Shown here: piece after piece, positions 1 through 33,451 of the stretch | How the letters are laid out: each line of letters starts with the position of its first letter | Position numbering within the stretch: the first letter of the stretch is position 1 | Source: Alphaproteobacteria bacterium | GTDB taxonomy: Bacteria > Pseudomonadota > Alphaproteobacteria > Rhodobacterales > Rhodobacteraceae | DNA: 33,451 nucleotides | Reading direction: 5' to 3' | Assembly: GCA_029289325.1 (NCBI GenBank) | Contig: JARFTV010000001.1 | Span: 1-33,451, forward strand | Translations under genes and position numbers: made by a program | Notes under the pieces: generated by a model | Told to the model about the DNA's origin: nothing | The model's database searches: none | The model's input: the letters and a program-made list of their open reading frames with translations, nothing else

Positions 1-60
1 GCCGATGCGCCCAAACCGCCCGCATATCCCTTCTCTTCCTTCAATGTCAAAGAGCTATCC
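1..60 (-). promoter_or_regulatory. Probable rRNA-operon leader with boxA-like element
   Basis: Read on the minus strand, 56-41 is AGCTCTTTGACATTGA, which resembles the boxA antitermination element that precedes bacterial rRNA genes, followed by a purine-rich stretch and GATATGCGGGCGG running off the left edge. I recall similar strings ahead of rRNA genes in Rhodobacterales. The whole of 1-335 has no reading frame with protein-like composition. Inference: an rRNA operon transcribed leftward lies just outside the window. No rRNA sequence itself is visible here, so this stays tentative. Confidence 0.4.
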
Positions 61-190
61 CCAGACAAAAAACGTGTGACCCGCCAGATCCCTGGCGTAT
101 CCCCCGCGCCTTGCCTTCAGATGTTCCGAACCAGCTTCCGTTTCCGTCCGCTCCGTCCGCCACCGCCGCGTCCCCGCTTCGGTGAAGGGG

Positions 191-219
191 TATTTACGGA
201 CCACAGCCGAAACCCGCAA
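191..219 (-). promoter_or_regulatory. Possible sigma-70 promoter of the leftward leader
   Basis: On the minus strand TTGCGG (219-214) and TAAATA (196-191) are separated by exactly 17 bases and lie about 135 bases before the boxA-like element. The -10 match is poor (3 of 6), so only the spacing and position support it. The rest of 61-335 shows an A/T-richer patch around 230-300 and a GGACGGA-type short repeat at 125-180, but nothing I can assign. Confidence 0.25.
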
Positions 220-335
220 GAGGCAAAAAACAGATTCCGGCAAAAATTTTGGCAGGGGCGGAAATGGCCGCAAAATCTTGGGGTTGGCGAAAGATTAACC
301 ACAACTGACGCCCGTATCCCGCAACTTTGTGACTC

Positions 336-944
336 TCAGGATGCGAGGCGCGGCGTCGCCTTGCGGCGTGGCAGCAGACGGGCGGCCAGAAGCAGCGTCC
401 CAAGGGCGAGATAGACCAGAATCTCGGTGGTCCAGACCTTCGAAACCAGCGTCAGATGGGCCAGCCCGGCCAGAATCGCGGCGTAGGTCAAGCGGTGCAG
501 CCGGCCCCAGGCGACTGGCCCCATCCGCCGGATCGCAGCATTGGTCGAAGTCACCGCGAGGGGAATCATCGCCACGAATCCCAGCATGCCCAGCATCACA
601 TAGGGACGCTTCACCAGGTCAGCCGCCATCTCGGCCCAGCGCAGGCCCATGTCGAGCCAGATCCAGGCCACCAGATGCAGCGCGATATAGAAGAAGGACA
701 GCAGCCCAAGCGCGCGGCGGAACCGGATCAGGTTCAGGCCGATCCGCCGCAACGGCGTGATCGCCAGCGATGCAAGCAGGAACTGCAGGCCCAGCTCCCC
801 CAGCCGATGCTCTATCGCCTTCACCGGCTCGACCCCGAGGCCGCCGGTCGCAGCGCCCCAGATCAGGAACGCCAGTGGCACCAGGCCCAGCCCATAGACC
901 ACCCAGGTCGGCAGCCGTCTCGCAAGGCCGTTCAGCCGCTCCAT
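336..944 (-). CDS. msrQ: MsrQ, heme-binding membrane subunit of methionine sulfoxide reductase
   Basis: A 202-residue inner-membrane b-type heme protein of the MsrQ/YedZ family, which passes electrons from the cytoplasmic side or quinones to periplasmic MsrP. The protein has about six hydrophobic segments (for example residues 14-33, 45-62, 80-97, 118-135) and the conserved histidines in the 'ALHLVAWIWLD' and 'GRLHRLTY' stretches expected for heme ligation. The ATG at 944 is chosen over an in-frame TTG one codon earlier because ATG overlaps the msrP stop as TGATG, typical of translational coupling. It is the second gene of an msrP-msrQ operon, the normal arrangement. Identification is strong from length, topology and partner. 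Confidence 0.93.
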   Translation of the reverse strand: MERLNGLARRLPTWVVYGLGLVPLAFLIWGAATGGLGVEPVKAIEHRLGELGLQFLLASLAITPLRRIGLNLIRFRRALGLLSFFYIALHLVAWIWLDMGLRWAEMAADLVKRPYVMLGMLGFVAMIPLAVTSTNAAIRRMGPVAWGRLHRLTYAAILAGLAHLTLVSKVWTTEILVYLALGTLLLAARLLPRRKATPRLAS

Positions 945-1846
945 CAATAGTCGACCGCCAGGTCCTGGCCGGCGTAAAGGCTCGCGACCTCGGCCTCATA
1001 GCCGTTGAACATCAACGTATCCTCGCGTCCTGCGAAAAGTCCCGCTCCGACGCGGCGTTCGCTCGCCTGGCTCCAGCGCGGATGGTCTACCTTCGGGTTC
1101 ACATTGGCATAGAAGCCGTATTCCTGCGGCTGGAGCATGTTCCACGTCGTCGGCGGCATATCCGCGGTCAGGCTGATCCGCACGATCGACTTGATCGACT
1201 TGAACCCGTATTTCCACGGCACCACCAGCCGGATCGGCGCGCCATTCTGCTTCGGCATCTCCTCGCCATACAGTCCGGTGGCGAGGATCGTCAGCGGATG
1301 CATCGCCTCGTCCAGCCGCAGCCCCTCACGATAGGGCCACTGGATGAAGGGCGACGCCACGCCAGGCATCTCTTCGGGCCGGACCAGCGTCTCGAAAGCC
1401 ACGAACCTTGCCCCCGGCTGTACGCCCACCCGGTTCAGCAGGCCTGCAAGCTCGAACCCGATCCAGGGGATCACCATCGACCAGGCCTCGACGCAGCGGA
1501 AGCGATAGATGCGTTCCTCCAGCGGCTGCTCGCGGACCACATCGGCCAGGTCATAAGTGCCGGGGCGATCGACCAGCCCGTCGATCACGATCGACCAGGG
1601 ATCCGTGGTCAGCCCGCCGGCATGGCGCGCGGGATCGCCCTTGTCGGTGCCGAACTCATAGAAGTTGTTGTAGCTGGTGATCTCCTCGAAGGTGTTCGGC
1701 GCAAGGTCAGTGGAATAGCCGCTTGGCGCAGCCTCGATCCGGGCCAGCGCCGGGGTTGCTGCCAGCGCCGCCCCGCCAGCAATGAGCTGGCGCCGATTCA
1801 GCCAGAGCGATTTCGCGGTCACATCCGACCAACCAAGCCTGCGCAT
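944..1846 (-). CDS. msrP: MsrP, periplasmic molybdopterin methionine sulfoxide reductase
   Basis: A 300-residue molybdoenzyme (YedY/MsrP, sulfite-oxidase fold) that reduces methionine sulfoxide in periplasmic proteins. A twin-arginine signal '[20 protein letters not shown]' near residue 16 shows Tat export with cofactor already bound. The Mo-ligating cysteine is in 'FRCVEAW', and the cofactor-binding tract '[21 protein letters not shown]' is intact apart from normal variation. The open frame extends to 1954, but the ATG at 1846 has a GGAGG five bases upstream and fits the family start, so 1846 is chosen. It is followed directly by msrQ. No stress promoter of the EcfG type is seen upstream. 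Confidence 0.93.
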
Positions 1847-2047
1847 CCTGTCCTCCATCCCTTTTGCCAGACATGTGCCGATCACGCGGAAAGGCAAAGC
1901 CGGGCCGCTCACGTCTGCGGGACGGGACTGTAACACGCCGACCCCGGCGATCACCGGCTTTCACATCCATTTGACTTGAACGCACGGAAGGCCGGGGCTT
2001 AGTGCGCGCCGCCCGCCAGGCAAGGGTATCCCACGGATATCTTTGAG

Positions 2048-2077
2048 TGATCCGTCGCCGGGGCTGATCCATATATC
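2048..2077 (+). promoter_or_regulatory. TGATCC direct repeat in fasciclin promoter region
   Basis: TGATCC occurs at 2048-2053 and again at 2065-2070, followed by ATATATC at 2071-2077 and the start codon 42 bases later. TGATC is the -35 element recognised by the singlet-oxygen sigma factor RpoE in Rhodobacter, whose -10 is TAA-like; here the -10 position reads ATATA, a poor match. It could instead be an operator or coincidence. Confidence 0.25.
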
Positions 2078-2118
2078 GCCACGCCAATGACGGCATACCG
2101 ATCAAGAGGAGTGACCCT

Positions 2119-2604
2119 ATGATCCGCAGAACCTTTCTTGCGCTGACCGCCGCCACCACCTTCGCCATGCCTGCTTTCGCGGGCGGCCACTCGAAGGACA
2201 TCGTCGACACCGCCGTCGCCGCGGGTTCGTTCACCACGCTGGCCGCCGCCCTCGAAGCCGCGGGGCTGGTCGAGACGCTGAAGGGCGAAGGCCCGTTCAC
2301 CGTCTTTGCGCCGACTGACGCCGCCTTCGCCGCCCTGCCCGAGGGAACCGTCGATGAGCTGCTGAAGCCCGAGAACAAGGACCAGCTCGTTGCCGTCCTG
2401 ACCTACCACGTCGTTCCCGGCAAGGTCATGTCGACCGACCTGAGCGAGGGCATGACCGCCGCGACCGTGCAGGGCGCGGACATCACCATCACGCTCGACG
2501 GCGGGCCGAAGGTGAACGGCGCCGTGATCTCGGGCCCGGATGTCGAAGCGTCCAACGGCGTCATCCACGTCATCGACGCGGTCATCCTGCCGCCGGAAGG
2601 CTGA
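2119..2604 (+). CDS. Secreted fasciclin (FAS1) domain protein
   Basis: A 161-residue exported protein: a signal peptide (residues 1-21, cleavage near AFA-GG) followed by one complete FAS1/beta-Ig-H3 domain. The two hallmark stretches are visible, '[17 protein letters not shown]' (H1) and 'YHVVPGKV' (H2), and the domain ends with '[14 protein letters not shown]'. FAS1 domains act in adhesion or as stress-associated periplasmic proteins; small one-domain versions are common in Rhodobacterales and, from memory, one is induced by singlet oxygen in Rhodobacter sphaeroides. A good ribosome site, AAGAGGAG, lies about 9 bases upstream. It stands alone, divergent from msrPQ and closed by its own hairpin. 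Confidence 0.9.
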
Positions 2605-2612
2605 TGACCCAA

Positions 2613-2635
2613 GGGCGGGGGTCATCCCCCCGCCC
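2613..2635 (+). terminator. Hairpin terminator after fasciclin gene
   Basis: GGGCGGGGG pairs perfectly with CCCCCGCCC around a TCATC loop, 9 bases after the fasciclin stop. There is no T run, so it may stabilise the 3' end rather than be a strong intrinsic terminator. Confidence 0.6.
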
Positions 2636-2644
2636 GCTCCCCAG

Positions 2645-2669
2645 GGAACCCGCGTTTCCCCACGGCGTT
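2645..2669 (+). promoter_or_regulatory. EcfG-type stress promoter (exact match)
   Basis: GGAAC (2645-2649), 16-base spacer, CGTT (2666-2669): an exact fit to the alphaproteobacterial EcfG consensus. It lies 44 bases before the start of the exported protein gene at 2714, in the right orientation. Confidence 0.7.
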
Positions 2670-2713
2670 AAGTCTCCGTATTGCCAAAACGGCATCTGTA
2701 AATGGAGACAACC

Positions 2714-3199
2714 ATGTTCCGCATGAAAACCCTTGCTGCGACCGCGCTGGCCGGCGTCCTCGCGACCTCGGCCTTTGGCGCGGTGGATGCGATCAAGAAG
2801 ATCGACGTCAGCGCTGACCTTACCGCGCTGAACAACGAACAGGCCGCGAGCTTCTGGGCGAATCTGGAAACCGACCTCGAGAATGCCATCGCCGCCCGCG
2901 TGACGGACCGGATCGCGAATGACGGCGCCGAGATCATCGTCGATATCCGCGAGGTCGAGCTGGCCACCGCCTTCGAACGTGAGCTGAACATGGGCGATGC
3001 GGTGCTGGTGGGTCAGGTGAACATCAAGGATGACACCGACCACCCCAACAACGACGCCTATGAACTGACCGTGACGCTGGAAACGGCGCAGATCATCGTG
3101 CCGGAAGGGGCCGTGATCGTGCTGTCCACCGACACCACCGGCGCCTACAACCGCCTGATCGAGGCTTTTGCCGACGGTGTCGTGTCGCGACTGAAGTAA
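2714..3199 (+). CDS. Exported protein of unknown function, probable stress-induced
   Basis: A 161-residue protein with a signal peptide (residues 1-26, Ala-rich, cleavage near AFG-AV) and a mature part of mixed alpha/beta character with no cysteines, ending 'AFADGVVSRLK'. I do not recognise the family. The start at 2714 is preferred to an ATG at 2702 because GGAG lies 6 bases in front of it. The exact EcfG-type promoter upstream is the only functional clue and suggests a periplasmic or outer-envelope role in the general stress response. It is a single gene, flanked on both sides by hairpins. Confidence 0.8.
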   Translation: MFRMKTLAATALAGVLATSAFGAVDAIKKIDVSADLTALNNEQAASFWANLETDLENAIAARVTDRIANDGAEIIVDIREVELATAFERELNMGDAVLVGQVNIKDDTDHPNNDAYELTVTLETAQIIVPEGAVIVLSTDTTGAYNRLIEAFADGVVSRLK

Positions 3200-3206
3200 C
3201 CGTCCA

Positions 3207-3232
3207 GCGGCCGCGCCCGATGGCGCGGCCGC
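3207..3232 (+). terminator. Perfect 11-bp hairpin terminator
   Basis: GCGGCCGCGCC and GGCGCGGCCGC pair perfectly around a CGAT loop, 8 bases after the stop of the exported protein gene. The stem is very stable; no T run follows. Confidence 0.65.
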
Positions 3233-3392
3233 CGCTCGCGCCGCGTCCCTTTGACGCGACCCGCACCTTGCGATTGCATCTGGTTGACTGTTTTCGCCGG
3301 ATCGGGGAGTTTCAGGGTCCGAGCCGGCCAGAAGGGTCAGGTCAGATGACGAGCGTGCTACCCAACCGCCCCATTTTGTCCGGCCCGCCGTG

Positions 3393-5015
3393 ATGGCGCG
3401 TCGGGTCGCGCCACTTTCCGTGCTGGTGTTTCTTGCTGCGTCGGCCTTCGGGGTCGGGCTGGTCTGGGCCGTCTGGGTGGTCGAGACCCAGCGCATCCGC
3501 AGCAGCTTCCAGACCACCGCCGACATCGTCGTCGACAGGGTGGTCTCGCGGCTGGAAAAGCACGTGGTCCTCCTGCAGGCAACCCGCGGTTTCCTTGCCG
3601 CCCACGGGGGCGAGCTTGACCGCCTGGCCTTCGACCGCTTCCTTTCGACCATCGACCTCGCCCATGCACTGGGCGGTGTGCAGGGCGTAGGCTTCGCCCG
3701 CATGATTCCCGCCACGGCCGCCGCCGAGACCGAGGCCGAAATCGAGGTTCGCTACCGCATCGACACCGAGATCCGCCCTGCCACGACCGAGCCTTGGCGC
3801 ACTCCCATCGTGATGATCGGCCCGGTCACCGACCGCAACCTCGCCGCACTCGGTTTTGACATGTACGCCGAGACGACCCGCCGCAACGCGATGGATCGCG
3901 CCATCGCCAGCGGCCTGCCGCAAATGAGCGGGCCCGTCGAACTGGTGCAGGAAATCACGCTCGACAAGCAGACGGGCTTCCTCGTCTACCTTGCCTTCGG
4001 GGACACCACTGTGCCGCCCGTGACCGGCTTCGTCTACGCCCCCTTCCGCGGCGGCGACCTTGTACGCGCGGCTTTGGCAGAAGGCCCGGCGCTTCGTGTT
4101 TCTGTCACCGTGGTCGACACCGGCGCGCCGGACCAGCCAATCTATTCCAGCCATGAAAATCTCGACCCGGACGGGCTGACCCTTTCGCAGACCGTCGAAC
4201 TGGTCGGACGGCAATGGCGCTTCACCATCCGCGAGATTTCCCCCTCCTCCCCCTATCGGCGCCATCTGGGCAGCATCCTCGTCGGCCTGATCTCGCTCCT
4301 CTTCGCAGGCGCGGCCGCGGCCGCCGTGAATGCCCGGATGCATGAGGCCGAACAGGCCCGCGCCCTCGCTGCCGCCGCCGCGCGCGACGCGGATTATCGC
4401 GGGCTTCTGCTCAGCGAGATGAAGCACCGGATCAAGAACCACATCGCCCGCATCCAGTCGATCGCCCGCCAAAGCGCGCGGGGGGCAAGCGACGTGAAGA
4501 GCTTTGCCGAAACCTTCGACGCCCGCCTCCAGGCCATGGCCGCGGTGCAGGAAATCCTTGCCGGCACCACCCTGCCCCAGGCCGAGGTCCGGGCGATCCT
4601 GCGAACGGAACTGCGCCAGTGCTTCGACGGCGACGAGGTTGACCAGGTGCTGGACGGCCCCACGGTGATCCTGGACGAACGGCAGGCCCATGCCTTCGCC
4701 ATCGTCGCGCATGAACTCGTGACCAATGCGATGAAATATGGCGGGCTTTCCCCCAATGGCGAGGGCCTGCGCATCCTCTGGACCCTCACGGGCGGACCGG
4801 GCGCGGGGACGTGTCTTGTGGTCGACTGGCAAGAGAGCTTCGACAGCACCGGCGACGATACGACCCGCGCCGCCGGCTTCGGCTCGCGCCTGATCGACGC
4901 CAGCCTGAAGGGTGAGCTTTCCGGCACCCTGACCCGCACCTACCATGAGCGGGGTCTTTCGATCCGGCTGGAGTTTCCGCTGCCGCCCAAGTCCACAACC
5001 CGCGCCGCGCATTAG
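3393..5015 (+). CDS. CHASE-domain membrane histidine kinase, HWE/HisKA_2 type
   Basis: A 540-residue sensor kinase. Order: membrane helix at residues 7-29; periplasmic CHASE sensor about 65-270, recognisable by 'NLAALGFDMYAETTRRNAM' and 'QTGFLVYLAF'; second helix about 288-310; short linker; H-box 'EMKHRIKNHIARIQSIARQ' with phospho-acceptor His345; N-box 'HELVTNAMKYGG' with Asn445; glycine box 'GFGSRLI'. The H-box and 'WQE' element place it in the HWE/HisKA_2 class, whose members are the usual upstream kinases of PhyR in alphaproteobacteria. It has no receiver of its own. Inference: it may feed the PhyR switch encoded 3 kb away. Start: ATG at 3393 rather than the adjacent GTG at 3390; neither has a clear ribosome site. 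Confidence 0.88.
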   Translation: MARRVAPLSVLVFLAASAFGVGLVWAVWVVETQRIRSSFQTTADIVVDRVVSRLEKHVVLLQATRGFLAAHGGELDRLAFDRFLSTIDLAHALGGVQGVGFARMIPATAAAETEAEIEVRYRIDTEIRPATTEPWRTPIVMIGPVTDRNLAALGFDMYAETTRRNAMDRAIASGLPQMSGPVELVQEITLDKQTGFLVYLAFGDTTVPPVTGFVYAPFRGGDLVRAALAEGPALRVSVTVVDTGAPDQPIYSSHENLDPDGLTLSQTVELVGRQWRFTIREISPSSPYRRHLGSILVGLISLLFAGAAAAAVNARMHEAEQARALAAAAARDADYRGLLLSEMKHRIKNHIARIQSIARQSARGASDVKSFAETFDARLQAMAAVQEILAGTTLPQAEVRAILRTELRQCFDGDEVDQVLDGPTVILDERQAHAFAIVAHELVTNAMKYGGLSPNGEGLRILWTLTGGPGAGTCLVVDWQESFDSTGDDTTRAAGFGSRLIDASLKGELSGTLTRTYHERGLSIRLEFPLPPKSTTRAAH

Positions 5016-5018
5016 AAA

Positions 5019-5042
5019 GGCCCGCGCCGGATGGCGCGGGCC
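5019..5042. terminator. Bidirectional terminator between convergent genes
   Basis: GGCCCGCGCC and GGCGCGGGCC form a perfect 10-bp stem around GGAT, flanked by AGAAA on the left and CCTTCTTT on the right. It separates the kinase gene (plus) from the PRC-barrel gene (minus). Confidence 0.75.
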
Positions 5043-5065
5043 CCCTTCTTTGCAGTCGTCCCGCC

Positions 5066-6058
5066 TTACATCTGGTGTTCCGGCAGGGCTTCCAGCTCTT
5101 CCTTGGACATGTCGACCCAGATCGCCACATCCCCGGCACCGCCTTGGGCGACGGTCAGACGGTCCAGCGGGATCGCAACCGACCGGGCACCGATGCCCAG
5201 GAACCCGCCAACATCAAGGATCACGTCAGTAACCTGCCCGTCGCCGGTCAGCACCAGATCCGAGATCTCGGCAATCGAGGAATCGTTCATGTCGCGGACA
5301 TTCGCGCCGGTCAGCATCTCGGCGGTCAGAACCGTGCGGTCGACCGAGGTATACCCTTCCGGCAGGGTCATCGTGCCACGGGCGCCGGCATCGACATCCG
5401 CCGCCACGGTGCCGTCAGCGGGCAGGGTGGCGTCGGCGTCGGCGTTGGCGTTGGCGTCAGCCTGGGCCTGCGCATCCGCCTGGGCCTGCGCATCGATCTC
5501 GGCCTGGGTCTGAGCGGTCGCGGCATCGTCCGTCACCACGACTTCGCCGGTAGCGCCATCGGTGGCTGCGGCGCCATCCGTCATCGCCCCTTCGCCGGTC
5601 GTGGCGTCAGTCTGGACTTCCGCCCGGGTATCCTGACCCGGCATCACCCATTCCGGCGCGGTGTCCAGCGAGGCGCGGTCGGCCTGCATCACCAGGAACC
5701 AGTCGTCTGCATCCGTCGCGTCATCCTGGACAAAGCGCAGCGCGGCCATGTCGACGGCAACCTGGCGCTCGCCGATCCCAAGGAACCCGCCGATATCGAC
5801 CAGCACCGCATCCACGGTGCCGTCGCGGCCGATCACAAGGTCATTCACCTCGCCGATGTCGTTCCAGCCTTCCTGCACGCCCGCATAGCCTTCGGCATCC
5901 ACGGCAGCCTCACTGGCATAGATCCGCGCGCCGATCAGGTCCGAGGCGGTCACCGAAGGGCCGGCGGCCTCGGTCTGGAACATCGTATTGGCGTCCTGGG
6001 CCAGTGCCGGAGCAGCAAGGCCCGCCATGATGGCAGTGGTCATGAGCAGCGTTTTCAC
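5066..6058 (-). CDS. Exported protein with two PRC-barrel domains
   Basis: A 330-residue protein with a signal peptide (residues 1-20, cleavage ALA-QD) and two PRC-barrel domains, about residues 37-125 and 243-318. Each contains the same signature 'DIGGFLGIG' or 'DVGGFLGIG' after a DLV(I/L) strand, so the domains are an internal duplication. Between them lies an acidic, Ala/Asp/Gln-rich linker of about 90 residues, partly repetitive. PRC-barrels bind proteins, RNA or the photosynthetic reaction centre; exported double-barrel forms in alphaproteobacteria are of unknown function. GTG start with CAGGAGA 8 bases before it. An exact EcfG-type promoter lies 59 bases upstream, so it is probably a general-stress gene. 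Confidence 0.87.
   Translation of the reverse strand: MKTLLMTTAIMAGLAAPALAQDANTMFQTEAAGPSVTASDLIGARIYASEAAVDAEGYAGVQEGWNDIGEVNDLVIGRDGTVDAVLVDIGGFLGIGERQVAVDMAALRFVQDDATDADDWFLVMQADRASLDTAPEWVMPGQDTRAEVQTDATTGEGAMTDGAAATDGATGEVVVTDDAATAQTQAEIDAQAQADAQAQADANANADADATLPADGTVAADVDAGARGTMTLPEGYTSVDRTVLTAEMLTGANVRDMNDSSIAEISDLVLTGDGQVTDVILDVGGFLGIGARSVAIPLDRLTVAQGGAGDVAIWVDMSKEELEALPEHQM
5429..5505 (-). repeat. Coding micro-repeat in PRC-barrel linker
   Basis: A run of near-identical GCC-CAG-GCC and GAC-GCC-AAC codons encodes the alternating AQADAQAQADANANADADA linker. Imperfect CCTGGGCCTGCGCAT units occur twice on the plus strand (5461-5475 and 5479-5493). Such tracts can change length by slippage. 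Confidence 0.7.
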
Positions 6059-6116
6059 GGGACTCTCCTGTGTATCTCAAGGTGGTGCGACGCCCCCGGC
6101 GCCGCTTGCCCGGATC

Positions 6117-6141
6117 AACGTGGTGCATGGGGGCGAGTTCC
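6117..6141 (-). promoter_or_regulatory. EcfG-type stress promoter (exact match)
   Basis: On the minus strand GGAAC (6141-6137), 16 bases, CGTT (6120-6117). It points at the PRC-barrel gene, whose start is 59 bases downstream. Confidence 0.72.
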
Positions 6142-6178
6142 GGCGACGGGCACGCCCTGCGCGGGAATCCGCCGGGGG

Positions 6179-7774
6179 TCAGACCATCTCGTCGGGAACG
6201 AGGGGGAAGGCACGGCCGAAAGCCTCGGCCGATTTCTGGTCATAGGGCAGGATGAAGCCACGCCGGCGGGCGGGTGCCAGCTTCGCGTTGCGCGTCGCCA
6301 ACCGCCACCAGGCCAGCAGCGCGCGGTCCGGGTCAAAGAAATCCGCCCCGGCGTCCTGGGGCAGCCAATGCTCCATCAGCCGCCGCCGCAGCGCCGTTAC
6401 CGCCTCGGGCCGTTCGATCACCAGCCCCGCCTCGGTATCCCAACGCAACGAACGCCCGTTCAGGTTCGCCGACGAGACGATGGCCCGGCGGTCATCAAAG
6501 ATGCTGACCTTGGCATGGATATAGACCAGTTCTGCCCCGCGCAGCTGCGCCCGCCCCCGCGCACGGCTGCGCCGGGGTTGCGCTGCCCCGCCGATGAACA
6601 GCCGCCGCCCGAAACCCCGCCGCAGGATGCGCAGGGCCCGCGACTGCAGGAACTCGCCCAATCGCGCGTCAAGTCCGGTGGATCCCTCGAAGGCCACGTC
6701 GTCCGGGGCGGCCGGCAGGATCAGGATCATCTGCAGCCGCGGATTGCGCCGGGCCGCATGCGCCAGATGGCGGGCCAGGCGGCGGTCGCGGAAATACTGG
6801 GTCTCGACATAGATCAGTCGCTCGGCCTTATCGATCCCCGCGTGGTGCGCGGCGTCGATCTCGGTCACCAGCGGCTCGGGCGCGATGTGGCGCCCTGCCC
6901 AGCGCCGATGCCGCCGCGACAGCGTGCGAACCAGCCGCAATCCCTCGCGGTCCGGCGCCTGCGACAAGGGTTCGGCCTTTCCCGCGACGGCGGCGAGGAA
7001 GCTCTCCAGATGCGCCTGCGCATCCGCCGCCACCGGACCCTCGACCATCAGCTGGACGTCATGCCAGGTCTCATGGCCCGGCTGGTGATGTTCAGGCGTG
7101 TCGTAGAACCGTTCGTCCAGATCCAGCCCGCCGATATACAGCCGACGCCGGTCGAATACGGCCAGTTTCTGGTGGTGGGTGGCCGGGAAAAGCAGCGGCA
7201 TGGCCAGGAAGCGCGGGCGGGGGCGAACCTCTGCAGGCGAGGTCAGCAGGCTGCGCACCCCCGGCATCTCGCGCAGGGCCGCCCGGCGCTGCGCAGGCAA
7301 CAGGCGGCACAGCCACCGGCTCACCCGTGCCAGTCGCGCCCGGACCAACGGCCAGAACAGCAGCCGCGGGCCGATCCCGACCACCGCCGAATGCATCGCC
7401 GGGATCACCTGCAACCGCGCCTGCGGCCCGGCAAGATCAGCCGCAGCCCAGAACATCCGCACTGCCCGCCAGGTCGCGCGATGCAGCCGGGGACGCGCCA
7501 CGGGGTCGAAATCCGACAGGATCAGCGTCAGCTTGACCCCCCGCCGCAGCGTATGGATCACCAGGTCGAACCAGGTCTGCCCCACCGCCAACCCCTCGGG
7601 CGAGCGCAGCCGGGTCTTCAGGTCAAAGACCCGGAAACCCGCGATGATCTCGGCCTCGGCCGCAAGGAAGGCCCGCTCCAGCGCGGGATAGGCCTCGCCA
7701 GCGGTGACCAGCACCTGCAGCCCGTCGGCTTCGGTCGGCGGACGCGGAGGGGGATCGGCATCTGGCACGTGCAC
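6179..7774 (-). CDS. Phospholipase D-like protein with two HKD motifs
   Basis: A 531-residue member of the phospholipase D superfamily (cardiolipin synthase-like group). Both catalytic HxKxxxxD motifs are present: 'HHQKLAVFDRRRLYIGG' near residue 200 and 'HAKVSIFDDRRAIVSSANLNGRS' near residue 415, each followed by the usual G/N-G-S element. There is no signal peptide; a hydrophobic patch around residues 120-150 may touch the membrane. Likely activity is transphosphatidylation or phosphodiester hydrolysis; the substrate cannot be told from sequence. Start is a GTG at 7774, with only a weak ribosome site, 39 bases after the phyR stop, so co-transcription with phyR is likely, placing it downstream of the stress regulator. 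Confidence 0.85.
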   Translation of the reverse strand: MHVPDADPPPRPPTEADGLQVLVTAGEAYPALERAFLAAEAEIIAGFRVFDLKTRLRSPEGLAVGQTWFDLVIHTLRRGVKLTLILSDFDPVARPRLHRATWRAVRMFWAAADLAGPQARLQVIPAMHSAVVGIGPRLLFWPLVRARLARVSRWLCRLLPAQRRAALREMPGVRSLLTSPAEVRPRPRFLAMPLLFPATHHQKLAVFDRRRLYIGGLDLDERFYDTPEHHQPGHETWHDVQLMVEGPVAADAQAHLESFLAAVAGKAEPLSQAPDREGLRLVRTLSRRHRRWAGRHIAPEPLVTEIDAAHHAGIDKAERLIYVETQYFRDRRLARHLAHAARRNPRLQMILILPAAPDDVAFEGSTGLDARLGEFLQSRALRILRRGFGRRLFIGGAAQPRRSRARGRAQLRGAELVYIHAKVSIFDDRRAIVSSANLNGRSLRWDTEAGLVIERPEAVTALRRRLMEHWLPQDAGADFFDPDRALLAWWRLATRNAKLAPARRRGFILPYDQKSAEAFGRAFPLVPDEMV

Positions 7775-7813
7775 CCGCCAAGGATCATGCCCCCGCCCCG
7801 CACCCCCGAAGGG

Positions 7814-8623
7814 TCAGGCGTGCAGGCTTTCGGTCGATGAAAAGAACATGGCCTGGCTTACGGCCGAGCGGACCTGTTCTTCCGTATAGGGCTTGTTGAT
7901 CAGGAAGGCCGGCTCCGGCCGCTCGCCGGTCAGCAACCGCTCCGGGAAGGCCGTGATGAAGATCACCGGGATATCGCCGAACTGCGACAGGATCTCGTTC
8001 ACCGCATCGATGCCCGAGGAATTGTCGGCCAGCTGGATATCGGCCAGGATCAGGTCCGGTTTGTCGGCCGCGGCCATCTTCACTGCCTCGGAATGGGTGC
8101 GGGCGTTGTCGGTGACGCGGTGGCCCATCCCTTCGACGATGGCGGCGATGTCCATGGCGATGATCGCCTCATCCTCGATCACCAGGACCGAGCCGCGGAC
8201 AGAATCCTCCATCTCGCGCAGGGCCACGTCGATCAGGTGCCGCGCCTCGGAGGGATCGACCCCCATGATCGTGCCAACCTCGCGCAGATCGAAGCCCTCG
8301 ATCGTGTTCAACAGCAGCGCCTCGCGCGAATTGGGGGTCAGCCCCGCCAGATGCGCCTGGGCAACCCCTGCCAACCCGCCATCCGCCTCGGCCACCGGCG
8401 CGCCAGAGCTGGACCAGACCGAATGGAACACAGAAAACAGCGCAACCTTGGCATCGTCATGCTGCATCAGGGTGGAGGGCTCGGCCACCACGGCCTCCAG
8501 CACCGCGACAGCATATCTGTCGCCGCTGGTCTGGTTTCCTGTCAGTGCTCGGGAATAACGGCGCAGATAGGGAAGGTGACGGGCAACTGTTGCCGAAAGG
8601 TCCACCGCGTCCTGTGCGAGCAT
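7814..8623 (-). CDS. phyR: PhyR, anti-anti-sigma response regulator of the general stress response
   Basis: A 269-residue response regulator with the unusual PhyR order: N-terminal sigma-factor-like region (about 1-140, 'HLPYLRRYSRALTGNQTSGD' at the start and a sigma-4-like helix pair near 100-130) and C-terminal receiver (about 145-262). The receiver has the acidic pocket 'VIEDE', the phosphorylation site Asp195 in 'LADIQLAD' and the lysine in 'INKPY'. When phosphorylated it sequesters NepR. Start: ATG at 8623 with GGAG 9 bases upstream is preferred over in-frame ATG 8638 or TTG 8647 because it matches the family N-terminus. It is divergent from nepR-ecfG, the standard arrangement. Confidence 0.95.
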   Translation of the reverse strand: MLAQDAVDLSATVARHLPYLRRYSRALTGNQTSGDRYAVAVLEAVVAEPSTLMQHDDAKVALFSVFHSVWSSSGAPVAEADGGLAGVAQAHLAGLTPNSREALLLNTIEGFDLREVGTIMGVDPSEARHLIDVALREMEDSVRGSVLVIEDEAIIAMDIAAIVEGMGHRVTDNARTHSEAVKMAAADKPDLILADIQLADNSSGIDAVNEILSQFGDIPVIFITAFPERLLTGERPEPAFLINKPYTEEQVRSAVSQAMFFSSTESLHA

Positions 8624-8661
8624 CGATTGTATCTCCATCCTTCGCAATACATCGGGACTTT

Positions 8662-8686
8662 AACTCGGCAGGTCCCACCGGGTTCC
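8662..8686 (-). promoter_or_regulatory. EcfG-like promoter of phyR (one mismatch)
   Basis: Minus strand GGAAC (8686-8682), 16 bases, AGTT (8665-8662). The -10 differs from CGTT at one base but retains GTT. It lies 39 bases before the phyR start, suggesting that phyR is under feedback from EcfG. Confidence 0.5.
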
Positions 8687-8726
8687 CGAAATGTGAAAGA
8701 ATCCTCACATTTTCCGATTCCGCCGT

Positions 8727-8752
8727 GGAACCGAGTGTATACCAACAGCGTT
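8727..8752 (+). promoter_or_regulatory. EcfG promoter of nepR-ecfG (exact match)
   Basis: GGAAC (8727-8731), 17 bases, CGTT (8749-8752), 34 bases before nepR. Autoregulation of nepR-ecfG by EcfG is the known pattern. A GANTC site (GATTC, 8716-8720) lies just upstream of the -35 element. Confidence 0.8.
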
Positions 8753-8785
8753 CGTCCAGAGTGAGGAAGTGGGAAACAAGGCAAG

Positions 8786-8962
8786 ATGGGAAAAGAAAAA
8801 GACGAGGATGCGCCGAAGAGGCAGGCGATCCGGGCGCAGATCGACGAGAATCTGAAAAGGGTCTACACCTCTGCGCTCAACGAAGAGCTTCCCGATCGCT
8901 TCCGCGAGCTTCTCATGCAGCTCAAGGCGAAGGAAGCCGAGAAAGGTGGCGGCAAGCCATGA
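8786..8962 (+). CDS. nepR: NepR, anti-sigma factor of EcfG
   Basis: A 58-residue protein fitting NepR: a charged N-terminus, then two predicted amphipathic helices, 'IRAQIDENLKRVYTSAL' and 'LPDRFRELLMQLKAKEAE', the core that wraps EcfG or the PhyR sigma-like domain. The 'ENLKRVY' and 'ELPDRF..LL..L' elements are family hallmarks. It is cytoplasmic, holding EcfG inactive until PhyR~P binds. The stop overlaps the ecfG start as ATGA, so the two are translationally coupled. Upstream AAGG gives a modest ribosome site. Confidence 0.92.
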   Translation: MGKEKDEDAPKRQAIRAQIDENLKRVYTSALNEELPDRFRELLMQLKAKEAEKGGGKP

Positions 8963-9528
8963 CCGACGAACCAGCGGTCATCGATCCGCGCGACCGGCTG
9001 GCGGGGGCGATCCCCCGGCTGCGCGCCTTTGCGATCAGTCTGGCGCGGGATGTGACCCAAGCCGACGATCTTGTTCAGGACACGATCCTGAAGGCGTGGT
9101 CGAACATGGACAAGTTCGACCCGCGGACGAACCTTGACGCCTGGCTCTTCACCATCCTGCGCAACACCTTCTATTCCGCCCTCCGCAAGACCCGGCGCGA
9201 GGTCCAGGACACTGACGGCGTCCACGCTGCCTCCCTGTCCGAGAAGCCCGCCCATGACTCGCGGCTGGCCTTCCAGGACTTCCAGCGCGCCTTCGACCTT
9301 CTGTCGCCGGAACACCGCGAAGTGCTAATCCTTGTCGGCGCGTCCGGCTTTTCCTGCGAGGAAGCCTCCGCAATGATGGGCGTCGCGATCGGCACCGTGA
9401 AAAGCCGCGCCAGCCGGGCGCGAAAGCGGCTCGCCGAACTTCTGAACCTTGCCGAAGGAGAGGACCTGTTCTCGGGTACCGACGGGGCGACGCAGGCGGT
9501 CGTGCTGCGATCCGCCATCGCGGTCTGA
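8959..9528 (+). CDS. ecfG: EcfG-family sigma factor of the general stress response
   Basis: A 189-residue ECF sigma factor. Region 2 spans about residues 14-80 ('AFAISLARDVTQADDLVQDT', 'NMDKFDPRTNLDAWLFTILRN') and region 4 about 112-165 ('LSPEHREVLILVGASGFSCEEASAMMGV' and 'GTVKSRASRARKRL'). The wording of region 4 and the gene context with nepR and phyR place it in the EcfG (ECF15) group, which directs RNA polymerase to GGAAC...CGTT promoters. The ATG at 8959 overlaps nepR by 4 bases; AAGGTGG upstream is the ribosome site. The frame is open much further upstream, but that part overlaps nepR and phyR and is not real. Confidence 0.95.
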   Translation: MTDEPAVIDPRDRLAGAIPRLRAFAISLARDVTQADDLVQDTILKAWSNMDKFDPRTNLDAWLFTILRNTFYSALRKTRREVQDTDGVHAASLSEKPAHDSRLAFQDFQRAFDLLSPEHREVLILVGASGFSCEEASAMMGVAIGTVKSRASRARKRLAELLNLAEGEDLFSGTDGATQAVVLRSAIAV

Positions 9529-9530
9529 AC

Positions 9531-11219
9531 TTGGCCCGAAAAGGCCATCTGTCCACCAGCACCCTGGGTTTCCGCCTGGGGGGCACCCTCGTGCTTGCGC
9601 TGATGCCGCTGGGCATCCTGTCGGTCGTCCAGACCCAGATGGCGCAGGACGAGGTCGTGGCCACCACTCTGGAAGGGGTCGCCGGCGCCTCGCTCAAGGC
9701 GGTGCAGGGCCAGATCGACCTGATCACCGACGCCCAGACTTCGGCCCGGGTGCTTGCCGGCGCGCTGGCCTTCGCGATCCGCGAAGGGGCGGAGTGCACC
9801 GGCCGGATCAAGGCCGTGGCGGAGGGCCTGCCGTCGGCCACGCTGGTCGCCTATATCCCGATGTCCGGCCTTATGACCTGCTCGTCGACCGGCGACGTCC
9901 ATGATTTCGGGGACAACCCGCTTTTCCAGCGCATGATCGCCAAACCCGAGCCGATGGTGATGTACAATCCCCACGGCCCGGTCTCCGGCACGGCCGTGGT
10001 TGCCGTGAGCCACCCGGTCAAGGATGCGAACGGAACGCAGATCGGCGTCATCGCCATCTCGCTGCCCTATCTTTCCGTCGCCCCGCAGGATTATGCCGAC
10101 CCGGTCACGCTCTGGCGCCCGGAATACCTTGCCACGGTCCGCGGCGACGGGACGCTCCTCGTTTCCTCCGACCCCAGCCGCTCCCTCCTCGCCGCCTTGC
10201 CCGAGGGCGTGTCCATCGCCTCGCTCCCCAACCGCGTCGGCAAGCCCGAACTCCTGCATGGCCCCGATGAGCCCCGCATCGTCTCGGTGACGCCCGTGGC
10301 CAAGGATCTCTACCTGCTGTCGGTCTGGCAGCGGTCCGGGACCGATCTCCTCAGTCCCGCCAGCGCCGCCGCGCCCTATCTCCTGCCCGTCCTGACCTGG
10401 CTGGCCGCCCTGGTCGCTGCCAGTTTCGCCTCGAACCGCCTCGTCGTACGCCATGTCCGCGCCCTGTCGCGCTCGATGTCCGATTATGTCGCCACCCGCA
10501 CCCGGATCATGGTCCCAGACATGACCGACGCCCCGGCCGAGATCCAGAAGCTCCACGCCGTCTATGAACAGCTGATCCGCACCATCGAGCAGGAAGAGGC
10601 GGAACTGCAGAACCTCATCGTCGACAAGGACGTGCTCCTGCGCGAGGTCAACCACCGCAATGGCAACAGCCTGCAGATCATCGCTTCGGTCATGCGGATG
10701 TATCGCCGCGAAAGCCGGGACGAAGAGGTCCGCACGATTCTCGATGGCCTCATCAACCGGGTCATCGCGCTGTCCTCGACCCATTCCAGCCTTTACAGCA
10801 TGACCGGCCGCCGCGATGTGCCGATGGACGAGATCCTCGCCGGTGTGGTCCGCCGACTGAAAGAGATCCACGGCGTCGGGCTTGGCGTCGCGCGCAAGAG
10901 GTTCGATCCGATCCGCATGCCGGTCGAGGCCGCAGTCCCTCTCGCCATGGCGCTGGCCGAGATCGTCGGGAGCCATTTCAACTCCCGCACGGTTGCGACC
11001 CATGGGGTGGACGTCTCGCTGATCGAAAGCGGCGACGACATCTGCCTCAAGGTCGTTGGCCCGATCGTCCCCGAGTTCCAGCCCGAAACGACCACCGGCC
11101 TTGTCGCGCTGCCGCGCCGGATGCTGATGCAATTCGCTGCCCAGCTGCGCGGGGCCGTGGCGATCAAGATCGAGGATGACCGCTCGGTGATCGAGGTGAC
11201 CTTCCCCCGCATAGCATGA
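9531..11219 (+). CDS. Membrane sensor with degenerate histidine-kinase module (PhyP-like?)
   Basis: A 562-residue protein, two bases after ecfG. Membrane helix about 14-34, extracytoplasmic Cache-like sensor about 35-275, second helix about 278-300, HAMP-like linker, then a HisKA_2-type H-box 'REVNHRNGNSLQIIASVMRM' with His375. The ATP-binding half is abnormal: where kinases have 'NELVTNALKHA' this has 'LAEIVGSHFNSRT', losing the N-box Asn; the D-box is absent ('VVGPIVPEF') and the glycine-rich box reads 'GLVALPRRMLMQ'. It probably cannot bind ATP normally. A comparable degenerate kinase, PhyP, sits beside phyR in Sphingomonas and is reported to act as a PhyR phosphatase; a similar role is inferred here. 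TTG start, no clear ribosome site, so translation probably relies on coupling to ecfG. Confidence 0.82.
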   Translation: MARKGHLSTSTLGFRLGGTLVLALMPLGILSVVQTQMAQDEVVATTLEGVAGASLKAVQGQIDLITDAQTSARVLAGALAFAIREGAECTGRIKAVAEGLPSATLVAYIPMSGLMTCSSTGDVHDFGDNPLFQRMIAKPEPMVMYNPHGPVSGTAVVAVSHPVKDANGTQIGVIAISLPYLSVAPQDYADPVTLWRPEYLATVRGDGTLLVSSDPSRSLLAALPEGVSIASLPNRVGKPELLHGPDEPRIVSVTPVAKDLYLLSVWQRSGTDLLSPASAAAPYLLPVLTWLAALVAASFASNRLVVRHVRALSRSMSDYVATRTRIMVPDMTDAPAEIQKLHAVYEQLIRTIEQEEAELQNLIVDKDVLLREVNHRNGNSLQIIASVMRMYRRESRDEEVRTILDGLINRVIALSSTHSSLYSMTGRRDVPMDEILAGVVRRLKEIHGVGLGVARKRFDPIRMPVEAAVPLAMALAEIVGSHFNSRTVATHGVDVSLIESGDDICLKVVGPIVPEFQPETTTGLVALPRRMLMQFAAQLRGAVAIKIEDDRSVIEVTFPRIA

Positions 11220-11220
11220 C

Positions 11221-11242
11221 GGCCGACCCCGAGGGACCGGCC
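11221..11242. terminator. Interrupted hairpin between convergent genes
   Basis: GGCCG and CGGCC flank an inner CCC/GGG pairing with small bulges, located between the sensor stop (11219) and the DUF3618 stop (11250). It is a weaker candidate than the other hairpins here. Confidence 0.4.
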
Positions 11243-11249
11243 GCCCGCC

Positions 11250-12128
11250 TTAGTGCCGGATGCCGCTCCAGGCATCCTCAGGGTGCAGGGTTCGCCGGAC
11301 GCGGCTGATGTCGCGGCCCAGCGCCGATTGCAGACTTTGCGCCAGATCGCTGGCCTTGGTGACCTCGGCCTTCAGCGTGGCCCGCGCATCGTCCAGCAGG
11401 GCATCGCGTGCCTCACCCATCAGCCGGTCCTCTGCCTCGGTCGGCGGAAACAGCATCGCCACCGCCGCGCCCAGCCCCGCCGCGGCAAGGCCCGAGGCCA
11501 CCGGATGGTTCTCCACCACCTCGCGCCCCTTGGCGGTCGCCGTATGGCTGGCGCTGTAGATCCGCTCCCGCGCCTCCAGCGCCTCGGCCCGCGCGGCCTC
11601 GGTCAGACCTTCCAGCCCGTGCTCCAGAGCGGCCTTCGTGTCGCGGGCATAGGCGCCAAGGACTTCGGCCCGGTGCTTCGCGATCTCGGCCGCCGGGGCC
11701 AGACTCCGCCGCGCCGCATGGTCCAGCTTGCGCAACAGGTCCCGCGCCTGCATCCGCAGGGTCTTGGCCTGACGGAGCCATTCCTCGTCGGGGTCCACCG
11801 GCTCGGGCGCGGGCGGGCCGCCCTCGTCCTCCCAGCGGGTCAGGGCCTCGAACTTGTCGGCCGGGCGATGCTCGGCCTGATCCCGGTAGCGTCCCAGGAT
11901 CAGCGCGGCCAGCGCCACGCCCGCCACCGCCGCCGCCACCGGCTGCGCCCGGATCGCATGATCCAGCCGCGCCATCAGCGGCGAGGCCTGCGCGACCAGC
12001 GCCTCCTTGCCCTGCTCGACCAGCGCGCTCGGGCTCAGCCGGTCCTGCAGTTCGGCCAGCGAGCGGGCCAGTTGCGCCCGGTCGCGTTCCAGCGACCGCT
12101 CGATCTCATGGCTGTCAAAGTCAGACAT
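11250..12128 (-). CDS. DUF3618-type envelope protein
   Basis: A 292-residue protein beginning with the DUF3618 pattern 'EIERSLERDRAQLARSLAELQDRLSP', a helical segment, followed by a membrane helix about 64-82, a long charged helical middle part, a second hydrophobic stretch about 213-230 ('ASGLAAAGLGAAVAMLF') and another helical tail. It is rich in Ala, Glu and Arg with no cysteines. The family is of unknown function and is typically found beside holin-like membrane proteins in alphaproteobacteria. Its start overlaps the end of the preceding gene by 8 bases and has AAGGAG 6 bases upstream, so it is the last gene of a three-gene operon. Confidence 0.8.
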   Translation of the reverse strand: MSDFDSHEIERSLERDRAQLARSLAELQDRLSPSALVEQGKEALVAQASPLMARLDHAIRAQPVAAAVAGVALAALILGRYRDQAEHRPADKFEALTRWEDEGGPPAPEPVDPDEEWLRQAKTLRMQARDLLRKLDHAARRSLAPAAEIAKHRAEVLGAYARDTKAALEHGLEGLTEAARAEALEARERIYSASHTATAKGREVVENHPVASGLAAAGLGAAVAMLFPPTEAEDRLMGEARDALLDDARATLKAEVTKASDLAQSLQSALGRDISRVRRTLHPEDAWSGIRH

Positions 12129-12543
12129 GTCGCACTCCTTCCTCGCTCAATGCACTGCGCACCGCTTCGGCGTCGCGGCGGACGCCGCGCATCGCCCGGT
12201 CGGGCCACAGCCCACGCAGCGTCAGCGCCGCTTTGCCGGCCAGAGCCAACCCCGCCGCGATCCCGATCAGGACCAGCCCGACCAGAAGCGCAGCCCAGCC
12301 CGCGCCGAGACCCGCCTCCGCCAAGGCCGCGACCGCGGCCCCCGCCAGGACGTTCAGCGCCACAAGCGCCAGCAGGGCGGCCACGGCGATCTTCACCAGA
12401 CCGCCGACCGCCGCCTTCGCACCCTCGACCGCCTCGGCCTTGGCAAGCATCATCTCGCCCTTGACCAGCCGACCCAGACCCGCCGCGACCTCGGACAGAA
12501 GGGACGCCGTCCCTTCCGTCGTCCGTTCCGTCTCGCCCGGCAT
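12121..12543 (-). CDS. Holin-like membrane protein (phage_holin_3_6 family)
   Basis: A 140-residue protein with an N-terminal helical part (residues 1-48), two long adjacent membrane helices about 50-72 and 78-102, and a charged cytoplasmic tail. This matches the small 'putative actinobacterial holin-X / phage holin superfamily III' proteins that in alphaproteobacteria are chromosomal envelope proteins, not phage lysis genes; no other phage gene is near. Stop-start overlaps on both sides (TGATG with the upstream gene, 8 bases with the downstream one) mark it as the middle gene of an operon. Confidence 0.75.
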   Translation of the reverse strand: MPGETERTTEGTASLLSEVAAGLGRLVKGEMMLAKAEAVEGAKAAVGGLVKIAVAALLALVALNVLAGAAVAALAEAGLGAGWAALLVGLVLIGIAAGLALAGKAALTLRGLWPDRAMRGVRRDAEAVRSALSEEGVRHV

Positions 12544-13175
12544 CAGACCCGCGGCCCCTGGTTGTTGTCGCCATGGTCATACCCGGCCGACCGCCGCTGG
12601 GCCGAGGACCGCACGAAGCGTGCCGCCGCAAAGCCCACGACAGCCGCCGCCGCCATGAAGGCACCCGGATGCCGCCGGGCCAGGGCCTTGACGTCATCTG
12701 CCAGATCCACGACCGACCGCTCCCGCAGCGCGTCCGAGGCCTGGTGCAGCCCCTGCGCGACGCTGCCCAGCACCCGGCTCTTCAGCGCATTGCCATCCTC
12801 GCTTTGAACCGACCGTTCCAGCGTTGCCGCCAGCCGGTCGCCCACGTCGGACAGCGACTCGCGCGCGGCGTCGGCCTTGTCCACCGCAACGTCCTTCACC
12901 GCCGACAGGGTCGAACCGGCGCCGGCCACGATGGCCTCCTTCGCGTCCTGCGCCTTGTCCATGACCGAGGCCATCCGCGAGCGGCCTTCCTCCATCGCCT
13001 CCGAGGCGCCGTCCTTCACCTTGTCGACCGTGTCGTCGAACGTCCGCTTGCCCGCGTCCATCGCCTGACCGGCCTTGTTCATCGCGGCGGTCCCGGTCTC
13101 GCTGGCCTTGTCCGCCAGGTTCTGAGCCAGATTGGCGCCGTTCTCGTCCGTCGATTTGTTGTAGCTACCGTTCAT
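12543..13175 (-). CDS. Amphipathic-helix stress protein with C-terminal membrane anchor
   Basis: A 210-residue protein made of repeated Ala/Asp/Lys-rich amphipathic helices (residues about 12-150, with heptad-like 'DKASETGTAAMNKAGQAMD' and 'DKVKDGASEAMEEGRSRM') reminiscent of LEA/apolipoprotein-like desiccation proteins, ending in a membrane helix about 176-193. Proteins of this type beside DUF3618 and holin-like genes are often annotated 'nutrient deprivation-induced protein' in rhizobia; that name is a tentative parallel. ATG at 13175 is chosen because AGGAG lies 7 bases before it; an upstream in-frame extension to 13238 looks non-coding. It is first gene of the operon and has an EcfG-like site about 70 bases upstream. 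Confidence 0.75.
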   Translation of the reverse strand: MNGSYNKSTDENGANLAQNLADKASETGTAAMNKAGQAMDAGKRTFDDTVDKVKDGASEAMEEGRSRMASVMDKAQDAKEAIVAGAGSTLSAVKDVAVDKADAARESLSDVGDRLAATLERSVQSEDGNALKSRVLGSVAQGLHQASDALRERSVVDLADDVKALARRHPGAFMAAAAVVGFAAARFVRSSAQRRSAGYDHGDNNQGPRV

Positions 13176-13246
13176 GGCGGTTCTCCTGAATGTCGGGGTA
13201 AGGGTCCTCTGGGCGCCAAAGCCCGGTGCCCGTGTCATGGGCCTTA

Positions 13247-13272
13247 AATGCGCCAGAGGTCGCTTCGGTTCC
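13247..13272 (-). promoter_or_regulatory. EcfG-like promoter of envelope-stress operon (one mismatch)
   Basis: Minus strand GGAAC (13272-13268), 17 bases, CATT (13250-13247) instead of CGTT. It is 72 bases before the start of the first gene of the three-gene operon. Confidence 0.45.
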
Positions 13273-13328
13273 CGGCTGCCTTTGCCATCGGCCAGACCCC
13301 GCCGGGCGCAAAATTACTGCTTTTTGCG

Positions 13329-13353
13329 GGAACCTCCCCCCTTCGCAAATGTT
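13329..13353 (+). promoter_or_regulatory. EcfG-like promoter of DUF1328 gene (one mismatch)
   Basis: GGAAC (13329-13333), 16 bases, TGTT (13350-13353) instead of CGTT, 62 bases before the small membrane protein at 13416. Confidence 0.45.
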
Positions 13354-13415
13354 GTTCTCGCAAATCGTCACTCGGGGCCGCCAGGCAGCTGCCCCCGGAC
13401 TGAAGGAGACTTCCA

Positions 13416-13577
13416 ATGCTCAGCTGGGCAGTCACATTCCTGATCATCGCCATCATCGCCGGGGTTCTCGGCTTTGGCGGCATCGCCGGCACCTCGGCAG
13501 GGATCGCTCAGATCCTGTTCTTCATCTTCCTGGTGCTCTTCATCATCTCGCTCTTCCGCGGCGCACTCCGCCGCTGA
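13416..13577 (+). CDS. DUF1328 (YtjA-like) small membrane protein
   Basis: A 53-residue, almost wholly hydrophobic protein with two membrane helices (about 3-22 and 29-47) separated by the conserved '[12 protein letters not shown]' turn, ending in 'FRGALRR'. This is the pattern and length of the DUF1328/YtjA family, small inner-membrane proteins of unknown function often induced by stress. AAGGAG lies 7 bases before the ATG. It is divergent from the envelope-stress operon and closed by a strong terminator. Confidence 0.9.
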
Positions 13578-13626
13578 CCGTTCCCCCGAGGAAAACGGTT
13601 CTTTCCCTGCCGTTTGTCCCTCGACT

Positions 13627-13656
13627 GGGCTGCAACTTCGGTTGCAGCCCTTTTTT
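13627..13656 (+). terminator. Intrinsic terminator with UUCG tetraloop
   Basis: GGGCTGCAA and TTGCAGCCC pair perfectly around CTTCGG, giving a C-G-closed UUCG tetraloop, followed by TTTTTT. This is the classic form and ends the DUF1328 gene. Confidence 0.92.
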
Positions 13657-13719
13657 CTTCGCACGGCATGAAAAAGATGCCGCCACAGGATGCGGCGGCC
13701 TCGACTTGAACGGAAAGGG

Positions 13720-14202
13720 TCAGGCCGCGACGGGATGCAACGGCTTCGGCATGATCTGCAACAGCACCCGGATCCGGTCCTTGCGCAGACGCTCGGTCAT
13801 GCCCTGAAGGAAGGCCCGCAGCGACCCCAGCGCCGGGCCGTCCTCGATCGCGAGGATGATATCCGACCCCGGCCGCCGCCGCAGCGCCGGCAGGAAGGTC
13901 AGCACCGCGCACATGACCGAGAACATCGCCTCACCATCCTGCCCGTTGCCGCCCAGGACCAGCCGGTCCAGCCCGCCCAATTCGTGGATCGCTCCATGCA
14001 CATGCCGCAGCGAGGCGCTTTGCCGGAAATCGGTCCAGATCATCTGCGCGCCGGGCAACGACAGTTCGGCCAGCGTCATCCGTACCAGAGAGCTGCCGGC
14101 CACGATGACCCGATCCCCGGGCGCGCCCAGCATCTCCAGCGGCAGATCCAGCGCCGCCTCGTTCAGAAGCATCACCTTCCGCTCGGGCGTGTTCGGGCAC
14201 AT
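13720..14202 (-). CDS. Conserved-looking cytoplasmic protein of unknown function
   Basis: A 160-residue soluble protein. Alternating hydrophobic strands and helices, such as 'DRVIVAGSSLVRMTLAEL', 'MIWTDFRQSASLRHVHGAI', 'DRLVLGGNG' and 'DIILAIEDG', suggest a small Rossmann-like alpha/beta fold similar to part of a short-chain dehydrogenase, but no nucleotide-binding glycine motif or catalytic YxxxK is present. I do not recognise the family. ATG at 14202 has GGAGG 8 bases upstream and is preferred to the longer frame from 14238. It is divergent from the AI-2E permease gene and shares its promoter region. Confidence 0.7.
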   Translation of the reverse strand: MCPNTPERKVMLLNEAALDLPLEMLGAPGDRVIVAGSSLVRMTLAELSLPGAQMIWTDFRQSASLRHVHGAIHELGGLDRLVLGGNGQDGEAMFSVMCAVLTFLPALRRRPGSDIILAIEDGPALGSLRAFLQGMTERLRKDRIRVLLQIMPKPLHPVAA

Positions 14203-14236
14203 CGCTCTGTCCTCCGCGCTGGGGTTCCGCAGGATC

Positions 14237-14261
14237 AACCACCGACTGCCGCCCCGGTTCC
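14237..14261 (-). promoter_or_regulatory. EcfG-like promoter (one mismatch)
   Basis: Minus strand GGAAC (14261-14257), 16 bases, GGTT (14240-14237), 35 bases before the gene ending at 13720. It lies only 13 bases from the exact site on the other strand, giving a back-to-back pair. Confidence 0.4.
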
Positions 14262-14274
14262 CCGAAGGTCCGGG

Positions 14275-14300
14275 GGAACCGGCGATGCCCGGCCGCCGTT
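14275..14300 (+). promoter_or_regulatory. EcfG-type stress promoter (exact match)
   Basis: GGAAC (14275-14279), 17 bases, CGTT (14297-14300), 35 bases before the AI-2E-family gene. Confidence 0.72.
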
Positions 14301-14334
14301 ACTTAGCGCAATGTGACGTTCAAAGGGGCAGGAC

Positions 14335-16194
14335 ATGCCGGACCGCCGGGCCGAGGACAGCACGACCATGGCCTCCGACCCGCCCGGTCTCCTTGGGCCG
14401 CAGGACCCAGATGGTGGCGCTTCTGTCACCTCCTTGCGCACGCTGGCAACGATCGCGGTGGTCTGCGCCATCCTTTACGTCGGCAAGGACCTTTTCCTGC
14501 CGCTGGCGCTGGGGATGCTCATCGCCTTCATCCTGACGCCCGTGGTCAACTTCCTGCGCCGCCGGGGCTTGCGCGACACAGTCTCCGTCGTCCTTACCGT
14601 GATGGCCGCCGCCGCGCTGGTGGGGGCCTTCGTCCTGATCCTCGCCTACCAGATCAGCCAGATCGGGGCCAACCTGCCGCAGTATCAGGGCAACGTCCTG
14701 GGCAAGGTCGACACGCTGCTGGACGCCGGGAACGGTCGGGTGATCTCGCATCTGCAAGGTCTGGTCGAAAACATCTCCGCGCGGCTCCAGGCCGAAACCG
14801 CCGCCTCCGGGGACGCCGCGATGAAAGTCGAGGTGGTCGAGCATACCGGCCTGAGCGACTGGCTTACCGGGGTGATCCTGCCCGCCCTGACCCCGGTGGG
14901 AATCTTCGGCCTGGTCTTCGTCGTGGTGATCTTCGCGCTTCTGGAACGCGCCACCCTCCGCGACCGACTGGTGCAGCTGATCGGCGGGACCAACATCCTC
15001 GCCACCTCGCGCCTGCTGGCCGAGGCAGGCTCGCGCGTGTCGACCTATCTCGTCGCGCAGCTTCTGGTGAACATCATCTACGCCGTGCCGATCTGGCTGG
15101 GCCTCTGGGTCATCGGCGTCCCGAACGCTCTGTTCTTCGGCCTTGTGACGCTGGTCCTGCGCTTCGTGCCCTATCTCGGATCGGCGATCTCGGCGCTTCT
15201 GCCGCTGCTGATGGCCTTTGCCGTCTCGCCCGACTGGTCGCTGGTCCTTTGGACCGGGGCGTTGTTCATCCTGGTTGAATTCGTCACCTCGAACTTCATC
15301 GAACCCTGGTTCTACGGCCAGCGCACCGGGCTCTCCCCCCTCGCGGTGATCGTCTCGGCCATGTTCTGGACCTGGCTCTGGGGCCCCGTCGGCCTGATCA
15401 TGGCCACGCCGCTCACCGTCTGTCTGGTGGTGATCGGCCACCACGTCCCCAGCCTGCGCCTCTTCCCGATCATGCTGGGGGACGAGCCCGTGCTGGCCGA
15501 ATCCGCCCGGCTTTACGACCGCCTGCTCGCCGGCCAGAGCTTCGCCTTCACCGAGGCCGCGACGACCTCGACCGCGCAGCATTATCTGGCGGACTACTAC
15601 GACCGCAGCGCGATCCCCGCCCTTGCCCTGGCCCAGGCCGACCATGAGGCGGGGCTCCTGTCGGACTATCAGACCAACCGCATCGCCCGCTCTGCCCTGA
15701 TCCTGACCCAGGACCTCGAGGCCGTGGTCGAGGAAGAACTCGCCGCCGCGCAGGAACGCCCCGCCGAGGACCCCAAGGCCCCGCTGGCGACCAATGGCGT
15801 TCTGGACGGCATCGACCGGCGCGTCGTGGTGATGGGCGCGCGCACCGTGCTGGACGACGCCGCGGCGCAGATGCTGTCGCAGGCGCTCCGGGCCGAGGGT
15901 GCCCAGTCGCTCGCGGTGCACCGCCGTTCGGCCCTGCCCGGCCCGCTGGGGGTCCTCAAGCCCGAGACGCTGATCCTCGTCTCGCTCGACCCGGTCCCGC
16001 CGCGCGCCGTGGATTACCAGCTCCGCCAGCTCCGCCGCCGCCTGCCGGGGGTGCGCATCGGTCTGGCGCTCTGGCCGCCGCCGCAAACCCAGGAGGGGCC
16101 ACCGGAAAAACTCGCCTCGGCCGATTTCCTGGCGCAGGGCATGGAAGCGACCCTCGCCGCCGCCTTCCGCCCGCCGGAACCCGCCGCGGCCTGA
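14335..16194 (+). CDS. AI-2E/PerM-family permease with long cytoplasmic C-terminal extension
   Basis: A 619-residue membrane protein. Residues about 30-385 are an AI-2E/PerM family permease with about eight hydrophobic segments and the family hallmarks 'PLALGMLIAFILTPVVNFLRRRG' near the start and 'NFIEPWFYGQRTGLSPLAVIVSA' near the end. The substrate is unknown; members have been linked to export of signalling molecules or Na+/H+ exchange. The family is usually 340-400 residues; here about 235 extra follow, in two parts: a helical 'SARLYDRLLAG' to 'VVEEELAAAQE' stretch (390-475) and an alpha/beta part ('RVVVMGARTVLDDAAAQML' to 'RIGLALWPPP') that resembles a small Rossmann/B12-binding-like fold. 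The upstream exact EcfG site makes it a stress gene. An ATG at 14368 is an alternative start. Confidence 0.87.
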   Translation: MPDRRAEDSTTMASDPPGLLGPQDPDGGASVTSLRTLATIAVVCAILYVGKDLFLPLALGMLIAFILTPVVNFLRRRGLRDTVSVVLTVMAAAALVGAFVLILAYQISQIGANLPQYQGNVLGKVDTLLDAGNGRVISHLQGLVENISARLQAETAASGDAAMKVEVVEHTGLSDWLTGVILPALTPVGIFGLVFVVVIFALLERATLRDRLVQLIGGTNILATSRLLAEAGSRVSTYLVAQLLVNIIYAVPIWLGLWVIGVPNALFFGLVTLVLRFVPYLGSAISALLPLLMAFAVSPDWSLVLWTGALFILVEFVTSNFIEPWFYGQRTGLSPLAVIVSAMFWTWLWGPVGLIMATPLTVCLVVIGHHVPSLRLFPIMLGDEPVLAESARLYDRLLAGQSFAFTEAATTSTAQHYLADYYDRSAIPALALAQADHEAGLLSDYQTNRIARSALILTQDLEAVVEEELAAAQERPAEDPKAPLATNGVLDGIDRRVVVMGARTVLDDAAAQMLSQALRAEGAQSLAVHRRSALPGPLGVLKPETLILVSLDPVPPRAVDYQLRQLRRRLPGVRIGLALWPPPQTQEGPPEKLASADFLAQGMEATLAAAFRPPEPAAA

Positions 16195-16201
16195 AATGCG
16201 A

Positions 16202-16227
16202 AAGGGCCGGACAAGTGCCCGGCCCTT
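16202..16227 (+). terminator. Hairpin terminator after AI-2E-family gene
   Basis: AAGGGCCGG pairs with CCGGCCCTT around an 8-base loop, 7 bases after the stop. Confidence 0.7.
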
Positions 16228-16238
16228 CCCGATAAGTA

Positions 16239-16261
16239 GGGGCGGGTTCGTGACCCGCCCC
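16239..16261 (-). terminator. Hairpin terminator after pyridoxamine-oxidase-like gene
   Basis: GGGGCGGGT pairs with ACCCGCCCC around a 5-base loop, just after the stop of the minus-strand gene. The two hairpins at 16202-16261 serve the two convergent genes. Confidence 0.65.
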
Positions 16262-16269
16262 CCATGGTG

Positions 16270-16773
16270 TCAGAGATCGACCTGTCCCCGCGTCCCCAGA
16301 TCGGGGGACCGTCCCTTCACTGCACCACGAACTATATTCGCAATTCCCCGCAACAGCCCGTGCCCGTCCCAGACATCCGCACGGTCGGGGTCCACCACCA
16401 GCGCGACCACGTCATGCGCCTCGGGTCCGTCGGGCCAGAAGACCTCGGCCCCCGGATTCCACAGCTCCCGCACCAGCGCCCGGTCAGGATCGACCACCGC
16501 CTGCCCATGCAGCGCCACATGGTCGCCCCGGCCCTGATAGGACAGGAATACCGACCCATTGACCCGGATATCCTTCGCCGCCGCCGAGTTGCTCTCGGTC
16601 AGGATGTAGATCACGCCCCGATCCCGGCGCGGAATGGTCGACATCGGCCGCCCCCGCATCCCCTGATCCGAGCAGGTGACCAGCATGGCGATGTCGATCG
16701 ACCCAAGCATGTCCCAGACGCGCTCCGGCTCGATCTCCGAGGGGTCGTCCGCGTGGGGGCTGTCATCGGTCAT
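16270..16773 (-). CDS. Pyridoxamine 5'-phosphate oxidase-like general stress protein
   Basis: A 167-residue protein of the split-barrel flavin-binding superfamily, general-stress-protein-26-like group. Visible elements: N-terminal helix 'ERVWDMLGSIDIAMLVT', then 'RGRPMSTIPRRDRGVIYILTE' and 'NGSVFLSYQGRGDHVALHGQAVV', the usual beta-strands around the flavin site, and 'RELWNPGAEVFWPDGPEAHDVVALVV', diagnostic of this subgroup. Such proteins bind FMN/FAD and are induced by stress, with unproven enzymatic roles. The exact EcfG promoter directly upstream fits. ATG 16773 is chosen; a GTG at 16809 with GGTGG before it is possible and would add 12 residues. Confidence 0.88.
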   Translation of the reverse strand: MTDDSPHADDPSEIEPERVWDMLGSIDIAMLVTCSDQGMRGRPMSTIPRRDRGVIYILTESNSAAAKDIRVNGSVFLSYQGRGDHVALHGQAVVDPDRALVRELWNPGAEVFWPDGPEAHDVVALVVDPDRADVWDGHGLLRGIANIVRGAVKGRSPDLGTRGQVDL

Positions 16774-16825
16774 CTGGGATCCCGGTCTGCTGGCAAAACG
16801 GCGGCTCACGCCACCGTGGGCATCA

Positions 16826-16850
16826 AACGCCCGACGTGCCGATCGGTTCC
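16826..16850 (-). promoter_or_regulatory. EcfG-type stress promoter (exact match)
   Basis: Minus strand GGAAC (16850-16846), 16 bases, CGTT (16829-16826). It points at the pyridoxamine-oxidase-like gene, 53 bases before its ATG. Confidence 0.75.
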
Positions 16851-16880
16851 CGGGAACTTCAAAAAATTTGAAAAAAGTTT

Positions 16881-16910
16881 CGGGGCCGGGATCCTGCGAC
16901 CCCGGCCCCG
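16881..16910 (-). terminator. Terminator of clpB
   Basis: CGGGGCCGGG and CCCGGCCCCG pair perfectly over 10 bp; on the minus strand the hairpin is followed by AAACTTTTTTC, supplying the T run. It begins 11 bases after the clpB stop. Confidence 0.85.
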
Positions 16911-16920
16911 TTCTTCTGCC

Positions 16921-19536
16921 TTAGTGGATCACCGCTTCGGCGGGCCGCTCGCGGCGGCTTTGCACCACCCGGTCGCCGATGATGAGCCCCTCCGGCCCCG
17001 CCGTCACCCGGATCACCGAACCGTCCAGGATCTCCCCGGCCAGCAGCATTTCGGCCAGGGGGTCCTGCAACTGGCGCTGGATCACCCGCTTCAGCGGACG
17101 CGCCCCGAAGACCGGGTCATAGCCTTCCTCGGCCAGCCAGGCCTTGGCGGTATCATCCAGATCAAGGATGATCTTCCGCGCCGCCAGACGGGCTTCCAGA
17201 CGCTGCAGCTGGATCTCGACGATCCCGCTCATGTCGCTGCGGTTCAGCCGGTCGAAGATGATCTGCTCATCCAGACGGTTCAGGAACTCCGGCCGGAAAT
17301 GCGCCCGGACCGCTTCCATCACCTCGGCCTTCGCCGCGCCGGCATCCGCGCCTTCCGGCAGCTCCGACAGGCTCCGCGCCCCAAGGTTCGAGGTCAGGAT
17401 GATCAGCGTCTGCTTGAAGTCCACGGTCCGGCCCTGACCATCGGTCAGACGGCCATCGTCCAGCACCTGCAACAGCACGTTGAACACATCCGGGTGCGCC
17501 TTCTCCACCTCGTCGAACAGCACGACCTGATAGGGCCGCCGCCGCACCGCCTCGGTCAGGACACCACCTTCGTCATAGCCGACATAGCCCGGAGGCGCGC
17601 CGATCAGCCGCGCGACTGAATGTTTCTCCATGAACTCCGACATGTCGATGCGAACCATCGCGCTGTCATCGTCGAAGAGATACTCGGCCAAGGTCTTGGT
17701 GAGTTCCGTCTTGCCGACACCGGTCGGGCCCAGGAACAGGAAGCTGCCCAGCGGCCGGTTTTCATCCGACAGCCCGGCGCGCGACCGACGTACGGCGCGG
17801 GAAACGGCTTCCACCGCGGCCCGCTGACCGACGACGCGACGGCCCAGCTCCTCTTCCATCTTGAGGAGCTTCTCCTTCTCACCCTCAAGCATCTTCGTGG
17901 TCGGGATGCCGGTCCAGCGTTCCACCACCTCGGCGATCTGCTCGGGGCGCACGGCTTCGGCCACCAGGGCCTGTCCTTCCTTGGCTTCCGCCTCGGCCAG
18001 ATCCTTCTCCAGCTGCGGGATGCGGCCGTACTGGAGTTCCCCAGCCTTGGCGAAGTTGCCCTCGCGCTTGGCCTGCTCCAGCTCGGCCCGTGCCGCGTCA
18101 AGTTGCTCCTTCAGCGTCCGCGCGGCCTCAAGCGAAGCACGCTCGTTCTGCCACTTCGCCGTCAGCTCGGCCGACTTCTCCTGCAACTCGGCCAGTTCCT
18201 TTTCCAGCTTCTCCAGCCGGTCCTTGGACGCCGCGTCGTCCTCTTTCTTCAGGGCCTCGGCCTCGATCTGGAATTGCAGGACCTGCCGATCCAGCGCATC
18301 CAGCTCCTCAGGCTTCGAATCCACCTCCATCCGCAGCCGGCTGGCCGCCTCGTCCATCAGGTCGATGGCCTTGTCCGGCAGGAAACGGTCGGTGATATAG
18401 CGATGCGACAGCGTCGCCGCCGCCACCAGCGCCGAGTCGGCGATCCGCACCCCGTGGTGCAGCTCGTACTTCTCCTTGATCCCGCGCAGGATCGAGATCG
18501 AATCCTCGACCGTCGGCTCCTCGACAAAGACCGGCTGGAAGCGACGGGCCAGCGCCGCGTCCTTCTCCACATGCTTCCGATACTCGTCCAGAGTCGTGGC
18601 GCCCACGCAGTGCAACTCCCCGCGAGCCAGGGCCGGCTTGATCAGGTTCGCCGCATCCATCGCGCCTTCGGATTTGCCCGCGCCCACCAGAGTGTGCATC
18701 TCGTCGATGAACAGGATGATCTCGCCGGCCGCGGCCTCGATCTCCTTCAGGATCGCCTTCAGACGTTCCTCGAACTCGCCGCGGTACTTGGCCCCGGCAA
18801 TGAGTGCGCCCATGTCCAAGGCCATCAGCTTCTTGTTCTTCAGGCTTTCCGGCACGTCGCCGTTGACGATCCGCAGCGCCAGACCCTCGGCAATCGCCGT
18901 CTTGCCGACGCCGGGTTCCCCGATCAGCACCGGGTTGTTCTTCGTGCGCCGCGACAGCACCTGCATCGCGCGGCGGATCTCTTCGTCGCGGCCGATGATC
19001 GGGTCGATCTTCCCATCGCGCGCCGCCTCGGTCAGGTCGCGGGCATACTTCTTCAACGCCTCCATCGTGTCTTCCGACGAGGCACTGTCCGCTGTCCGCC
19101 CCTTGCGGACCTCGTTGATCGCCGTGTTCAGCCCCTGAGCCGTCACCGCCCCCGCCGTCAGCGCATCCTTCGCCCGCGTATTCACCAGCGCCAGCGCGGT
19201 CAGCAGCCGCTCCACCGGGACGAACGAATCCCCGGCCTTCTTCGCCACGGTCTCCGCCTCGTCCAGCACCCGGACCAGCTGCGGATCGACATAGGTCTGC
19301 CCATCGCCACCCGACACCTTCGGCAGCTTCGCGATCGAGGCATTGATCGCCGCATTGACCTGCTCGGGGCTCCCGCCCGCCTTGCGGATCAGGTTCGCCG
19401 CCAGGCCCTGGTCATCATCCATCAACGCTTTCAGCAGGTGATCGGGCAGCACGCGCTGGTGGCTTTCCCGCATCGCAATGGTCTGCGCCGCCTGCAGGAA
19501 CCCGCGCGACCGTTCCGTGAATTTCTCCAAATTCAT
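16921..19536 (-). CDS. clpB: ClpB, disaggregating AAA+ chaperone
   Basis: An 871-residue hexameric ATPase that, with DnaK, pulls apart aggregated proteins. Order: N-terminal Clp-N repeats (1-145), first AAA+ domain with Walker A 'GEPGVGKTA' (about 200) and Walker B '[21 protein letters not shown]', coiled-coil M-domain (about 405-520, '[21 protein letters not shown]'), second AAA+ domain with '[19 protein letters not shown]' and '[16 protein letters not shown]'. Length is as expected. The ATG at 19536 is chosen because GGAG sits 7 bases upstream; the ATG two codons earlier would be too close to it. I could not find a clear heat-shock (RpoH) promoter. It is transcribed alone. Confidence 0.97.
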
Positions 19537-19594
19537 CGGCATTCTCCTTCATGTGAAGCACCCCGACAAGGCGCCGCCCGGAGATCCAGCACAA

Positions 19595-19612
19595 GCGCAA
19601 GGGGCCTTGCGC
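19595..19612. repeat. Inverted repeat upstream of clpB
   Basis: GCGCAAGG and CCTTGCGC form a perfect 8-bp inverted repeat separated by GG, 59 bases before the clpB start. It could be an operator or a remnant hairpin; 19537-19812 holds nothing else I can assign. Confidence 0.45.
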
Positions 19613-19812
19613 CAGAGGTGGGCGCAGCCCCGCTGCAATGCAATCCCCGCGCTTCAGAAAATCCGCCGCTGGAAACTGGCACGTCCTTGCCGACCGCGCG
19701 CCCTGCCATGCGCGGCCAGCGGCCCATGCCCCAAACCCCTCGTCGCCCGGCCTTGCCTTCCCTGGCCGCAGGGTCTCCATCTGACCACTCGCTTTCCCCG
19801 AAAGGCCCGCCG

Positions 19813-20247
19813 ATGACCGACTCCAAGCTCCCCCTGATCCACAAGGCCCCGGTCGAGGGCCTGACGGTCCATGTCGCGCGCGCCGGCCTCTCGATCGGCG
19901 ACACCGCCTCGCTGAACCGCCTGGCCGACGGCCGCGTCGGCGTCTTCGCCCGCGTCCGCCAGCCCTTCCTCGGCCTGATCCCGCGCCACCGCGTCGCCCT
20001 TCTCGGCCACCTCGGTCCCCTGGCCGAGGAAATCGTCTCCCCGTCGCTCGATCATGGCGACGATCTGCGGATCCGCATCATCGACCTGATGCCCGAACAT
20101 CTGTCCAACGGCTTCCCGCCCGAGGTCTACATCTCCGTCTGGGGCGACCCGCGCCACCTGCAACCCGTGCTCTCCATCCTTGCCGGAGCAGACCCCGAGC
20201 AGGCCGCCGCAACCGGGCCCGGAACAAATGCCACAACCCAGGGTTGA
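19813..20247 (+). CDS. Small soluble protein of unknown function
   Basis: A 144-residue protein without signal peptide or membrane helix. Its middle, 'DGRVGVFARVRQPFLGLIPRHRVALLGHLGPLAEEI' followed by 'SLDHGDDLRIRIIDLMPE', is beta-rich and loosely reminiscent of a HIRAN-like barrel, but this is only an impression. The last 20 residues look disordered. Composition and codon use match the neighbours, and GAAAGG lies 7 bases before the ATG. It stands divergent from clpB and 27 bases before the DUF378 gene. Confidence 0.7.
   Translation: MTDSKLPLIHKAPVEGLTVHVARAGLSIGDTASLNRLADGRVGVFARVRQPFLGLIPRHRVALLGHLGPLAEEIVSPSLDHGDDLRIRIIDLMPEHLSNGFPPEVYISVWGDPRHLQPVLSILAGADPEQAAATGPGTNATTQG
20221..20245 (+). 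promoter_or_regulatory. EcfG-like promoter of DUF378 gene (one mismatch)
   Basis: GGAAC (20221-20225), 16 bases, GGTT (20242-20245), overlapping the end of the upstream gene and 29 bases before the DUF378 start. Confidence 0.35.
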
Positions 20248-20274
20248 TCAGGCCGCAGCACCACGGAGCCCCCC

Positions 20275-20505
20275 ATGCGCGCCCTCGACCTCATCACGCA
20301 AATCCTCCTGATCGTCGGAGGGCTGAACTGGCTCCTCGTCGGCGCCTTCCGGTTCGACCTCGTCGCCGCGCTGTTCGGAGGCCAGGATTCCCCCCTGTCG
20401 CGTCTCGTCTATATCGTCGTCGGGCTCTGCGCGATCTGGCAGATCATCCGCCTCCCCGCCCGGCTTGACCGCAGCCCGGTGATTGCCCGCGTCGACCGCC
20501 CCTAA
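20275..20505 (+). CDS. DUF378 small membrane protein
   Basis: A 76-residue protein with two membrane helices (about 5-27 and 42-60) and the family signature 'LLIVGGLNWLLVGAFRFDLVAALFGG'. DUF378 members are short inner-membrane proteins of unknown function. GGAG lies 6 bases before the ATG. Its last codons overlap the tail of the convergent TolB-like gene by 4 bases. Confidence 0.9.
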   Translation: MRALDLITQILLIVGGLNWLLVGAFRFDLVAALFGGQDSPLSRLVYIVVGLCAIWQIIRLPARLDRSPVIARVDRP

Positions 20506-21329
20506 GGCTCATAGCGCATATAGGCAAAGGAGCTGCCATCCGGCGCCCAACAGGGGACGTTGATCGTCCCTTGCCCGCCAGTGAACTCCCGCACCCGCCG
20601 CCGGCTACCGCCCTCGGGGTCGCACAGCACCAACCCCACCGGCAGATCCGCCGGATGGCCCAATGTGCCGGGCGGATAGGCCAGATACAGCAGATGCCGC
20701 CCGTCCGGCGACGGATGCGGAAACCAGTTCACGAACCCGTCCTCGAACAGCTGGCGCTGTCCCGATCCGTCCGCCGCCATCACCCAGATCTGCGCATGAC
20801 CCGTCCGGTCGCAATTATAGTAGATCCGCCTCCCGTCCGGGCTGAACTCCGGCCCGTCGCAATGCCCCTCGCCCTGCGTCAGCCGCGTCTCCGCCTCCCC
20901 CGGAACCAGCGTAAAGACATCGATCACGCGCCTTCCCTCGCGCGCCGCGACATAGGCCAGCACCCGACCATCGGGCGAAATCCCGTGCCACCAGCTCGGA
21001 CCGCCACCGGGCGAGACCCGGACCGGCGCGCCTCCCTCGACCGGCATCACATAGACCTGGCTCCCCTCCCCCTCGTGATGCGAGGACAAAAGGATCCACT
21101 GCCCATCCGGGCTGATCCCGTGGTCATTGTTGCAGGCTACCGCCGCGCCCGTGTCCACCGGCTCCAGCGCCGGACGCGCCAGGGGCACGCGGAACAGCCG
21201 CCCCTCCCCGTTCACCAGCAGCCAGTCGCCCGAGGGCGCCCAGTTCGGCGCCTCGATCCGCCCCTCGACGGCCAGCACCTCGCGCACCCGGCGCGACGCC
21301 ACCTCATAGGTCTCGATGATGCTGCGCAC
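20502..21329 (-). CDS. TolB-like beta-propeller protein, cytoplasmic
   Basis: A 275-residue protein built of about five or six propeller blades of the WD40-like/PD40 type; the recurring motif 'SPDGxxLxY' is visible at least five times ('ISPDGQWILLSS', 'ISPDGRVLAYVA', 'FSPDGRRIYYNC', 'PSPDGRHLLYLA', 'WAPDGSSFAYMR'). Unlike TolB itself it lacks a signal peptide and an N-terminal TolB domain, so a role in the Tol-Pal system is unlikely; the family may be hydrolase-like or a binding scaffold. GTG start with GGAGGGG 4 bases upstream. Confidence 0.85.
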   Translation of the reverse strand: MRSIIETYEVASRRVREVLAVEGRIEAPNWAPSGDWLLVNGEGRLFRVPLARPALEPVDTGAAVACNNDHGISPDGQWILLSSHHEGEGSQVYVMPVEGGAPVRVSPGGGPSWWHGISPDGRVLAYVAAREGRRVIDVFTLVPGEAETRLTQGEGHCDGPEFSPDGRRIYYNCDRTGHAQIWVMAADGSGQRQLFEDGFVNWFPHPSPDGRHLLYLAYPPGTLGHPADLPVGLVLCDPEGGSRRRVREFTGGQGTINVPCWAPDGSSFAYMRYEP

Positions 21330-21358
21330 GGCGCCCCTCCAGTTTGATTAAAATTGCG

Positions 21359-21412
21359 CTTTCATCTTTGCACAAGTATCCCGCAGGGGGGCCGGGGGAC
21401 GCGAAGTCCCCC
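21359..21412 (-). terminator. Hairpin terminator with conserved GGGATACTTG...GATGAAAG tail
   Basis: GGGGGAC and GTCCCCC form a 7-bp stem (21394-21412) after the gene ending at 21430; on the minus strand it is followed by GGGATACTTGTGCAAAGATG. I recall this hairpin-plus-tail combination as very common at gene ends in Rhodobacterales. A related tail occurs at 26379-26390. Confidence 0.6.
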
Positions 21413-21429
21413 GGGGCCAGCAAGGGGCG

Positions 21430-22197
21430 CTACTCCCGCCCCTTCGGGACCAGCAGCCGCTTCGGCCGCAACGCCTCAGCCGCCTTGAACAGGCCGAAGG
21501 TCTGGTTGACGTAATTCACCACGCCCGACAGCTTCTCCAGATAGGCCTGCAACTCCGCCGTCCGTTCCGCCTCGACCAGCTGCACCGGACGGGCCGGGTC
21601 CATCCCTTCGAACTGGACATAGAACAGGGGCTCCCCCCGCCGCAGGACCAGGTCCTTCTGCGGTTCATGCCATTCAAAGGCCCACATCAACGGCCGCGGC
21701 CAGATCGAGACGGGAAACCGCCCGCCAAAGATCGTCCCCGGCAGCGGCTCGCTCCGGTAATGCGCAAAGGCCGAGATCTGGCTCATCCAGACCGGTTCGT
21801 CGGCGATGAAGCAATAGGGCAGATGCAGCTGCACGGTCGGCCGATCGGGAAAGCGCCATTCCGCCTCGTTCACCAGCGTCAGCATCTCGTTCAGCTTGGC
21901 CGGGCGGATCGGACTGGCCGCCCCGGCCCGGTTCACCAGCACCGCCCGGCCCTTCTCGTCGCGCTGGAACCCGATATGCAGATCGAACGGGCATTTCACC
22001 AGGAAGTACCGGCTTTCCAGCTGCACCACCGCCGGACAGCGCGCCGCGCTTTTCGCATGGCCCCGGTTCGGCGGGCGGATCATCACCCGCTCCGGTGGAT
22101 CATACAGGACCGCCCCCTTGTCGCTGGCCAGAAACCAGCCGACGGTCAGTGGCCCCTCGCCAGCCTCGGGCCGGTCATATGTGACGTTGAACTCCAC
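21430..22197 (-). CDS. Conserved-looking protein of unknown function
   Basis: A 255-residue soluble protein rich in aromatic residues and prolines, with stretches such as 'YFLVKCPFDLHIGFQRDEKGRAVLVNR', 'QLHLPYCFIADEPVWMSQI' and 'PLPGTIFGGRFPVSIWPRPLMWAFEWH'. It has no signal peptide or membrane helix, and I do not recognise the family. GTG start with GGAGG 6 bases upstream; the first 23 bases overlap the end of cutC, so it is the last gene of the ROK-cutC operon. Confidence 0.75.
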   Translation of the reverse strand: MEFNVTYDRPEAGEGPLTVGWFLASDKGAVLYDPPERVMIRPPNRGHAKSAARCPAVVQLESRYFLVKCPFDLHIGFQRDEKGRAVLVNRAGAASPIRPAKLNEMLTLVNEAEWRFPDRPTVQLHLPYCFIADEPVWMSQISAFAHYRSEPLPGTIFGGRFPVSIWPRPLMWAFEWHEPQKDLVLRRGEPLFYVQFEGMDPARPVQLVEAERTAELQAYLEKLSGVVNYVNQTFGLFKAAEALRPKRLLVPKGRE

Positions 22198-22984
22198 CCA
22201 CCGCCTCCATCACCTGTTTCAGCGCCCGGACCCGCGCCGCACTGGTCCGCCGCTCGACTTCTGGCCCGAAACCCATTTCGGAAACCCTACCGCCGACCAC
22301 GACCGCCTCGGCGCAGGAGCCGTGCAGCTCACGCACCCCCAGCGCCAGAAGCGCCCCGGCCGTCTCCGCCGACACACCCGCGCCTGCCATCACCCCGATC
22401 CGCCCCGCCGCGCGGCCGACAAGCGACCCGATCCGCGCCGCCCCCTCCGCCGCCGTCACCGCCCCGCCCGAGGTCAGCACCCGGCGAAAGCCCAGCGCGA
22501 CCGCCTGCTCCAGCGCGGCGTCCAGATCCGGCACCAGATCGAAACAGCGATGCAACGTCAGGTCCAGCCCGCCCGGAATCTTTGAAGATTCCGCCTCGGA
22601 GCCATGACAGGCTGCGTCCCGACTTCCTCGAAGAAATCGGCCACCGGCCGCCGCGACCAGCCGGGCAAGCACCGCCACGTCCAGCCGCCCGTCCGGCAGC
22701 GATGCCCCCAGCACCACTCCCGCCAGCCCGGCCTCCCGCGCGGCGGCGATATCCGCCTCCATCGCCGCGACCTCCGCCTCGGACCAGACGAAATCCCCGG
22801 CCCGCGGCCGGATCATCGCCATGACCGGCACCCCGCAGCCCGCCGCAGCCCGCATCATCCCCAGCGACGGGGTTAGCCCCCCCAGCCCCAGAGCCGAGCA
22901 CAGCTCCACCCGATCCGCGCCCCCCGCGACCGCCGCGGCCAGCCCCTCCAGCGTCTCGACGCAGACCTCCAGCCTCAGCCCCAT
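22175..22984 (-). CDS. cutC: CutC-family protein with an in-frame insertion
   Basis: A 269-residue TIM-barrel protein of the CutC family, historically linked to copper homeostasis though the true role is uncertain. Family marks are 'LEVCVETLEGLAAAVAGGADRVELCSAL', 'GGLTPSLGMM', 'MIRPRAGDFVWSE', 'LHRCFD' and 'RVLTSGG', and 'IMAGAG'-like 'VMAGAGV'. Between 'VAAAGG' and 'LDLTLHRCFD', where other CutC proteins run straight on, 24 extra residues occur (see the repeat entry). ATG at 22984 matches the family start; an upstream extension to 23035 overlaps the kinase gene. It overlaps the ROK gene by 10 bases and the next gene by 23. Confidence 0.88.
   Translation of the reverse strand: MGLRLEVCVETLEGLAAAVAGGADRVELCSALGLGGLTPSLGMMRAAAGCGVPVMAMIRPRAGDFVWSEAEVAAMEADIAAAREAGLAGVVLGASLPDGRLDVAVLARLVAAAGGRFLRGSRDAACHGSEAESSKIPGGLDLTLHRCFDLVPDLDAALEQAVALGFRRVLTSGGAVTAAEGAARIGSLVGRAAGRIGVMAGAGVSAETAGALLALGVRELHGSCAEAVVVGGRVSEMGFGPEVERRTSAARVRALKQVMEAVGGVQRHI
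22568..22639. repeat. 72-bp in-frame insertion in cutC carrying a palindrome
   Basis: These 24 codons have no counterpart in the E. coli CutC sequence as I remember it; removing them restores a continuous match. They include the perfect inverted repeat GGAATCTT-TG-AAGATTCC (22575-22592) and are clearly less GC-rich than the surroundings. The inserted peptide is bounded on each side by Gly-Gly. It may be a small dispersed palindromic element that has inserted in frame. Confidence 0.55.
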
Positions 22985-23844
22985 GCCGCCTGCCCTGCCA
23001 TGGCCGCGCCCAGCAGCCCCGCATCCGCCCCACATTCCGCCGGCACCAGCAAAGGCCCCGTGGTCCGGCGCAACAGCCGCACCCGGACCGCCTCATCCAG
23101 ATAGCGCACCAGCCCCGGAGCCCGGCTCAGCCCGCCGCCCACCGGCACCACATCGGCACCGACCACGTTCAGCACCATCGCCAGCGGCCCCGCCACCAGC
23201 TCCCGCCACAGGGCCATGGTCTCCCCCGCCTCGGCCTCGCCCGCGATCCAGCCCGCGATGATCGCCTCTGACCCCAGAAGCTCCGCCGTCCGCTTCCGAT
23301 GCAGCCGCTCCAACCCCCGCGCGCCGCCCACCGTGTCGATGCAGCCCACCTGCCCACAGCCGCACTGGAACGCGAACTCACCCCGGATCACCGGCCCATG
23401 CCCCCATTCCCCGGCATAGCCGCCCGCGCCCGTCACCAGCCGCCCGCCGATCACCAGCCCGCCGCCGACCCCCGTGCCCAGGATCACGCCGAAGACCGAG
23501 CCCTGCCCGCGCCCCGCCCCCTGCGCGGCCTCCGCCAGCGCAAAGCAATCCGCGTCGTTCAGCACCATGACCGGCAGCCCCGTCGTCGCCTCCAGCGCCG
23601 GCCCCAGCGCCAGCCCGTCGATCGCCGGGATGTTCGCGACCTTCCCCACGCCAGTCGCCGGGTCCACCACCCCCGCGATGGAAATCGCGATCCCCGCCTC
23701 GCGCCCCGTGACGAAGCCCGCCACCGCCGCCACGAACCCCGCCAGCTCCCCGGCCGGAGTCGCCACCTCGCCCAGGGGCCGCAGCGCCCCGTCCCAGACC
23801 GCCGCCTTGATCCGGCTCCCGCCAATGTCCAACGCCAGGATCAT
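22975..23844 (-). CDS. ROK-family sugar kinase (N-acetylglucosamine kinase-like)
   Basis: A 289-residue ROK kinase that probably phosphorylates a hexose or N-acetylhexosamine in the cytoplasm. ATP-binding 'LALDIGGSRIKAAVW' is at the N-terminus, sugar-site 'VLNDADCFALAEA' near residue 105, 'GVILGTGVGGGLVIGGRL' near 130, and the zinc-binding motif 'CGCGQVGCIDT' near 170, with the family's third/fourth cysteines conserved. The substrate (GlcNAc, glucose or fructose) cannot be fixed. ATG at 23844 matches the family start; an upstream extension to 24009 overlaps pyrF and is not real. It heads the operon with cutC. Confidence 0.9.
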   Translation of the reverse strand: MILALDIGGSRIKAAVWDGALRPLGEVATPAGELAGFVAAVAGFVTGREAGIAISIAGVVDPATGVGKVANIPAIDGLALGPALEATTGLPVMVLNDADCFALAEAAQGAGRGQGSVFGVILGTGVGGGLVIGGRLVTGAGGYAGEWGHGPVIRGEFAFQCGCGQVGCIDTVGGARGLERLHRKRTAELLGSEAIIAGWIAGEAEAGETMALWRELVAGPLAMVLNVVGADVVPVGGGLSRAPGLVRYLDEAVRVRLLRRTTGPLLVPAECGADAGLLGAAMAGQAAWG

Positions 23845-23878
23845 GCTTCCCCCATCCGCCCCCCTTTGGCCGCCAGTC

Positions 23879-23906
23879 TTGACAGCCCCGCCCTGCCCCG
23901 TCAAAC
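23879..23906 (+). promoter_or_regulatory. Possible sigma-70 promoter of pyrF
   Basis: A perfect -35 TTGACA (23879-23884) is followed after 16 bases by TCAAAC, a weak -10. The pyrF start is 27 bases downstream. The good -35 and position are the support. Confidence 0.4.
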
Positions 23907-23932
23907 CGCCCCGATCCCAGCCGGAGGCCGCA

Positions 23933-24637
23933 ATGCCCGCAGATGACCGCCTGATCGTCGCCCTCGACGTACCGAACCTCGTGCAGGGCATGGACCTTGC
24001 CACCCGCATCGGCGACGCCGCCAGCTTCTACAAGATCGGCCTCGGGATGCTGACCGGCGGCGGCCTCGCGCTGGCCAACGAGCTCAAGCAGGAACACGGC
24101 AAGCGCATCTTCCTCGACATGAAGCTCTTCGACATCGGCGCCACGATCGAGGCCGCGGTCCGGGGCCTCGCGCAATACGACCTCGACTTCCTCACCGTCC
24201 ACGGCGACCCGCAGGTCGTGGCCGCCGCCGCCACCGGCAAGGGCGGGACCAATCTCAGGATCCTCGCCGTCACCATCCTCACCTCGCTCGACCGTGCCGA
24301 CCTCGACGCGAACCTGATCAAGCCCGGCGACATCCACCAGATCACCCTCGAACGCGCCGCCCGCGCACTTGCCGCGGGAGCCGATGGCGTCATCGCCTCC
24401 CCGCAAGAGGCCGCGATGATCCGCGCCCTGCCCGAGGCGACGGGCAAGCTCATCGTCACCCCCGGCATCCGCCCCGTCGGGGCCGCCACCGGCGACCAGA
24501 AGCGCATCGCCACGCCGGGCCAGGCCATAGCCGATGGTGCCGACCATATCGTCATCGGCCGTCCGATCTGGCAGGCCGCAGACCCCGCCGCCGCCGCCCG
24601 CGCCGTGATCGCCGAACTCCCGCCGCGCCGCGCCTGA
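23933..24637 (+). CDS. pyrF: Orotidine 5'-phosphate decarboxylase
   Basis: A 234-residue TIM-barrel enzyme catalysing the last step of UMP synthesis (OMP to UMP). The catalytic Asp-Lys-Asp array is in 'FLDMKLFDIGAT' (about 60-71); 'LTVHGDP' and the phosphate-binding 'VTPGIRP' and 'DHIVIGRPI' are all present. Length is normal for the bacterial class. The ATG at 23933 has GGAGG 5 bases upstream; the open frame extends much further upstream but overlaps the divergent kinase. Single gene, high confidence. Confidence 0.96.
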   Translation: MPADDRLIVALDVPNLVQGMDLATRIGDAASFYKIGLGMLTGGGLALANELKQEHGKRIFLDMKLFDIGATIEAAVRGLAQYDLDFLTVHGDPQVVAAAATGKGGTNLRILAVTILTSLDRADLDANLIKPGDIHQITLERAARALAAGADGVIASPQEAAMIRALPEATGKLIVTPGIRPVGAATGDQKRIATPGQAIADGADHIVIGRPIWQAADPAAAARAVIAELPPRRA

Positions 24638-24677
24638 CAAACCGCCCCTGCGGCCGATTGTCTGCACCCCGGCATCG

Positions 24678-24691
24678 GGCTTTACAAAGCC
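24678..24691. repeat. Inverted repeat upstream of bfd
   Basis: GGCTTT-AC-AAAGCC is a perfect 6-bp inverted repeat 49 bases before the bfd start. It is a possible operator of an iron regulator, but it does not match the Fur, Irr or RirA boxes I know. Confidence 0.35.
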
Positions 24692-24739
24692 GACTGTTTT
24701 CGTCAGACATGGATCCGCAAGCCAGCGGAGGACACAGCC

Positions 24740-24967
24740 ATGATCGTCTGCCATTGCCAGTCGATCAGCGACCATGACATCCGCGCGGCGGTGGATTGGA
24801 TGCGCGCCGCCGATCCGCAGACGCTGATCACCCCCGGCAAGGTCTACCGCGCCTTGGGCAAACGCGCCGATTGCGGCGGCTGCATGCCGCTTTTCCTCGA
24901 CACGCTGCACAAGGCCCCGGCCTTCCGTCTCCCCGACGCACCCGCACCGCTCCGCCAGACCGGCTGA
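24740..24967 (+). CDS. bfd: Bacterioferritin-associated [2Fe-2S] ferredoxin
   Basis: A 75-residue protein with the Bfd cysteine pattern: 'CHC' at residues 4-6 and 'CGGC' near residue 46, which hold one [2Fe-2S] cluster. Bfd reduces bacterioferritin to release stored iron. The next gene is bfr, supporting the identification. The last ~15 residues are proline-rich and not conserved. GGAGG about 9 bases before the ATG is the ribosome site. Confidence 0.93.
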
Positions 24968-24968
24968 C

Positions 24969-24993
24969 GGAACCGCCGCCCGGTCGTCTCGTT
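24969..24993 (+). promoter_or_regulatory. EcfG-type stress promoter of bfr (exact match)
   Basis: GGAAC (24969-24973), 16 bases, CGTT (24990-24993), starting one base after the bfd stop and 29 bases before bfr. It would let bfr be transcribed independently of bfd under general stress. Confidence 0.68.
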
Positions 24994-25010
24994 GTTCCCG
25001 CAGAACAACG
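24990..25010. repeat. 8-bp inverted repeat in the bfr 5' region
   Basis: CGTTGTTC and GAACAACG pair perfectly around CCGCA. The left arm includes the EcfG -10 element, and the right arm ends just before the GAAAGGAG ribosome site, so it could be an operator overlapping the promoter or an mRNA hairpin near the start codon. Confidence 0.55.
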
Positions 25011-25022
25011 AAAGGAGACGAC

Positions 25023-25508
25023 ATGAAAGGCGACGCCAAGGTCATCGACTACCTCAACGCGGCCCTGCGGTCCGAGCTGACGGCCGTCAGCCAGTACTGG
25101 CTGCACTACCGCCTGCAAGAGGATTGGGGCTTCGGCCATCTCGCCGACAAGTCCCGCGCCGAATCGATCGAGGAGATGCACCACGCCGATCGCCTGATCG
25201 CCCGGATCATCTTCCTGGAGGGCCACCCGAACCTACAGAAGCTCGATCCGCTGCGCATCGGCCAGACCCTGCGCGAAACGCTCAACGCGGACCTCGCCGC
25301 CGAACACGACGCCCGCACCCTTTACATCGAGGCCCGCCGCTATTGCGACGAAGTCGGCGATTTCGTCACCCGAGCCCTCTTCGATGAGCTCATCGCCGAT
25401 GAGGAAGGCCATATCGACTACCTCGAAACCCAGATCGACCTCTTCGACACGCTGGGGGCCGAGAAATACGGCCTGCTGAACGCTAAACCCGCCAGCAAGG
25501 CGGACTAG
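25023..25508 (+). CDS. bfr: Bacterioferritin
   Basis: A 161-residue four-helix iron-storage protein forming 24-mers with heme at subunit interfaces. The heme ligand Met52 and di-iron ligands Glu18, Glu51, His54, Glu94, Glu127 and His130 are all at the standard positions. So the ferroxidase centre is intact. It stores iron and removes the Fe2+ that would fuel hydroxyl-radical chemistry. The gene follows bfd; an exact EcfG promoter and an inverted repeat lie between them. GAAAGGAGACG precedes the ATG. Confidence 0.97.
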
Positions 25509-26378
25509 CGCCGCGGAGCCCGCTGCTCTCCTGCGGCCCGGCGCATGCTACCGAACCAGCGCAGGCTTCCGCCGCCACTGGCGGATCGTCGGCACCACCA
25601 CCGCGCCCCGCATCCCGGTCGCGGCCCGACCTCCAGCCTCGCCGGGGCCTCGGCTACCAGCCGGTCGCGCCGGGACTCGGGGAGGGAAAGAACTCCACGC
25701 CCTCGCGCGGAACCAGCCAGACTCAGTGGCTCCGCGCCCGGCTCCGACGCCGCAGCGTGACCTCCAACCGCTCCCGCGTCGCCACAACCGCCCGCGGCTC
25801 AAGCAGGCGCGCGCCATTGATCATGGGCAGCACGCCCAGGGACCAGACCGGCCAGGCCGGCAGCCCGACCATGCCGCAAAGCAGGCCCGACAACCGCCGC
25901 GTCGGGCGACAAGCGATTCCGCGAACGCTCGCAAGCCACGCATTCAGCGCCGCTTCAGGTCCGAGCCCGGCGCAATGTCCAGCCGCGAGTCGAAGCCCAA
26001 ACCAGCAGCAGCGTCAGCCCAGCCAGAACCACCAAGGGAAGCCAAGCGAGCACCAACTTGCCCCGGCACAGCCGGTCGCTCCGACTTCCGCCGCACAAAG
26101 AACCCACCCCCGCACGACCTGTTGCCGACCATGCAAACCGACCGCGGCTCATTCCCCCTTTCAGCACGGGACCGCCGCGACGCCTCTCCGGGCAAGCCCT
26201 ACCAGAAGCCGCAAGACCCGCCCGCTGACACCCGGATCGCCCAGCCCCAGGCGCGACCCAAGCCGGTCCCGCGCGCATCATCCGCCAGAACCAGAGCCCG
26301 CCACTCGCCCGCTTTCCGCGACCACCCTACGGGACCCCGACGACCGCCAGGCGCCACTCTCTTTCCGCCTTTCCCTCG
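25509..26378. other. 870-bp stretch with no convincing gene; possible decayed minus-strand gene
   Basis: No frame reads like a normal protein over a useful length; the long plus-strand frame from 25757 is Pro/Arg/Ser-rich and low in hydrophobics. On the minus strand two protein-like fragments occur in different frames: a membrane-helix-like 'LVLAWLPLVVLAGLTLLLVW' near 26000-26060, and 'LLCGMVGLPAWPVWSLGVLP' at about 25800-25890 whose frame ends at 25723. They could be remnants of one frameshifted membrane protein, or chance. Downstream of bfr no strong terminator is visible. Confidence 0.35.
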
Positions 26379-26520
26379 GCAAATATCCTCGGGGGTTTGG
26401 GCGTGGAAAACCCCCAACTCGAGCCGGTTGCGCGTTCTTCACGCGCAGAGGCGAGACAAGATCTTGCGCGTCAGCGCTCATTTTGCGAAGCGGCCAGCCG
26501 GGCCCGCGACAGGCGCGGCG
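26379..26520 (-). ncRNA. Candidate small RNA or structured 3' region after mtaB
   Basis: On the minus strand, a promoter-like pair is followed by two hairpins: TGCGCGT/ACGCGCA around GAAGA (26447-26429) and GGGGGTTT/AAACCCCC around a 9-base loop (26415-26391), then GAGGATATTTGCC (26390-26378), the tail style also seen at 21359-21382. That is the build of a ~140-nt sRNA with its own terminator. It may alternatively be the extended 3' untranslated end of mtaB. No open frame looks real. Confidence 0.35.
26391..26415 (-). terminator. Hairpin terminator with GGATATTTG tail
   Basis: GGGGGTTT and AAACCCCC pair over 8 bp with a 9-base loop; on the minus strand it is followed by GAGGATATTTGCC. It ends either mtaB or the candidate small RNA. 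Confidence 0.6.
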
Positions 26521-26526
26521 GCAGGG

Positions 26527-26555
26527 ATTAACAATTCCCTAACGGCCACGACCAA
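26527..26555 (-). promoter_or_regulatory. Possible sigma-70 promoter with CtrA-like half site
   Basis: Minus strand TTGGTC (26555-26550), 17 bases, GTTAAT (26532-26527). TTAA-N7-CTAA at 26528-26542 differs by one base from the CtrA box TTAA-N7-TTAA and overlaps the -10. Confidence 0.3.
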
Positions 26556-26584
26556 GCCGTTGATTTTCCACGATATACTGGAAT

Positions 26585-26599
26585 TGTCCACCGTGGACA
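26585..26599. repeat. Inverted repeat next to mtaB stop
   Basis: TGTCCAC-C-GTGGACA, a perfect 7-bp inverted repeat directly after the mtaB stop codon on the minus strand. It could be a small 3' hairpin or an operator. Confidence 0.4.
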
Positions 26600-26602
26600 G
26601 GG

Positions 26603-27865
26603 TCAGGCCAGCAACCGCGCCCCGTCCTGTCCAGAGATGCGAACCTCCAGGATCGTCCCCTCCGGCTGGTCGGTCGCGAAGGCCACTTCCGCGAACCCCT
26701 CGGTCCGCCCGACCCGCGCACCCTCGGTCAGCACCCGGTGGACCCGGCCCACCTGCCCCGCCAGATGCTCGCCCAGCACCCGGTCCCCCAGCGCCCGCAG
26801 CCGTGCCGCCCGCGCCTTGATCTCCGGCCCCTTCACCTGCGGCATCCGCGCCGCCGGGGTCCCCTTGCGGGGCGAGAAGGGGAAGACATGCAGGAAGGTC
26901 AGCCCGCAGGCCTCGACGAGATCAAGGCTTTGCTGGAACATCGCCTCGGTCTCGGTCGGGAAGCCCGCGATGATATCGGCCCCGAAGACCATCTCCGGCC
27001 GCGCCGCCTTGACCTCCCGGCAGAACCGGATCGCATCGTCCCGCAGGTGCCGCCGCTTCATCCGTTTCAGGATCAGATCATCCCCCGCCTGCAAGGACAG
27101 GTGGAGGTGCGGCATCAGCCGGGGTTCCGTCGCGATCGCCTCGATCAGCGCGGGGTCGGCTTCGATGCTGTCGATCGACGAGATCCGCAGGCGCGGCACC
27201 GAGGTCAGCTTCAGGATCCGCCGCACCAGGTCGCCCAGCTTCGGCTCCCCCGGCAGGTCGGCCCCCCACGACGTGAGGTCGACCCCCGTCAGCACCACCT
27301 CGTTGAAGCCCCGGTCGACCAGCCGGTTGATCTGCTCGACCACCACCCCCGCCGGGACCGACCGCGAATTCCCGCGACCATAGGGGATGATGCAGAAGGT
27401 ACAGCGATGATCGCAGCCGTTCTGGACCTGGACATAGGCCCGGTGGCGGCCGAAGCCGTCGATCAGATGGCCCGCCGTCTCGCGGACCGACATGATGTCG
27501 TCGACCTGCACCTTCTCGGTTTCGCCGATCAGGTCCGGCGCGGCGAGAGAGCGCCAGGTCTCGGCCTGCATCTTCTCGTGGTTGCCGACGACCCGCGTCA
27601 CCTCGGGCATCGCGGCGAAGGTCTCGGGCTCGGTCTGCGCCGCGCAGCCCGTCACGATGATCGCCGCACCCGGATTCTCGCGCGAGAGGCGGCGGATCTC
27701 CTGCTTGGCCTTCCGCACCGCCTCGCCGGTCACGGCGCAGGTGTTGACGATCACCGCCTCGCCAAGGCCCGCAGCGGCCGCAAGCTCCTTCATCGCCTCG
27801 GTTTCATAGGCGTTCAGGCGGCAGCCGAGGGTCGCGAAAACGGGGGGCTTGGCCGGAGCGTTCAT
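26603..27865 (-). CDS. mtaB: MtaB, tRNA threonylcarbamoyladenosine methylthiotransferase
   Basis: A 420-residue radical-SAM enzyme that adds a methylthio group to t6A37 of tRNAs reading ANN codons. N-terminal UPF0004 domain with cluster cysteines Cys15 ('LGCRLN'), Cys43 ('NTCAVT') and Cys74 ('VTGCAAQ'); radical-SAM motif 'CDHRCTFC' near residue 150; C-terminal TRAM-like end is short. '[33 protein letters not shown]' is typical of MtaB rather than MiaB or RimO. ATG at 27865 overlaps the dapF stop as ATGA, so the pair is coupled; the frame upstream of this lies over dapF and is not used. Confidence 0.95.
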
Positions 27866-28701
27866 CGGTGCGCCGCGATGTAGTCGGGCGCGAGCACGCC
27901 ATCGAAGACCCGCGCCACCGGGCCGGTCAGCCAGACGCCATCGTCGCGCCAGTCGACCTCCAGCGTGCCGCCGTCGACCTCCAGCACGACGCGGGGGCCG
28001 ATCATGCCCCGAAGATGCGCAGCCACCGCAGTGGCGCAGGCACCGGAGCCGCAGGCCAGCGTGATCCCTGTCCCGCGCTCCCACACCCGCATCCGCATCC
28101 GGCAGGGCGAAAGCAGGGCGGCGAATTCCACATTCGTCCGCTGGGGAAAGAGGGGGTCATGCTCGATCTTCGGACCCAGCCCGGCAAGGTCGACCGCCTC
28201 GGCATCCTGCACGAAATGGACGCAATGCGGGTTGCCCATCCCCACGGCCACCGGATCGCCGGGAAGCGGCAGATGCAGGTGGTCGACCTCATGCGACAGG
28301 GGGATCGAGGCCCAGTCCAGCTGCGGTTGGCCCATGTTGACCCAGACCCGGCCATCCCCCGCCCGTTCGGCCCGCAGCTCACCCCGCGCCGTGACCAACG
28401 AGACCCGGTCGGTGCCGAGGTCCTTCATCATGTAGTCCGAGACGCAGCGGGTCGCGTTGCCGCAGGCCCCGGCCTGGCTGCCGTCCGAGTTCCAGAACAC
28501 CAGCCGGAAATCCGCATCTTCGGAGTCGGTGATCTCGGCCAGCTGGTCGAAGCCCACCCCCCGATTCCGGTCCCCCAGCGCGCGGGCAAGGCCAGCCGTC
28601 ATCACCGCCTCGCGTCCCCGCGAGTCGATCACCACGAAGTCGTTCCCAGCGCCGTGCATTTTCATGAACGGAAGGGCTTGCGGGAGAGTCATGTCCTTCA
28701 T
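27862..28701 (-). CDS. dapF: Diaminopimelate epimerase
   Basis: A 279-residue enzyme interconverting LL- and meso-diaminopimelate for lysine and peptidoglycan synthesis. The two catalytic cysteines are in 'GACGNATRC' and '[10 protein letters not shown]', and the N-terminal '[12 protein letters not shown]' and 'GFDQL' are family marks. The start is uncertain: ATG at 28701 or 28692 both fit, with no clear ribosome site; GTG at 28746 is less likely. Operon dapF-mtaB, as in many alphaproteobacteria. Confidence 0.95.
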
Positions 28702-28795
28702 CCCCCGGCATATACGCCCAAGCCCCAAGTTTTGCCAGTGCCCCACGTTTTTGCCCTTGACCCCACCCAGCGCGCTGACTAATCAGCCGCCCGTG

Positions 28796-28871
28796 GGGCC
28801 GGTAGCTCAGTTGGTAGAGCAGCTGACTTTTAATCAGCGGGTCACAGGTTCGAATCCTGTCCGGCTCACCA
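28796..28871 (+). tRNA. tRNA-Lys (anticodon TTT)
   Basis: A full 76-base cloverleaf: 7-bp acceptor stem GGGCCGG/CCGGCTC with one G-T pair, D arm with GCTC...GAGC, anticodon stem GCTGA/TCAGC with loop CTTTTAA, T arm ACAGG-TTCGAAT-CCTGT, discriminator A and an encoded CCA. Anticodon TTT reads AAA/AAG (lysine). Confidence 0.98.
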
Positions 28872-28877
28872 CCCACA

Positions 28878-28909
28878 CAGAAGGCCCGGGGCGCGCCCCG
28901 GGCCTTCTG
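28878..28909. terminator. Long bidirectional hairpin after tRNA-Lys
   Basis: CAGAAGGCCCGGGG and CCCCGGGCCTTCTG form a perfect 14-bp stem around CGCG, then GCGTTTCT. It lies between the tRNA and the convergent minus-strand gene and probably serves both. Confidence 0.85.
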
Positions 28910-28915
28910 CGTTTC

Positions 28916-29620
28916 TCAGATCATCTTGATCGTGTCCTTGCCGACCGCCAGCATGTACCCGCGCCGGGCGATGGTCTTGACCAGAAGCTCTGACACCAGC
29001 TGGTTGCCCAGGGCATCGCGCAGCCGCTTGACGCGGGTCGCGCCGGCAGCCTCGTCGCAGTCGGCCTCGTTCCGGCCGGAAATCACCGCCTCGATCTGTG
29101 CGCCGTTCAGAACCTCGTCATCCATCCGCGCCTCGGCCAGGACGGCCAGCGTTTCAAGTGCGGCCTCGGTCAGCTGGAATTCGAGGTCGTTGATATAGAC
29201 CGCCCGCGCCTCGCGGCTGATCATCAGGCTGGCGACCTGGATCCCCGACCGCTGGATCGCCGAGATTCGACGGTTCAGAGCGATGATCATCACGAGGAAC
29301 ACCAGAGAGGCGATCAGAAGCGCGGTCGAGAACAGCAGCAGCACAAAGATCACGCTGCGGTAGCTGACCAGCACGTCGGAGAAGGCCGTCCCCGATTGGG
29401 CAAGGATTTCCAGGAGCTTGATCTGCGCGCCAGAGGTCAGATCGTCATTCTCGACGAACAACCGTTCCACCCGCGCGTTGAAGGCGTTGGCGTCGGGCAG
29501 GTTCAGAAACAGAAAAAGCGCCGCCGCCAGAAGGATCAGGACGATGGCGCCAATTCCAAAGGCAACAACGCGGTTGCCGGCCTTGAGACTTTCAGTAACG
29601 GAGGAAATAGGCTCCGGCAC
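28916..29620 (-). CDS. Membrane-anchored winged-helix (OmpR/PhoB-type) protein
   Basis: A 234-residue protein with two membrane helices (about 17-40 and 88-112) enclosing a ~45-residue periplasmic loop, then a cytoplasmic winged-helix domain about 135-230. The latter shows the OmpR/PhoB DNA-binding pattern: 'LTEAALETLAVLAEARMDDEVLNGAQI', 'RVKRLRDALG' (recognition helix) and 'IARRGYMLAV' (wing). So it resembles ToxR/CadC one-component regulators but with the DNA-binding part at the C-terminus. The periplasmic loop could sense a signal. GTG at 29620 with GGAAAG upstream is chosen; a TTG at 29638 is possible. It overlaps the upstream gene by about 29 bases, so they form a pair. Confidence 0.78.
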   Translation of the reverse strand: MPEPISSVTESLKAGNRVVAFGIGAIVLILLAAALFLFLNLPDANAFNARVERLFVENDDLTSGAQIKLLEILAQSGTAFSDVLVSYRSVIFVLLLFSTALLIASLVFLVMIIALNRRISAIQRSGIQVASLMISREARAVYINDLEFQLTEAALETLAVLAEARMDDEVLNGAQIEAVISGRNEADCDEAAGATRVKRLRDALGNQLVSELLVKTIARRGYMLAVGKDTIKMI

Positions 29621-29876
29621 TCGCTTTCCTTTCCTCAAGCCCCTCGGGGCCGAACGTGGACAGGACGTTCAGCAACGTCCAGCCATCGGCCGCCAGCCTG
29701 GGCTTGAGTTCCCCCTCGGCCGCGCCGCGGCTGCAGTTGCCGTCCGACACTTGCGCCACACCGTAATGCAGCTTGAGGGGTTCGTCACGCTTGGCCTTGT
29801 AATCGGCATAGCATTCCGCGGCGGCAGGGCCGGCGAGGGCCAGGGCAAGGGCAACGGAAAGAAGAAGTCGGGTCAT
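29592..29876 (-). CDS. Small exported protein of unknown function
   Basis: A 94-residue protein: signal peptide (residues 1-20, cleavage AAA-EC) and a short mature part with two cysteines (Cys22 and Cys48), likely disulfide-bonded in the periplasm. I do not recognise the family. GGAG lies 6 bases before the ATG. Its end overlaps the start of the membrane-anchored winged-helix gene, suggesting a shared function, possibly as a ligand or partner of that protein's periplasmic loop (inference). Confidence 0.75.
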   Translation of the reverse strand: MTRLLLSVALALALAGPAAAECYADYKAKRDEPLKLHYGVAQVSDGNCSRGAAEGELKPRLAADGWTLLNVLSTFGPEGLEERKASAGAYFLRY

Positions 29877-29933
29877 GTCAGGCTCCGGGTCGGGGAGGCT
29901 CCCCGCACCGGGCGAAGATGCGCAAGGCGACGC

Positions 29934-29948
29934 TGATATTCAATATCA
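29934..29948. promoter_or_regulatory. Candidate operator: inverted repeat TGATATT-C-AATATCA
   Basis: A perfect 7-bp inverted repeat, A/T-rich in a GC-rich region, in the divergent gap 29877-30116, 58 bases before the minus-strand exported gene. The rest of the gap is otherwise unassigned; a short plus-strand frame at 29918-30139 crosses it but does not look real. Confidence 0.45.
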
Positions 29949-30116
29949 CCGAAGATTTCCGGGCCTTGTTATCCGATAGCAGTGGCTTTCGCGCCGCCTG
30001 TTATGGCCTAGCGGAGGGGCGTTATTGCTTACCCGACAAGGGAAGGGACAGCCTTGGGGAAACGATCCGCGGCGCGTTGTCCGGGGATCAGCGACCCAAT
30101 GAACAAGGAGGCCCGA

Positions 30117-30599
30117 ATGAGCCCGAACCCCCGCACTGATGCCGTCCGCATTGCCTCGCACGGGATTGTGGAGCGCGGTCTGCAGCCGCGCCGGTTCGCC
30201 AGCGTCCTGACTGCGGGCGCGCTGGCTCTTGCTCTGGTTCTCGGGGCGGCAATTCCCGCCAAGGCGGACCGGAAGGACGATTTGGCCAAGGCGCTGATCG
30301 CGGCGCTGGTGGTCGGCGTGATCGCCAACGAGCTGGAGGCGGACGACAAGAAGAAGGCCCCGCGCAGCCCCCTGGTCGAGCCGGTCTCCACCAAGCGCGT
30401 GCCCTCGGTCTGCGCGATCTCGATCGACGGGACGCAGCGGTCGGTGAGCCTTTTCTCAGAGAACTGCCTTCGACGCGAAGGCGTCAGCGGGCGCCTGCCC
30501 CGGGGTTGCGCCAACGACGCCCGAATCTTCGGCCGCGACGACAGGGTCTACAGCACCCAATGTCTGCGCGACGCCGGGTTCCGCGTCTCTGGCCGCTAG
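30117..30599 (+). CDS. Exported cysteine-containing protein of unknown function
   Basis: A 160-residue protein with a long N-terminal region (signal helix 'FASVLTAGALALALVLGAAIPAKA' about residues 26-50), a second short hydrophobic stretch 'LIAALVVGVIANEL', and a C-terminal part with four cysteines (near 101, 119, 134, 150) likely forming two disulfides. I do not recognise it. ATG 30117 has AAGGAGG 5 bases upstream, which decides it over an in-frame ATG at 30054. A strong terminator follows. Confidence 0.78.
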   Translation: MSPNPRTDAVRIASHGIVERGLQPRRFASVLTAGALALALVLGAAIPAKADRKDDLAKALIAALVVGVIANELEADDKKKAPRSPLVEPVSTKRVPSVCAISIDGTQRSVSLFSENCLRREGVSGRLPRGCANDARIFGRDDRVYSTQCLRDAGFRVSGR

Positions 30600-30612
30600 G
30601 GGATGTGGAATT

Positions 30613-30639
30613 GGGCAGGGGTGCCCTTGAGCCCTGCCC
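30613..30639 (+). terminator. Hairpin after exported protein gene
   Basis: GGGCAGGG pairs with CCCTGCCC around an 11-base loop, 14 bases after the stop. First of two consecutive hairpins. Confidence 0.5.
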
Positions 30640-30645
30640 ACCTTT

Positions 30646-30683
30646 GGGGGACGGAGGGGTGAGCAGCCTCCGTCCCCCTTTTT
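30646..30683 (+). terminator. Strong intrinsic terminator
   Basis: GGGGGACGGAGG pairs perfectly with CCTCCGTCCCCC around a 9-base loop, followed by TTTTT. Confidence 0.9.
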
Positions 30684-30713
30684 CATCGCGCCCATCCGCG
30701 CTAGTCGTGGTTC

Positions 30714-31344
30714 ATGGCGCGCGTTCCTCCCAGCTTTCACTACGAGATCGAGGTTATGGCCCGAGGGGTCCTGCGTGTCGTTGGGGTCGATGAGGTCGGG
30801 CGCGGGCCCTTGGCCGGGCCGGTCACGGCGGCAGCGGTGCGGCTGGACCCGGGGCGGATCCCGCAGGGGCTGGGCGATTCGAAGGCGATCAGCGCCGGGC
30901 GCCGCGAAGAGCTGTACCAAGAGCTCCTTGAGGTTGCCGAGGTCAGCATCGCCCATGCCACGGTCGAGGAGATCGACAGCCTGAACATCCTGCGCGCCAG
31001 CCACCTGGCGATGGAGCGGGCGGTGGCGGGCCTTTCGGCCGATCACGCGCTGATCGACGGCAACATGATTCCCCGCGGATTGAGTTGCGCCGCCACCCCG
31101 ATCGTGAAGGGCGATGCGCTTTGCCTGTCGATCGCCGCGGCCTCGATCGTGGCCAAGGTGACGCGCGACCGGATCATGGTGGATTTGGCGCAACAGCACC
31201 CCGGCTACGGCTGGGAAACCAATGCCGGCTACCCCACACCAGAGCACTTCCAGGCGCTTCTAGATCTTGGCGTGACCCCTTGGCATAGGCGTTCGTTCAA
31301 GCCCGTCCACAACATCTTGTATCAAGATGTTTCCGTAACTTCTT

Positions 31345-31346
<2 letters not shown>
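30714..31346 (+). CDS. rnhB: Ribonuclease HII
   Basis: A 210-residue enzyme that nicks RNA-DNA hybrids at embedded ribonucleotides. Metal-binding residues are in '[13 protein letters not shown]' (Asp, Glu) and 'ALIDGN' (Asp); '[15 protein letters not shown]', '[12 protein letters not shown]' and '[14 protein letters not shown]' are standard RNase HII stretches. Its position directly upstream of ccrM is a conserved arrangement in alphaproteobacteria. The start at 30714 lacks a clear ribosome site; an ATG 14 codons later is possible. Confidence 0.95.
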
Positions 31347-32556
<1,210 letters not shown>

Positions 32557-32600
32557 ATTCAGGAACACGCCTGTCCCTGGACCGCTCTGGGGACACCTTG

Positions 32601-32630
32601 CCCCGCCGTGACCTCACGGCGGGGTTTTTT
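32601..32630 (+). terminator. Intrinsic terminator of ccrM
   Basis: CCCCGCCGTG and CACGGCGGGG pair perfectly around ACCT, followed by TTTTTT. Confidence 0.95.
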
Positions 32631-32710
32631 CGCGACGCTTCACGGCAGCTTAGGTTGAACCCGGACCAGATGTTACCTATCCCAGTCCTGTCATTCCAAT
32701 CGGAGAGGCC

Positions 32711-33367
32711 ATGGTCTTTCGTCGGCGCCGTCCCCTCAGCGTTACCGGCAAGCTGCGCCGAGCCCTGCTTCCGCCGGGAGGCTGGAAACGCGCGTTCACC
32801 TATCTGCGCCACCGCGCGACCCGGATCCCGGACGCGCCGCACCGGATCGCCCGCGGTCTGGCCTGCGGCATCCTTGCCTCCTTCACCCCGCTTTTCGGCC
32901 TGCATTTCTTCCTGGCCGTCGGACTGGCAATGCTGATCCGCGGCAATGTCATCGCCTCGCTGATCGGGACAGCCGCGGGGAACCCCCTGACCTTCCCCTT
33001 CATCGCCGTCCTGGCGCTGGACCTTGGCCATATGATCCTTGGCACCAAGGCCGATGCGGTGCCGATCACGCAGATCATGACCGCCTTCGGTCAGGCGGGG
33101 GACGAGATCTTCCGCAACATCCGCGCCGTGTTTACCGCCGAACCGACGAACTGGGGTCGGCTCGACCGCTTCTTCCGCTATGTCTTCCTGCCCTATCTGG
33201 TTGGCGGGTTGGGCCCCGGTCTGGCGGCGGCCATCGCGGGATACTGGATCAGTCTTCCGGCCTTGGCCGGGTATCAGAAACTGCGCGCGGCCCGGCGTGA
33301 GGCACGGGCACAGAAACGCGCGCAACAGGCGGCCGAGGCGGCCGCCGCGGAAAGGACAGACGAATGA
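32711..33367 (+). CDS. DUF2062 membrane protein
   Basis: A 218-residue inner-membrane protein of the DUF2062 family, with about three hydrophobic segments (50-80, 92-112, 157-182) and the signature '[34 protein letters not shown]' followed by '[12 protein letters not shown]'. A charged, Ala/Arg-rich helical tail ends the protein. Function is unknown. GGAGAGG lies just before the ATG. Its stop overlaps the next start as ATGA. Confidence 0.92.
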
Positions 33368-33451
33368 ACGGAGCGGAAACCCTGGTGCAGACCCTGCTTG
33401 CCAGCGGCGTGCGGGTCTGTTTTGCCAATCCCGGCACCTCCGAGATGCATT
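33364..33451 (+). CDS. Thiamine-diphosphate enzyme, acetolactate synthase-like (partial)
   Basis: Only the first 29 residues are present; the gene runs off the right edge. They read '[19 protein letters not shown]' then '[10 protein letters not shown]', the N-terminal pattern of the ThDP-dependent pyruvate decarboxylase/acetolactate synthase superfamily, where the Glu in the following helix activates the cofactor and 'NPGTSE' is typical of benzoylformate decarboxylase- or IlvG-like members. It overlaps the DUF2062 gene by 4 bases. The exact reaction cannot be told. Confidence 0.75.

Follow-up and report, generated by a model that had tools for sequence, protein, structure and literature searches.

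The window analysed here, a 33,451-nt stretch of a Tabrizicola-like genome, contains a complete PhyR–NepR–EcfG general-stress module, two HRXXN kinases and a set of effector genes preceded by EcfG-type promoter motifs. All of these lie in a 14.3-kb block (2605–16920) between a fasciclin gene, which ends at 2604, and clpB, whose stop is at 16921. We consider it very probable (about 85%) that this is the master general-stress locus together with the nearest part of its regulon, held as one block that was relocated as a unit and kept by selection. The stress system itself is a known one; its packaging as a single relocating block is unusual.

We infer the regulatory wiring, including control by EcfG, from the known family. 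Stress would be sensed by the two HRXXN kinases, leading to phosphorylation of PhyR, and phospho-PhyR would bind NepR and so free EcfG. EcfG would then transcribe its own operon and phyR from GGAAC-N16/17-CGTT-type promoters and would also drive the genes for the exported protein, the PRC-barrel protein, the DUF3618/holin operon, the DUF1328 protein, the SDR-like protein, the AI-2E permease and the flavin protein, as well as the nearby bacterioferritin. It would further read ∼26 exact sites elsewhere in the genome, with catalase, superoxide dismutase, an RpoH-like sigma factor and topoisomerase IB among the genes; many of the genes behind these other sites are of stress type. Selection would have kept the block together, and in the lineage of the present genome, T. 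aquatica and T. soli it would have moved as a unit to the fasciclin–clpB junction.

Promoter motifs in the window

A pattern scan of the window identified six exact matches to GGAAC-N16/17-CGTT and no more (2645–2669(+), 6117–6141(−), 8727–8752(+), 14275–14300(+), 16826–16850(−) and 24969–24993(+)). According to gene calls made with a codon-usage script all six are intergenic, with a start codon 32, 58, 33, 34, 52 and 29 bases downstream, respectively. The first-pass annotation had listed six such sites, all between genes and 29–59 bases from a start codon. The sites and their placement were recovered, with a computed range of 29–58 bases, but six is an undercount, as four further sites with an exact GGAAC and one change in the −10 element precede phyR, the DUF3618/holin operon, the DUF1328 gene and the SDR-like gene. 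The background of such one-mismatch intergenic sites is 3 per 161 kb. In dinucleotide shuffles of the window the mean number of exact matches was 0.39 and the maximum 2, and six were reached in 0 of 100. In the whole genome (4.17 Mb) the exact pattern is barely more frequent than its reversed control (82 vs 69 matches), so signal is told from noise by position. Outside the window, 27 of 76 motif matches are intergenic with a same-strand start within 200 bases, compared with 2 of 42 matches of the reversed control (the first 42 of its 69). This result of the genome-wide scan, which had been proposed as a check, speaks against an equal density of the motif inside genes. At the outside-window density of gene-preceding matches, ∼0.2 would be expected in the window (P about 1e-7). 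A chance origin of the six sites is rejected on the basis of the shuffles, the positional control and the density statistics. The annotation was right that regulators and targets are clustered, and position, chance statistics and conservation support the prediction that the sites of the window are EcfG-type promoters.

Regulators and effector genes

The phyR gene (7814–8623(−), start from the codon-usage gene call) encodes a sigma-like domain and a receiver, and PF22029, PF22233 and PF00072 all match within 7814–8647(−). Its predicted promoter (8662–8686(−)) carries one mismatch (AGTT), and the site is exact in 24 of 26 orthologues. The nepR–ecfG–kinase operon is preceded by the exact site at 8727–8752(+), which is exact in 25 of 27 orthologues, so EcfG-type motifs stand ahead of both regulator transcripts. 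The gene for the anti-sigma factor NepR (8786–8962(+), PF18557) is overlapped by 4 bases by ecfG (8959–9528(+)), identified by family search and by its relatives. EcfG shares 93% identity with a T. aquatica relative whose gene has the same neighbourhood and passes NF009198 (288 vs 270 bits), a model named only 'RNA polymerase sigma factor'. A HisKA_2 histidine kinase follows (9531–11219(+)), with HRNGN as its HRXXN motif; it matches the NCBIfam PhyK model with an E-value of 2e-41, yet at 142 of 750 bits is far under the cut-off. The second kinase near the locus is of the CHASE-HWE type (3420–5015(+)), with HRIKN as the corresponding motif. A phospholipase D-like protein assigned by family search is encoded at 6179–7774(−), 39 bases from phyR, with which it is possibly co-transcribed. 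In relatives, an exact site of their own is found before 0 of 9 CHASE kinase genes, 1 of 26 HisKA_2 kinase genes and 1 of 13 phospholipase D-like genes, and these three are therefore read as operon members or as not controlled.

The first effector gene, behind the site at 2645–2669(+) (exact in 11 of 12 orthologues), encodes a small exported protein (2702–3199(+)). Its start may be 2714, where a matching ATG begins 8 of 10 aligned relatives, and the distance to the site would then be 44 bases. No Pfam family was found for it at E ≤ 0.001, and we do not claim a PelC/LptE-like periplasmic fold, since the structure model is of low confidence (mean pLDDT 65.7) and TM scores are at most 0.51. The PRC-barrel gene (5066–6058(−), family search) lies behind the site at 6117–6141(−), exact in 7 of 8 orthologues. 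A three-gene operon (11250–13175(−), family search) encodes DUF3618, holin-superfamily and amphipathic repeat proteins, the last with an apolipoprotein-like match under the cut-off. Its one-mismatch site (CATT, 13247–13272(−)) is exact in only 4 of 14 relatives and has one mismatch in 7 of 14. The small DUF1328 protein (13416–13577(+), family search) has a one-mismatch site (TGTT, 13329–13353(+)) that is exact in 10 and one mismatch away in 9 of 20 orthologues. The gene at 13720–14202(−) belongs to no family found; a provisional 'STAS-like' label, given without evidence, was dropped, and the structure model resembles a short SDR-type Rossmann fold. Its one-mismatch site (GGTT, 14237–14261(−)) is exact in 7 of 10 orthologues and has one mismatch in the other 3. 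The AI-2E-family permease gene (14335–16194(+), family search) is preceded by the site at 14275–14300(+), exact in 13 of 15 orthologues, with one of the 13 (L158) falling within a called gene. The last effector gene of the block encodes a pyridoxamine-oxidase-like flavin protein (16270–16773(−), family search, start from the codon-usage gene call), which we take to be comparable to general stress protein 26; its site at 16826–16850(−) is exact in 7 of 7 orthologues. As a control, an exact site precedes 0 of 22 copies of flanking genes in relatives. Altogether, nine sites within 14.2 kb stand before nearly all transcripts of the block.

The six genes behind the exact sites had been grouped as one cluster. 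Five of them lie in the tight block at 2605–16920, but the bacterioferritin gene (25023–25508(+), family search), with its exact site at 24969–24993(+), is a separate target ∼8 kb further on, and no exact site precedes the genes in between (clpB, cutC, a ROK-family gene, pyrF and others). The names pyrF, fxsA, Tim44, secB and cox were given by eye. Not every genome that has the stress system shows the bacterioferritin site: it is also exact in G022, G031 and G012, is replaced by a one-mismatch site at about 106 bases in T. aquatica (G016) and T. soli (G004), and has no close counterpart in G001 and G007, though the stress system is present there.

Position of the block among relatives

The full block occupies the fasciclin–clpB position in three genomes, namely the present one, T. 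aquatica and T. soli. In 12 same-genus genomes it is found near fxsA and/or a cox operon instead. In 14 genomes of the genus that lack the block at fxsA, this gene is followed by one and the same neighbour. Fasciclin directly adjoins clpB, with no block between, in G001, G021, G024 and G003, so the junction is occupied in some relatives and empty in others, as for a mobile island. In further genomes the 3′ junction of clpB is occupied by various other genes, which makes it a variable spot in general. Gene order inside the block is unchanged between its two chromosomal places. That the block is elsewhere or absent in relatives suggests that regulator and targets were kept and moved together, and from these comparisons the block looks relocated as a unit within the chromosome. 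The first-pass description of a locally assembled stress island is retained for the clustering, but the island is not local to this genome, as twelve same-genus genomes have the block at another chromosomal place.

In a tree of EcfG and PhyR the three genomes that carry the block between fasciclin and clpB group together (SH-aLRT 96), and in the marker tree they fall in one five-genome clade. G022 and G009 are placed differently in the two trees; with the marker tree weakly resolved, this disagreement could mean horizontal exchange rather than inheritance. As a species marker, ClpB protein alone varies too little (4 of 28 inner branches starred), and a ClpB+Tim44 DNA tree was therefore built. 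It is still weak at depth, and presence of the general stress response is little more clustered on it than when shuffled (55–56 of 500 shuffles were as low). An alternative reading takes the block for a genomic island gained horizontally, as cargo of a mobile element, rather than for one that was vertically inherited and moved within the chromosome. In addition to the G022 and G009 conflict, this is suggested by the distribution of NepR, which scores above the cut-off in 19 of 31 genomes of the genus; the marker trees require 6–7 changes to account for presence, and well-supported branches force at least 4–5 of these; incomplete assemblies, however, may explain some of the absences, and the grouping of the three same-place genomes in both trees also speaks for inheritance. 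Among 30 window proteins scanned, no integrase or transposase families were detected, save AAA-domain cross-hits of ClpB. The block ends share no repeat past one 9-mer, and the sole tRNA in the window, at 28796, is 12 kb off the block. Base composition is ordinary, with a G+C content of 0.674 in the block (flanks, 0.653 and 0.675) and a tetranucleotide distance of 0.101 (0.121 in the right flank, 0.082–0.091 in neighbouring stretches). A mobile element was rejected on the end repeats and composition, and horizontal acquisition is on balance doubtful, while keeping some weight.

Clustering could also be a by-product of old gene order retained since the alphaproteobacterial ancestor, with togetherness of no advantage. 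Across 62 further alphaproteobacterial ecfG loci, mostly from Rhizobiales, sites are likewise denser near the gene than in the control (2.99 vs 0.33 per 20 kb). Content and order vary by lineage, however, while the same gene types recur by ecfG (in Gemmobacter and Pseudotabrizicola), and the order of the block was kept despite its changed place, which makes this explanation unlikely.

Genome totals of the exact motif are 67–79 in four relatives with NepR and 39–50 in four without it, a difference to which base composition may add, and the reversed control is commoner in all eight (103, 103, 115 and 158 with NepR; 158, 178, 92 and 162 without), so the totals are not above control. Although this deficit, the slight excess in the present genome and the textbook status of regulator autoregulation alone (PMC8103513, in the part available) would fit an ordinary autoregulated ECF locus with real sites only at phyR and nepR–ecfG and the others due to chance or unused, such a locus is very improbable, because the exported-protein, PRC-barrel, AI-2E, flavin and DUF1328 sites recur in many relatives at similar distances (flanking genes, 0/22), a conservation that already largely refutes it, and because site density in the window exceeds the chance expectation by a wide margin.

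Second cluster and comparison with known systems

The description of a stress cluster around its sigma factor is borne out, but it is incomplete: a second cluster of sites lies on the same contig, ∼105 kb from the first (C77:114161–134154, i.e. 114.2–134.2 kb). It surrounds an EcfG-like paralogue encoded at C77:119414–119920 and includes genes of Ku–LigD repair along with those for catalase and DUF892 proteins; a genome-wide search gave no second NepR or PhyR. GGTT dominates among its −10 elements. CGTT exceeds GGTT at the first cluster in 7 of 7 genomes compared (46:9 when summed), and GGTT exceeds CGTT at the second in 7 of 7 (48:17), counts that come from related genomes, with the first cluster found through CGTT and orthology of the second checked for T. 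aquatica only. In the present genome alone, the CGTT:GGTT ratios are 6:1 and 3:8 (Fisher p 0.05). A tentative and rather doubtful reading of these sequence counts is that the stress regulon is partly organized as two sigma-centred islands, in which each sigma factor would be matched to its own island by the −10 letter (CGTT for EcfG and GGTT for the paralogue).

The regulatory core resembles the alphaproteobacterial PhyR–NepR–EcfG (ECF15) system as described in section 6.2 of PMC8103513, with the same three regulators, a nepR–ecfG operon from which phyR diverges, EcfG-type sites ahead of both transcripts and an adjacent HRXXN kinase. In that section the regulon is very large and the locus itself consists of the regulators and a kinase only, whereas here the nine sites precede almost every transcript in a block that has changed place. 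In Rhodobacter sphaeroides, too, phyR is opposite in strand to the EcfG-like gene, according to the available part of PMC5830050. For the EcfG regulon of Sphingomonas melonis Fr1, the available text of PMC6599016 gives the motif GGAAC-N17-20-GTT and targets that include PRC-barrel, catalase, topoisomerase IB, Ku and 'general stress protein 26'; genes of the first four kinds are found behind sites here too. That text describes sites accumulating before regulated genes and does not mention clustering around ecfG, as seen here. Rubellimicrobium thermophilum has two general-stress loci with promoters predicted by GGAAC-N16-17-C/GGTT (PMC12148442, in the part available), similar to the two separate clusters and promoter pattern of the present genome, but both of its loci contain PhyR and EcfG, whereas the second cluster here has an EcfG-like sigma factor only. 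Section 6.2 of PMC8103513 reports no general agreement on what EcfG paralogues specifically do. The two clusters offer a way to test whether two EcfG-family sigma factors discriminate between promoters.

In the openly available titles and abstract openings surveyed, neither clustering of EcfG sites around ecfG nor a relocating block is reported. The usual picture of a global stress regulon is one of genes spread around the chromosome. In summary, one block brings together the sigma factor with its switch and sensors and with part of its predicted targets. The block is variably placed or missing among relatives, a natural experiment that asks whether proximity of a regulator to its targets is selected.

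Predicted EcfG-type sites in the window

Six exact matches to GGAAC-N16/17-CGTT occur in the window, at 2645, 6141 (minus strand), 8727, 14275, 16850 (minus strand) and 24969, as the first-pass annotation had reported. With gene calls made from codon usage, all six lie between genes, as had also been stated there, and are aimed at a start codon 29–58 bases away. In shuffled windows 0.39 matches were expected, and six were reached in none of 100 shuffles. The total of six was, however, an undercount, as four further intergenic sites keep GGAAC and carry one mismatch in the −10 element: those of phyR (8662–8686, minus), the DUF3618 operon (13247–13272, minus), DUF1328 (13329–13353) and the SDR-like gene (14237–14261, minus). 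The background rate of such sites is 3 per 161 kb. When exact and one-mismatch sites are counted together, 2645–16850 holds nine. Two other one-mismatch matches, at 20221 (within a gene) and 32562, resemble background and were left out of the claim.

The density comparison proposed in the first-pass annotation was run on the genome (4.17 Mb, 120 contigs, with the window at C77:1–33451), which contains 82 exact matches and 69 matches to the reversed pattern. Elsewhere in the genome, 32 of the 76 matches lie between genes, and a same-strand start follows within 200 bases at 27; for the first 42 of the 69 reversed-control matches, the corresponding numbers are 8 and 2. With a 150-base limit to the start, there are 32 promoter-like exact sites genome-wide, six of them in the window, where the outside density predicts 0.21 (Poisson P ∼1e-7). 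When 32 sites were placed at random 20,000 times, no placement put six into any 22.4 kb. The genes downstream of the 26 outside promoter-like sites include those for catalase, Fe/Mn superoxide dismutase, a sigma factor read as RpoH-like, DJ-1/PfpI, topoisomerase IB, OmpA, MgtC, BrkB, DUF72, DUF3309 and PRC-barrel proteins. Genes of other kinds follow these sites too, among them ones for an ABC transporter, a response regulator, an eCIS-core protein and a cytochrome oxidase assembly family; nine of the 26 have no family above the cut-off.

Pfam matches in the window identify PhyR, NepR, EcfG and two kinases, one of the HisKA_2 and one of the CHASE-HWE type; both kinases contain the HRXXN motif. 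EcfG shares 93% identity with its Tabrizicola aquatica counterpart. The regulators are laid out as in the general stress response of PMC8103513 (section 6.2), which describes the phyR/nepR/ecfG and kinase arrangement and the partner switch; the mechanism offered for the block of stress genes (2605–16920) is taken from that section. EcfG control of the block is predicted from its genes and sites. The exported protein at 2702–3199 (plus strand) recurs as an EcfG-site target within Rhodobacteraceae; a low-confidence model of it shows a weak likeness to PelC/LptE/DUF330-type periplasmic proteins. A conserved 160-aa protein without a family (13720–14202, minus) is confidently modeled (mean pLDDT 87) with a fold resembling a shortened SDR Rossmann fold. 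Between bacterioferritin and mtaB, ∼1.1 kb (25509–26602) contains no more than a single small reading frame, itself doubtful; T. soli (G004) and G022, another of the compared genomes (all given as G numbers), have several other genes there.

Conservation and co-occurrence

Footprinting was performed on 28 stretches (16 named loci, 11 from other genomes and the window itself). An exact site lies before phyR in 24/26 copies, nepR in 25/27, the exported protein gene in 11/12, the PRC-barrel gene in 7/8, the AI-2E permease gene in 13/15 (one, in L158, within a called gene), the flavin protein gene in 7/7 and the SDR-like gene in 7/10. DUF1328 has an exact site in 10/20 copies and a one-mismatch site in 9 more, and the amphipathic-protein operon in 4/14 and 7 more, respectively. 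None of 22 copies of the flanking genes clpB, fasciclin, msrP, pyrF, mtaB and dapF has a site, one-mismatch included, and among 152 background genes a one-mismatch site was found at nine and an exact one at none. In position, chance expectation and conservation of the sites, the earlier observation of a stress island around its sigma factor and its interpretation both hold.

Site clustering near ecfG reaches beyond the genus and is stronger in Rhodobacteraceae, since the motif exceeds control around ecfG both in 18 Rhodobacteraceae loci (5.63 versus 0.72 per 20 kb) and in 62 others, mostly Rhizobiales with many close relatives (2.99 versus 0.33). Exact motifs number 67–79 in four genomes with NepR versus 39–50 in four without, but the link to NepR is only suggestive because the reversed control is commoner in all eight (103–158 and 92–178, respectively).

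NepR scored above the cut-off in 19/31 same-genus genomes, and PF22029 (PhyR/EcfG-like) was absent or below it in six of the seven NepR-negative genomes with ≥90% completeness. Among the same-genus genomes searched, with kinship ignored and four of the 11 NepR-negative genomes <90% complete, the flavin protein (≥70% identity) occurs in 6/10 NepR-positive versus 0/11 NepR-negative genomes, and bacterioferritin (≥74%) in 7/10 versus 2/11.

Two chromosomal positions of the block

The block comprises, in order, the flavin protein, AI-2E, SDR-like, DUF1328, the amphipathic/holin/DUF3618 operon, kinase, ecfG, nepR, phyR, PLD, PRC-barrel and CHASE kinase. Within the genus this order was found at two positions, and some genomes lack part of the set; G006 and G017 were left out of the survey. 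Position A, which lies close to fxsA, to a coxMSL-type operon or to both, with other genes sometimes intervening, is occupied in twelve genomes (G001, G005, G008, G009, G011, G012, G018, G021, G022, G024, G029 and G031), eight of which show both flanks in view. Position B, between fasciclin and clpB, is occupied in the window genome, T. aquatica (G016) and T. soli, and in G007, G028 and G019 the block has other surroundings. At position A, G024 kept phyR-nepR-ecfG alone (L267, G024 C2, 9924–11800), with phyR split across three called reading frames, a pattern that suggests decay or a sequencing error.

The window genome is one of 14 in the genus with an uninterrupted position A, where the gene after fxsA was named secB by eye. 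Among 30 clpB neighborhoods, position B is empty in G001, G021, G024 and G003, where fasciclin adjoins clpB, and contains the flavin gene alone in G022. Most of the remaining neighborhoods hold other genes beside clpB, so the 3′ side of clpB is a variable spot, with different genes in different genomes of the genus (L320–L349). Where the coxM flank of position-A genomes could be viewed, it is 90–95% identical; among the other genomes searched, identity does not exceed 77% (G020). The coxMSL-type operon, named by eye (G022 C1, G001 C22, G031 C1 and others), seems linked to the position-A arrangement.

In the EcfG+PhyR tree, the three position-B genomes group together (SH-aLRT 96). The simplest history would be a single relocation of the block, with the majority at A pointing to the direction A to B. 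Horizontal exchange is a possible alternative in view of G009 and G022, which are placed differently in this tree and in the marker tree. The window starts at a contig end ∼9 kb from ecfG, and in T. aquatica and T. soli the contig likewise ends ∼8.8 kb from this gene; the similar distances suggest a repeat, for example an rRNA operon, just left of the window start.

A second cluster around an EcfG-like paralogue

The single further PF22029 match in the genome lies at position 119462 of the window's contig (C77), in a 168-aa EcfG-like sigma factor. Around it, C77:114161–134154 (L366, L367) contains 11 promoter-like GGAAC-N16/17-(C/G)GTT matches, two of them overlapping on opposite strands, against a background of 1 in 161 kb. 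They precede genes for YetF-like, Ku, DUF892, DUF2934, catalase, PRC-barrel and small proteins, and LigD, methylpurine glycosylase and SDR genes are neighbors, with a Ku-LigD-Ku order. Between 7 and 12 such sites surround the best PF22029 paralogue in each of G016, G007, G031, G012, G004 and G009, orthology having been checked for G016 alone. None was found in stretches of G022, G001, G034 and G003, which were picked by ECF matches and may not be orthologous. Summed over seven genomes, the CGTT:GGTT ratio is 46:9 in the block's cluster and 17:48 in the second, where GGTT is the dominant −10 element.

The stress-response system itself is already known. As read from these genomes, the new points are its apparent packaging as a relocating block and a second, paralogue-centered cluster with a different −10 letter.
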